Of a stretch of 47,888 nucleotides of DNA, positions 1 to 47,888 are shown in pieces. The notes below the pieces were generated by a model that saw only the letters and a program-made list of their open reading frames with translations, did not search any database and was not told where the DNA came from. The stretch spans positions 1-47,888 of the forward strand of contig NZ_ADGX01000064.1 in the NCBI RefSeq assembly GCF_000177675.1. The letters are read 5' to 3'. The translations under genes were made by a program, and so were the position numbers. Each line of letters opens with the position of its first letter. Position 1 is the first letter of the stretch. This stretch comes from Parafrankia sp. EUN1f (GTDB taxonomy: Bacteria > Actinomycetota > Actinomycetes > Frankiales > Frankiaceae).

Positions 1-2
1 CG

Positions 3-674
3 GTGGGACGGGCGGGTGTCGACGCGGGGGTCACGTCGCTGGTCACGTTGTCGACCGGGGAGAAGGTGGCCAACCCGAGGCACGAGCAGCGGGATCGGGA
101 ACGCCTTGCCCGGGCGCAGCGGGCGCTGTCCCGCAAGGCGAAGGGCTCGGCGAACCGGGCGAAGGCCCGGCTGCGGGTTGCCCGGGTTCATGGTCGGATC
201 GCCGATCGGCGTCGGGATCATCTGCACCAGTTGTCCACGAGGATCATCCGCGAGAACCAAACGGTGGTCGTCGAGGACCTGGCGGTGCGGAACATGGTCC
301 GGAATCGTTCGCTGGCCCGGGCGATCTCGGATGCGTCGTGGTCGGAGCTGCGGCGGATGCTGGAGTACAAGGCCGGCTGGTATGGCCGGGAGGTCATCGT
401 CGTCGACCGCTGGTATCCGAGCTCGAAGACCTGTTCGTCCTGCGGGGCGCGGGTCGAGGTTCTGCCGTTGACTGTTCGGGAGTGGGCCTGCCGGTGTGGT
501 GTGGTGCACGATCGGGATGTGAACGCGGCGCGGAACATTCTGGCCGTGGGGCTCACGGTGTCAGCCTGTGGAGACGGAGTGAGACCTCCCCGTTCCTGGA
601 ACGGGGAGGCTTCTGTCGGTGAAGCAGGAAAACCTGCCCGTGAGGGTGGGAATCGCCGGCCTTCAGGCCGGTGA
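3..674 (+). CDS. tnpB: TnpB RNA-guided endonuclease, 5'-truncated by the window edge
   Basis: This is the C-terminal half of an OrfB/TnpB protein. The first visible residues form the RuvC-I motif (GVDAGV, Asp near residue 7), so about 190 upstream residues are missing and the annotated GTG is not the true start. RuvC-II is the Glu in VVVEDLAV. The zinc finger has CSSCG and CRCG pairs, and RuvC-III is the Asp of HDRDVNAARN. All three catalytic acidic residues are therefore present. TnpB proteins are known to cut DNA guided by an RNA made from the element's right end. The reading frame runs into the terminal hairpins and stops at 674, nine bases before the inferred element end, as is usual in the family. 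Confidence 0.85.
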   Translation: MGRAGVDAGVTSLVTLSTGEKVANPRHEQRDRERLARAQRALSRKAKGSANRAKARLRVARVHGRIADRRRDHLHQLSTRIIRENQTVVVEDLAVRNMVRNRSLARAISDASWSELRRMLEYKAGWYGREVIVVDRWYPSSKTCSSCGARVEVLPLTVREWACRCGVVHDRDVNAARNILAVGLTVSACGDGVRPPRSWNGEASVGEAGKPAREGGNRRPSGR

Positions 675-683
675 GAATGTCAA
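585..683 (+). ncRNA. Candidate omega/right-end RNA scaffold of tnpB
   Basis: Three consecutive stem-loops overlap the tnpB 3' end: a 10-bp stem CCTCCCCGTT/AACGGGGAGG (585-609), GCAGG/CCTGC with an AAAA loop (624-637) and CCGGCC/GGCCGG with a TTCA loop (656-671). The element end follows at 683. In characterised TnpB systems this region is the guide-RNA scaffold and the guide is the host sequence just beyond the end, here starting near 684. The 5' boundary is uncertain and probably lies upstream within tnpB. Confidence 0.45.
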
Positions 684-1121
684 ATGCCCATGCAGCCCAT
701 ACGACGGCCGAGACGCGCAGGCCCTCACCGGGAGTTCGCGTATGCATTCAGTTTCTCCTGTCTCCTTGAACGGCGTGCGGAATGTCGCGGATCGCGACCG
801 CGGCATCTATGCAAGCAGCGTTCGGGCGGGCCTGGGAGATGGCGCTTTCCAGGTTCCGACAGAACCCCCCTGCTTCCGCCGAACGGCCTTCGCGTGGAGA
901 TGTGGATGTCAACCGGTCCGAGGTGCGGGGCTTCCTCGTCACCCGCCGGGCCAAGATCACGCCGGAGTGGGCGGGGCCTCGACGTCCTCGCCACGAACAT
1001 GCCCGGCCGCGCCCTGCATGCACCGCTCTACCCGACCTCGACCGAACAACCGACTTCGACCCGCATAAACCCATCCCAGGCTGACGGCTTCTCCCGGGCC
1101 GCCCGGCAGGCCATGGCGCGA
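684..1121. other. Gap with no intact gene
   Basis: Flanking DNA of the IS element. From 684 to about 900 nothing is recognisable. From 902 to about 1071 there is a regulator remnant, listed separately. The last 50 bases run up to the stop of the convergent oxidase gene. Several open frames cross this stretch, but none keeps homology-like sequence over its length. Confidence 0.5.
902..1071 (+). pseudogene. Internally deleted, frameshifted MmyB-type XRE regulator remnant
   Basis: Frame 2 encodes VNRSEVRGFLVTRRAKITPEWAG (902-976), which matches the N-terminus of MmyB-like regulators (EVR-FL--RRA-ITPE-AGLP). At about 975 the similarity jumps to frame 3, where LDVLATNMPGRALHAPLYP (978-1034) matches the C-terminal part of the same family (LDVLAANALGRALYAPLY). 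The helix-turn-helix and the middle, roughly 150 residues, are missing. The junction falls in a GGGG run. An intact paralogue of this family lies at 42622-43485. The assignment rests on recalled family consensus rather than a search. Confidence 0.6.
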
Positions 1122-2135
1122 TCAGAGGCCGAGGAGGTCGGGGGTGAGGTCGTCCAGGCTGCGGGCGCCGGCGAGGGTCATGGCGTGGCGCAGCTCGGCG
1201 GTGAGGGTGCTCAGCAGGTGCCGGACGCCGTCGGCGCCGCGCGTCGCCAGCGCCCACAGGACGGGTCTGCCGAGCAGGACCGCGCGGGCTCCGAGCGCGA
1301 GCGCGGCCAGGATGTGGACGCCGCCGCGGATCCCGCCGTCGACGTAGACCTCGGCGCCGGTGCCGGCCAGAGCCCGGGCGACCGCGGGCAGGGCGGTGGC
1401 GGTGGGGATCGCGGCGTCCAGCTGCCGGCCGCCGTGGTTGCTGACGACGACCGCGCCCGCCCCGGCCCGCACGGCGGCCAGCGCGTCGTCGGCGCGCAGA
1501 ACGCCCTTGACGATGACCGGCAGCCGGCTGACGTCCCGCAGCCAGGTGATGTCGTCGAAGGTGAGGTCGGTGGCGATGCCGCCGGGGGGATAGCTGGTCA
1601 GGAGCTCGCCGCCGTACCAGGGTGCGTCCGCGCGGGGCGCGGGGAAGGGGCGGTCGCCGATCACCGGGGTGTCGACGGTGAGGACGAGGGCGGCGGCGCC
1701 GGCGGCCTCGGCCCGCCCCACGAGATCCTGGGTAAGGGATCGGTCGCGCAGCACGTAGACCTGCGCCCACCACGGCGCACCGCCGTCGCGGATGTCGGTG
1801 TAGGGCCGGCTGGTCATGCACGAGACGCAGGTGAGGGAACCGGCCTTCGCCGCGCCGAGGGCGGTGGCCACCGCGCCCCCGGGCTCGACCACATGCTGGG
1901 CGGCGGTCGGGGCGACCAGCACCGGGGTCTGGACCGGGGTGCCGAGCACGGTCGTGTCGGTGGTGACGCTGGTGACGTCCCGCAGCACCCGGGGGTGCAG
2001 GCGCAGCGCGTCCCAGGCCGGCGTCGCCTCGTCGAGTGCCGCGTGGGTACCGGCGCCCTGGCGGAAGTAGTCGTACACGTCCTTCGGCAGTACCGCGGCG
2101 GCCTGCTGCTCCAGCTCGTCCAGCCAGCCGCTCAC
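1122..2135 (-). CDS. FMN-dependent alpha-hydroxy-acid oxidase/dehydrogenase
   Basis: A 337-residue TIM-barrel flavoprotein of the lactate/glycolate/mandelate oxidase family, which oxidises 2-hydroxy acids to 2-oxo acids. Visible family signatures are VAPTAAQ near residue 75 (FMN site), VIVKGVL (the FMN-contacting Lys), the active-site block SNHGGRQLD with the catalytic His and substrate-binding Arg, and VDGGIRGG for phosphate binding. The length is slightly short for the family (350-390). The start is a GTG. It lies 151 bases downstream of the phosphodiesterase gene on the same strand, separated by two hairpins, so it probably has its own promoter. The substrate cannot be read from sequence, and no mycofactocin genes are nearby to suggest an MftD role. 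Confidence 0.88.
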   Translation of the reverse strand: MSGWLDELEQQAAAVLPKDVYDYFRQGAGTHAALDEATPAWDALRLHPRVLRDVTSVTTDTTVLGTPVQTPVLVAPTAAQHVVEPGGAVATALGAAKAGSLTCVSCMTSRPYTDIRDGGAPWWAQVYVLRDRSLTQDLVGRAEAAGAAALVLTVDTPVIGDRPFPAPRADAPWYGGELLTSYPPGGIATDLTFDDITWLRDVSRLPVIVKGVLRADDALAAVRAGAGAVVVSNHGGRQLDAAIPTATALPAVARALAGTGAEVYVDGGIRGGVHILAALALGARAVLLGRPVLWALATRGADGVRHLLSTLTAELRHAMTLAGARSLDDLTPDLLGL

Positions 2136-2208
2136 AGCCCGGCCCCCGACCCCGACCCCGCGTGCACCTCACCCGTTTTGTTCATCGACATAATGATAAA
2201 TGGATGGA

Positions 2209-2272
2209 CCGCCGGCGCGGGGGCCTGCCCGCGCCGGCGGCCGTGCCGCCCTCGCTACCAGGGCGAGGGCGG
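2209..2272 (-). terminator. Tandem hairpins downstream of the phosphodiesterase gene
   Basis: Two perfect stem-loops follow the stop at 2287 on the minus strand. One is a 10-bp stem at 2246-2255/2263-2272 with a 7-nt loop. The other is a 13-bp stem at 2209-2221/2228-2240 with a 6-nt loop. Neither has a clear U tract, which is common for actinobacterial terminators. Confidence 0.6.
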
Positions 2273-2286
2273 AATCGGTGCGGTCG

Positions 2287-3834
2287 TCAGGAGGTCGTCA
2301 CCTTGAAATCGTCCACGGCCCAGTACCAGTTGTTGGTGCCGGTGTAGCGCAGCAGGAACTGGGCGTTCGTCGCCCCGGCCGGGACGGTGGCGGTGACCGT
2401 GCGCAGGCCGTTCTCGCTGGTGGTCGTCAGGGCGGCGAGCTGGGTCGCCGTGCCGCCGTTGAAACGCACCGAGACGCGGCCGGTCTGGCTGCCCTCCGCG
2501 CGGAAGTCGGAGAAGAAGCTCAGCTTCACCGTCTGCCCGGCGGTCACCGGGTACTGCGGGGTGAGCAGGGTCGAGTCGAACGCGCCGGAGCCGTGGGAGA
2601 CGTCGTCCCACTCGTCGGAGTCGGCGACGGCGAAGACGTCCCGTACGAGCAGTGCGTTCTCGCGGGCCTGGCTGGCCTGGGCGCGCGACCAGAAGTCCTG
2701 GGTGGTGAACGTCCAGCCCTTCCACTCCTCCATGCCGCCGGTCGGCATCGCCGAGTTGTCGACGCTCCAGCCGGCCGGCGGGGTGTGCGTGTAGCCCTTG
2801 ACCGTGGTGGGGATGCCGGTCTCACCGCTGCGGGTGAGCAGGGACGGGCGCAGGCCGTCGAACGCGTCGGCGGCGTGGCTGCCCACCGGGACGCCGTCGA
2901 GGCCCCACGCCGGGTTGATCGTGATGCCCATCCGGGACAGCGCGGTGGCGCCGGCGTCGGCGAGCTGGATGTCGTTGCGGTAGCCGGCGGGGACGCCGTC
3001 ACCGGCGACGATCACGTAGGTGCTGCGCTCGGGGATGGTCGCCCCGCCGTGGCCGCCGGTCGGCTTGTGGCCGTGGTCGGCGGTGACGATGATCGTCCAC
3101 TGCTCGCTCGCGCGGGTCGGGCGGGCGTTGACGGCGGCGAGCAGCTGGCCGAGCCGGGCGTCGGCGGCCTCGATCGCCTGGGTGAACTGGGTGCTGTTCG
3201 CGCCGTAGGTGTGGCCCGCGTGGTCGACGTCGTCGAGGGCGACGAACACGACGTCGGTCGCCGGGTCGGCCAGCGCGTTGACACCGGCCTGGGCGGTGGT
3301 GGCGTCCGGGCCGCCGGCGAGAGAGGTGTCGGCGTGCAGGATCGTTCCGCCCGCGGTGACATTCGTGACCAGCGGCGACCAGGTCGCGAAGGCCGCCGTG
3401 CGCAGACTGGGGCTGACCTGCTCGATGCGGTCGATGAAGCTCGGGTACGTCGCGTACTGCTTGCCGGAGAAGGTGTTGTCGACGACGTGGTGCTTGGCGG
3501 GCCAGACCCCGGTCAGCATCGTCGACCAGCCGGGGCCCGACAGCGTCTGCGCGCCCTTCTGCCCCCAGTCCGAGTCGCTCGCCGACGAGTAGAGCAGGGT
3601 ACTGCCCCAGGTGCCCTGGGCACGGAGCGCGTCGAGGTTCGGCGCGTTCGCGGCGTCGACCCGGGCGATCTCACCCGCGCCGTCGATACCGACGAACAGG
3701 AGCTTCGGGGTCAGGGCCGTCGCCTGGGCGGGTGCCGTGCCGGCGACGACACCGACGAGCCCGGCGGCGAGGACGCCAGCCGCCATTCCCGCGGCGACGC
3801 GCCGCGCCGGGCGTCTGAAGAAGCTGGCCATCAT
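2287..3834 (-). CDS. Secreted alkaline-phosphatase-superfamily phosphodiesterase with C-terminal beta domain
   Basis: 515 residues. The N-terminus (MMASFFRRPARR, then a hydrophobic stretch to about residue 32 and APAQA at 34-38) is a signal peptide, so the enzyme acts outside the membrane. The catalytic domain has the metal-binding Asp of GIDGAG (D51), a nucleophile region GPGWSTMLTG, LDDVDHAGHTYG, and TADHGHKP followed by GGHGG. This is the arrangement of type I phosphodiesterase/nucleotide pyrophosphatases. The last 130 residues (NALLVRDVFAVAD onward, ending NWYWAVDDFKV) look like a jelly-roll carbohydrate-binding or MAM-like module. A GGAG lies about ten bases before the double ATG start. 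The substrate (nucleotide, phosphodiester or phospholipid) is unknown. Confidence 0.82.
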   Translation of the reverse strand: MMASFFRRPARRVAAGMAAGVLAAGLVGVVAGTAPAQATALTPKLLFVGIDGAGEIARVDAANAPNLDALRAQGTWGSTLLYSSASDSDWGQKGAQTLSGPGWSTMLTGVWPAKHHVVDNTFSGKQYATYPSFIDRIEQVSPSLRTAAFATWSPLVTNVTAGGTILHADTSLAGGPDATTAQAGVNALADPATDVVFVALDDVDHAGHTYGANSTQFTQAIEAADARLGQLLAAVNARPTRASEQWTIIVTADHGHKPTGGHGGATIPERSTYVIVAGDGVPAGYRNDIQLADAGATALSRMGITINPAWGLDGVPVGSHAADAFDGLRPSLLTRSGETGIPTTVKGYTHTPPAGWSVDNSAMPTGGMEEWKGWTFTTQDFWSRAQASQARENALLVRDVFAVADSDEWDDVSHGSGAFDSTLLTPQYPVTAGQTVKLSFFSDFRAEGSQTGRVSVRFNGGTATQLAALTTTSENGLRTVTATVPAGATNAQFLLRYTGTNNWYWAVDDFKVTTS

Positions 3835-4750
3835 GGATACAACTCCGATCAGAGTCTGATGGTGAGGGCTGCCACCCTCCGGCGATTACCTTCGCGGACC
3901 CACGGCTGCGCCGCGGGAAAACACAGGGGTGTACACGAAACATTCAGACGGGTGCGGGCGGGCGTTTGTCCGCTGCTTCCGAGCAAGAAGTGAGGATTAT
4001 GGCTGCTGCAGGGACTGTAATCCTCATTTCTTGCGGATTGTCAAGCGACCGCGTGCGTTATTATGTCCCTTTTGGCCGAATCGCGGGCTGCGTGTGGCGG
4101 TGCGGGATCCCCGGTGGGTAGGCAAGCGGCGGGTGGGCGCGGAACGCCAGGTTGATATCGGTGGCCCGGGGTCGGCTACTTCTCGGGATTTCTTGACGCG
4201 CCAAGGACGACGAGAATCCTCAGGATCTTGAGCGGTGGCCTCGAATTCGCGTTGCTACCCGACGGGGTATGAGAATTCGGTCGTGGCAGCGACTAATATC
4301 CTCCGCTCCCAGGGTCGGGCCTGGGGCCGAGTTCGGGTCGAGACCTGGGCCCCGGCCCGAGCCCAAAGTCCGTGCCCCGAAGTGATGCCCAAGCCCAGAA
4401 CCGTGTTCGAGCGTGGCGAGATCATCGATGTCGGAACGGCGGGGGAGCGCTGTGAGTGCTGCCCGGTCGTCATGTGCGGGTGGGTGTCGCCATGGCTCCG
4501 GCTCCGGGCCCCGTGGCCGCCGGGGCGGGAGTGCTGGGGCGGGAGTGTCGAGGCGTGCGGCGATGGTTGCGACGCGGATGGTCACTGCCGATCCAATCAG
4601 ATCACTCCAGTCGGCAAACGTGGACACGGTGGATGGAAAATTTGATCGAACTTCGTCTGATTTTTACGGAGAACAAGAATAATGTCGCGTTCGGTGACAT
4701 CGTGGGCCTGACGTTCGGGGGCGGGCCGCGGGCATGGCGGGGGCGGATGG
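3835..4750. other. Long non-coding gap between the phosphodiesterase and pglW
   Basis: 916 bases with no credible gene; open frames here have no family-like sequence. It contains the hairpin repeat at 3983-4034 and an imperfect GC-rich stem (4312-4328 with 4348-4364). An AT-richer stretch at 4567-4690 should carry the pglW promoter. One candidate is TTGATC (4642-4647), a 17-base spacer and TACGGA (4665-4670), a weak match. A pglW leader of about 80 bases would follow. Confidence 0.5.
3983..4034. repeat. Dispersed hairpin repeat, copy A
   Basis: A 17-bp inverted repeat, GCAAGAAGTGAGGATTA with TAATCCTCATTTCTTGC, is paired throughout apart from one G-U wobble and has an 18-nt loop. The arm aligns with the arms of two other hairpins in this window (31256-31307 and 47333-47384). 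Upstream similarity to copy B extends to CCGCTGCT-CCGAGCAAGA, which in copy B is the end of a coding sequence. It lies about 150 bases upstream of the secreted phosphodiesterase start. Confidence 0.7.
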
Positions 4751-7700
4751 ATGCGTGACGGGCTGGGCCGGTGGGAGACGGTCACGCCGTCGCAGTTCCC
4801 TCATGAGCGGGAGGCACTGGAGCACGTCCGGCTCCTGCTGCCGGACGCCGAACCGTTCCGCGCCTGGTCGAACTTCACCTTCACCGCGACCACCGGGCAC
4901 ATCCGCGAGGTCGACCTGCTGGTCGTCGCCCGCGGTGGTGTCTACCTCATCGAGATCAAGAGCCTCGTCGGGCGGCTGACCGCGTCGGGTTCGACCTGGA
5001 CCCAGCACCGGGCGTCCGGGTCCACCCGCATCTTCGACAACCCGCTGCACCTGGCGAACCAGAAGTCCAGGGAGCTGCGCTCCCTGCTCCAGGTGGCCGC
5101 CCAGGCGAGCCGGACGAAGATTCCCTTCATTCAGCCGGCGGTCTTCCTGTCGAATCCGACGCTGCGGGTCGACCTTCCCGACCACCACCTCCCCTGGGTC
5201 TTCGGCCCCGAGCGGGCCGCCGCGGTCAACCCCGGTGGCGCTGGTGGGGCCGGTGGTGGCGCTGGTGGCGCGGGCATCGTCGGAAACGCCGGCGGTGCCG
5301 GCGGAGCGGGCGGGCGCGGCACGATGCTGCCGTCACTCTGGACCGGGCTGCTGGACGTCCCGCTGCGTGACGAGCGGCAGCGGATCACCCCGGCGCTGTC
5401 GAAGGAGCTGGCCAGGCTGCTGCCCGCGGTCGGCATCGCGCGCAGCCGGCGCCATCAGCAGGTGGGCTCGTGGCAGCTGGAGTTCCCGGCCTTCGACTCC
5501 GGCCTGACCTGGCAGGACCACCACGCTGCCCATGCCCAGGTCGCGTCGGAGCGGCGGCGGGTGCGGATCTACCTCGTCGAGCGGGCCGCCGGCGAGGCGG
5601 AGCGGGCGCGCCGGGAGGCGGTCGCCCGCCGCGAGTTCCTGGTGCTGAACGGGATCAGCCACCCCGGGATCGTCCAGGTCGACGGCCTGGAGAGCCATGA
5701 GGCCGGCCCGGCGCTGATCTTCCGGCACCGCCCGGACGAGATGCGCCTCGACCACTACCTCGACCAGTTCGGTGACAGCCTCGACGCCGGCACCCGGGTC
5801 TCCATGATCCGTGAGCTGGCGGAGACGGTCGCCTACGCGCACGGACGGCACCTCTACCACCGGGCGCTGGCCGCGCGCAGCGTCCTGGTGGTGCCGCGCG
5901 CCGGCCGGGGCTGGCTCGCGCCCAGGCTGATGATCAGCGACTGGCAGGCCGCGGCCCGCGACACCATCCTCGGCAGCGGCACGCCGGTGAACGGGCTGTC
6001 GACGACGTCACGCGCGCTGGCGGTGGAGCCCGCAGCCCAGCTGCTGCCGCATCTGGAGCTGGCCGCCGGCGGCTACCTGGCGCCCGAGATCGGCGCGCCG
6101 TATCCGGACCCGGTCGGCATGGACATCTTCGGCCTGGGCGCGCTGGCCTATCTGATCCTCACCGGCCAGGCGCCCGCGGACAGCCCGAACGCGCTGAAGA
6201 CACGGCTGGAGCAGTCCGGCGCCCTGTACCCGGCGGAGGTTGTCGACTCGCTGTCGGAGACGGCGAACGAGCTGGTGGCGGGGGCGACCCGCCCGCTGCC
6301 GGAGGAGCGTTTCGACACCGTCCGGGACCTGCTCGACTGGCTGCAGCTCATCGAGGAGGAGCTGACCCGGCCGGACGCCCCGGCTGCGACCCCCGGCTCG
6401 GCCCCGGCGGGCGGCGCCGGCGGCACGCCCGCGGATCCGTCCGCGCTGGATCCGAACGCCACACTCCAGTCCGTCACGTCCGTCTCCGTCGCGGGGCGGG
6501 CCGGCCAGGAGGCGGCCGAGGGGGAGTATGACGCGGATCCGCTGGAGGCACAGCGGGGCGACCTCGTCGGGGGCGAGTGGCGGATCAGGGAGCGGCTCGG
6601 CACCGGTTCGACGAGCCGTGCCTTCCTGGCGCACAACGAGAAGACCAACCGCGATGAGGTCCTCAAGATCGCGCTCTCCGATGAGCGGGCCCCGCGGCTG
6701 GGGCACGAGGCGGCGGTGTTGGGCCGCCTGAACGACTCGCGGGTGATCCGGCTGGCCCGGCCTGACACCCTGGTCGTCGGCGGGCGCACGGTGCTCGTCC
6801 TCGACCATGCCGGCGAGCAGACCGTCGCCCGCAAGCTGCGCGAGGGCCGGCTCTCCGTCGACGAGCTGGAGACCTACAGCGACTACCTGTTCGGCGCGGT
6901 CGACTACCTCGACGGCGAAGGCGTCGTCCACCGCGACCTCAAACCGGACAACATCGTCATCCGCCGGCGGCCGAACCGGACGTACCAGCTGGTCCTCATC
7001 GACTTCTCGCTGGCCAACCTCTCCGTGCACGAGACCGGCGCGGGAACGCCCCGCTACCTCGACCCGTTCGTCGGCGCCGGCACCCGTACCACCTACGACG
7101 ACCACGCCGAGCGCTACGCCCTGGCGGTCACCCTGCATGAGATGGCGTCGGGGGAGCTGCCGCTGTGGGGGGACGGATCCGCCGAGGCGCGGTTCACCTC
7201 CGGCCCTCCGAAGGTGGTCACCGAGGCGTTCGACCCGGCGATCCGCTCCGGGCTCACCGTGTTCTTCCTCCGCGCGCTCGACCGGGACGCCGCCCGCAGG
7301 TTCGCGTCGCTGAAGGACATGCGCGACGCCTGGCAGGCCGTCTTCCGCGCCGCCGACTCCACCCCGCCGGCCCCGAGCATCCACCCGGCGACGGCCGGCT
7401 CGGCGGCGGTGGCGCGGCCGCACGGCTCGGCCGGCGGCGCCGACGAGGCAGCCGCCGAGCGGGCCCGCGACCTTGCCGCCGCGGCGGCCACCGCCGACAC
7501 GCCGCTGGAGGCCGCGGGCCTGTCCCCGCGCGCCGTCTCGGCCGCGCACCGGCTCAACGCGACGACCGTCGCCGCGCTGCTGTCGCTCGGCTCGAAGGAG
7601 ATCATCGGCCTGCCGGGTACCGGCGCGAAGACCCGCCTGGAGCTGCAGTCCCGGATCCGGCAGTGGCGCCGTGCCCTCGCCGCCGCACGGCCCGCTGCGA

Positions 7701-9577
7701 TCGTTCCGCCCGCGGTCATGGCGACGCCGGCAGGGAAGCAGGACGACGGCGCGTCGGCGGCAGCGGCGCAGGACTACCCCCGCATGCCGGTCGAGGTCCT
7801 CGCCGACCGGCTGCTTCCCCGCGCTCCCCGGGCGGCGCCGGCCGATCGCAACGCCACCGAACGCGAGGCGACCCGGCTGCTGCTGGGACTGCCCGACGCT
7901 GACGGCACGCTGCCGGACCTGCCGCTGTGGGCCCCGCAGCAGCAGATCGCCGAACGGGTGGGGGTGACGGCGGGCCGGATCGCGCAGGTGCTGATCGCGC
8001 GGCGCAAGGCCTGGCACGCCGACCCGGCCGTGCGCTCGGTGCACGATGAGCTGATCGAGATCCTCGGCGACGCCGGCCGGGTGATGGGCTTCGACGAACT
8101 GGTCACCGCCGTTCTGGCCCGGCACGGCAGCGCCTGGCGCTCCCCGGCCGAGCGCCGGTCCTCGGGTGAGCGCCGGGCGTTCGCCGGCGCAGTGGTCCGC
8201 GCCGCGCTGGAGACCGTCGACCTCGACTCCGAGCCGCGGCTCGCGCGCCGCCGGTTCCACGACCGCATGCTGGTCGCGCTCGAAGCCGCCGAGGACGACG
8301 GCCCGCTCACCCCGGCCGCGCCGGCGTTGTTCGACTACGCCATCGCCCTGGGCAAGGCCGCGGACCGGCTCGCGCGCGCCGAGGAGCTGCCCGCCCCGGC
8401 GACCGTGCTGCGGGAGCTCGCCGGTGTCGCGGCCTCCGCCGGCGCCCCGGCCGCGGGTGCCGATGCCGGTTCCGAAAGTGTTGACAGCTCGGGAGGGTTG
8501 CCGGTGCTCGACCAGCGGCGCCTCGTCGGGCTTGCCGCCGCCGCCTCCCGCACCGCCGCCGCGAACGCCCGCCTGGAGATCTACCCGCGCGACCTGGACC
8601 TCGTCCGCGCTCTGCGTCTCGCCCAGGCCGGGGTGCAGCCCACCCGCCCCACCGCCGCCGTGGCACCGCCGGGCAGCGGCGACGAGCGGCCTGACCGGCT
8701 GTTGCTGGACGTCCCGACCATCCACGAGCGGGTACACAACCGCTTCCCGGGCCTGACCACCGACCTGCCGACCCATCCGGAGCTCGACCGCCCGCTGGTC
8801 GCCGCCGGCTTCGCCCTCGAATGGGACGCGGCCCGCGCCGGCTACGTGCCCCCGCACGGCCTGCTCTCCTCCGCCGGGTTCGGCTCGTGGGCCACTCCGG
8901 TCGCCCGCCAGCCCACCGGCCTGGGCGGCGGGTCAGCACGCGCGCTGCTCAGCGACCGCCCCGACGAGACGACGGCGGCCCTCGCCGAGCGGCGCCTCGA
9001 GACCGCCGCCGAAACCGGCGGCTTCCGGGCGCTGACCGTCCGGCGCAACCACTACCGGGCCGCCTGCGCGGAGCTGGCCAAACCACACCGGTTCGCCGCC
9101 GAACCGGTCGACGTCGCCGCCGTCTTCCTCGACGCCCTGCACGCCGAGGTCGACCCGCGGCCCAAGCCGACCTGGGCGACGATTCTGCGCGCCGACGCCG
9201 CCGAACCGGGCAGCCGGGCGGCCACCAAGCTCGCCGAGTACGTCCGAACAGCCTGGCAACGCGCTGCCGGCCAGCTCGCCGCCCACGTCGACGCCGCGCG
9301 GCCGGCACCGCTGCTGCTCCACGACGCCGGAGTGTTCGGGCACTACAACGGCCGCGGGCTGGACGTCCTGTTCGCGCTCGCCGACCGTGCCCGCGCCGGC
9401 GGGCGGCCCGTCTGGGTGCTGTGCCCGACGACCGAACCGACCCGGCCACCCCGGCTCGACGGCGCCCTCGTCCAGCTCGTCACCGAAAGCGAATGGGTGA
9501 CCCTGCCGGACGCCTGGATCGCCAACTGGCACCGCGCCAGTGCCGAGCAGACGCCCGCGGGCGGAAGGGCGTCCTGA
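4751..9577 (+). CDS. pglW: PglW: NERD-pseudokinase-kinase protein of type 2 BREX
   Basis: 1608 residues. Residues 14-130 form a NERD nuclease-like domain with EVDLLVV (D55) and IEIK (E68, K70). A Gly/Ala-rich insert at about 159-193 follows. Residues 250-533 are a kinase-like domain in which HRD is HRA (H370-R371-A372), the catalytic-loop Asn is Ser377 and DFG is DWQ (D397), so it is probably inactive. Residues 600-860 are a second kinase domain with Lys639, intact HRDLKPDN (D729) and D751 of DFS, so it is probably active. Residues 917-975 resemble the helix-hairpin-helix of the RNA polymerase alpha C-terminal domain. Residues 1057-1087 resemble a sigma-region-4-type helix-turn-helix. The ATG start fits the conserved N-terminus (RWETVTPSQFPHEREALE). 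First gene of the operon; pglX follows after 128 bases. Confidence 0.93.
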   Translation: MRDGLGRWETVTPSQFPHEREALEHVRLLLPDAEPFRAWSNFTFTATTGHIREVDLLVVARGGVYLIEIKSLVGRLTASGSTWTQHRASGSTRIFDNPLHLANQKSRELRSLLQVAAQASRTKIPFIQPAVFLSNPTLRVDLPDHHLPWVFGPERAAAVNPGGAGGAGGGAGGAGIVGNAGGAGGAGGRGTMLPSLWTGLLDVPLRDERQRITPALSKELARLLPAVGIARSRRHQQVGSWQLEFPAFDSGLTWQDHHAAHAQVASERRRVRIYLVERAAGEAERARREAVARREFLVLNGISHPGIVQVDGLESHEAGPALIFRHRPDEMRLDHYLDQFGDSLDAGTRVSMIRELAETVAYAHGRHLYHRALAARSVLVVPRAGRGWLAPRLMISDWQAAARDTILGSGTPVNGLSTTSRALAVEPAAQLLPHLELAAGGYLAPEIGAPYPDPVGMDIFGLGALAYLILTGQAPADSPNALKTRLEQSGALYPAEVVDSLSETANELVAGATRPLPEERFDTVRDLLDWLQLIEEELTRPDAPAATPGSAPAGGAGGTPADPSALDPNATLQSVTSVSVAGRAGQEAAEGEYDADPLEAQRGDLVGGEWRIRERLGTGSTSRAFLAHNEKTNRDEVLKIALSDERAPRLGHEAAVLGRLNDSRVIRLARPDTLVVGGRTVLVLDHAGEQTVARKLREGRLSVDELETYSDYLFGAVDYLDGEGVVHRDLKPDNIVIRRRPNRTYQLVLIDFSLANLSVHETGAGTPRYLDPFVGAGTRTTYDDHAERYALAVTLHEMASGELPLWGDGSAEARFTSGPPKVVTEAFDPAIRSGLTVFFLRALDRDAARRFASLKDMRDAWQAVFRAADSTPPAPSIHPATAGSAAVARPHGSAGGADEAAAERARDLAAAAATADTPLEAAGLSPRAVSAAHRLNATTVAALLSLGSKEIIGLPGTGAKTRLELQSRIRQWRRALAAARPAAIVPPAVMATPAGKQDDGASAAAAQDYPRMPVEVLADRLLPRAPRAAPADRNATEREATRLLLGLPDADGTLPDLPLWAPQQQIAERVGVTAGRIAQVLIARRKAWHADPAVRSVHDELIEILGDAGRVMGFDELVTAVLARHGSAWRSPAERRSSGERRAFAGAVVRAALETVDLDSEPRLARRRFHDRMLVALEAAEDDGPLTPAAPALFDYAIALGKAADRLARAEELPAPATVLRELAGVAASAGAPAAGADAGSESVDSSGGLPVLDQRRLVGLAAAASRTAAANARLEIYPRDLDLVRALRLAQAGVQPTRPTAAVAPPGSGDERPDRLLLDVPTIHERVHNRFPGLTTDLPTHPELDRPLVAAGFALEWDAARAGYVPPHGLLSSAGFGSWATPVARQPTGLGGGSARALLSDRPDETTAALAERRLETAAETGGFRALTVRRNHYRAACAELAKPHRFAAEPVDVAAVFLDALHAEVDPRPKPTWATILRADAAEPGSRAATKLAEYVRTAWQRAAGQLAAHVDAARPAPLLLHDAGVFGHYNGRGLDVLFALADRARAGGRPVWVLCPTTEPTRPPRLDGALVQLVTESEWVTLPDAWIANWHRASAEQTPAGGRAS

Positions 9578-9671
9578 CCGATGGCTGGACGCGCCTCGGG
9601 GCGCACGGCGCTTCGCCGTTGCCGGACGCCCGCCGGCCAGGGACCGCACCGGGCGCGAATGTTCGAAGAAC

Positions 9672-9699
9672 GGGTGGAACGGGTGGAACGGGTGGGGGG
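9672..9699 (+). repeat. GGGTGGAAC tandem repeat and G tract in the pglX leader
   Basis: Two exact 9-bp units (9672-9680, 9681-9689) and a third degenerate copy run into six consecutive G residues (9694-9699), which also form the Shine-Dalgarno sequence for the GTG at 9706. A change in length would alter ribosome-binding spacing rather than the reading frame. Confidence 0.7.
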
Positions 9700-9705
9700 A
9701 CGTCT

Positions 9706-12700
9706 GTGATCGACCGGGTGGCGCTGCTCAAGGACGCGCAGCGGCAGGTGAAGGCGCTGGAGAAGGACCTGCGCGCCCAGGTGGACGACGTCGCAGAGGT
9801 CGGGACGCGGCTGAAAGCCGAGTACGAACGGGCCTTCAAGGTGGAGCGCACGGCCGCGACCTGGTCGGCGTGGCTCGGCGAGCGGGTCACCCAGGCGGCC
9901 GCCGCGTGGATGCTCGGGACGGTGTTCGTCCGCTTCTGCGAGGACAACGGGCTGATCGGCGACCCGTACCTGGCCGGCCCGACGACCGCCCGCCTCACCC
10001 TCGCCGAGGAGCGCACCGAGGACTTCTACCGCCGCCACCCGGAAAGGACCGCCCGCGACTGGCTGCAGGCCGGCTTCGGCGAGATCGCGAAGGTGCCGGT
10101 CGGCGCCGGCCTGTTCGACAGGCAGCACAACGCCCTGTTCCAGATCCCGCTCTCCCACGACGCCGCCAAGGAACTGCTCACCTTCTGGCGCCGCCGCACC
10201 GAGGCCGGCACCCTCGTCCACGACTTCACCGACCCCGCGTGGGACACCCGCTTCCTCGGCGACCTCTACCAGGACCTCTCCGAGGACGTGCGCAAGAAGT
10301 ACGCGCTGCTGCAGACCCCGGAGTTCGTCGAGGAGTTCATCCTCGACCTGACGCTGACTCCGGCCATCGAGGAGTTCGGCTATGACGTCGTCAAGCTCAT
10401 CGACCCCACCTGCGGCTCCGGCCACTTCCTCCTCGGTGCCTTCCACCGCCTCCTCGCCGAATGGGAGAACAACGCCCCCGACCGCGACGTCTTCGAACGC
10501 GTCCGCCTCGCCCTGGACGCGATCCACGGCGTCGACATCAACCCGTACGCGGTGGCGATTACCAGATTCAGGCTGGTGGTTGAGGTGTTGCGTGCGGCTG
10601 GTATCCGCACACTTGCGGCCGCAGTCGGATATCAATTGGCTCTGCATGTAGCTGTTGGTGACTCTCTGATCAAGGGGCGCCAACTCAAAATTTTCGACGA
10701 CGCGCGTGATAATCTGGCGGAATTCTCCTACGTCACGGAGGATGTGCGCGAGCATTCGGACCTACTAAAAGAGGATCGTTATCATGTCGTTGTAGGAAAT
10801 CCGCCATATATTACGGTTAAAGATGCGAGCCTCAACAAGATGTACCGAAAGCTCTACGGTGCCTGTGGAGGCTCCTATGCGCTGTCGGTCCCCTTCATGC
10901 AGCGGTTCTTCGAACTGGCGAAGGAGGCCGACAAAGAGGGGCGAGGTGCGGGTAGGGTAGGTCAGATCACGGCCAATTCATTCATGAAGCGTGAGTTCGG
11001 TAAAAAACTGATCCAAGATTTTCTCTCTTCCACTGCCGAGCTCACTCATGTCATTGACACTTCCGGTGCCTACATTCCTGGCCACGGTACACCGACCGTA
11101 ATAGTCCTGGCGCGACGGAATCGATGGAATCGCTACCGCCCTGTTCGTGCTGTACTCGGCATCCGAGGGGAACCTTCCGCGCCCGTGGATCCGAGAAGAG
11201 GTCGTGTATGGCAGGCAATCGTCGAGGGTCTGTCGTCCCCGGGAAATGGCGGAGAGTGGGTGAGCGTGGTTGACTGGCCGCGTAGTCGCTTCGACTCTTT
11301 TCCGTGGGGCCTTGGGGGTGGCGGAGCGGCGGATCTTAGTACCTTTCTTGTGAATGGGAAAAAGAAGCTTACCAGCGAAATTCGGGTGATTGGTCGAACG
11401 GCCCATTCTGGCGCTGACGAAGCCTATTACGGCCCTGTCGGGGTGTGGGCGAGATTCTCTATTCCGGACAACTACTCTGTCGCTCTCGTTGAGGGTGAGG
11501 TTATACGTGACTGGGTTTTGGCTCCCGGCAAGGAGGCGATCTTCCCGTATGGGGGAGACTTGAAAGCAAGCCTGGATCCAGGCTCCACTGGGCGCATGCT
11601 TTGGTTAAATCGTACGATCTTGGTGCGAAGGAAGGAGCTCGGCGGCACGCACGAGGAAATTGGCCTTACTTGGTACGAGTGGAGTCGCTGGCATCCTGAA
11701 CGTTTCGCGGTTCCCCTTGGAATCGCTTTTCCGTTCGTGTCTACGCATACCAGTTTTGTGCTTGACCGCGGCGGAAATGTTTTCAAGCAGACGGCTCCTG
11801 TAATCAAGCTTCCGCCGGATGCGTCCGAGGATGATCATCTGAGGCTGTTGGGGGTTTTGAACAGCTCGGCGGCGTGCTTCTGGCTCAAGCAGGTCTGCTA
11901 CCCCAAGGGAGGGGATCCGGTCGGTCAGGACGGCGCTCGTGTCAGCGTCGAAGCGTGGTCGGATCGATACGAGTTCACCGGGACCAAACTGCAGGAGTTT
12001 CCGTTGCCGGCGGAGTATCCGTTGGAGCTGGCGCGGGAGCTGGATGGGTTGGCGCAGCGGCTGACGGCGGTGAGCCCGACCTCGGTGGCGGCGGGCGGGG
12101 CGCCCTCGCGGGTCCGGTTGGCTGAGGCACGGGGCGAGTGGGGGTCCACACGGGCGCGGATGATCGCGTTGCAGGAGGAGTTGGACTGGCAGGTGTATCG
12201 GCAGTACGGGTTGCTTGCCGATGAGCTGATCCTGCCGATGACTGAGGTGCCTGAGATCAGGTTGGGGGAGCGGGCGTTCGAGATCGTGTTGGCGCGCAAG
12301 ATTGCGGCAGGCGATGAGACATCCGAGTGGTTTTCCCGGCACGGGTCGACGCCGATCACCGAGTTGCCGGCGCACTGGTCGGATGAGTACCGGGCGTTGG
12401 TGGAGAAGCGGATCGCGGTTATCGAGAGCGATCGGAACATCGGGCTGATCGAGCGGCCTGAGTACAAGCGGCGGTGGGCTACCGAGGGCTGGGACAAGAT
12501 GCAGGACGCCGCCCTGCGTGACTGGCTGCTCGACCGGCTGGAGACGCGTGAGCTGTGGTTCGCCGAAGTCGACGGCATGGTGCAGCCGCGGGCGTGGACC
12601 ACCGGGCGGCTCGCCGACGAGTTGGCCGCCGACGCGGATTTCGTGGCAGTCGCCGAGATCTACCGGCCGGGGGAGGACCTGACGAAGGTCGTCGCGGCCC

Positions 12701-13296
12701 TCGTGGAGAACGAGCATGTGCCGTTCCTGGCCGCGTTGCGTTACAAGGATTCCGGGCTGGTGAAGCGGGCCGACTGGGAGTCGGTGTGGGATCAGCAGCG
12801 CGCCGAGGACGCCGCCCCGGACGAAGAAGCCGCGAAGCGGATCCGTGACAGGATTCCCGTGCCGCCGAAGTACGCCCAGGCCGATTTCCGCAAGCCCAGC
12901 TACTGGCGGGCCCGCGGCAAGCTGGACGTCCCGAAGGAGCGGTTCATCTCCTACCCGCATGCCGGGCCGGAGAACGATCCGACGCTGCTGGTCGGCTGGG
13001 CTGGGTGGGATCACCGGGAGCAGGCGCAGGCGCTGGCGACGCTGGTCGTCGAGCGTCAGGACAACGACGGCTGGGGTGCGGAGAAGCTCGCCCCGCTGCT
13101 GGCCGGGCTGCGTGAGGTGATGCCGTGGGTCCGGCAGTGGCACAACGACATCGACCCGCTCTACGACGGCTCGCCCGCCGAGGTGTACGACGCGTTCCTC
13201 GCCGATTCGATGGGGCAGCACGCGCTGACCGCCGACGCCCTCACCGCTTGGCGCCCACCGGCGGCCGGTCGCGGCGGACGACGGGCGGCGAAGTGA
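9706..13296 (+). CDS. pglX: PglX: BREX adenine-specific DNA methyltransferase
   Basis: 1196 residues from the GTG at 9706, chosen because it is preceded by GGGGGGA and gives the conserved start (V/M)[21 protein letters not shown]. The longer open frame upstream overlaps pglW and is not needed. The methyltransferase core has motif [12 protein letters not shown] (D233) for S-adenosylmethionine and motif IV NPPY (N365), which marks N6-adenine methylation. The following roughly 350 residues should hold target recognition. In type 2 BREX PglX marks host DNA and is needed for phage restriction. Codon use changes abruptly: up to about 10555 it is C-ending and GC-rich, from 10556 to about 11990 clearly AT-richer, from 11990 to 12480 G/T-ending, then normal again. 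This suggests internal recombination. Confidence 0.93.
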
Positions 13297-13375
13297 CCAG
13301 GCCCGCGCGCGGCTACCCGGCCCCGGATCCGCTCCCGCAGCACCCGTACGACCTGACCCCGACCGGAGGTGCTGT

Positions 13376-16300
13376 ATGACCAGGCCGAGCCCGTCGTCGC
13401 AGCCGCAGCCGCTGCTGCGCGAGGTCATCGACATCCCGGAGCGGACGTCCGACAGCGACTTCGTCCTCAAGCTCGTCGAAGGGGTCACCGACACCGCGAC
13501 GCTGAGCAGCTATGTGGTGACGGACCGGCTCGTCGGGAACTTCGACGAGGCGCTCGGGCTGATCGCGCAGGCGGTGAGCACCGGGTCGTCGAAGGGCGTG
13601 TACCTGCACGGGTCGTTCGGGTCCGGAAAGTCGCATTTCATGGCGGTGCTGCACGCGATGCTGCGCGGCGAGCCGGCCGCCCGGACGCTGGACGACCGGC
13701 TGACGGACGTCCTCGGCAAGCATGACGCGGCGCTGGCCGGCAAGCGGTTCCTGCTCGTCCCGTTCCACCTGCTCACCTCGAAGTCGATCGAGCAGCGGGT
13801 ACTCGGCGGGTACGCCGACCATCTCCGCGTGCTGCACCCGCAGGCACCGATCCCGGCGGTGCACCGGGCCGGGGCGTTGCTGGACGAGGCTCGCAGCGTG
13901 CGGGCGAAGGTCGGTGACGCCACGTTCCTCGCCGAGCTCAACCGCGCCGGCTCCGGCGGCCCCGGCGGCGCGGGCGCGGATGCGGACCGGGCCACCGGTG
14001 CGGGGGCAGACGAGGACGAGGACCCCTGGGGTGACGCCGGCTGGACGGCCGCTGAACTGGACGCGGTGCTCGCGCCGGGCGCGCCGACCGACAGCGAGGA
14101 CCGCCGCCTGCTGATCTCCGACCTGCTCTCCACCTGGTTCGCGAACACGTTCCGCGACCTGCGTGAGGACGCCGAGGGCTTCGTCTCCCTCGACGCCGGC
14201 CTCACCGAGATCGCCCGGCACGCGAAGGACCTCGGCTACGACGCGGTCATCCTGTTCCTCGACGAGCTGATCCTGTGGCTGGCGAACAACATGGGTGACC
14301 AGGCGTTCGTCTCCCGCGAGGTACAGAAGGTCACGAACTTCGTCGAGGGCGGGCTGGGTGCCCGGCCGATCCCGGTCGTCAGCTTCATCGCCCGCCAGCG
14401 CGACCTGCGGGAGCTGGTCGGCGACTCCATCGCCGGTGATGTGCGCCTGTCGTTCCTGGACGTCCTCACCCTCGCCGACGGCCGCTTCGACAAGATCATT
14501 CTTGAGGACCGCAACCTGCCGCTGATCGCCAACCGGCGGCTGCTGAAGCCGCGGGACGCCGACGCCGGGGCGGCGATCGCGCGGGCGTTCGACACGACCG
14601 CGAAGGTCCGCGCCGAGGTGTGGGACACGATGCTCGGCGGCAGCGACCAGCTCGGCGCCGACCGGGACGCCTTCCGGCTGTCCTACCCGTTCAGCCCGGC
14701 GTTCATGGACACGCTCGTGCACGTCTCGTCCGCCCTGCAGCGCAACCGGACGGCGCTCAAGCTCATGCGCCAGCTGCTCGTCGACCACCGTGACGACCTG
14801 CGCCTCGGCCAGGTGGTGCCGCTCGGCGACCTGTGGGATGTGATCACCCGCGGCGCCGACACGCCGTTCACCGATGTCCTGAAGGCCGAGTTCGACGCGG
14901 CGCAGAAGCTCTACACCCGCAAGCTGCGCCCCTACCTGCTCGACGCCGAGGGCCTCGACGAGGACACCCTCGCCCGCGTCCGCCGCGCCCAGGCCACCAC
15001 AGCCGGCGGAGCCACCACAGCCGGCGGCGCAGCCGTCGACCCGGCGCTGGCAACGAAGGTCCGCCGGTTCACCGCGGATGACCGGCTGGCCAAGACGCTG
15101 CTGCTGTCCGCGCTCGCCCCGAGCGTGCCGGCGCTGCGCAACCTGACCCCGCGGCGGCTCTCGGCGCTCAACCACGGCAGCATCACCAGCCCCATCCCGG
15201 GCGGTGAGGCGGGCCTCGTCGGAAAGAAGGTCGAACGCTGGGCCGGGCAGTTCGGCGAGGTCAAGTACGTCCCGGTGGACGGCGGTGATCCGGGCGTCGG
15301 CCTGGAGCTGGTCGACGTCGAGGTCGACAGCATCCTCAACTCGGCCGTCGCCTACGACAACGGCGGCAACCGGCGCACCCTGGTGAAGCGGCTGCTCGTC
15401 GAGGAGCTCGGTGTCACCGTCACCGGGGACGTCTACGGCGACCGGCTCGACCTCGTCTGGAAGGGCAGCAAGCGCTCAGCCGAGGTCATCTTCGGCTCGA
15501 TCCGCGGCGCGGACCTGCGCGACGACCAGTTCGCCCCGGTCGACCCGGACGCCTGGCGGCTCGTCATCGACTATCCGTTCGACGACGCTGGCGACGGGCC
15601 CGTCTACGCCCGGGCGCGGGTCGAGCGGATGCGAGGCGCGGGCGCCGGGCACCGGACGGTCTGCTGGATCCCCGCCGACCTGACCGCCACCCGCCTGGCC
15701 GACCTGGGGATGCTCGTCCGGCTCGACCATCTGCTCACCGGCAGCGGGCACCGGTTCGACAGCCATGCGCAGCACCTGAGCGCCGACGACCGCCAGCGTG
15801 CCCGCGGGGTGCTGAAGAGCCGCTACGACGCGCTGCTGACCAAGACCCGCACCGTGCTGCGCTCCGCCTACGGGCTCACCTCGAAGGACGAGCAGGACGT
15901 CACCGCCGACTTCACCGACCATCTGCGCGCGCTGTGGCCGGGGCTGAACCCGACGCTGCCGCTGGGCGCGTCGTTCCGCGACGCCCTCCGGCGCCTCGTC
16001 GGCGACCTGCTCGCCGACCAGTTCCCCGGCCATCCTGATCTCGACCCCGACCAGACCGGGACGGCAGTCAAGCCCGCCGAGCTGAAGATCGTCCTCGGTT
16101 ACGTGACGAAGGCGGCGGAGGCCGACGGCGGGTCGGTCGAGGTCGCCCGCGCCGACCGGATCCCGATGCGCCGGATCGCACCGGCACTCGGACTCGGAGT
16201 GATGCACGAGGTGCGTTTCGAGCTGGGCCGTGAATGGGTCGACCACTTCACCCGCCAGGCGGCGCAGGCCGCGGCCGCGGACAGCGCGGGCGTTGCCGGC

Positions 16301-17518
16301 GGCACGGCTGGTGGGGGCGGTGCGGAGCCGGGTGAGCTACTGGTAGCCGACCTGCTGGGCTGGATCGACGTGCCAAAGGTGCGGGGCCTGGCGGACGACG
16401 TCGCCAACCTGATCGTCGCCGCGTTCGCGGAGCAGACCGACCGGGCCTGGTATCGGCACCGCGGCCACCTGCCGACCCCACCCGAGCTGACCGCCATCAC
16501 GAAGGACATGGCGCTGCGCGAACAGCCTCTGCCGGACGCCGCCGACTGGGCCACCGCCGTCGACCGCGCCCAGGCGATCTTCGGGGTGCTGCCGCCCGCG
16601 CTGCTGCGTGGCCGACTGCTGCGCGGCTTCGTCGACGAACTGGTCGGGAAGACGCACAGCCGCCGGGCGGCCTGCCAGGAACTGGTCAGTGTCCTGGAGG
16701 CCCGTGCGACGGAGCTCGGCCTCGACCCACGCACCGGCGCCGCCCTGGCCAGCACCGCCCCGACCGCCGCGAGTGGGTCCGGCAGCACGGAGAGCCTTGG
16801 GGACCCGGAGGCCGACGGCTCCGCGGCGCAGGGAAGGCTGCGGACCGCCCGGGCGGCCCGCGACCTGGTGGTCGCGCTGGACGAGACCAGGGTGGCAACG
16901 GAGATCGTCCGCCGGCTCGCCCGCGCCGACCTCGCCGGCCCCGCCCGCCGGCTCGCGGTGAGCATCAGCCGCGCCACGGAGGTCGCGACCGCCGTCCGGG
17001 CGGCACCCTGGGATGTCTTCGTGGTCATCGCGGGGCTCGGCGAGCCGTATCGCTCCGAGGCCGACGAGATTCTCGACGCGCTGCGGGCCGCGGCTGCTGC
17101 CGACGAGCTGACATCACCACTCGCGACGGCGTTGGGAAATGCCCGATCCGAGGCCACCGCCCTGCTGCGTCGCGCGACCGCGGTGCCGGTAGCCCGAACC
17201 CCGCCGGACCCGCGTCCAGCGATCATCCAGCCGCCAGCCGAGGTCCCGGGCACGCCCAGCATCGACACCGACCGCATCGGGGTGACCGGCGGCGGGACCG
17301 GCACCGGCGGCGGGACCGGCGGCGGCAGTGGTGAGGGCGGAGGCGTCGGCGGCGAGACGGGGACCGTCGACACGGACCGGGTTCCGGTCGGCGATACCGG
17401 TGGCGTGCGGACGTGGCGAGTCAGGCTCGGCGGGCTGGAGAACGCCTTGGCCGAGTTGCGCGCCCATGCCGGTGACCGGCCCGGCGAGGTCGAGATCGTC
17501 TGGCGGCCGCAGCCGTGA
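13376..17518 (+). CDS. pglY: PglY: large P-loop ATPase of type 2 BREX
   Basis: 1380 residues. A Walker A motif GSFGSGKSHF (K85) and Walker B LFLDEL (D296, E297) show an ATPase of the PglY/BrxC group. The order of genes and the N-terminal sequence (REVIDIPERTSDSDFVLKL) fit PglY. The function of the ATPase within BREX is not established; it is the counterpart of BrxC in type 1 systems. The C-terminus has a Gly/Thr-rich linker (about residues 1300-1325) before a short conserved tail ending EVEIVWRPQP. The ATG is preceded by GGAGG at 13365-13369, an optimal spacing. The gap to pglX is 79 bases, and the stop overlaps the pglZ start. Confidence 0.92.
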   Translation: MTRPSPSSQPQPLLREVIDIPERTSDSDFVLKLVEGVTDTATLSSYVVTDRLVGNFDEALGLIAQAVSTGSSKGVYLHGSFGSGKSHFMAVLHAMLRGEPAARTLDDRLTDVLGKHDAALAGKRFLLVPFHLLTSKSIEQRVLGGYADHLRVLHPQAPIPAVHRAGALLDEARSVRAKVGDATFLAELNRAGSGGPGGAGADADRATGAGADEDEDPWGDAGWTAAELDAVLAPGAPTDSEDRRLLISDLLSTWFANTFRDLREDAEGFVSLDAGLTEIARHAKDLGYDAVILFLDELILWLANNMGDQAFVSREVQKVTNFVEGGLGARPIPVVSFIARQRDLRELVGDSIAGDVRLSFLDVLTLADGRFDKIILEDRNLPLIANRRLLKPRDADAGAAIARAFDTTAKVRAEVWDTMLGGSDQLGADRDAFRLSYPFSPAFMDTLVHVSSALQRNRTALKLMRQLLVDHRDDLRLGQVVPLGDLWDVITRGADTPFTDVLKAEFDAAQKLYTRKLRPYLLDAEGLDEDTLARVRRAQATTAGGATTAGGAAVDPALATKVRRFTADDRLAKTLLLSALAPSVPALRNLTPRRLSALNHGSITSPIPGGEAGLVGKKVERWAGQFGEVKYVPVDGGDPGVGLELVDVEVDSILNSAVAYDNGGNRRTLVKRLLVEELGVTVTGDVYGDRLDLVWKGSKRSAEVIFGSIRGADLRDDQFAPVDPDAWRLVIDYPFDDAGDGPVYARARVERMRGAGAGHRTVCWIPADLTATRLADLGMLVRLDHLLTGSGHRFDSHAQHLSADDRQRARGVLKSRYDALLTKTRTVLRSAYGLTSKDEQDVTADFTDHLRALWPGLNPTLPLGASFRDALRRLVGDLLADQFPGHPDLDPDQTGTAVKPAELKIVLGYVTKAAEADGGSVEVARADRIPMRRIAPALGLGVMHEVRFELGREWVDHFTRQAAQAAAADSAGVAGGTAGGGGAEPGELLVADLLGWIDVPKVRGLADDVANLIVAAFAEQTDRAWYRHRGHLPTPPELTAITKDMALREQPLPDAADWATAVDRAQAIFGVLPPALLRGRLLRGFVDELVGKTHSRRAACQELVSVLEARATELGLDPRTGAALASTAPTAASGSGSTESLGDPEADGSAAQGRLRTARAARDLVVALDETRVATEIVRRLARADLAGPARRLAVSISRATEVATAVRAAPWDVFVVIAGLGEPYRSEADEILDALRAAAAADELTSPLATALGNARSEATALLRRATAVPVARTPPDPRPAIIQPPAEVPGTPSIDTDRIGVTGGGTGTGGGTGGGSGEGGGVGGETGTVDTDRVPVGDTGGVRTWRVRLGGLENALAELRAHAGDRPGEVEIVWRPQP

Positions 17519-20500
17519 CCGTTCTGCCCTCCTCGTCATCCGCCGGGCACGCCGCCCCGAGTGGCATGTCCGGTGCCGGTGCCCCGCGGGTCACCCCGGC
17601 CATCGTGCTGGGCCGGGTCGCCCGGCTGCGGCGCGGCGGGCACAGCGATCACCGTGACCAGCCGCGGGTGCTGCTCGTCCGGGCCCGGCCCGAGTGGTCC
17701 GGACCCGCCGACCTCGACCTCGGCGGCCGACCGGTCCGGGTGGTGGCGTGCGTGTCGCCCCTCGCGGTGCTCGAGGAGGTCGTCCGCTGGACGCACGCCC
17801 CCGTCGAGGACGGCTGGCTGGTGCTGCTCACCGACGCCGACGAGGAGTCGCTGGGAGACTCGCTGCTCGCGCAGGTCCACCGGCAGCGGGTCGACGTCAT
17901 CGAGCCGTGGCTCGCCGTCCTGGAGGACTTCGGGGCCACCCAGGCCGACCCGCGGCTGCGGGCCCCCGAGTACCGCTGGGTCGCTCCGGCGCTGCTGGAG
18001 GCCCGGCCCGCGGCCGGCTGGCCGCGCCGGCCCGGTGGTCTGCTCGGCCGGGAGGACGCGCTGGCCGAGCTGGCCGCCGCCCGACTCGGCCTCACCGAGC
18101 TGGGCCTGGGCGCCGCCGACCTGGACATCGCCACCCTGCTGCGCTGGACGACGACGCCCGGCGCGACCGCGGCGCTCGGCCGGCTCGGTGACGACGAACG
18201 CGCCGGCGTCACCAGATATCTGGTGGAACGCACCGGCCGCGCCGGGCAGGCGCTGTTCACGCTGACAGCTGCCGGCAACGGGGACCGGGCTCTTGCCCTC
18301 GGCCTGGTCTGCGACTGCCTGTGGCCCCGTCCGCAGCCAGCGCAACGCGGTTCCGCGGAACCGCCCGCCGGGACGTCGGGCCCAGGTGCCGGACCTGGCT
18401 CGGGTGCGGGTGCGGGTGCGGTCGAGCGCGTGGTTGAGCGGGCCCGGGTTCGGGTGGAGCGCTACTTCGGAGATGTGCTTCTCGACGACGTGACCATGCG
18501 GGCGTTCGCCGACGCCGTCCACGAGGTGGTGACGACGGCGCTGCTCACCGCCCGCCCGGGCGCCGGCAGCCTCGGCGTCGGCGCGGCCGGTGGGAGGGGT
18601 GCCACCGAGGACGCCTCGGTGACGCTGCACCCGGACGACGGCGTGCCGGCGCTGCTCGACACGGCCGACCGGCTGCTCGGTGACCTGGATGCCCGCGCCG
18701 CGGGCGCTGCCAGCGACATCCTGCGGTCCGGGTTCGACCATCGGCTGGGCATGGTCGCCGGCGCCGTCCGGGACTTTCTCGCCGCGGCGGAGTCCGGCGT
18801 CCACCGTTCGCTGCTCGCGAGGGCGGCCCGCGACGTCATGACCGCCGTCGGGTCGTTGCGCGGACATCTGCTGGCTGGCCTGAATCGTCCCGAGGTGGAA
18901 CGGGCGGCGATGGCCGCCCGGCTCGTCGGCTGGCTCGCCACCCAGCCCACCGGCTCGCTCACCACCACCGGCGCGCCTGCCACCGGCGCGACTGCCGGGC
19001 CGACGTCGCTGGCCGCGGCCCTCGACGCGCACCTCGACGACGGTGCCTGGGCCGACATCGCGCTCAGCCATCTCGCCGCCGGCACGCCCGCACCCGTGGT
19101 CGGCTCGGCGTACGGTGATCTCTACCTGGTGGTGGCACGCCGCCGCCGCGCCCTCGACGCGGCTTTCGCGCGGCTGCTCGCCCAGTGGACCACCACCGGC
19201 CGGCCGGCACCGGCGGTGCAGCCGGTGCCGGCGGGGCCGGCGGCGCCGCTGTGTGTCGAGGACGTGCTCGACCGGGTGGTCAGGCCGGTCGTGACCGCCC
19301 GCGGCGGCCGCGCGCTTCTGCTCGTGCTCGACGGGATGAGCGCCGCCGTCGCCGCCCAGCTCGCCGCCGAGCTGCGCAGGGAGCGTTGGGAGGAATGCGA
19401 CCCGCTGGGCCTGCCGGAAGCCGATCCCGCCGGCTCGGCGCGCCGGCGGGCAGCCCTCGCCGTGCTCCCGACCGTCACCACCACCTCGCGGACGTCGCTG
19501 CTCGCCGGCCGGCTGGTCACCGGGGACAAGACGACGGAGAAGACCGAGTTCGAGAACCATCCACGCTGGGGCCGCCGGCCCACCAGTCTGTTTCACCACG
19601 CCGACCTGGCCGGCGCGCCCGGCGTCGCTCTCGACGGGGCGCTCACCGACGCACTGACCTCGGACATCCCGCTCGTCGCGGTGGTCATCAACACGATCGA
19701 CGACATGCTCGACCGGGGCCGGCCGCACGACGACGGCGGTTGGAGCCTGGCGGACGTCGGCCGGCTGCGCGCGGTGCTCGGCTACGCCCGCACCGCCGGG
19801 CGGGCCGTCATCCTGACCAGCGACCACGGCCATGTCGTCGACCACCGTGCCGAACGGCTGACCCCCGCCGCTGACGCCGAGATCCTGTCGGCCCGCCACC
19901 GTGCCTGCGCCCCGGGTGAAGGCGAAGGCGTCGCGGCCGAGGTGCTGCTCGCCGGGCCACGGGTGCTCGCACCCGGTGGGCGGATCGTCGCGCTGTGGGA
20001 TCCCGACACGCACTACCTGGGCCGCCACGGCGGATATCACGGTGGGGCGTCGCCCGCGGAGGTGACCGTGCCCGTACTGGCGTTCCTGCCATTCCGCCTC
20101 TCCGCGGCGTCGACGAACCGTCACCTGCCGCCCGGCTGGCGCCCGCTGCCCGACCAGCGTCCCCGCTGGTGGTCCTTGGAGACGACGGACCTGCTCGGCG
20201 GCCTGGACAGCCTCGCCGGTGGCGAGACGGTGCTGCTCGGGCGGCCCGCCTCGTCCGCTGCCCTTGCTGCCTCCGCTGCTTCTGCCGCCACGGCGGCCGA
20301 CGGTGGCGCGGAGGCAACGGTCGCCCTGCCCCGCAAACGGCGCCGGCCGGCGGAGGAACAGACCGGCCCGGCGTTGTTCGACCTGCCTGCGGCGGCGACC
20401 GGGGGACCCTCGGCCCGCCCTTCGGCTGATCCGGCAGCTGGCGGCGCTCCGGAGCCAGGCGCTCGGATGCCCGGCGGCGCGGTGGCCGGTGCTTCGGTGC

Positions 20501-20892
20501 CCGGCGGTGCGGCGGCTGACGAGGCGGTCGCCCTCGGAGCAACGGGCAGGCCTGGGGCGGGTGGCGGGCCCGCGGACCCGATCGACGTTCTCGTCGCCGG
20601 GCTGCTCGCGTCCGAGCTGTTCCGCTCCCAGCTCGACGGACTGGCCCGCAAGGTGCCGGTGGAGAAGGTGGAGGCCGCGGTGCGGGCGCTGCTCGGCGCG
20701 AACGGCACCCTGGCGACGTCCGTCGTCGCCGCACGGGCCGGTGAGCGCCCCGTGCGGGCCGGCGGGTTCGCCGTCACCCTGCGGCGCCTGTTCAACATCG
20801 ACAACTATCCGGTGCTGGAGCCGATCGACGACGGCCACACCCTGCGCCTCAACGTCGACCTGCTGCGCGCCCAGTTCGGGCTGGCGGTATGA
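17515..20892 (+). CDS. pglZ: PglZ: alkaline-phosphatase-fold BREX core protein
   Basis: 1125 residues. The start is a GTG overlapping the pglY stop as GTGA, implying translational coupling. The PglZ domain occupies about residues 590-860: LVLDGMS (D606), VTTTSRTSLL for the nucleophile region, TSDHGHVVDH (D770, H771) and GGYHGGASPAEV (H842), all metal-site positions of the alkaline phosphatase superfamily. An N-terminal region of about 580 residues precedes it. An Ala/Gly/Pro-rich linker (about 960-1015) joins it to a conserved C-terminal helical domain. PglZ is the signature protein of all BREX types. In Streptomyces coelicolor it has been proposed to restrain PglX toxicity. The activity of this copy cannot be inferred beyond its intact site residues. 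Confidence 0.93.
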   Translation: MTVLPSSSSAGHAAPSGMSGAGAPRVTPAIVLGRVARLRRGGHSDHRDQPRVLLVRARPEWSGPADLDLGGRPVRVVACVSPLAVLEEVVRWTHAPVEDGWLVLLTDADEESLGDSLLAQVHRQRVDVIEPWLAVLEDFGATQADPRLRAPEYRWVAPALLEARPAAGWPRRPGGLLGREDALAELAAARLGLTELGLGAADLDIATLLRWTTTPGATAALGRLGDDERAGVTRYLVERTGRAGQALFTLTAAGNGDRALALGLVCDCLWPRPQPAQRGSAEPPAGTSGPGAGPGSGAGAGAVERVVERARVRVERYFGDVLLDDVTMRAFADAVHEVVTTALLTARPGAGSLGVGAAGGRGATEDASVTLHPDDGVPALLDTADRLLGDLDARAAGAASDILRSGFDHRLGMVAGAVRDFLAAAESGVHRSLLARAARDVMTAVGSLRGHLLAGLNRPEVERAAMAARLVGWLATQPTGSLTTTGAPATGATAGPTSLAAALDAHLDDGAWADIALSHLAAGTPAPVVGSAYGDLYLVVARRRRALDAAFARLLAQWTTTGRPAPAVQPVPAGPAAPLCVEDVLDRVVRPVVTARGGRALLLVLDGMSAAVAAQLAAELRRERWEECDPLGLPEADPAGSARRRAALAVLPTVTTTSRTSLLAGRLVTGDKTTEKTEFENHPRWGRRPTSLFHHADLAGAPGVALDGALTDALTSDIPLVAVVINTIDDMLDRGRPHDDGGWSLADVGRLRAVLGYARTAGRAVILTSDHGHVVDHRAERLTPAADAEILSARHRACAPGEGEGVAAEVLLAGPRVLAPGGRIVALWDPDTHYLGRHGGYHGGASPAEVTVPVLAFLPFRLSAASTNRHLPPGWRPLPDQRPRWWSLETTDLLGGLDSLAGGETVLLGRPASSAALAASAASAATAADGGAEATVALPRKRRRPAEEQTGPALFDLPAAATGGPSARPSADPAAGGAPEPGARMPGGAVAGASVPGGAAADEAVALGATGRPGAGGGPADPIDVLVAGLLASELFRSQLDGLARKVPVEKVEAAVRALLGANGTLATSVVAARAGERPVRAGGFAVTLRRLFNIDNYPVLEPIDDGHTLRLNVDLLRAQFGLAV

Positions 20893-22280
20893 GCGCCGAT
20901 GTCAGCGCCGCGCGGCGGCGGGATGTGCTCGACGCGCTGCGGCGAGGGGCGGTACCGGCGGCCGGTCTGGACCTGCTCGCGGTCGGGCTGGACCGGTTCG
21001 AGCGCGCCGCCGCCGACGACCTGGCCGCCGTCGCCGCCGGCGGGTCGGTGTTCAAGGCGATCCGCGGCGAATACGGCTCCGGGAAGACGTTCTTCACCCG
21101 CTGGCTCGCCGAACGGGCGAAGAAGGCGGGGCTGGCCACGGCCGAGGTGCAGATCTCGGAGAACGAGACACCACTGCACCGGCTGGAGACCGTCTACCGC
21201 CGGCTCACCGAGCGCCTGACCACCGCGACGTTCCCGCCGAGCGCCCTGCGCCAGGTCGTCGACGGCTGGTTCTACGCCCTCGAGGAGGACGTCCTCGCCG
21301 CCGACGAGGCGACCGGCGACGACCCGGTGGCCTTCGACGCGGCCGTCGGCGAGCTGGTCGACCGGCGGCTCGCCGACGTCGGCAGGACGGCCCCCGCGTT
21401 CGCGGCGGCGCTTCGGGGCTACCGGTCGGCGCTGACCGGCGGCGACGAGGCGTCCGCGGCGGCGGTGCTCGCCTGGCTCGGCGGGCAGCCGCACGTCGCC
21501 GCGAGCGCGCGCCGTGCCGCCGGGGTCCGCGGCGACCTGGACCACTTCGGGGCGCTCGGCTTCCTGCAGGGTCTGCTGGTGGTGCTGCGTGACAGTGGCT
21601 TCCGTGGGCTGCTGCTCGTCCTCGACGAGGTCGAGACCCTGCAGCGGGTCCGCTCCGACGCCCGCGACAAGGCCCTGAACGCGCTGCGCCAGCTCATCGA
21701 CGAGGTCCACGGCGGCCGGTTCCCCGGGCTGTTCCTCGTCATCACCGGGACGCCGGCGTTCTACGAGGGCGCCCAGGGCGTGCCGCGGCTCGCGCCCCTC
21801 GCGCAGCGGCTCGCCACCGACTTCACCGCCAACCCGAGGTTCGACAACCCGCGGGCCGTTCAGCTGCGGCTGGCCGGGTTCACCGAGGCGTCGCTCGTCG
21901 AGCTCGGCGGGCGGGTCCGTGACCTGTACGTCGCCGGTTCGGCGGGCGATGCGGCGGGGCGGGAACGCATCGAGCGGCTTGTCGACGACGGCTACCTCGG
22001 CGAGCTGGCGGCGGCGGTCGCCGGGCGGCTCGGCGGCAAGGTCGGCGTCGCGCCGCGGCTGTTCCTCAAGAAGCTCGTCGGGGATGTCCTCGACCGGGTC
22101 GACCAGTTCGACGACTTCGACCCCCGCCGCGACTACCCGCTGATGATCGCCGCGGCGGAGCTGACCGACCTGGAACGCAACGCCGCCCGCGCCGACGACA
22201 TCGACCTCGAACTGGACGACGACCTCGAACTGGACGACGACCTCGAACTGGACGACGACCTCGACCTGGACCAGCCCTGA
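20889..22280 (+). CDS. brxD: BrxD: P-loop ATPase of type 2 BREX
   Basis: 463 residues. The ATG overlaps the pglZ stop as ATGA. The N-terminus (ARRRDVLDALRRGAVPAAGLDLLAVGLDR) followed by the Walker A motif GEYGSGKTFF (K66) and Walker B LLLVLDEVETL (D246, E247) fits the BrxD (DUF2791) ATPases found in type 2 and 3 BREX next to an Lhr-like helicase. The last 30 residues are an acidic tail of repeated DLELDD units encoded by 18-bp tandem repeats. The stop overlaps the likely start of brxHI. A joint role with BrxHI in DNA remodelling is the usual inference; it has not been shown for this copy. Confidence 0.92.
   Translation: MSADVSAARRRDVLDALRRGAVPAAGLDLLAVGLDRFERAAADDLAAVAAGGSVFKAIRGEYGSGKTFFTRWLAERAKKAGLATAEVQISENETPLHRLETVYRRLTERLTTATFPPSALRQVVDGWFYALEEDVLAADEATGDDPVAFDAAVGELVDRRLADVGRTAPAFAAALRGYRSALTGGDEASAAAVLAWLGGQPHVAASARRAAGVRGDLDHFGALGFLQGLLVVLRDSGFRGLLLVLDEVETLQRVRSDARDKALNALRQLIDEVHGGRFPGLFLVITGTPAFYEGAQGVPRLAPLAQRLATDFTANPRFDNPRAVQLRLAGFTEASLVELGGRVRDLYVAGSAGDAAGRERIERLVDDGYLGELAAAVAGRLGGKVGVAPRLFLKKLVGDVLDRVDQFDDFDPRRDYPLMIAAAELTDLERNAARADDIDLELDDDLELDDDLELDDDLDLDQP
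22203..22271 (+). repeat. 18-bp tandem repeat encoding the acidic BrxD tail
   Basis: Three exact copies of GACCTCGAACTGGACGAC (22203-22220, 22221-22238, 22239-22256) and a shortened fourth. Because the unit is a multiple of three, gain or loss of copies would keep the frame and only change tail length. Confidence 0.9.
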
Positions 22281-24481
22281 CCGCCGGACCCTCGGTCGGC
22301 GCCGGCGGCACCGGCGGCGGCGCCGACCCGGCGGACCTGCTGCATCCGGTGGTGACGCACCACATCGTGAACACGCTGCAGTGGCCGGGGCTGCGCCCGT
22401 TGCAGGAGGCGGCTGTCGCGCCGCTGCTCGCCGGATCGGACGCGCTGCTGCTCGCGCCGACCGCCGGCGGGAAGACCGAGGCCGCCACCTTCCCGATCCT
22501 GTCGCGGATGGCCGCGGAGAACTGGCAGGGCACATCCGTCCTGTACCTGTGCCCGCTCAAGGCGCTGCTGAACAACCTCACCCCACGGCTGGAGACCTAC
22601 ACCGGCTGGCTCGGCCGCCGGGCCGCCGTCTGGCACGGGGATGTGGCCGAGAGCCGGCGCGGGCGGATCCGCCGCGAACGGCCCGACGTCCTGCTCACCA
22701 CACCCGAGTCGCTGGAGGCGATGCTCGTCAGCGTCCGCACCGACCATCACGGGTTCTTCGCCGGTGTGCGGGCCGTGATCGTCGACGAGGTGCACGCCTT
22801 CGCGGGCGACGACCGTGGCTGGCACCTGCTCGCCGTCCTGGAGCGACTGCGCCGGCTCATCGCCGCAGAGCTGCAGGTCATCGGGCTGTCGGCGACGGTC
22901 GGGAACCCGGCCGAGCTGCTGCGCTGGCTGCAGGGATCGGGCGCCGGCCGCCGCACCGCCCAGGTCGTCGCACCGGACGTCCCCCTCCAGCGGACCCACG
23001 AACCGACACCACCGACGTCCCACAGCGCGGTGCCGGCGACACCGCCGCCGGGTGAGATCGAGCTGGACTACGTGGGCTCGGTGACGAACGCCGCGAAGGT
23101 GCTGGCCGCCCTGCACCGCGGCGAGAAACGGCTGGTGTTCTGCGACTCGAGGAAGACCGTCGAGGAGCTCGGCCAGGCGCTGCGGGCGCTCGGCGTGGAC
23201 ACGTTCCTCTCGCACGCCTCCCTGTCCGCGGCCGAGCGGCGCCGCTCCGAGGAGGCCTTCGCGCAGGCCCGCGACTGCGTCATCGTGGCCACCAGCACGC
23301 TGGAGCTGGGCATCGACGTCGGCGACCTGGACCGGGTGATCCAGATCAACGCCCCGGCGACCGTCGCGTCCTTCCTGCAGCGCCTCGGCCGCACCGGCCG
23401 GCGGCCGGGCACCGTGCGCAACTGCCTGTTCCTCACCCTGTACGAGAGCGCGCTCGTGCAGGCCGCCGGGCTGCTGGCGCTGTGGGGCCGCGGCTGGGTC
23501 GAACCGGTCGTCGCCCCGCCCGAGCCACGGCACATCGTCGCCCAGCAACTGCTCGCCTACTGTCTGCAGGAGAACCGGATCGGCGACCGGACCTGGGTCG
23601 ACGAGTGGAACGGCCTCGCGCCGTTCGACCGCTCGGCGGAACCGATCGTGCGCCACCTCGTCCGCGCCGGCTACCTGGACTCCGACGGCGGCATGCTGTT
23701 CGTCGGGCCCGAGGCCGAGCGCCGCTTCGGCCACCGGCACTTCTCCGAGCTGACCGCCGTGTTCACCGCCGCGCCGCAGTTCACCGTCGTGCACGGCCGC
23801 GACGAGATCGGCCGCACCGACCCGGTCCTGCTCACCGACCCGGTCGAGGGGCCGCGGCTGCTGCTGCTCGCCGGCCGCAGCTGGCGGGTCACCCACATCG
23901 ACTGGAAACGTCGCCGCTGCTTCGTCGAACCCGCCGACGGCGGTGGCCGGGCCCGCTGGCTCACCGCCGCCGACGGCGGGATGTCCTTCGCACTGACCAG
24001 AGCGATGCGGGACGTCCTGCTCGGCGAGGACCCGCCGGTTCCCCTCACCCGCCGGGCGACGGAACGGCTCGCCGCCATCCGGGAGAACCACCTCGACGTC
24101 GTCCATCCGGGCGGCACGGTGATCGCCCGGACGGAGGATCACACCGACGTCCGCTGGTGGACCTGGGCCGGTGAACGCGCCAACCGCACCCTCGCCGCGA
24201 GCCTCGGCGACCTTGCCGACCCGCTGCAGTCCCCGACGGCCGCCTACCTGCGCCTGCGCACCGATCTGACCCCGGCCTTCTGGAAGACCGCGACCGCGGA
24301 CCTGGCCGCCCGCCTGTGCCTGCCGCACGTCACCGAGGACGCCCTCGCGGGCCTGAAGTTCAACACCGCGCTGCCCCCACGGCTGGCCGAGGTCACCCTC
24401 GCCACCCGCCTCGCCGACCTGCCCGCCGCGGCGGCGGTCGTGCGCGAGCCCGTCCGCTTCACCCACCGAATCCCCGCGTAG
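22277..24481 (+). CDS. brxHI: BrxHI: Lhr-like superfamily 2 helicase
   Basis: A superfamily 2 helicase with LLAPTAGGKTEA (Walker A), VIVDEVHAF (DEVH box), ATSTLELGID and QRLGRTGR (motifs V and VI). The C-terminal part has the extra domains of Lhr-like proteins. Conserved sequence (DLLHPVVTHHIVNTLQWPGLRPLQ) begins before the first GTG (22349). The only in-frame candidate upstream is a CTG at 22277, which overlaps the brxD stop as CTGA and gives 734 residues starting MTAGPSV. The same 4-base overlap joins pglY/pglZ and pglZ/brxD, so I prefer it. If the GTG is used the protein has 710 residues. Last gene of the BREX operon. Confidence 0.9.
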   Translation: MTAGPSVGAGGTGGGADPADLLHPVVTHHIVNTLQWPGLRPLQEAAVAPLLAGSDALLLAPTAGGKTEAATFPILSRMAAENWQGTSVLYLCPLKALLNNLTPRLETYTGWLGRRAAVWHGDVAESRRGRIRRERPDVLLTTPESLEAMLVSVRTDHHGFFAGVRAVIVDEVHAFAGDDRGWHLLAVLERLRRLIAAELQVIGLSATVGNPAELLRWLQGSGAGRRTAQVVAPDVPLQRTHEPTPPTSHSAVPATPPPGEIELDYVGSVTNAAKVLAALHRGEKRLVFCDSRKTVEELGQALRALGVDTFLSHASLSAAERRRSEEAFAQARDCVIVATSTLELGIDVGDLDRVIQINAPATVASFLQRLGRTGRRPGTVRNCLFLTLYESALVQAAGLLALWGRGWVEPVVAPPEPRHIVAQQLLAYCLQENRIGDRTWVDEWNGLAPFDRSAEPIVRHLVRAGYLDSDGGMLFVGPEAERRFGHRHFSELTAVFTAAPQFTVVHGRDEIGRTDPVLLTDPVEGPRLLLLAGRSWRVTHIDWKRRRCFVEPADGGGRARWLTAADGGMSFALTRAMRDVLLGEDPPVPLTRRATERLAAIRENHLDVVHPGGTVIARTEDHTDVRWWTWAGERANRTLAASLGDLADPLQSPTAAYLRLRTDLTPAFWKTATADLAARLCLPHVTEDALAGLKFNTALPPRLAEVTLATRLADLPAAAAVVREPVRFTHRIPA

Positions 24482-24489
24482 CCCTGCCG
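24471..24489 (+). repeat. Left direct repeat flanking the toxin-antitoxin module
   Basis: TCCCCGCGTAGCCCTGCCG spans the brxHI stop codon (TAG, 24479-24481). It matches 25302-25320 at 17 of 19 positions. The two copies bracket the toxin-antitoxin genes. Confidence 0.6.
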
Positions 24490-24545
24490 AAGCGTGTTCG
24501 TCACGAATCCAACGCGGAGCGTTGCCGCAGAGGCGGCTGGCGATC

Positions 24546-24563
24546 ATAAGAATGTCTTATACT
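24546..24563 (+). promoter_or_regulatory. Toxin-antitoxin promoter with overlapping palindromic operator
   Basis: A perfect inverted repeat ATAAGA-ATG-TCTTAT (24546-24560) overlaps a TATACT -10 hexamer (24558-24563). Seven bases separate the hexamer from the GTG of the toxin gene, so the transcript is probably leaderless. No convincing -35 is seen. An operator over the -10 fits autorepression by the XRE antitoxin, as is known for HigA-type proteins. Confidence 0.6.
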
Positions 24564-24570
24564 CGTCGAT

Positions 24571-24936
24571 GTGTGGGAGATCTTGCTGCACCCGGCGGTC
24601 GAGGACTGGTTTCTTGATCTGTGCCGCACGGACCCGACGAGCGCGGACCTGGTCTCCGAGGCCATCGACGTGCTCGCCGAAAACGGGCCAGCTCTGGGTC
24701 GGCCGCTCGTGGACCGCCTGAAGGGCAGCATCTATCACCATATGAAGGAACTCCGGCCTGGCTCGGCCGGCTCCACCGAGATCCGTATGATCTTCGTTTT
24801 CGATCCCCGCCGCGAGGCGATCTTCCTGGTCGCAGGCGACAAAGCCGGGGCTTGGCGGGAGTGGTACCGGACCGCTATCCCCCTCGCGGACGAACGGTTC
24901 ACCGACCATCTGACCCGCCTGAAGGAAGAGGACTGA
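24571..24936 (+). CDS. higB: HigB/Gp49-like (DUF891) RelE-superfamily toxin
   Basis: 121 residues starting at a GTG seven bases after the -10. The pattern WEILLHPAVEDWFLDL, DRLKGSIYHHMKELRPG, EIRMIFVFDPRREAIFLVAGDKAG and WREWYRTAIPLADERF-DHL is that of phage Gp49-like HigB toxins, which are ribosome-dependent mRNA interferases of the RelE fold. The basic and aromatic residues usual at such active sites (R, K, W, Y in the C-terminal half) are present. It is followed after 12 bases by an XRE antitoxin in the HigB-HigA order, toxin first. It begins 89 bases after brxHI and has its own promoter, so it is adjacent to rather than part of the BREX operon. Confidence 0.85.
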   Translation: MWEILLHPAVEDWFLDLCRTDPTSADLVSEAIDVLAENGPALGRPLVDRLKGSIYHHMKELRPGSAGSTEIRMIFVFDPRREAIFLVAGDKAGAWREWYRTAIPLADERFTDHLTRLKEED

Positions 24937-24948
24937 GGGGGACCAGCC

Positions 24949-25278
24949 GTGAGCCCGTCGAACTGGCGTGAGGTCAAATCCAAGGCCCGCGCCGCTGATC
25001 CCACCTGGGACAATGCTGAACGCGTCGAGCGCCGCGCCGAGATGCGCGCACAGATGCTCGCTTCCGTCAGCGGCGCCCAGCTCGCCGAGATCCGCCGCCA
25101 ACTCGGCGTCACCCAGACCCAGCTCGCCGAGGCCACAGGGCTGACCCAGGCCAGAATCAGCCAGATCGAGAACGGCGGCGCGATGGGCCTCGACACCTTG
25201 CGTGCCTACATCACGGGCCTCGGTGGCCACCTGGACGTCGTCGCCCGCATCGGCAACATCCAACTCAACATCGCCTGA
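24949..25278 (+). CDS. higA: HigA-like XRE-family antitoxin
   Basis: 109 residues. The GTG start has a GAGGGGGA ribosome-binding site. Residues 44-95 are a Cro/C1-type helix-turn-helix (LAEIRRQLGVTQTQLAEATGLTQARISQIENG, split here only for description) followed by LDTLRAYITGLGGHLDVVARIG. This is typical of antitoxins paired with Gp49-like toxins. It should bind and neutralise the toxin and repress the shared promoter at the palindrome 24546-24560. Confidence 0.87.
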   Translation: MSPSNWREVKSKARAADPTWDNAERVERRAEMRAQMLASVSGAQLAEIRRQLGVTQTQLAEATGLTQARISQIENGGAMGLDTLRAYITGLGGHLDVVARIGNIQLNIA

Positions 25279-25301
25279 CCACCACCCCGCCGAAGCTCAG
25301 T

Positions 25302-25320
25302 TCCCCGCCTAGCCCTGTCG
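25302..25320 (+). repeat. Right direct repeat flanking the toxin-antitoxin module
   Basis: TCCCCGCCTAGCCCTGTCG lies 23 bases after the antitoxin stop and differs from 24471-24489 at two positions. Together the copies enclose a segment of about 850 bases that contains only the toxin-antitoxin module. Confidence 0.6.
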
Positions 25321-25352
25321 GCGAGGCTGGGCACGGCCTATGATCGTGGATC

Positions 25353-26525
25353 ATGAGCTTCCTGGCGCCTGACTACCGGGCGGGCTCGCTCGCTGACGTG
25401 ATGCCGTCCGTGCTGGCCGGGATGGACGTGCCGGGCATGGCCAACGTCCTTGGGTTGCCGGCGGTGTCCAGGGTGTGCGTGCTGCTGGTGGACGGGCTGG
25501 GCTGGCAGCTGCTGCGGGCGCACGCCGACCAGGCACCGTTCCTGACCTCGCTGGCGGCCGGCCGGGAGCCAATCACCGCGGGCTTCCCGGCGACGACGGC
25601 GACGAGCGTCTCCGCGATCGGTACCGGAATGCCGCCCGGCGAGCACGGCATCGTCGGCTACTCGTTCGCCGTCGGCCCCGACGAGGTGCTCAACGCGCTC
25701 GGCTGGCGCAGCCAGGGCAATGGTGTCGGCGGCGGCGACGGTGACTCGTCGGTCGACCTGCGGGACAGGATCGTTCCCGAGCAGTTCCAGCCCCGCCCGA
25801 CCGCGTTCGAGCGGGCCGTCGCCGCCGGGGTGGCCGTGCGGCTCGTTGGCCCGGCGCACCATGACGGCAGCGGCCTGAACCGCGCGGCACTGCGCGGCGG
25901 GCGGCACCGCGCGGCCCACGCCCTGGGTGATCTCACCATCGGGGTGCGCGACGAGCTGCGCGGCCCCGTCCTCTGCTACGCCTACCACGGCGATCTCGAC
26001 CTGCTGGGGCACCGGTACGGGCCGGGCAGCGATCCGTGGCAGGAGCAGCTGGCCGTCGTCGACCAGCTCGCCGCCAGGATCGCCGCGGGCCTGCCGCCGG
26101 GCGGCCTGCTGGTGGTCACCGCCGATCACGGCATGGTGGCGGTCGCCGAGCAGGACCGGGTGGACGTCGACACCGAACCGGCGCTGCTCGACGGCGTGCG
26201 CCTGTTCGGCGGTGAGGCGCGCATCCGGCACCTCTACACCCACCCGGGCGCGACGGACGACGTGTGGCGCGCCTGGGGCGAGATCCTCGGTGAGCGGGCG
26301 CTGGTGTTGCGCCGCCACGAGGCGATCGAGGCGGGCTGGTTCGGCCCGCGGGTCGCCGAGCACGTCCGGCCCCGAATCGGCGATGTCGTCGTCGCCGCGC
26401 AGGGAACTCTGGTCATGATCCGTTCGAGCGTCGAACCCCGGTCGAGCCGCTTCGCCGGCCACCACGGCTCGCTCACCGCCAGCGAACAGCTCATCCCGCT
26501 GCTGACCGCCTCGAACTCGCGCTGA
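25353..26525 (+). CDS. Alkaline-phosphatase-superfamily nucleotide pyrophosphatase/phosphodiesterase
   Basis: 390 residues without a signal peptide, so cytoplasmic. Superfamily residues are visible in LLVDGLGWQ (D47), the nucleophile region FPATTATSVSAIGTG, YHGDLDLLGHRYG, TADHGMVAV and the late His in AGHHGSLTASEQ. It shares a fold with PglZ but lacks the PglZ flanking domains and resembles the widespread actinobacterial phosphodiesterase, so I do not count it as part of BREX. A TATGAT hexamer at 25339-25344 lies eight bases before the ATG, suggesting a leaderless or nearly leaderless transcript. The substrate is unknown. Confidence 0.82.
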   Translation: MSFLAPDYRAGSLADVMPSVLAGMDVPGMANVLGLPAVSRVCVLLVDGLGWQLLRAHADQAPFLTSLAAGREPITAGFPATTATSVSAIGTGMPPGEHGIVGYSFAVGPDEVLNALGWRSQGNGVGGGDGDSSVDLRDRIVPEQFQPRPTAFERAVAAGVAVRLVGPAHHDGSGLNRAALRGGRHRAAHALGDLTIGVRDELRGPVLCYAYHGDLDLLGHRYGPGSDPWQEQLAVVDQLAARIAAGLPPGGLLVVTADHGMVAVAEQDRVDVDTEPALLDGVRLFGGEARIRHLYTHPGATDDVWRAWGEILGERALVLRRHEAIEAGWFGPRVAEHVRPRIGDVVVAAQGTLVMIRSSVEPRSSRFAGHHGSLTASEQLIPLLTASNSR

Positions 26526-26573
26526 CATCCAGCCCCCGGATGTGGACGGTGACGCTGTGGCTACGGTTACCGC

Positions 26574-27092
26574 ATGCAGTCGCCATCGCTCCGCCCACCG
26601 GCACAACGGGTCATGCAGGCCACCGTCGCCGGTGAGCGCGAAACCCTGGAAGCGTTCCTCGACTTCTACCGGGATGTGCTCGTCCACAAGGTGCGCGGAA
26701 TCGGTGACACAGAGGCCGGGCGCCGGCTGCTGCCCTCGCTCACCACACTCGCCGGCCTGGTCAAACACCTGACCGTGGTGGAGCGGCACTGGTTCCACCG
26801 CATGGCCGGCGGCGGTTCCGAGGCGACGGCGGATGACGAGGGGGACGCCAGCTGGGCACTCGCCGACACCGACACCGTCGAGTCTCTGCTGGCGGAGTAT
26901 GACCGTGCGTGCGCGCTGTCCCGAACGATCGCGGACGGGTACGCGCTCGACGACGTCTTCGCCCACCCCAACGCATCGCAGGTGTCCCTGCGATGGATCT
27001 ACATCCACATGATCGCGGAAACGGCTCGGCACACCGGCCACGCGGACATCGTGCGCGAACTGACCGACGGTGAGACCGGCGTGCTGGGTTAG
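26574..27092 (+). CDS. DinB-superfamily (DUF664) protein
   Basis: 172 residues. The sequence ETLEAFLDFYRDVLVHKV, LTTLAGLVKHLTVVERHWF and SLRWIYIHMIAETARHTGHADIVREL is typical of DUF664, a four-helix-bundle family related to DinB and mycothiol-dependent enzymes. The three metal-binding His positions appear as the His in LVKHL and the two in HMIAETARHTGHAD. The ATG at 26574 follows a TACGGT hexamer by six bases, consistent with a leaderless start; the ATG at 26613 is the alternative. The biochemical role is unknown. Confidence 0.8.
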   Translation: MQSPSLRPPAQRVMQATVAGERETLEAFLDFYRDVLVHKVRGIGDTEAGRRLLPSLTTLAGLVKHLTVVERHWFHRMAGGGSEATADDEGDASWALADTDTVESLLAEYDRACALSRTIADGYALDDVFAHPNASQVSLRWIYIHMIAETARHTGHADIVRELTDGETGVLG

Positions 27093-27380
27093 CAGGCCGA
27101 CAGGGCCCGTTCGCGCGGGACGGTCAGCCTGCGGCCCGGTCAGGCCCGGTCAGGCCCGGTCAGGCTGGGTGGCCGGCAGTCGGGACACCACGATCACGGT
27201 GGTTCCCACGACCCGGCGGAACCAGAATCGTGGGCGTTCCTCGACCGGGTCGTCCATGACTATCCCGGACCGAACGGCAGTATCCCGGCCTCCCGCCCGG
27301 CGGGGCAGGCAGGACCTTCCGAGCCGGCCGAAGCACGCACTGCAGGCGGTTCGGAGCCCTTGTCCCTCTATGTTGGTGGG
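27093..27380. other. Intergenic region with short tandem repeats
   Basis: Contains about four copies of a 10-bp unit near CAGGCCCGGT at 27131-27170 and no credible gene. A TATGTT hexamer at 27369-27374 sits six bases before the GTG chosen for the MFS gene. Confidence 0.5.
27131..27170. repeat. 10-bp tandem repeat
   Basis: Units GCGGCCCGGT, CAGGCCCGGT, CAGGCCCGGT and CAGGCTGGGT run head to tail. There are no spacers, so it is not a CRISPR array. No function is evident. Confidence 0.8.
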
Positions 27381-28574
27381 GTGCTCAGGGGAACCCGGCG
27401 TGCCCGTCCGCCCCGGCGGATGTGGCCGCTGTACGCGGCCGGGTTCACCACCGCGTTCGGAGCGCACGGCATCGCCGCCAACCTCGGTGGCTTCTCCGAC
27501 GACGTGGTCACCTCGCTGCTCGTGCTCGGCGGTCTGCTCGCCCTGTATGACGGCGCCGAGGTGCTGCTCAAACCGGTTTTCGGCAGCCTCGCCGACCGGG
27601 TGGGCGCCCGTCCGGTGCTGCTCGGCGGGCTCGTCGCGTTCGCGGTCGCCTCCGCGGTGTACGCCGTCGCGGGCAGTGCCGGCTGGCTGTGGGCCGCCCG
27701 CCTGGGTCAGGGCGCCGCGGCCTCCGCGTTCTCACCGTCGGCCTCGGCGCTGGTCGCCCGGCTCAACCCGGCGGCGAAGCACGGCCGGGCGTTCGGCTCC
27801 TACGGCTTCTACAAGTCGATCGGCTACACCCTCGGGCCGCTGCTCGGCGGGGTGCTGGTCTGGGCCGGAGGTCTGCGGCTGCTGTTCGCGGTGCTGGCGG
27901 TCCTCGGTGTGGCGGTCGCGGTGTGGGCGGCGGTGGCCGTTCCGGTCGTGCCGCCGCTGCCACGGGCCCGGCAGACGGTGCTGGACCTCGCCCGGCGGCT
28001 GACCAGCCCGGACTTCCTCGGCCCGACCGCCGCGTTGGCGGCGGCGACGGCCGCGCTGTCGGCCGGGGTGGGGTTCCTGCCCGTCTCGGGCCGTGCGGCC
28101 GGCCTCGGCACGGTTGCCACCGGTGCCGCCGTCTCCGTTCTCGCCGCCTGCGCGGCGGTCGTCCAGCCGCGGACCGGGCGGGCGCTCGACCAGGGGCGGC
28201 TGACGGCCCGCGCCGGCACGGCCGCGGGCCTTGCGGTCACCGCCGCCGGACTGGCCGGCGCGATGCTGCCGGGCCTGGCCGGTGTGCTGATCAGTGCCGC
28301 CCTGATCGGTGTGGGCACGGGCCTGATCACCCCGCTGGGCTTCGCGGCGCTGGCCGCGAGCACCCCCGCCGAGCGCCTCGGCCAGACCATGGGCACCGCC
28401 GAGCTCGGCCGGGAGCTCGGTGACGCCGGCGGCCCACTGCTCGTCGCCGCCGTCGCCACGCTGACCACGCTCACCTACGGTTTCGGGGCGCTCGCACTGC
28501 TCCTCGCGGCCGGCGCGACTCTCACCCTCGCGACCAGCCAGGCCACGGTGCCCGCCGCCGGGACGGAGTCGTGA
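27381..28574 (+). CDS. Major facilitator superfamily transporter
   Basis: About 397 residues from the GTG at 27381. That start is preferred because TATGTT lies six bases upstream, the leaderless arrangement; a TTG at 27360 would add seven residues. About twelve hydrophobic segments are visible. The loop between segments 2 and 3 has the MFS motif A form GSLADRVGARPVLLGG. LGQGAAASAFSPSASALVARLNPAAKHGRAFGSYGFYKSIGYTLGPLLGG, quoted here only as landmarks 'LGQGAA' to 'GPLLGG', resembles drug/metabolite efflux carriers. The substrate cannot be predicted. Confidence 0.85.
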   Translation: MLRGTRRARPPRRMWPLYAAGFTTAFGAHGIAANLGGFSDDVVTSLLVLGGLLALYDGAEVLLKPVFGSLADRVGARPVLLGGLVAFAVASAVYAVAGSAGWLWAARLGQGAAASAFSPSASALVARLNPAAKHGRAFGSYGFYKSIGYTLGPLLGGVLVWAGGLRLLFAVLAVLGVAVAVWAAVAVPVVPPLPRARQTVLDLARRLTSPDFLGPTAALAAATAALSAGVGFLPVSGRAAGLGTVATGAAVSVLAACAAVVQPRTGRALDQGRLTARAGTAAGLAVTAAGLAGAMLPGLAGVLISAALIGVGTGLITPLGFAALAASTPAERLGQTMGTAELGRELGDAGGPLLVAAVATLTTLTYGFGALALLLAAGATLTLATSQATVPAAGTES

Positions 28575-28996
28575 CGAGCGGAGTCGCGACCGGTCGGGTG
28601 ACCTCGCGCCTCTGACAGGCCGGACGACCGTCATCGGCCTCAGCCTTGCTGCCACCGGTGACGGGCCGGTCGACGAATCCATGTGCGGCGGAGACGACGA
28701 CCCGTCCGGCGGCTATGTCGCAGAGCTGGTGCGGACTCGATCTGGCGCCCGCATCAACATCGAGTGGGGTCCGCCGGCCGGGGGCCGCGACCCTGGTCAC
28801 ACTCCGTCCTGGAGCGCCCGCTCCGCGGCGTCAAACTGCCCGGCACGACACCGTCGCCTGGTCACGGCTCCCCAGCCTGGAGCGGGTAGCCCGATCCCGG
28901 CGCGACCGCTCCCTGATCTTGAGTGCGGGTCTCCCCACATGCGGTTCATCCGAGGTTTCGTTGCTTTGGCGTCCAAAACTTCCTATATTGACGTCG
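28575..28996. other. Intergenic region upstream of the acyl-CoA dehydrogenase pair
   Basis: 422 bases. Open frames here have no recognisable protein sequence. The last 40 bases carry the promoter/operator described separately. Nothing else is seen. Confidence 0.5.
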
Positions 28997-29000
28997 ATGT
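28961..29000 (+). promoter_or_regulatory. Promoter with GACGTC-centred operator, copy 1
   Basis: TTGCTT (28961-28966), a 17-base spacer and TATATT (28984-28989) form a good sigma-70-type promoter. A near-palindrome ATATTGACGTCGATGT (28985-29000) overlaps the -10 and the ATG at 28997. The transcript would be leaderless. The same hexamers, spacing and operator recur at 34940-34979. Confidence 0.7.
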
Positions 29001-30154
29001 TGCATATAACGCGGAGCAGTGAGTGCGATCCGTATCGTGAAGATGTCGATGCGTATCGGGCGGCCCTCGAGACGTGGCTGGCCACCCGGCCACCCGTGTT
29101 CGAGGCCGCGGCGCGCCCCATCGCGTCCTACGAGCAGCGGGTGGCGGTGAGCTGCGCGCTCATGCAGGTGCTGTTCGACCAGGACTGGGCCCGCTACGGC
29201 TGGCCCGAGCACCTCGGCGGGCTCGGCGGGGACATCCGCCACCGGGCGGCGATGTGGGAGGCACTGGCGCGCCACGGGCTGCCCGCGATGGCCCTGTTCG
29301 AGCACCTGGAGATCCTGGCTCCGACGCTTGTCGCCCTGGGAGACCCGGGCCTCATAGGTCAGCTGCTGCCCCGGTTCCTGCGCGGCGAGCAGCTGTGGTC
29401 GCAGGGCTTCTCCGAGCCGGAGGCGGGCTCCGACCTCGCCAGCGCCCGCACGCGCGCGGTGGCCGTCGACGGCGGTCACGTCATCACCGGGCGGAAGATC
29501 TGGACGAGCTGGGCGCGCTACGCGAGATGGTGCCTCGTCCTCGCGCGCACCGGGACGCCGCAGGAGCGCCACCGCGGGCTGAGCGCGTTCGTCGTCGACC
29601 TGACGCATCCGGGTGTCGAGGTCCGGCCGATCGAGCAGGCCAACGGCACCGACGAGCTCGCCGAAGTCACGTTCGACGAGGTCCCTGTCGGGCCGGAGCG
29701 GCTGGTGGGCGAGCTGGGTGGTGGCTGGCGGGTGGCGATGCACATCCTGGCCCATGAGCGGGGCACCTTCGGCTGGTACCGGCACAGCTTCCTGAACCGG
29801 CAGCTGCTCGAGAACCGGGAGCAGGGCACACCGGCCGGCGACGCGCTCCTCGGCAACGCGCTGCTCGACCTGGCGGCCGTCCGGGCCGCCAGCGGTGCGG
29901 CGGTGCGGGCCCATGCCGCGGGCGGCACGCTCGGCCCGCGGGCCGCGTTCGTGAAGCTGATGCTCGCCGCCAGCGAGCAGGCGGTGAACGACTGGACGCT
30001 GGCGAGCGTCCCCGACCTCGCCGTCGCGCCGAACGATGATCACACGGCGGTGTGCCGACAGGACTACCTGTTCTCCCGCATCGTCACCGTCTACGGAGGA
30101 TCTCAGCAGATGCAGCTCGACACCATCGCCAAGCAGATCCTTCGACTTCCATGA
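28997..30154 (+). CDS. Acyl-CoA dehydrogenase subunit lacking the usual catalytic Glu
   Basis: 385 residues, FAD-dependent acyl-CoA dehydrogenase fold. Landmarks are WPEHLGGLGG, QGFSEPEAGSDLASARTRA (FAD/substrate block), GRKIWTSWARYARWCLVLART and the C-terminal YGGSQQMQLDTIAKQILRLP. At the position where family members have E-G-T (catalytic Glu) this protein has G-G-S, so it may not act alone. The next gene overlaps it by ATGA and encodes a divergent dehydrogenase, which fits the heteromeric alpha2-beta2 FadE pairs known in actinobacteria. The ATG lies inside the operator and seven bases after the -10. No other start fits. Confidence 0.85.
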   Translation: MLHITRSSECDPYREDVDAYRAALETWLATRPPVFEAAARPIASYEQRVAVSCALMQVLFDQDWARYGWPEHLGGLGGDIRHRAAMWEALARHGLPAMALFEHLEILAPTLVALGDPGLIGQLLPRFLRGEQLWSQGFSEPEAGSDLASARTRAVAVDGGHVITGRKIWTSWARYARWCLVLARTGTPQERHRGLSAFVVDLTHPGVEVRPIEQANGTDELAEVTFDEVPVGPERLVGELGGGWRVAMHILAHERGTFGWYRHSFLNRQLLENREQGTPAGDALLGNALLDLAAVRAASGAAVRAHAAGGTLGPRAAFVKLMLAASEQAVNDWTLASVPDLAVAPNDDHTAVCRQDYLFSRIVTVYGGSQQMQLDTIAKQILRLP

Positions 30155-31266
30155 CCCGCGGCGGTGACGTCGGGGACCTGCAGGAACAGGCCGACCAGGA
30201 GTTCCTCGACGCGGCCTGCCTGGCCCTGCGTGCCCAGGCCGACGCCAGCCCGGACGGCGCCGGCGCGGGTGACGCCGCGGTTGGCGGTGCGGTTGACGAT
30301 GCGCCGGGCACCCGGAGTGACCCGCTGCGGGAGCTGGGGTGGTTCGACCTGCTGCCCGAGCTGGGCGACCGCGACGCCCGCGTCGCCGCACTGACGCTCT
30401 TCCGCGCCCAGGGCCGGGAGCTGGCCGGTACCCGTGCGCTCGGTGCCCTGCTGGCCCAGCCCTTCCTCGCCGCGGCGGGCCTGCCCCCCGACGCCGCCGT
30501 CGCGACGATCAGCCGCACCTCGGCCCGTCAGGGCAAGCGGCTGATGGTCGTCGGGGACGTCGCGGACCCGGCCGGCGCGATCGGCATGGCCGGCACGGCG
30601 CTGCTCATCGACCGGCCCGGGCACGGGGCCGCGGTGGTCCCGGCCGACGAGATCGAACTGTGGCCGGTGGCCGTCAGCGGGCGCCTCGAGCTCCATGAGG
30701 TGATCCACGGGCCGGCGGACTGGGTTCCCACGGTCGACGAGGAGCACGCCGCCGTCGCCAGGGCCCGCGCACGGTTCCTCGGACGTCTCGCGGCAGCCCT
30801 GGAGATCCTCGGCGCGGCCGAGGGCGCGCTCGCTCTCGCCGTGGCCTACGCCCGCACCCGCGAGCAGTTCGGCCGGCCGATCGGCACCTTCCAGGCCGTG
30901 CGCCATCTGCTGGCCTGGGCGCAGACCGACTGCGTCGCCCTGGAGAAGGTCACCACCGCCGCGGCGGCCCTCGACGGGGTGCAGGCGGCGCCGCCCCGCC
31001 ACGACGAGGTCGTCAAGGCTCTGGCGGGCCGCAACGGCCGGCGGGTCTGCGAGCGGGCGCTGCAGGTGCTGGGCGGGATCGGGTTCACCAGCGAGCACAC
31101 CCACCACCATTTCCACAGCCGGGTGCTCGCCCTCGACGCGCTGCTGGGCACGTCGGCCGAGCTGACCCACGGCCTGGGAGCCTGGCTGCGCGAGGCGGAC
31201 GACGACACGACCGCGTCGGCGCTGTGGACCGCGCCGCGGCTGCCGCTGCTGCCGAGCAAGAGCTGA
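30151..31266 (+). CDS. Acyl-CoA dehydrogenase, divergent partner subunit
   Basis: 371 residues, translationally coupled to the previous gene (ATGA overlap). The N-terminal half is divergent and Ala/Gly-rich. The C-terminal half is clearly the acyl-CoA dehydrogenase helical domain: GAAEGALALAVAYARTREQFGRPIG, then VCERALQVLGGIGFTSEHTHHHFHSRVLALDALLG. The Glu in GFTSEH lies near the active site in FadE-type proteins and could supply the base missing from the partner. The gene ends inside the left arm of hairpin repeat B. The substrate is unknown; ring or side-chain acyl-CoA thioesters are possible. Confidence 0.82.
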   Translation: MTRGGDVGDLQEQADQEFLDAACLALRAQADASPDGAGAGDAAVGGAVDDAPGTRSDPLRELGWFDLLPELGDRDARVAALTLFRAQGRELAGTRALGALLAQPFLAAAGLPPDAAVATISRTSARQGKRLMVVGDVADPAGAIGMAGTALLIDRPGHGAAVVPADEIELWPVAVSGRLELHEVIHGPADWVPTVDEEHAAVARARARFLGRLAAALEILGAAEGALALAVAYARTREQFGRPIGTFQAVRHLLAWAQTDCVALEKVTTAAAALDGVQAAPPRHDEVVKALAGRNGRRVCERALQVLGGIGFTSEHTHHHFHSRVLALDALLGTSAELTHGLGAWLREADDDTTASALWTAPRLPLLPSKS

Positions 31267-31307
31267 GGATCCTGGTCGCCGGCACGACCAGAATCCTTCA
31301 CTCTTCG
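31256..31307. repeat. Dispersed hairpin repeat, copy B, probable terminator
   Basis: The left arm GCAAGAGCTGAGGATCCTGG (31256-31275) contains the stop codon of the upstream dehydrogenase. The right arm CCAGAATCCTTCACTCTTCG (31288-31307) pairs with it imperfectly, with GGTCG/CGACC extending the stem inward. It sits between convergent genes and probably terminates transcription both ways. Confidence 0.7.
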
Positions 31308-31350
31308 GGCGGGCCGGGCGGGCCGGGTGCCGGTGGGGGAGCGGGCGCTG

Positions 31351-32037
31351 TCAGTCGCTCGCGCGGACTCCGAGCGCGTTCGCCCACAGGATGGTGAGCT
31401 GCTCGACCGCGTTGTCGAGGGTGAAGCCGGCGCTGTTGTCGGTGTTGAACAGCAGGTCGGCGAAGTAGGCGACCATGCCGCCGAGGGCCTGCGCGGCGTA
31501 GGCGGGGTCGACGGTGCGGTCCGCGATGCCGGCGTCCTGCATGGAGGCGACCCGGCGTTCGATGGAGCGGGCGAAGACCTCGTGGCGCTGCAGGCGAATC
31601 TTGTGGACGTCCTCGTCGAAGGTCGCGACCTGCTGGATGACGTGCATGATCTTGGCGCTGGTCGCGTACGTCTCGAGGTAGTGCCGGTTCGCGGCGCGGA
31701 TCCGCTCGACCGGGTCGGCCGTCGAGGTGGAGGGCTCGGGGCTGAGCAGGTCGAGCTCGACGGAGTCGACGACCTCGCGGAAGATCTCTTCCTTGGACAC
31801 GAAGTACGTGTAGAAGGAGCCGTGCGAGAAGCCGGCGAGGTCGCAGATGTCGGCGACCCGGGCGTGCAGGAAGCCGTCGCGCTCGAACACGGTGCGGGCG
31901 GCGTCGACGAGCTGGCTGCGTGTCTGGCGGCCGCGGCGGGTGCGGCCGGTGCCGCGCCGCTTGCCGACCTCCTGGTCGTCGCGGGCCGGGCGGGGGGCGA
32001 TGGGGGTGGTGGTCCCGTGTTGCGTGTGCTCCGGCAC
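31351..32037 (-). CDS. TetR-family regulator of the CoA-ester cluster
   Basis: 228 residues. The GTG start is preceded by GAGGAG on the minus strand. After a basic N-terminal extension, residues 34-85 form the TetR helix-turn-helix (RSQLVDAARTVFERDGF, ARVADICDLAGFSHGSFYTYFVSKEEIF). The remainder is a helical ligand-binding domain. The genes on both sides encode acyl-CoA enzymes, and matching palindromes occur at their promoters and 146 bases upstream of this gene, so it is the likely local repressor. The inducer may be a pathway acyl-CoA; this is inference. Confidence 0.9.
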   Translation of the reverse strand: MPEHTQHGTTTPIAPRPARDDQEVGKRRGTGRTRRGRQTRSQLVDAARTVFERDGFLHARVADICDLAGFSHGSFYTYFVSKEEIFREVVDSVELDLLSPEPSTSTADPVERIRAANRHYLETYATSAKIMHVIQQVATFDEDVHKIRLQRHEVFARSIERRVASMQDAGIADRTVDPAYAAQALGGMVAYFADLLFNTDNSAGFTLDNAVEQLTILWANALGVRASD

Positions 32038-32182
32038 GGCGGCTCCTCGTGGCGTATGTCAACCGGCTCGGCCGGCGGTGCCGGAACCTGGTGACCAGTG
32101 ACGGGTCAGGGAGGCCCGGCCTCGGTGGCCGGATCGCACCAGTCCCCTCCCGGGACGTCCGTGTCATGGTGCACGAACATTC

Positions 32183-32198
32183 AGTTCGACGTCGATAT
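32183..32198. promoter_or_regulatory. GACGTC-centred operator upstream of tetR, copy 3
   Basis: AGTTCGACGTCGATAT matches the operators at 28985 and 34964. On the minus strand a TACAAT hexamer lies three bases before GACGTC, similar to the -10/operator overlap of the other copies. This fits autoregulation of the TetR gene with a leader of about 145 bases. The surrounding 32038-32326 holds no gene. Confidence 0.55.
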
Positions 32199-32326
32199 TG
32201 TAGATGTGGCGTTGGCAACGGTTGACGCGGCGATGATCGTAACTGTCGGCGTGTCGCCGCCGGGCCCGGACGGCCCGGCCGGCGTCAGCCATGTTGTCCC
32301 AGCCCGCTGTCCTGGTCCTGCCGTGC

Positions 32327-34117
32327 TCAGTGCGGGTGGTCGTGCAGCCGTTCCGCGAGATCGCCGGCATGCGCCGCCGCGTCGCGGGCGAGGGTGGAGC
32401 GCACGATCTTTCCCGAGGCTGTGCGGGGGAGTGGTCCGTCCCAGCGCACCAGCTGCTCGGGCAGCTTGCGGATGGCGAGACCACCGGCGCGCAGATGCGT
32501 CAGGACGTCGTCCAGGGTGACGGTGGCACCATCCGCCACGACGACCGCGACCGCGAGCCGTTCGCCGGTCGTGGCGTCGGGAAGCCCGAAGGACGCGAAC
32601 TCGGTCACCCCCGCCAGGCCCTGCACGGCGGCGTCGATCTCGCTGAGCGCGATCTTCAGGCCGTTGCGGTTCACGACCTCCTTGAGCCGCCCGACGACGG
32701 TGAGCCGGCCGGAGTCGGTGTCGATCTGGTCGCCGCTGCGGTACCAGTCGCCCTCGAAGGCGGCCTCGTCATCGGCCGGGTCGAGGTAGCCGAGGAAGAC
32801 GTTCGGCCCTCGCAGCAGGCCTTCCCGGGGGTGCGCGGCGGAGCCGACGCGTACCTCGCCGCCGGGCATGAGCGCGCCGTCGTCCGCCAGCCGACGCTCC
32901 AGCTCGTCGGAGGGCAGGCTCCCGGAGAAGTTCGGCGCCTCGGAGGAGCCGTAGACCCGGGCGATCTCGATGCCGAACGTGCGCGACGCCAGCTCGAGCA
33001 GCGGGCGCGGCAGCATCGAGCCACCCAGCGCGAGCGTCCGCAGGCCGATACCGACGCCGTTACCGGAGTCGGCCTCGGCGTCGCCCTCGGTGTCTCTGCC
33101 GGCACCGGAGTCGCTGCCGTCGTCTGTGCTCGGCGTCGCGCGGGTCGCGGCGGCGAGCAGCCGTTCGGCGATGACCGGCGCACCGCCGAGCAGTGTCGCG
33201 CCGACGTCGTTCAGCCGGCGCAGGGTCGCCGTCGGCTCGAACCGGTCCTCCAACACGAGCGCTCCGCCCTGGTCGGCCGCGAGATGCAGCTGCATCAGGC
33301 CGGTGATGCTGGTCAGCGGGCTGACGAGGAACACGACGGCGCTCTCGTCGGCGGAGGTGATGCGCGCCATGTTCGCGGCACCGGCGGTGAGGGTGTTGAG
33401 CGAGTGGAGCACTCCCTTCGGCCGGCCCGTGGTGCCCGAGCTGAACAGGATCACCGCCGGCCGATCCCGGTCCGGCTCGGCCCACCGCACCGTGGGCGGG
33501 TCGCCGGCCGTGGCCGGCCCGTCGAAGAGGTCCAGGGCAAGGATGTGGGCGGTGGTCAGGGCCTCGCCGAGGCGGTCCCGTTCCCCGGTGGGCACGATGA
33601 CGAACGGCCGGGACGGCAGGACGTCCAGCGCATGGCGCACCTCCGCGGCCCCGCAGCGCCGGTCGAGCACGACCACGGTGGCCCCGGCCCGCAGCAGCGC
33701 GTGGTAGGCGATCACCCCGTGGCGGGTGTTGCCGCTGACGAGCACGACGCCGTCGCCGGCCCGCACGCCGTGGGCGGCGAGCAGGTCCACCCCGGCGGCG
33801 ACGGCCGCGGCGAGCTGGGCGCAGGTCAGCTCTCGCTCGTTGTCCGCGAGCGCCAGCGCGCCCGGCCGCCGGGCCGCGGCCGCCTCGACACCGTCGGCCA
33901 GGCCGCGGCTGTCCCACTGACCATCCGCCCGGTAGCGCTCCGCCAGCTCCGGCGACACCCGCCTCGGCGACGCCACTCCCGGCGACACCGGCTCCGGCGA
34001 CAGCGGCTCCGGCGACACCGGCTCCGGCGACACCGGCTCCGGCCCGCCGAGGGCCGGCTGGGTGGACGGGTCGCGCGGCTGGTCCGGTCCGGGCTTGTTC
34101 CCCACGGCCGTCCCCAC
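32327..34117 (-). CDS. Acyl-CoA synthetase (AMP-binding, ANL superfamily)
   Basis: 596 residues. The ATP/AMP signature VILFSSGTTGRPKGVLHS, the AMP-binding YGSSEAP, the hinge GDQIDTDSGRLTVVGRLKEVVNRNG and the C-terminal catalytic Lys in PRTASGKIVRS are all intact. It should activate a carboxylic acid to its CoA thioester and so feed the cluster's dehydrogenases. The N-terminus carries a PEPVS-type repeat (15-bp units, 33981-34040) before the conserved ELAERYRADGQWDSRGLADG. The GTG at 34117 is one base after the upstream stop, favouring coupling. A GTG just before SPELAERY would give a protein without the repeat. Confidence 0.88.
   Translation of the reverse strand: MGTAVGNKPGPDQPRDPSTQPALGGPEPVSPEPVSPEPLSPEPVSPGVASPRRVSPELAERYRADGQWDSRGLADGVEAAAARRPGALALADNERELTCAQLAAAVAAGVDLLAAHGVRAGDGVVLVSGNTRHGVIAYHALLRAGATVVVLDRRCGAAEVRHALDVLPSRPFVIVPTGERDRLGEALTTAHILALDLFDGPATAGDPPTVRWAEPDRDRPAVILFSSGTTGRPKGVLHSLNTLTAGAANMARITSADESAVVFLVSPLTSITGLMQLHLAADQGGALVLEDRFEPTATLRRLNDVGATLLGGAPVIAERLLAAATRATPSTDDGSDSGAGRDTEGDAEADSGNGVGIGLRTLALGGSMLPRPLLELASRTFGIEIARVYGSSEAPNFSGSLPSDELERRLADDGALMPGGEVRVGSAAHPREGLLRGPNVFLGYLDPADDEAAFEGDWYRSGDQIDTDSGRLTVVGRLKEVVNRNGLKIALSEIDAAVQGLAGVTEFASFGLPDATTGERLAVAVVVADGATVTLDDVLTHLRAGGLAIRKLPEQLVRWDGPLPRTASGKIVRSTLARDAAAHAGDLAERLHDHPH
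33981..34040 (-). repeat. 15-bp tandem repeat in the acyl-CoA synthetase gene
   Basis: Four head-to-tail copies of GGCGACACCGGCTCC (one base changed in the second) encode PEPVS/PEPLS units. The frame is preserved. Confidence 0.9.
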
Positions 34118-34118
34118 G

Positions 34119-34907
34119 TCAGGCCGATCCGGTCCGGCTCAGCATCCGGGCCAGGTTGCGCTGGAACGCGGGCTCGTCGAAGGACGCGGTCTCGCTGTCG
34201 AGCGCGGTGGTCAGCAGCCCCTCGACGGCCCGCCGGATGCCGTCGTTGAGCAGTGCCTTGCTCGCGATGACCGCCTGCGGCGGCAGCGCGGCGATGCGGT
34301 CCGCGAGCTCCAGCGCGGTCGACAGGGCGGTGCCCTTCGCCACGACCCGGTTGGCCAGCCCCAGTGCCAGTGCCTCCTGCGCCGGGATCCGGTCACCGAG
34401 CAGAATGAACTCCTTGGCGCGCAGCAGGCTGGTGAGCTGTGGCCACATCAGCGCACCGCCGTCGGCGGCGACCAGGCCCAGCATGACGTGCGGGTCGGCG
34501 AAGTACGCCTGCTCCTCGACGACGACGAGGTCGCTCATCGAGGCCAGGCTGCAGCCGAGCCCCACCGCGGGGCCGTTGACGGCGCTGACGATGGGAACCC
34601 GTACGGAGGTCATCCCGCGGACGATGTCGGCGGCCTCCGCCATCACGTCGGCCCGCAGCCGCGGGTCGCGGACCATGCGGTCGAGCAGGCCGAGGTCGCC
34701 CCCGGCGGAGAAGGCGCCACCGGCGCCGGTGAGGACGACGGCGCGGATGTCCGGGTCCGCGGCGAGCGCCGGCCACAGCTCGGCGAGCGCGCGGTGCAGG
34801 CTCTCGTCGGCGGCGTTGTAGGCGTCGGGGCGGTTCAGCGTCACGACTCGCACCGCACCGCGGGCCTCGACGATCAGCGGACTGCTCGGTTCCTCGCGCT
34901 CGCTCAC
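34119..34907 (-). CDS. Enoyl-CoA hydratase/isomerase
   Basis: 262 residues, crotonase fold. Landmarks are RVVTLNRPDAYNAAD, the oxyanion-hole sequences GAFSAGGDLGL and NGPAVGLGCSLASMSDLVV, and HVMLGLVAADGGALMWPQL. The usual hydratase Glu pair is not obvious (VAADGG in place of a Glu-bearing segment), so isomerase or other crotonase activity is possible. The GTG start has an AGGGAG site. It is the first gene of the minus-strand pair with the acyl-CoA synthetase and is divergent from the amidohydrolase operon across the shared operator region. Confidence 0.87.
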   Translation of the reverse strand: MSEREEPSSPLIVEARGAVRVVTLNRPDAYNAADESLHRALAELWPALAADPDIRAVVLTGAGGAFSAGGDLGLLDRMVRDPRLRADVMAEAADIVRGMTSVRVPIVSAVNGPAVGLGCSLASMSDLVVVEEQAYFADPHVMLGLVAADGGALMWPQLTSLLRAKEFILLGDRIPAQEALALGLANRVVAKGTALSTALELADRIAALPPQAVIASKALLNDGIRRAVEGLLTTALDSETASFDEPAFQRNLARMLSRTGSA

Positions 34908-34927
34908 GTCACTCCCTGGAGATCACA

Positions 34928-34979
34928 CGAATGTCGACGTTGCTTCGAGGTTGGCATTTTCCTATATTGACGTCAACAT
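34928..34979. promoter_or_regulatory. Divergent promoter region with GACGTC operator, copy 2
   Basis: On the plus strand TTGCTT (34940-34945), 17 bases and TATATT (34963-34968) reproduce the promoter at 28961. The operator ATATTGACGTCAACAT (34964-34979) is the most symmetrical copy, with TTGACGTCAA as a perfect core. A partial site, ATGTCGACGT, lies at 34931-34940 near the crotonase promoter. The leader to the amidohydrolase start is about 165 bases. Confidence 0.7.
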
Positions 34980-35140
34980 TGCATATAGCTTACTGGTATC
35001 GGCTGCGACCCGTTGTGTGACGGTGTGTACGCGCTGCTACCGCCACCGTGACCGCAACCGCGACGAACCACCGCCTCGGGCCGGCGGATCAGCAGATCAG
35101 CGGGCCCATGGGCCGGCGGACCAGCCAGGGAAGGATCTCC

Positions 35141-36319
35141 ATGCCGTCGAGTGTGTCCCCGTATCCGATTTTCGATGCGGACAACCACATGTACGAGACC
35201 GAAGAGGCGTTCACCAAGTTCCTGCCCGAGCGGTACCGGTCGGCGATCCGCTACGTGCAGGTCGAGGGCCGGACGAAGATCGCCGTCAAGGGGCAGATCA
35301 GCGACTACATCCCCAACCCCACGTTCGAGGTCGTCGCGCGACCCGGCGCGCAGGAGGACTACTTCCGCAACGGCAACCCGGAGGGCAAGTCGTACCGGGA
35401 GATCATCGGCAAGCCGATGCGGTCCATCCCGGCCTTCCGGGAGCCGGTGTCGCGCCTGGCCCTGCTTGACGAGCAGGGCATCGAGCGCTCGCTGATGTTC
35501 CCGACCCTGGCGAGCCTGCTCGAGGAGCGCATGCGGGACGACGTCGAGCTGACCCACGTCGTCATCCACGCGCTCAACGAGTGGATGTACGAGACCTGGC
35601 AGTTCAACTACGAGAACCGGATCTTCTCCACTCCGGTCATCACCCTGCCGATCGTCGAGAAGGCGATCGAGGAGCTCGAGTGGGTGCTGGAGCGCGGAGC
35701 GCGCGCGATCCTCATCCGGCCCGCGCCGGTGCCCGGCCCCGGCGGCTCCCGCTCCTTCGGGCTGCCCGAGTTCGACCCGTTCTGGAAGCGGGCCGAGGAG
35801 TCCGGCGTGCTGGTCGCGTTCCACTCGTCCGACAGTGGCTACAACCGCTACACCCAGGACTGGGAGGGCGCCAACCGCGAGTACCTGCCCTTCCAGCCGG
35901 ACGCCTTCCGGATGATCAGCCAGTGGCGCCCGATCGAGGACACCGTCTCCGCGCTGATCTGCCACGGTGCGCTGTCCCGGTTCCCGCGGCTGAAGGTGGC
36001 CATCGTCGAGAACGGCGCGGACTGGGTCGCCCCGCTGATCAAGTCGCTGAAGAACGCCTACAAGAAGCACCCGCACCTGTTCCCCGAGGAGCCGGTGTCG
36101 GTGCTGCGGCGCAACATCCACGTCAGCCCGTTCTGGGAGGAGAACATGGCCGAGCTCGCCGGCCTGCTCGGCGTGGAGCGCGTCCTGTTCGGCTCCGACT
36201 ACCCGCACCCGGAGGGCCTGGCGGACCCGGCCGGCTTCTTCAGCGAGCTGACGGACCTCACCGAGGAGGAGAAGGCCCTCATCCTCGGCGGCAACCTGTC
36301 ACGGCTGATCCCGGTATGA
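35141..36319 (+). CDS. Amidohydrolase-family (amidohydrolase 2) metal-dependent hydrolase/decarboxylase
   Basis: 392 residues from the ATG at 35141, which has a GGAAGGA site. A GTG at 35048 would add 31 unconserved residues. YPIFDADNHMYE near the N-terminus is the D-x-N/D-x-H metal site of amidohydrolase-2 TIM barrels. VLVAFHSS, the ICHGALSRFPRLKVAIVENGADWV block and LFGSDYPHPEG provide the other His and Asp ligands. Members include decarboxylases of aromatic or unsaturated ring acids and C-C hydrolases. The overlap with the following dehydrogenase and a second family member downstream suggest one catabolic pathway. The exact reaction is unknown. Confidence 0.85.
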   Translation: MPSSVSPYPIFDADNHMYETEEAFTKFLPERYRSAIRYVQVEGRTKIAVKGQISDYIPNPTFEVVARPGAQEDYFRNGNPEGKSYREIIGKPMRSIPAFREPVSRLALLDEQGIERSLMFPTLASLLEERMRDDVELTHVVIHALNEWMYETWQFNYENRIFSTPVITLPIVEKAIEELEWVLERGARAILIRPAPVPGPGGSRSFGLPEFDPFWKRAEESGVLVAFHSSDSGYNRYTQDWEGANREYLPFQPDAFRMISQWRPIEDTVSALICHGALSRFPRLKVAIVENGADWVAPLIKSLKNAYKKHPHLFPEEPVSVLRRNIHVSPFWEENMAELAGLLGVERVLFGSDYPHPEGLADPAGFFSELTDLTEEEKALILGGNLSRLIPV

Positions 36320-37521
36320 CGAGTTCCGGATCGGGCCTGGGGGAGAGCGACCTCGCAGAGGTGCTCGCCGCCGTCCGCGCGTTCGTGCGGGAGCGGGTGG
36401 TGCCCGCGGAGGCCGAGATCGAGGAGACCGACGCCATTCCGGCCGCGCTGCGGGCCGAGGCGGCGCGGATGGGCCTGTTCGGCTTCGCCATCCCGGCGGA
36501 GTACGGGGGCCTGGGCCTGTCGATGAGCGAGGAGGTCCGCCTCGTCGCCGAGCTCGGGTACACGACGCCGTCGTTCCGGTCGATGTTCGGGACGAACAAC
36601 GGCATCGCCGGGCACGTCCTGCTGGAAGGCGCCACCGAGGAGCAGAGGCAGACCTACCTGCCGAAGATCGCCTCCGGGGAGTGGACGGCGTCCTTCGCGC
36701 TCACCGAGGAGGGCGCCGGCTCCGACCCGGCGGGCCTGGCCACCACGGCCGTGCGCAAGGACGACGGCTGGGTCATCAACGGCTCCAAGCGGTACATCAC
36801 CAACGCGCCGAGCGCCGACGTCCTCATGGTCTTCGCCCGCACCGACCCGGCGGCGACCGGCGGCGACGGCATCAGCGTCTTCATGGTCGAACGCGACACC
36901 CCCGGGGTGAGCGTGGCACCCAAGGACGTCAAGATGGGCCAGGCCGGGTCGCTGACGGCCGACGTCCACTTCGACGACGTCCGGGTCGGGCCGGAAACCC
37001 TCGTCGGCGGCGAGGCCGGGGAAGGCCGTGGTTACCGCACGGCGATGCGATGCCTCGCGCATGGGCGGATCCACATCGCCGCGCTGTGCGTCGGCATGGC
37101 GCAGCGGCTGGTGGACGAATCCGTGGCCTACGCGGCCAGCCGGTCGCAGGGCGGGCAGGTCATCGGCACCTACCAGCTCATCCAGGGGCTGCTCGCCGAC
37201 TCGGCCACCGACCTGTACGCCGCCCGGGCCCTGGTGACGCAGACCGCCGCCGCGTTCGACGACGGCAGCGACACGCGGATCGGCCCGTCCTGCGCGAAGT
37301 ACTTCGCCTCGGAGGCGGTCGGGCGCATCGCCGACCGCGCGGTGCAGATCCACGGCGGCGCGGGCTACATGCGCGGAGTTCCGGTAGAACGGTTCTACCG
37401 GGACGCGCGGTTGTTCCGCATCTACGAGGGAACCAGCCAGATCCAGCAGCTCGTCATCGCCCGCCAGCTGCTGCGGGACGCGGCGGCACCGGGAGCGGCG
37501 GGCCTGAGGGGAGCGTCCTGA
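36316..37521 (+). CDS. Acyl-CoA dehydrogenase with intact catalytic Glu
   Basis: 401 residues; the ATG overlaps the preceding stop (ATGA). Classic acyl-CoA dehydrogenase blocks are ASFALTEEGAGSDPAGLATTA, GWVINGSKRYITNAPSADVLMVFART, the VQIHGGAGYMRGVPVERFYRDAR segment and RIYEGTSQIQQLVIARQLL with the catalytic base E371. It is thus a complete homotetrameric-type enzyme, unlike the pair at 28997-31266. It probably introduces an alpha-beta double bond in a CoA ester passed between the two amidohydrolases. Confidence 0.92.
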   Translation: MTSSGSGLGESDLAEVLAAVRAFVRERVVPAEAEIEETDAIPAALRAEAARMGLFGFAIPAEYGGLGLSMSEEVRLVAELGYTTPSFRSMFGTNNGIAGHVLLEGATEEQRQTYLPKIASGEWTASFALTEEGAGSDPAGLATTAVRKDDGWVINGSKRYITNAPSADVLMVFARTDPAATGGDGISVFMVERDTPGVSVAPKDVKMGQAGSLTADVHFDDVRVGPETLVGGEAGEGRGYRTAMRCLAHGRIHIAALCVGMAQRLVDESVAYAASRSQGGQVIGTYQLIQGLLADSATDLYAARALVTQTAAAFDDGSDTRIGPSCAKYFASEAVGRIADRAVQIHGGAGYMRGVPVERFYRDARLFRIYEGTSQIQQLVIARQLLRDAAAPGAAGLRGAS

Positions 37522-38786
37522 TGAAGACCGAGGACATGGTGTTGGTGAGCATCGACGACCACGTCGTCGAGCCACCCGACATGTTCGTCCGGCACGTGCC
37601 GGCGAAGTGGGCCGACCAGGCGCCCAAGGTCGTGACGACCGACGAGGGCTTCCAGTCCTGGGAGTTCAACGGCAACCGCACCGGCACGCTGTCGCTCAAC
37701 GCGGTCGTGTCGTGGCCGGCGGAGGAATGGGGCCTCGACCCCGCCGGCTACCCGGAGATGCGCCCGGGTGCGTACGACATCCACGAGCGGGTCCGCGACA
37801 TGGACCGCAACGGGATCTTCGGGTCGATGTGCTTCCCGACCTTCCCCGGCTTCAGCGCCGGCAACCTCGGTCGCGGTCGCAACGAGCTCGCCTACGTGAT
37901 GGTCCAGGCGTACAACGACTGGCACATCGACGAATGGGCGGCCGCCTACCCGGGCCGGTTCATCCCGCTCGCGCTGCTGCCCACCTGGGACACGCAGCTG
38001 ATGGTCGCCGAGATCCGCCGGATCTCGGCGAAGGGCTGCCCGGCCGTCTCGATGCCGGAACTGCCGCACATCGAAGGCCTGCCCAGCTACCACAACCTCG
38101 ACCACTGGGGCCCGGTGTTCGCGGCCCTGGCCGAGACCGGCACCGTCATGTGCCTGCACATCGGGCAGGGCTTCGGCGCGCTCAAGCAGCCCTCCGACGC
38201 CCCGATCGACAACTTCATCATCCTGGCGACGCAGGTCTCCACCCTCGCCGCCCAGGACCTGCTGTGGGGCCCCGCGATGCGGGACTACCCGGCGCTGAAG
38301 ATCGCCTGGTCGGAGGCCGGGATCGGCTGGATCCCGTTCTACCTGAGCCGCTGCGACCGCCACTACACCAACCAGAAGTGGCTGCGCCGTGACTTCGGCG
38401 GCAAGCTGCCCAGCGAGGTGTTCCGCGAGCACTCGCTGGCCTGCTACGTGACCGACCCGGTGGCCCTCAAGGTGCGCCACGACATCGGCATCGACATCAT
38501 CGCCTGGGAGTGCGACTACCCGCACTCCGACTCGATCTGGCCGGACGCCCCCGAGCAGGTCATGGCCGAGATGGTCGGCGCCGGCGCCTCCGACGAGGAC
38601 ATCGACAAGATCACCTGGCAGAACTCCTGCCGCTTCTTCAACTGGGACCCGTTCCGCGGCCTGCCGCGGGAGCAGGTCACGGTCGGTGCCCTGCGTGCCA
38701 AGGCCACCGACGTCGACACCGCCGTGCGCCCGCGCAAGGAGTGGGCGGAGCTCTACAGGCAGCGCCACGCGGCCGCTGCGGGCTGA
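37521..38786 (+). CDS. Amidohydrolase-family (amidohydrolase 2) protein, second copy
   Basis: 421 residues. The start overlaps the dehydrogenase stop (TGATG). SIDDHVVEPPDMF near the N-terminus gives the D-D-H metal site. MCLHIGQG, WSEAGIGWIPFYLSRCDRHY and WECDYPHSDSIWPD supply the remaining family positions. It is longer than, and clearly diverged from, the gene at 35141, so it is not a recent duplicate. It is the last gene of the operon, followed by a strong hairpin. Confidence 0.85.
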   Translation: MKTEDMVLVSIDDHVVEPPDMFVRHVPAKWADQAPKVVTTDEGFQSWEFNGNRTGTLSLNAVVSWPAEEWGLDPAGYPEMRPGAYDIHERVRDMDRNGIFGSMCFPTFPGFSAGNLGRGRNELAYVMVQAYNDWHIDEWAAAYPGRFIPLALLPTWDTQLMVAEIRRISAKGCPAVSMPELPHIEGLPSYHNLDHWGPVFAALAETGTVMCLHIGQGFGALKQPSDAPIDNFIILATQVSTLAAQDLLWGPAMRDYPALKIAWSEAGIGWIPFYLSRCDRHYTNQKWLRRDFGGKLPSEVFREHSLACYVTDPVALKVRHDIGIDIIAWECDYPHSDSIWPDAPEQVMAEMVGAGASDEDIDKITWQNSCRFFNWDPFRGLPREQVTVGALRAKATDVDTAVRPRKEWAELYRQRHAAAAG

Positions 38787-38828
38787 CCGCTGACTCCGGT
38801 TCTGCACCGCGCCGCATCCGCTGCGCCC

Positions 38829-38865
38829 GCTGGGCCCGGCCGCCATCCCGGCGGCCGGGCCCAGC
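38829..38865. terminator. Bidirectional intrinsic terminator
   Basis: A perfect 16-bp stem (38829-38844 with 38850-38865) and a 5-nt loop lie between the convergent amidohydrolase and Nudix genes. The ATTTA following on the plus strand gives a short T-rich tail. Confidence 0.8.
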
Positions 38866-38870
38866 CGCAT

Positions 38871-39380
38871 TTACGGCGTGGGGTGGTCGGGGGCCCAGCC
38901 GTGGTGCAGGTAGGCAGTGTGGCCGAAGCGGCGTGCCTGGACGGCGGCATGAACGCGACGGGCCAGGCGCGGGACGAGGAGTTCGTCGCATTCCGCGGCG
39001 GTGCACAGGCGCCACGCACGCAGCTCGCTCTCCTGGAGCCGCAGGCCGCGATCCTGCGATGGGGAGAATGATCCCCCGTCGAAGACGAAGTGGACCAGTG
39101 CGGGGCGGCCATCGGGTTGCGGGGGAACCCAGTCGACGGCCAGGAGGCGGCCTGGCTGGACGTCGATGCCGAGTTCCTCCTGGATTTCGCGCCGGGCGGT
39201 CTGCAGCGGGTATTCACCGTCGTCCATGCCCCCGCCGGGGATTTCCCAGGTGTCGTCCCGGTAGGTGGGCTGGACCAGCAGGACCCGGTCGGTGGCATCG
39301 CAGAAGACTGCTCCAGCGGCGGCGATCACTCGAGGCAGGCGCGCGTAGTAGGCGGCGGTGGGCAGGGGCGGCATGGGCAT
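38871..39380 (-). CDS. Nudix hydrolase
   Basis: 169 residues. The Nudix box is GGMDDGEYPLQTARREIQEELGI, written here as G-x5-E-x7-REI-QEELGI, with all consensus positions intact. It hydrolyses a nucleoside diphosphate linked to another moiety; specificity is unknown. It lies 48 bases downstream of the DHFR-like gene on the same strand and probably shares its transcript. The start has only a weak ribosome site; a second ATG four bases in from the N-terminus (MPPLP) is an alternative. Confidence 0.9.
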   Translation of the reverse strand: MPMPPLPTAAYYARLPRVIAAAGAVFCDATDRVLLVQPTYRDDTWEIPGGGMDDGEYPLQTARREIQEELGIDVQPGRLLAVDWVPPQPDGRPALVHFVFDGGSFSPSQDRGLRLQESELRAWRLCTAAECDELLVPRLARRVHAAVQARRFGHTAYLHHGWAPDHPTP

Positions 39381-39428
39381 GCGCCATGACAGCAGGTGCA
39401 GCCGGGCCCGTGATTCCCGGGCGAGCGC

Positions 39429-39995
39429 TCAGCGCCTCGTCTCGTACCTGGTCAGGACCACGCCGCCGGGAAACGTCCGCGTCTCCACCAGGTTCAGGTT
39501 CACCCAGCTGTCCAGCGCGGTGAAGAACGGCGTGCCCCCGCCCGTCAGGACCGGATGGGTGACCACCGCGTACTCGTCGATCAGCCCGGCCCGCAGGGCC
39601 GCCCCGGCGAGCGTTGCGCCGCCGATGCTCATCGGGCCGCCGTCCTCGGCCTTGAGCCGGGTGATCTCGGCGATCGCGTCGCCGGTGACCAGGCGGGTGT
39701 TCCAGTCGACCTTGTCGATCGTCGAGGAGAACACCACCTTCGGCGTGTCCCGCCAGTTCTGCGCGAACTCGATTTCCGCCGGGGTGGCGCCCGGCAGCTG
39801 GTCGCCGGTCGGCCAGTAGGAGCTCATCGTCTCCCACAGCTTGCGCCCATACAGCGCCACGCCGCTCGCCCGGTCCTGGTCGAGCCACCACTGGAACAGC
39901 TCGTCGCTCGGCGGCCCGCCCCAGCTGATGTCATCGCCGGCCGCCGCGATGTAGCCGTCCAGGGTGAGGTTCATGCCGTAGATCAGGTTGCGCAT
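39429..39995 (-). CDS. DHFR/RibD-C-like reductase domain protein
   Basis: 188 residues. MRNLIYGMNLTLDGYIA, LYGRKLWETMSSYWP, KVVFSSTIDKVDWNTRLV, GGPMSIGGATLAGAALRAGLIDEY (GG loop for NADPH) and HPVLTGGGTPFF are typical of the small RibD C-terminal/dihydrofolate-reductase-like family. These proteins bind NADPH, but their substrates are mostly unknown. It is unlikely to be the housekeeping DHFR, because it lacks the folate-site sequence. Divergent from the TetR gene at 40178. Confidence 0.88.
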   Translation of the reverse strand: MRNLIYGMNLTLDGYIAAAGDDISWGGPPSDELFQWWLDQDRASGVALYGRKLWETMSSYWPTGDQLPGATPAEIEFAQNWRDTPKVVFSSTIDKVDWNTRLVTGDAIAEITRLKAEDGGPMSIGGATLAGAALRAGLIDEYAVVTHPVLTGGGTPFFTALDSWVNLNLVETRTFPGGVVLTRYETRR

Positions 39996-40126
39996 GGCGC
40001 CAGCCTTCCGTGAGTCGGTCCCAGACGTACAGACCGGCGCGCCGCGAGAAACTCATCGGTGCGCGATCCAGGCCCGCAGGTAGTCCTCATGTTCGGGAAG
40101 CCGCAGCGATCGCTCGCTCGGTTGCT

Positions 40127-40165
40127 TTCCTAGGGGTACTAGGATATTCCTAGAGCCCCTAGGAA
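40127..40165. promoter_or_regulatory. 39-bp nested palindrome upstream of tetR-hydrolase
   Basis: The outer arms TTCCTAGGGG (40127-40136) and CCCCTAGGAA (40156-40165) are perfect inverted repeats. An inner perfect repeat CTAGGA-TAT-TCCTAG (40139-40153) shares the same centre. The CCTAG motif thus appears four times at near-helical spacing, 12 bases before the TetR start. It is a likely operator for two TetR dimers. Confidence 0.75.
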
Positions 40166-40177
40166 TCTGGAGGATGC

Positions 40178-40771
40178 ATGGCGCGAGCCGGGCTCACGGT
40201 GGAGCGGGTGACGGTCGCGGGCGCCGATCTGGCGGACGAGGTCGGGCTCGGCCAGGTGACCATGTCGCAGGTGGCTCGGCGTCTCGGGGTGAGAGACGCG
40301 AGCCTCTACACGCATGTCCGCAGTCTGAAGGATCTACAGGGGCGGATCGCGCTCCTGGCAGCGGACGAGAAGTCCATCCAGATCGCGGAGGCGACCGCCG
40401 GACGGGCAGGCAAGGATGCGCTGGTCGCGTTTGCGAACGCCTGGCGGGCGTACGCGCACCGGTATCCGGGGCGCTACCTGGCTACGCAGACCCCGATCCA
40501 GATCGCCCCCGAGCTCGCCGCGCAGGCGCCCGGCCCCCGGCGTGCCGTCGAGCTGACCTACGGCATGCTGCGCGGCTACGGCCTGGCCGAACCCGACCTG
40601 ACCGACGCGGTCCGGCTGCTGCGCAGCACGTTTCACGGGTTCGTCGCACTGGAGGCCGCGGGTGGTTTCGCGCACGAGCGTTCGCCGCAGCAGTCCTGGG
40701 TCCGCACCCTCGATGCCCTGCACGCCCTGCTGGAGCACTGGCCACCGGCGGAGGAAGGACACTCCTCATGA
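40178..40771 (+). CDS. TetR-family regulator (TetR_C_33/WHG type)
   Basis: 197 residues with GGAGGA upstream of the ATG at 40178. The N-terminal helix-turn-helix is VTMSQVARRLGVRDASLYTHVRSLKDLQ. The C-terminal domain (YAHRYPGRYLATQ, LRSTFHGFVALEAAGGF) is the WHG-type ligand domain. It overlaps the alpha/beta hydrolase by ATGA, forming a two-gene operon that the regulator probably represses through the adjacent palindrome. Confidence 0.9.
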   Translation: MARAGLTVERVTVAGADLADEVGLGQVTMSQVARRLGVRDASLYTHVRSLKDLQGRIALLAADEKSIQIAEATAGRAGKDALVAFANAWRAYAHRYPGRYLATQTPIQIAPELAAQAPGPRRAVELTYGMLRGYGLAEPDLTDAVRLLRSTFHGFVALEAAGGFAHERSPQQSWVRTLDALHALLEHWPPAEEGHSS

Positions 40772-41604
40772 CCGAGTCGACCATCGGAAGGCTGCGTGTG
40801 CACGGTGCGACCCTGCACTACGAAACACGCGGCCAGGGCCCGCTCCTGCTGCTGATTCCCGGCGGGACGGGTGGTGCCGCCGCCTTCGACGGCATCGCCG
40901 ACAACCTGGCTGCCGAATACACCGTCGCGACCTACGATCCGCGCGGCATGTCCCGTAGCCTGCTGGACGACCCGGAGGCGGAGCAGCGCGTCACCGAGCA
41001 CGCCGACGATGCCTTCCGTGTTCTGCAGATGCTGTCGCCCGGCGAGCCCGTGAGGGTGTTCGGCGCCAGCTCAGGCGCCATCGTCGCCCTTGATCTGCTC
41101 TCCACTCATCCGGAGCGGATCGAGCGCGTCGTGGCACACGAGCCGCCGGTCGTGGAGCTCCTGCCGGACGCCGCCGAACACCGCGCTCTGATCGCCCGAG
41201 TGCAGGAAACGTTCCAGAGGCAGGGCCTCATGCCGGCCATGGCGGTGTTCGCTGCGGGGCTGGAGAGAAACGGTGGCGCCGCGCCGAAGGCCGAGGCCGA
41301 CCTTCCTCCCCAGTCGGCGGCGCGAGCCGAGCAGACAATGGCCAACCTGCCCTATTTCGTCGGACGCATCGTGCCCAGCTTCATGTCCTATTCTCCGGAC
41401 GTCCAGCGGCTGGAACCGCTTTCCGAGCGCCTCGTGCTCGCCTGCGGCCAGGACTCGCACGGCGAGCTTCCGTATCGTGCGGCCGCCTTCCTGGCCGAGC
41501 GACTCGGCGCGGAGCCGTGGCACTTTCCCGGCGGGCACGTCGGCCTGACCACGCACCCCGCCGAGTTCAGCGAACTACTGCGGAAGGCTCTCGTGCCCAG
41601 GTGA
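40768..41604 (+). CDS. Alpha/beta hydrolase
   Basis: 278 residues. LHYETRGQGPLLLLIPGGTGGAAAF carries the oxyanion loop. GASSGAIVALDL holds the nucleophilic Ser (G-x-S-x-G-like GASSGA). LACGQDSHGE provides a late acid region, and FPGGHVGLTTHP has the catalytic His. This matches small esterase/epoxide-hydrolase-like enzymes. It is co-regulated with the TetR gene. Detoxification of a hydrophobic ester or similar compound is a guess. Confidence 0.88.
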   Translation: MTESTIGRLRVHGATLHYETRGQGPLLLLIPGGTGGAAAFDGIADNLAAEYTVATYDPRGMSRSLLDDPEAEQRVTEHADDAFRVLQMLSPGEPVRVFGASSGAIVALDLLSTHPERIERVVAHEPPVVELLPDAAEHRALIARVQETFQRQGLMPAMAVFAAGLERNGGAAPKAEADLPPQSAARAEQTMANLPYFVGRIVPSFMSYSPDVQRLEPLSERLVLACGQDSHGELPYRAAAFLAERLGAEPWHFPGGHVGLTTHPAEFSELLRKALVPR

Positions 41605-41663
41605 TTTCGGCTTCTGTCCCACTGCTATTGGCGAATCGAAGTCGCTGGTCGTCCCCGCCCGTT

Positions 41664-42494
41664 TCAGACCAGGCGGTGGCCGCCGTCGATGTGCAGCACG
41701 GAACCGGTCATGAACTCGTTGCACAGAACGGCGAGGTAGGCCTGCGCGAGGTCCGCCGGGGTGCCGATTCGTCCGGCCGGGAGGCGGTGCGCCATCGCCG
41801 CGAGCGCGGCTGACCGGTCGACACCGGCGAGTGTGTCCCAGACCGGGGTGTCGACCCAGCCGGGGGAGACCACGTTGACGCGGATCGGCGCGAGTTCGAG
41901 GGCGAGCGCGTAGGCGAGGGATTCCAATGCCCCGTTCGCGGCGGCGACGACCGAGCCACTGACCGACGGCCGGTAGGCGGCGATGCCGGAGGTGAAGGTG
42001 AGGGAGCCGCCTGGGAGCAGGTACGGAGCGCAGTGTTTGGCCACCAGCCAGGGGCCGAGCACCTTCGTACCGAGAAAGCCCTGAGCGCCCTCGACGCCGA
42101 TCGTGGCGATCGGCCCGCTGGCGCCCGTCCCGTCGGCGGCGGTTGTGATGACGTGCTGGACGGGCCCCGCTTCCTGGAAAAGCCGCTCGACGTCGCTCTC
42201 CCGGGAGATGTCCGCCGCAGCGGTGCGGACAAGTGCTCCCGAGTGGTCGAGGGCGCCCAGCCCGCGGGAGGCGGCAGCCAGCCGGCTGCCGGAACGCGAC
42301 ACCACGGTCACCTCAGTGCCCGCGCGTACCAGTGCCTGCGCGAGCCCAAGCCCGATCCCGGAGCTACCTCCGATGATCAACACCGGTCCGTGAGGCGTGG
42401 GCGTGGGCGTGGGCGTGGGCTGGCTGGACGGGGCCGGGTTGGCGGGCGGTGTCGGGTTGGCGGGCGGTGTCGGGGCGGAGGCCGAAGTCGTCAT
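41664..42494 (-). CDS. Atypical short-chain dehydrogenase/reductase lacking YxxxK
   Basis: 276 residues from the ATG at 42494; the start is supported only by the onset of SDR-like sequence after a Pro/Thr/Ala-rich leader. LIIGGSSGIGLGLAQAL is the nucleotide-binding Rossmann motif. At the active site the sequence is GSVVAAANGALESLAYALALE, so the Tyr and Lys of the YxxxK motif are Val and Asn. RVNVVSPGWVDTPVW and MTGSVLHIDGGHRLV are normal. A similar substitution is known in one SDR subgroup, so the change is probably old rather than recent decay. It faces an MmyB-type regulator across a 127-base gap, a common regulator-target arrangement. Confidence 0.87.
   Translation of the reverse strand: MTTSASAPTPPANPTPPANPAPSSQPTPTPTPTPHGPVLIIGGSSGIGLGLAQALVRAGTEVTVVSRSGSRLAAASRGLGALDHSGALVRTAAADISRESDVERLFQEAGPVQHVITTAADGTGASGPIATIGVEGAQGFLGTKVLGPWLVAKHCAPYLLPGGSLTFTSGIAAYRPSVSGSVVAAANGALESLAYALALELAPIRVNVVSPGWVDTPVWDTLAGVDRSAALAAMAHRLPAGRIGTPADLAQAYLAVLCNEFMTGSVLHIDGGHRLV
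42436..42471 (-). repeat. 18-bp direct repeat in the SDR N-terminal leader
   Basis: Two adjacent exact copies of GGGTTGGCGGGCGGTGTC encode the repeated TPPANP unit. They are followed toward the domain by several GTGGGC hexamers encoding PTPTPT. Confidence 0.85.
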
Positions 42495-42621
42495 GCCGCC
42501 CAGACTGGCGACAGGCCGCCGGCCCGACGAGACCGTGCTGAACCCGGTGATGCCGTTCCAGGGTGTGACAGGGCCAGGTAACGGGCCCGGCCGGCAGGCC
42601 GTGGGCTGACACAATCGATCG

Positions 42622-43485
42622 ATGACCGACGACCACGGGATGGGAGCCTTCCTGCGGGATCGGCGGGCCCGGGTCCAGCCGACCGACGTCGGGCTTCCCG
42701 GCGGGCCGGGCCGTCGGCGCACCCGCGGCCTTCGGCGGGAGGAGCTGGCGGCGCTGGCCGGGGTGAGTGTCGACTACTACACCCGGATCGAGCAGGGCCG
42801 TGAGACCGCGCCGAGCGACGCGGTGATCGATGCGCTCGCCCGTGCACTGCGCCTCGACGACCACGAGCGGGTGTACCTGTTCACCCTGGCCGACAACGCG
42901 GCCCACCGGGCACCCCGGCAACCGGTGACGCCCAGCAGCGTCGTCCGGCCCGGCCTGGCTCAGCTGCTGGAGTCGGTGCGGGCGAACCCGGCGTTCGTCC
43001 TCAGCCAGCTCAACGACATCCTGGCCGCGAACCCGGAGGGCCTGGCCCTGCTCGCCGGGATCGAACGGTGGCCGGAGGGGCGGCGCAACCTCATCCGCTA
43101 CGTCTTCGGGGACCCGAATGCCAGGACCGTCTTCGTCGACTGGGAGCGGACCGCCCGCAACACCGTCGCCCACCTGCGCGCGGTCAGCGCCACGAGCCTG
43201 TACGCGGCGAGCCTGACCGCGCTGGTGGAGGAGCTATCTGCCAGCAGCGCGGAGTTCGCCGAGTTGTGGCGGACCTATGACGTGCGGGTCAAGACGGGTT
43301 CCGAGATCCGGTTCCGGCATCCGGCCGTCGGCGAGTTCAGCCTCCGCTCGGAGATCCTCGGGCCCGGCCCGGACGGTCAGCGTTTCGTCGTCTACCAGGC
43401 CGCGCCGGGCAGCCGGGACCAGGACGCTCTCGTCCTGCTGGCCATGACGATCGACGGTGGCAGCGGCGAGCGCGTCACCAGCTGA
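42622..43485 (+). CDS. MmyB-type XRE-family transcriptional regulator
   Basis: 287 residues. The N-terminal helix-turn-helix (RRRTRGLRREELAALAGVSVDYYTRIEQGR) and the C-terminal MmyB-like ligand-binding domain (VLSQLNDILAANPEGLALLAG, WERTARNTVAHLRA, FRHPAVGEFSLRSE) are complete. Such regulators usually control an adjacent oxidoreductase, here the divergent SDR. CACAAT at 42610-42615 lies six bases before the ATG, suggesting a leaderless transcript. Confidence 0.92.
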   Translation: MTDDHGMGAFLRDRRARVQPTDVGLPGGPGRRRTRGLRREELAALAGVSVDYYTRIEQGRETAPSDAVIDALARALRLDDHERVYLFTLADNAAHRAPRQPVTPSSVVRPGLAQLLESVRANPAFVLSQLNDILAANPEGLALLAGIERWPEGRRNLIRYVFGDPNARTVFVDWERTARNTVAHLRAVSATSLYAASLTALVEELSASSAEFAELWRTYDVRVKTGSEIRFRHPAVGEFSLRSEILGPGPDGQRFVVYQAAPGSRDQDALVLLAMTIDGGSGERVTS

Positions 43486-43503
43486 GACCGGACCTGTGTC
43501 GGG

Positions 43504-43953
43504 TCAGTGAACGAGCCCCTGGTACCCCCAGCGGGGGGTGGCGCCGGGATCGCCCAGGTCGGTTCCGACGGGATCCTGGGAAATCTCCTGGGCGATGGCG
43601 GTGCCCCACTCGAAGTACTCCATGAGCGTCGTGGCCAGCTCCGGCCCGGCGGGTAGAACCTCGCCGATCGCGTCAGCCATCAGGTCCAGCCAGCGTTGGC
43701 GGTGCTCGTCGCGGATGCCGAGGCCGAGATGGCTGCGCAGCAGTGCCTGATGCCCGCCGAGGTGGGCGGAGAAGTCCGCCGGGCCCCCGAAGACCTCTCC
43801 CAGCCAGACGGCGACATGGTCGAGGTGGGTGGGTGTGAAGTGCGCGAACACGGGTGCGAGCACCTCGTCCGCGAGCACCCGGTCGTAGAACGCCCCGGAC
43901 AGTCGCCGTAGGCCGTCGAGTCCGCCGACGTCGTCGTAGAGCGAGGAGCTCAT
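43504..43953 (-). CDS. glbO: Group II (GlbO-like) truncated haemoglobin
   Basis: 149 residues with GGAGG before the ATG at 43953. SLYDDVGGLDGLRRLSGAFYDRVLAD carries the B10 Tyr. VFAHFTPTHLDHVAVWLGEVFGGP covers the CD corner, HLGLGIRDEHRQRWLDLM includes the proximal His region, and MEYFEWGTAIA holds the invariant G8 Trp of group II globins. It binds haem and oxygen or NO; in mycobacteria such proteins have been linked to respiration and redox chemistry. Convergent with the MmyB gene, separated by 18 bases. Confidence 0.9.
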   Translation of the reverse strand: MSSSLYDDVGGLDGLRRLSGAFYDRVLADEVLAPVFAHFTPTHLDHVAVWLGEVFGGPADFSAHLGGHQALLRSHLGLGIRDEHRQRWLDLMADAIGEVLPAGPELATTLMEYFEWGTAIAQEISQDPVGTDLGDPGATPRWGYQGLVH

Positions 43954-44091
43954 TGTTTCCTCCAGAGGGACGGCTGTTGCCAGCCTCCCGGAAGTCCTGA
44001 CGGACCGGAACGACTTTCGCCGGTCGCGGATTCGCCGCGGGCGAACGACCACCGGCCCAGCGGTTGTTCCGGGTTCGGCCGATGAGCCGAT

Positions 44092-44121
44092 CTGATGAGC
44101 TGATAGCTGATGAGCTGATGA
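44092..44121 (+). repeat. 15-bp direct repeat upstream of the crotonase gene
   Basis: Two adjacent units, CTGATGAGCTGATAG and CTGATGAGCTGATGA, in the divergent promoter region between the haemoglobin and crotonase genes. They could be slippage products or regulator sites. Confidence 0.7.
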
Positions 44122-44146
44122 CGAGGCAACCTGTTGAGGAGGTCCG

Positions 44147-44908
44147 GTGGCCGACGAGGCGCTGGTCGATGTCGACGGCAACGTCATGGTCATAACGCTG
44201 AACCGGCCGGCGGTGCGCAACGCGTTCAACCGCGCGGCCAGCCAGGCGGCGGCGGACGCGTTCCGGGAGTTCGACGCCCGCCCGGATCTGAGAGTGGCCG
44301 TGCTGACCGGCGCGGGCGGCACCTTCTCCTCCGGCCAGGATCTCAGGGCATTCGCCGACGGCGAGGTCGCCGAGGTCGAAGGTGGGCTGGCCGGCATCAC
44401 CGGCGCGCCTCCGCGCAAGCCGGTGATCGCGGCAGTCGAGGGCTATGCCCTGGCCGGCGGCTTCGAGGTTGCGCTCGCCTGCGATCTCATCACGGCGGCG
44501 TCCGACGCGGTTTTCGGCCTGCCCGAGGTGCGCCGCGGCCTGGTCTCCGGAGCCGGCGGTCTGCTGCGGCTGGCCAGACGCATCCCGTACCACACGGCGA
44601 TGCGTCTCGCCCTCACCGGCGCGACGCTGCCCGCCCCGCAGGCCTATGAGTACGGCCTGGTCAGCACCCTCACCGAGCCGGGTGAGGCACTGGCGGCTGC
44701 GCTGGACCTCGCTGCCGAGATCGCGGCCAACGCTCCGCTGGCCGTCATCGGCAGCAAGGAGGTCGTCGCCGGATCAGCGCAGTGGAGCGCCGACGAGGCC
44801 TGGCAGAGGCAGCGGAAGATCATGAAGCAGGCCGCCCGGTCCGCCGACGCACGTGAAGGCGCGATCGCCTTCACGGAGAAGCGCCCGCCGATCTGGCGCG
44901 GCGAATAG
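44147..44908 (+). CDS. Enoyl-CoA hydratase/isomerase family protein
   Basis: 253 residues. The GTG start has GAGGAGG seven bases upstream. MVITLNRPAVRNAFNRA, GTFSSGQDLRAFADG and GYALAGGFEVALACDLITAA are the crotonase CoA-binding and oxyanion-hole sequences. In FGLPEVRRGLVSGAGGLLRL the first catalytic Glu is present, while the second hydratase Glu position is Gly. The C-terminus EKRPPIWRGE is typical of mycobacterial EchA proteins. It appears to be a single-gene transcript. Confidence 0.88.
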   Translation: MADEALVDVDGNVMVITLNRPAVRNAFNRAASQAAADAFREFDARPDLRVAVLTGAGGTFSSGQDLRAFADGEVAEVEGGLAGITGAPPRKPVIAAVEGYALAGGFEVALACDLITAASDAVFGLPEVRRGLVSGAGGLLRLARRIPYHTAMRLALTGATLPAPQAYEYGLVSTLTEPGEALAAALDLAAEIAANAPLAVIGSKEVVAGSAQWSADEAWQRQRKIMKQAARSADAREGAIAFTEKRPPIWRGE

Positions 44909-44948
44909 CAGGCGCCGTGACGTCCCGGACGGCCGGTGTTTCGTTGAA

Positions 44949-46607
44949 TCAGAAGATGGTGCCGACGTCCTGCGTGACGATTCTGGCCATGCTGTGTTCG
45001 GCGAGGGCGGCGATGGTCATGGACGGGTTGCACGCGCCGGTGGAGCCGGGTATGCGGGCGCCGTCGAGGACGTAGAGGCCGCGGTGGCCGACGACGCGGC
45101 CGGTCAGGTCGACCGCCGAACCCATGGGGACGCCGCCGAGGGCGTGCCAGGTCGAGTTCTCGGTCAGGTTGGTGTCGATCATGATGCCGCCGCCGGTGAG
45201 GGCAAGGCCGGTCATGCGCGCGGAGATCAGGGTCTGTAGTGCGGTGTCGGCGCCGACAGGCCAGGTCAGCACGGCGTCGTCGGTGGCCGCGTCGTAGGCC
45301 CAGGTGCCGACGGCGGGGACGATGCCGAAGCCGACGACGGTCATCAGGCGCTGGATTCCGGCGATCAGCGGCGGCGCCCCGGCATGGATGATCTTCAGGG
45401 GGATGGGGCTGGTCGTGTCGGTGGCGCCGACACAGGCCGGGCCGCCCTGGGTGGCGCCCGGGTCCTGCCACATCCCGATCCATTCGTAGATGCGGTCGCC
45501 GTTGTTGCCCCACTGGGTGCCGACGGAGTCCGGCAGGTTCGGGATGAGGTTCTTGGCCTTCGCCTTGACGAGCAGCCGGGTCGTGCCGGGGGAGCCGGCG
45601 TTGAGGAAGACCGCGTTCGCGGTGATGATCTTGCGTTCCTGGGTGACACCGGCGGTGTCGATCCGGTCGACGGTCAGGGTCCATTTGTTGTTGGCGGCGA
45701 GGGCGATGTCGCGGACGACGTGCAGCGGCTGCACCGTCACCTTGCCGGTGGCCTCGGCGGCGGCCAGGTAGGTGACGTCGATGGAGTGCTTTCCACCGTT
45801 GTTCACGCCGAAGGCGATGTCGCTGTTGGTGTAGGCGGCGTTGTAGGTGCCGTTGAGCTCACCGCGCACGTAGTTCCAGTCGACGGGCAGCGGCACCTTG
45901 AAGGTCTTCAGCCCGAGATTGCGGGGGGCGACGTCCAGGAAGATTCTGGAGGATTTGTAGGGTGCCGCGTTGAGGACGTCGTCGGGAACGGTGGAGACCC
46001 CGAGCATCGACGCCACGGTGGGGTACCACGTGCTGTTCAGCTCGTCGTACAGGCCGGCGGCCATGGGCATGGAGCGGGTGAAATCGGATTTGGTCGGCTG
46101 CAGCGTCATGCCGTGGTACATGAGTGACCCGCCACCGACCGCGGCGCCGCAGTTGACGGTCATGTTGTTGCCTTTGATGACCTCGAGCACCCCGGTGTAG
46201 AGGGGCCAGGTCTGGTTGGCGCCGCCGGTGAGGCTCGCGATGCTCGGTAGCGGGGGTGTGGGGGAGAGCCAGGCCGACCGGTTGTCGAGGTTCGCGAGGG
46301 TGGCGAAGGTGTTCGAGTTCGGTCCGGTCGGCCACCGCAGGCCGCGTTCGAGGACGAGTGTGGGTACCCCGGCCTTGGCGAGGCGCAGTGCGGTCACCCC
46401 GCCGCCGAAGCCGGTGCCTACGACCACCGCCCGTGCGCTCACCTCGGTCGTCGTCACCGCTCGCGCCGGTGACGCGCTGGCGACCAGGCCGCCGAACGCG
46501 GCCGTGCCGACACCTACGGCCGCGGCCCCGACGAACTTCCGCCGGCTGAGGCCGGTGGAGTCACCCGGAACGGTGGTCTCGGGTAACTGTGCTGCTGTGC
46601 TGGGCAT
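44949..46607 (-). CDS. Tat-exported cholesterol-oxidase-like GMC flavoprotein
   Basis: 552 residues from the ATG at 46607, chosen for its GGAGAG site; an ATG at 46625 has none. A twin-arginine signal (SRRKF, R22-R23, cleavage near A50) directs folded export. GTGFGGG (64-70) binds FAD. The C-terminal block WHALGG (H488) and CNPSMTIAALAEH (N527) aligns with the His and Asn of class I cholesterol oxidases. At the position of the isomerisation Glu (GLETW in the Brevibacterium/Streptomyces enzymes, from memory) this protein has GIQRL (Q419). It may therefore oxidise a sterol-like alcohol without isomerising it, or use a different substrate. Confidence 0.85.
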   Translation of the reverse strand: MPSTAAQLPETTVPGDSTGLSRRKFVGAAAVGVGTAAFGGLVASASPARAVTTTEVSARAVVVGTGFGGGVTALRLAKAGVPTLVLERGLRWPTGPNSNTFATLANLDNRSAWLSPTPPLPSIASLTGGANQTWPLYTGVLEVIKGNNMTVNCGAAVGGGSLMYHGMTLQPTKSDFTRSMPMAAGLYDELNSTWYPTVASMLGVSTVPDDVLNAAPYKSSRIFLDVAPRNLGLKTFKVPLPVDWNYVRGELNGTYNAAYTNSDIAFGVNNGGKHSIDVTYLAAAEATGKVTVQPLHVVRDIALAANNKWTLTVDRIDTAGVTQERKIITANAVFLNAGSPGTTRLLVKAKAKNLIPNLPDSVGTQWGNNGDRIYEWIGMWQDPGATQGGPACVGATDTTSPIPLKIIHAGAPPLIAGIQRLMTVVGFGIVPAVGTWAYDAATDDAVLTWPVGADTALQTLISARMTGLALTGGGIMIDTNLTENSTWHALGGVPMGSAVDLTGRVVGHRGLYVLDGARIPGSTGACNPSMTIAALAEHSMARIVTQDVGTIF

Positions 46608-47385
46608 TTTGCTCTCCGTGTGCATAGAGTTGTTGCGTTCCGTCGCCGTGTGGGCGGAACGTAAGGTACCTTTTTGTCGCGCGCTCGTTCGTACGATGAG
46701 TGCTGTTCTCGTGTCGACCTCTGAGGATGGGTGTCGACGCACGAGAAAGGCGGGATGCGCCTCGGTGCTCCTGCTCGCTCAATGCGGCAGGTATTCTTCG
46801 CGGGTCGTCGCCGATATGCGATGGACGTATCGGAGAGTTGTCGGATCGTGCACGCTCGGAATGGGCGGCCGGGTCTGGCGGGCAGTGCCAGGTGGGCGCC
46901 GCCCGGGGCCGGTGGTGGTGGCAGCCGGCAGTCAATGAGCCCGGTCTGTCTCAGGCCTCGCTATCAGGGGCGTCGCGAGTTGACGTTGACGAAGGAAAAT
47001 GGCTCGTTCGCGACCCGATCGTGGCCAGGCCCGTCGGCCAACTTGTCCATTATGTATAGAAGATTTGCATGCGGGAGATTTTTAACACGCGATCAGGATG
47101 ATAGACAAGTGTCCTCGTTGGAGGCGTTCGAGAATCGGTAAACCGGTTTTCTTATCGCATATATTGGATAATTTCCGGTCAAGGGGGTGTGGCAATATCG
47201 CGAAAGGCGGCGGGGCCCGGGCCACCGGCATCGGCCAGGTGGCCCGTGTCCATTCGCCGCCTGGCTACCCCCAGGGATCCGGCACCGTCCCGCCGTGTCT
47301 GCAATTCACTCAAGAAAATTGCTTGACACTCGGCAAGGGCGGAGGATTTTGGCTGTCCGAACGACCAAAATCCTCCACTCTTGCT
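46608..47385. other. Long intergenic region, partly AT-rich
   Basis: No credible gene. 46608-46690 should hold the flavoprotein promoter and contains CGTTCC/GGAACG arms (46636-46661) and the palindrome AAGGTACCTT (46663-46672). 47040-47200 is markedly AT-richer than the rest of the window and includes AAACCGGTTT (47140-47149). Hairpin repeat C closes the region. Confidence 0.5.
47333..47384. repeat. Dispersed hairpin repeat, copy C, probable terminator
   Basis: 20-base arms GCAAGGGCGGAGGATTTTGG (47333-47352) and CCAAAATCCTCCACTCTTGC (47365-47384) pair with one wobble and one mismatch around a 12-nt loop. It begins one base after the stop of the minus-strand winged-helix gene. Confidence 0.75.
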
Positions 47386-47775
47386 TCAAGGCCGCGTAGT
47401 TAAGTGATCTCGGTTGCTGTCAAGGGTGTTTGAGGTCAGGGTGTAGGTCGCTCGGTCGGTCTTGTGGAGGAGCCCCTGGCGGGCCCACTGCGACATCCGG
47501 GTGCGGAAGCTGTTGATGTTCGTGACGTGGAGGATCCGGGCGATGTCCCGGCTGTGCCAGGCGCGGTGAGGATCGCCGCGCAGGAGGTCCAGGACGTCGG
47601 TCGCGGTGGGTGCCGGGCGGTGGGATGGCTGGTCCGGTGCTGTCGGGTCGGTGTCCGGTGGTGGCACGGCGGGCCGGGTGAGCGCCGGGGTGGCTTGCCG
47701 GGGTGGTGTCCGGTTGCGGTGGCTGGCCGCGGGTGTGGCGGGGGTGGCGTGGGGGGTGGAGTCGTCGGTGGTCAC
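47386..47775 (-). CDS. Hypothetical winged-helix protein, possibly continuing past the window edge
   Basis: 129 residues from a GTG at 47775. The N-terminal 60 residues are Pro/Thr/Ala-rich and disordered. The C-terminal part ATDVLDLLRGDPHRAWHSRDIARILHVTNINSFRTRMSQWARQGLLHKTDRATYTLT, given here only as landmarks 'HSRDIARIL' and 'WARQGLLHK', has the helix-turn-helix plus wing pattern of a DNA-binding domain. The frame stays open upstream to base 47888 with plausible coding sequence, so the true start may lie outside the window. I do not recognise a specific family. Confidence 0.6.
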   Translation of the reverse strand: MTTDDSTPHATPATPAASHRNRTPPRQATPALTRPAVPPPDTDPTAPDQPSHRPAPTATDVLDLLRGDPHRAWHSRDIARILHVTNINSFRTRMSQWARQGLLHKTDRATYTLTSNTLDSNRDHLTTRP

Positions 47776-47888
47776 GGTCGCGATGCTGGTGGTGACCAGT
47801 GGCCGGTCGTCTCCGGCGGGCCGGGCGTGGTAGCGGGAGAGGGGGACGTTGGACCTTGCGGGTGCTGTAACGGGCGTCGCCGGGCCGG

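Follow-up and report, generated by a model that had tools for sequence, protein, structure and literature searches.

The 47,888 bp stretch of the Parafrankia sp. EUN1f genome analysed here (the window) contains a single cluster of six co-directional genes on the + strand between positions 4751 and 24481, in the order pglW, pglX, pglY, pglZ, brxD and brxHI, and all six reading frames are open. The first, pglW (4751–9577; 1608 aa), codes for a NERD nuclease-like domain, a degenerate kinase, an intact-looking Ser/Thr kinase and a C-terminal half (NF033442, 1613 bits with a cut-off of 990; PADLOC PglW, 1568 bits; Pfam NERD and Pkinase). It is followed after 128 bp by pglX (9706–13296; 1196 aa, GTG start), the product of which is a predicted N6-adenine methyltransferase and specificity protein (NF033451, 1790 bits, cut-off 400), and after a further 79 bp by pglY (13376–17518; 1380 aa), coding for a BrxC-type ATPase (PADLOC BrxC-PglY, 1468 bits; NF047891, 1445 bits, below its cut-off of 1700). 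The pglZ gene (17515–20892; 1125 aa, GTG start) codes for an alkaline-phosphatase-type protein, brxD (20889–22280) for an ATPase (NF033438, 641 bits, cut-off 350), and brxHI (22277–24481, starting at either CTG 22277 or GTG 22349) for a helicase (PADLOC BrxHI, 1089 bits; no BREX model for BrxHI is among the 25 NCBIfam families listed). The initial annotation proposed a complete operon of six intact type 2 BREX genes in one direction; this is right as to gene content, and each of the six proteins matches a BREX family in NCBIfam, PADLOC or both. The 17515–20892 product, for which a missing PglZ match had been named beforehand as counter-evidence, scores 911.8 bits against BREX_PglZ_2 (NF033446; cut-off 200) and 22.9 bits in Pfam, below the cut-off of 25. 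The type 2 tripartite core of pglX, pglY (brxC) and pglZ is present, with NF033451 and NF033446 over cut-off and PglY assigned through PADLOC, as are PglW and BrxD (NF033442 and NF033438 over cut-off) and BrxHI (PADLOC); a type 1 BREX model is the best NCBIfam or PADLOC match for none of the six. Type 1 BREX systems are not known to have PglW, BrxD or BrxHI.

In this family, PglX is the enzyme that binds a short DNA motif and adds a methyl group to one of its adenines. PglW does the sensing and signalling, with PglY, BrxD and BrxHI as ATP-driven partners, whereas PglZ keeps PglX in check and may be the nuclease effector. The catalytic motifs reported in the initial annotation for PglX, PglY, PglZ, BrxD, BrxHI and the second PglW kinase were all recovered when we searched the six proteins with motif patterns. 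PglX has DPTCGSG and NPPY (residues 365–368; 10798–10809, + strand), PglY has GSFGSGKS and FLDE, BrxD has GEYGSGKT and VLDE, and BrxHI has APTAGGKT, DEVH, SAT and QRLGRTGR. In PglW, the NERD domain keeps its D and EIK and the second kinase has VLK, HRDLKPDN and DFS, whereas the first is degenerate (HRALAA and SDW). The PglZ aspartates D606 (LVLDG) and D770 (DHGH) are 164 residues apart; the essential pair in Streptomyces coelicolor PglZ, D535 and D694, is spaced by 159 (excerpts of PMC4365076). The S. coelicolor A3(2) system described there has the same families and key residues, namely PglX NPPY, the PglZ aspartates and PglW kinase 2. As judged from its sequence, the locus is a complete, ordinary type 2 BREX (Pgl) phage-defence set of a Parafrankia-like actinomycete and is apparently functional; the gene set alone adds one member to a common family.

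Four-base overlaps of pglY with pglZ (GTGA) and of pglZ with brxD (ATGA), as noted initially, are confirmed in the sequence. The further overlap suggested for brxD and brxHI is partly upheld: the CTGA at 22277–22280 exists, but it requires brxHI to start with CTG, and the first ATG, GTG or TTG in this frame is the GTG at 22349. We compared the join by eye in the first 12 relatives with at least 60% identity; it is visible in ten (not in L044 or L050), and all ten have a standard brxHI start there, GTG in seven (L032, L039, L042, L054, L058, L062 and L063), TTG in two (L033 and L037) and ATG in one (L041). Without a standard brxHI start at this place in the operon, the locus could be impaired. 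We regard this as quite improbable, because CTG is a usable start codon in bacteria, translation from GTG 22349 leaves the helicase motifs intact (Walker A starts at residue 60 when counted from 22277), and all six BREX frames are open; use of the CTG could reduce the amount of BrxHI made. The longest mechanical open reading frame for pglX begins at 8821, inside pglW, and the PglX profile match begins at 9721; the pglX start lies at the same place in relatives L032 (GTG), L039 (ATG) and L007 (TTG).

Of the 393 genomes of the class, 50 have a PglX that scores above the family cut-off. Parafrankia soli (L037, identical to L052; genome G003) has a type 2 BREX locus whose six genes are those of EUN1f in identical order, with best-segment identities of 72–89% per protein, but its pglX has a different recognition region (47% identity over codons 521–740) and GC3 breaks at 365–780 in EUN1f numbering. 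In a scan of all six genes, pglW, pglY, pglZ, brxD and both flanks of pglX show much higher similarity to Frankiaceae sequences than to those of outsiders; for brxHI only one outsider had enough cover. At the same site a same-genus genome (G004) has a stump of pglW alone, codons 45–113, so this is not an empty site, and given the stump we dropped the idea of a BREX island inserted in EUN1f; we infer that loss in G004 is favoured over insertion in EUN1f. These two observations also make it most improbable that the whole operon, rather than part of pglX, was recently acquired from another lineage, even though gene content around pglX varies among relatives and defence loci often move. Immediately downstream is a HigBA-like pair (24571–25278, + strand) consisting of a Gp49/HigB-like gene (24571–24936; Pfam Gp49, 62.2 bits) and an HTH gene (24949–25278, scanned as 25054–25278; HTH_3, 45.6 bits). 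We rejected it as a BREX accessory, as no match lies 3' of brxHI in any of seven Frankiaceae stretches (E ≤1e-3).

Beyond the gene set itself, the most informative feature of the locus is the mosaic structure of pglX. Change points in GC3 delimit a segment at codons 285–711 (10558–11838, + strand) with a GC3 of 0.57 between flanks of 0.96 and 0.88; the likelihood gain is 102, as compared with 3.6–7.9 in ten shuffles. This putative imported module holds the half of the methyltransferase domain that carries NPPY, together with most of the target-recognition region (TRD; codons 521–740, 11266–11925, + strand), which has a history unlike that of the rest of pglX in pairwise identities, trees and AU tests. 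Low GC3 in the middle of pglX is common to relatives and therefore marks a donor pool, not a recent event in EUN1f. Eighteen of 118 loci were dropped (17 partial, one with an internal stop) and two duplicates merged, leaving 99 distinct PglX including EUN1f. Eighteen Frankiaceae genomes pass the PglX cut-off: ten in a chassis group set by whole-protein similarity before any tree was made, two with divergent PglX (L043 and L048) counted among the others, five with partial genes that were dropped (L045, L046, L047, L049 and L050), and one (G020) with pglX split over two contigs, which was left out. Within the group of ten (45 pairs) mean identity is 0.86 in the flanks and 0.39 over codons 521–740, and between it and the other 89 (890 pairs) the values are 0.52 and 0.37. 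Over all 4851 pairs, the Spearman correlation is 0.62 between N-flank and C-flank and 0.22 between flank and TRD, and in the six-gene scan with seven Frankiaceae the family signal is lost in pglX 421–720.

For 60 rows (the ten Frankiaceae, 40 others nearest to the EUN1f TRD, and 10 random), quick trees of the N and C flanks place the ten Frankiaceae on one side of a branch with SH-aLRT of 99 and 100, with a long-branch warning for L104 and L075 in the N-flank tree. The TRD tree of these rows (careful mode; AU tests were done on the TRD trees) has 8 changes, rejects a single Frankiaceae clade (p-AU 5.7e-5), and places L032 beside Candidatus Accumulibacter (99/89). Since 80 of the loci were found via patterns within the module and are biased to high identity there, we repeated the TRD tree with 24 family-model loci, which are the best-scoring rows rather than a random draw; 18 of them are L131–L148, and L043 and L048 are themselves Frankiaceae. 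A single clade is again rejected (p-AU 2.8e-5); there are again 8 changes, of which starred branches force 5, and 176 of 500 shuffles are as low as the observed count. Some TRD pairs stay within the family, namely EUN1f with L007 (99/89; 100/99 in the repeat) and L033 with L036 (100/99), so some imports predate splits. Long TRD branches (L039, 2.38, in the 60-row tree; L048, L041 and L039 in the repeat) weaken single placements.

An alternative explanation is that the recognition region was never exchanged and that fast evolution in place has erased its family signal. The long TRD branches in both trees fit this, and TRDs are described as diverging quickly (excerpts of PMC12839542). We consider it improbable, however, as a single Frankiaceae clade in the TRD tree is rejected with either set of rows, selection on amino acids does not require the sharp GC3 drop, and other variable stretches retain the family signal, for example PglZ 241–600 with identities of 0.58–0.77 within Frankiaceae and 0.22–0.32 outside. 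From these comparisons, the locus is very probably a complete type 2 BREX locus whose PglX joins a chassis passed down by descent to a specificity module acquired by exchange. PglX looks like a chimera in which the N part (to about codon 284) and the C part (from about 761) descend with Frankiaceae, and the middle module, consisting of the NPPY half and the TRD, appears to be of other ancestry, with lower GC, as in relatives.

Recombination from a wider pool would account for this exchanged module. No recent TRD donor is found among the sampled PglX; the best match to EUN1f is 61% over 213 columns, in Actinacidiphila oryziradicis (L054), so either the exchange happened long ago or its donor is missing from the sample. 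In two conserved blocks, codons 355–430 and 690–735, the exact nucleotide runs shared with the 89 others have medians of 11 and 12 and maxima of 17 and 29, respectively, as compared with a median of 8 (maximum 13) in a comparison block at 560–640; this is only suggestive of anchors for homologous exchange, as protein conservation is uncontrolled. A second pglX serving as a silent cassette store was considered and rejected: the genome has one full PglX and one PglZ_2, and the one further PglX match reported, on contig C346, is a remnant of some 70 codons (165 bp, 83% identical to window positions 9817–9981); none of the other five BREX proteins gave a match in the 16 kb examined.

The predicted structure of PglX (46 rows; pLDDT 82.9, pTM 0.66) supplied the domain limits from the whole-protein model, in which pLDDT is below 50 at 539–545, 552–562, 597–605, 671–686, 690–697, 733–760 and 1188–1196. 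The M.TaqI core aligns to predicted residues 202–537 and E. coli BrxX 1–820 to residues 2–755, and the whole fold matches BrxX (9ewz_C) with Z 25.7 and an rmsd of 10.1 over 713 residues. The predicted fold is the same as that of type 1 PglX/BrxX of E. coli and Salmonella (PDB 9ewz, 8q56 and 8c45), but the sequence match to BrxX is only 21.8 bits, and a PDB sequence search gave four matches, the best at 23.9 bits. Specificity of type I restriction HsdS is likewise altered by swapping recognition domains; the PglX module differs in lying inside the methyltransferase and taking in part of its catalytic domain. A TRD within the methyltransferase protein is described for type 1 PglX/BrxX (excerpts of PMC11341690 and PMC11842806). 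The EUN1f model can be aligned to BrxX over residues 2–1167, whereas S. coelicolor PglX is reported to be missing the flanking subdomains that BrxX has at its N and C termini (excerpts of PMC12707154).

Variability within pglX as such is already known: in two type 1 systems the gene diverges internally in a manner that fits variable TRDs (parts of PMC9009780). Among the literature matches listed, as far as their excerpts go, we saw no description of such a module being exchanged in a type 2 PglX. Module exchange should shift modification and defence target together and leave the other genes untouched, because one polypeptide sets specificity. A broader proposal, which we hold to be doubtful, treats type 2 BREX as a constant chassis that has repeatedly taken up recognition modules (the NPPY half together with the TRD) from a cross-phylum pool. 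Such swaps would be tolerated if, as in the Pgl model, the host is not constitutively methylated, since a new specificity would then leave its chromosome safe from attack. In the available text of PMC12839542 the Pgl model is described as lacking direct evidence and a BREX-like mechanism is argued instead. The ten PglX, with near-identical chassis and dissimilar recognition regions, constitute a natural experiment; methylomes of these strains would link TRDs to their motifs in type 2 BREX, and their comparison would test self-marking of the genome (BREX model) against none (Pgl model).

Phase variation of pglX by a G tract, as with the 8-G tract of S. coelicolor pglX (PMC4365076, in part), was also considered and rejected, as there is no G or C run of at least 7 in the window, and EUN1f pglX in this respect is not of the phase-variable S. 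coelicolor type; such runs occur in 7 of 101 pglX genes, every one of length 7. We found no tRNA, and nothing in Rfam at the gathering score; one sub-threshold match near 4317 is taken as chance. Two short repeats lie within the cluster. Directly before the pglX start, a 9-bp unit, GAACGGGTG, is present in 3.1 copies (9668–9695), a repetition that the five relatives compared do not share, and the part of brxD coding for its acidic C-terminal tail contains an 18-bp repeat in 3.9 copies (22202–22271).

Six open, co-directional genes on the forward strand at 4751–24481 match PglW, PglX, PglY, PglZ, BrxD and BrxHI in profile searches, bearing out the gene list and motifs of the initial annotation. 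The overlap that it had proposed between brxD and brxHI exists only if brxHI uses a CTG start; ATG, GTG or TTG is found there in all ten relatives that show the join. An 18-bp unit is tandemly repeated at 22202–22271, in the BrxD acidic tail and immediately before the site where brxHI lacks a standard start. The window is one entire contig of a 9.35 Mb genome with a single full PglX and a single PglZ_2; a pglX relic of about 70 codons lies on another contig (C346; locus L164, 7474–7680), with no other BREX genes within the 16 kb examined. Another genome of the genus, G003, encodes a PglX identical to the one in a record named Parafrankia soli (L037 and L052), which makes the window's bacterium a Parafrankia-like representative of the Frankiaceae. 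PglX scores above the family cut-off in 22 of 97 genomes (this one counted in), in 50 of 393 class-wide and, by hand count, in 18 of 35 Frankiaceae genomes, making this an ordinary gene set within the group. Judged by its genes, the window locus is an ordinary, complete type 2 BREX.

The GC content of pglX is 0.52–0.59 at 10500–11999 versus 0.62–0.79 in the remaining 300-base windows of 8800–13599. A two-change-point fit to GC at third codon positions (GC3) gives 0.57 for codons 285–711 (10558–11838; the module) and 0.96 and 0.88 for the flanks, with a likelihood gain of 102 versus 3.6–7.9 in ten shuffles. Nine Frankiaceae relatives with near-identical flanks each have their own low-GC3 stretch (0.54–0.70), with limits that differ from those of the window gene (left 250–399, right 618–811, window numbering). 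Nucleotide identity of the window gene to these relatives is 0.84–0.89 at codons 1–280, 0.43–0.54 at 521–711, and 0.80–0.87 at 761–1160. Mean identity among the ten genes, and between the ten and 24 other PglX (including two divergent Frankiaceae members), is 0.875 and 0.534 at 1–280, 0.739 and 0.503 at 281–420, 0.647 and 0.594 at 421–520, 0.390 and 0.369 at 521–740, and 0.845 and 0.535 at 761–1160; family signal is thus considerable in 281–420, slight in 421–520, and almost absent from 521–740. Directly 5' of the pglX start region, a 9-bp unit occurs three times (9668–9695) and is unrepeated in the five relatives compared.

The ten stay together in trees of the N- and C-terminal parts (SH-aLRT 99 and 100). 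The 521–740 tree requires eight changes with either 50 or 24 others included, and a single clade is rejected (p-AU 5.7e-5 and 2.8e-5 respectively). With 50 others, the recognition region of relative L032 adjoins Candidatus Accumulibacter (Pseudomonadota; 99/89), that of L041 a Pseudonocardiaceae (99/96), and that of L035, more weakly, a Streptomyces (93/76). Two pairs form within the family: L033 pairs with L036, and L007 (Frankia sp. AgKG'84/4) with the window. The branch linking L007 and the window to Actinacidiphila oryziradicis (L054) has weak support (87/71). As read from these trees, the middle of pglX has a history apart from the remainder of the gene, and exchange of a specificity module is a well-supported reading of the sequences. 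The titles and paper passages searched contained no description of module exchange for type 2 pglX.

We also scanned all six genes in windows of 50–60 residues, taking identity within seven Frankiaceae minus identity to outsiders. The difference is at least +0.14 apart from pglX 361–420 (+0.09), 421–720 (-0.07 to +0.05) and 721–780 (+0.12), pglY 1261–1320 (+0.06) and pglZ 961–1020 (+0.02), both read as Gly/Ala/Pro-rich linkers, and brxHI 301–350 (+0.08, from one outsider only); for brxHI 1–200 and the 13 C-terminal residues of BrxD, outsider values are absent. The outsiders came from a module-based set that biases the pglX part, and the family-model set of 24 other PglX gives the same answer for pglX.

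The first Foldseek matches of the predicted PglX structure are E. coli BrxX and Salmonella PglX; in VIA-align the CamA methyltransferase scores highest (Z 30.8; BrxX Z 25.7). M.TaqI aligns to predicted residues 202–537 and E. coli BrxX 1–820 to residues 2–755, and since the target-recognition domain (TRD) of BrxX is placed at 651–837 in passages of PMC11842806, 521–740 is, in this model, mostly TRD. The module, as modelled, comprises most of the TRD plus the half of the catalytic domain that bears NPPY (365), the model being weak in parts of 285–711 and 521–740. According to passages of PMC4365076, PglX of S. coelicolor is a methyltransferase whose toxicity is suppressed by PglZ, and the system depends on the kinase activity of PglW and the ATPase activity of PglY. 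Module exchange would retarget modification and defence at once; host-DNA marking by type 2 systems is described as not settled experimentally in the type 2 section of PMC12839542.

Extra genes adjoin pglX in relatives; the window has none between pglX and pglY. In L036, from the same genus, this interval (10102–14086) codes for a type IV restriction enzyme, which scores 496 bits in PADLOC, for an ImmA/RmrA-like protein at 67.9 bits and, by eye, for a PIN-like protein with no PADLOC hit. Translations read by eye place a TIR-like protein beside pglX in L033 (2654–5839) and similar P-loop ATPases in L034 (4004–5617), L035 (4513–6096) and L036 (4756–6294); the two scanned, from L033 and L034, had no PADLOC hit. 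A HigBA-like toxin-antitoxin pair (24571–25278) lies 89 bp 3' of brxHI, a position where none of seven other Frankiaceae stretches has it; its HigB-like protein is also similar to NsnC models of PADLOC in their C-terminal part (28.2 bits).

Genome G004, of the same genus, keeps both flanks of the BREX site at 93–94% identity and, between them, pglW codons 45–113 (95%). It lacks window 4046–4882 and, starting at 5089, all sequence up to the final codons of the HigA-like gene, and the family-profile search of 97 genomes found no PglX match in it. The likeliest reading of this sequence comparison is that BREX occupied the site before the two genomes split and was later lost from G004 together with the HigBA-like pair. 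At 3970–4200 the window carries one copy of a dispersed, palindrome-containing repeat about 220 bp long. Scoring 40 of 188 candidates in the window's genome gave 47 matches, own copy included; seven are opposite-strand palindrome hits and the other 39 copies are 72–88% identical. In a 12-copy alignment examined by eye, the consensus seems MITE-like, with inverted ends as its bounds. Many copies are present in G004 too, and its homology to the window breaks off inside this repeat.
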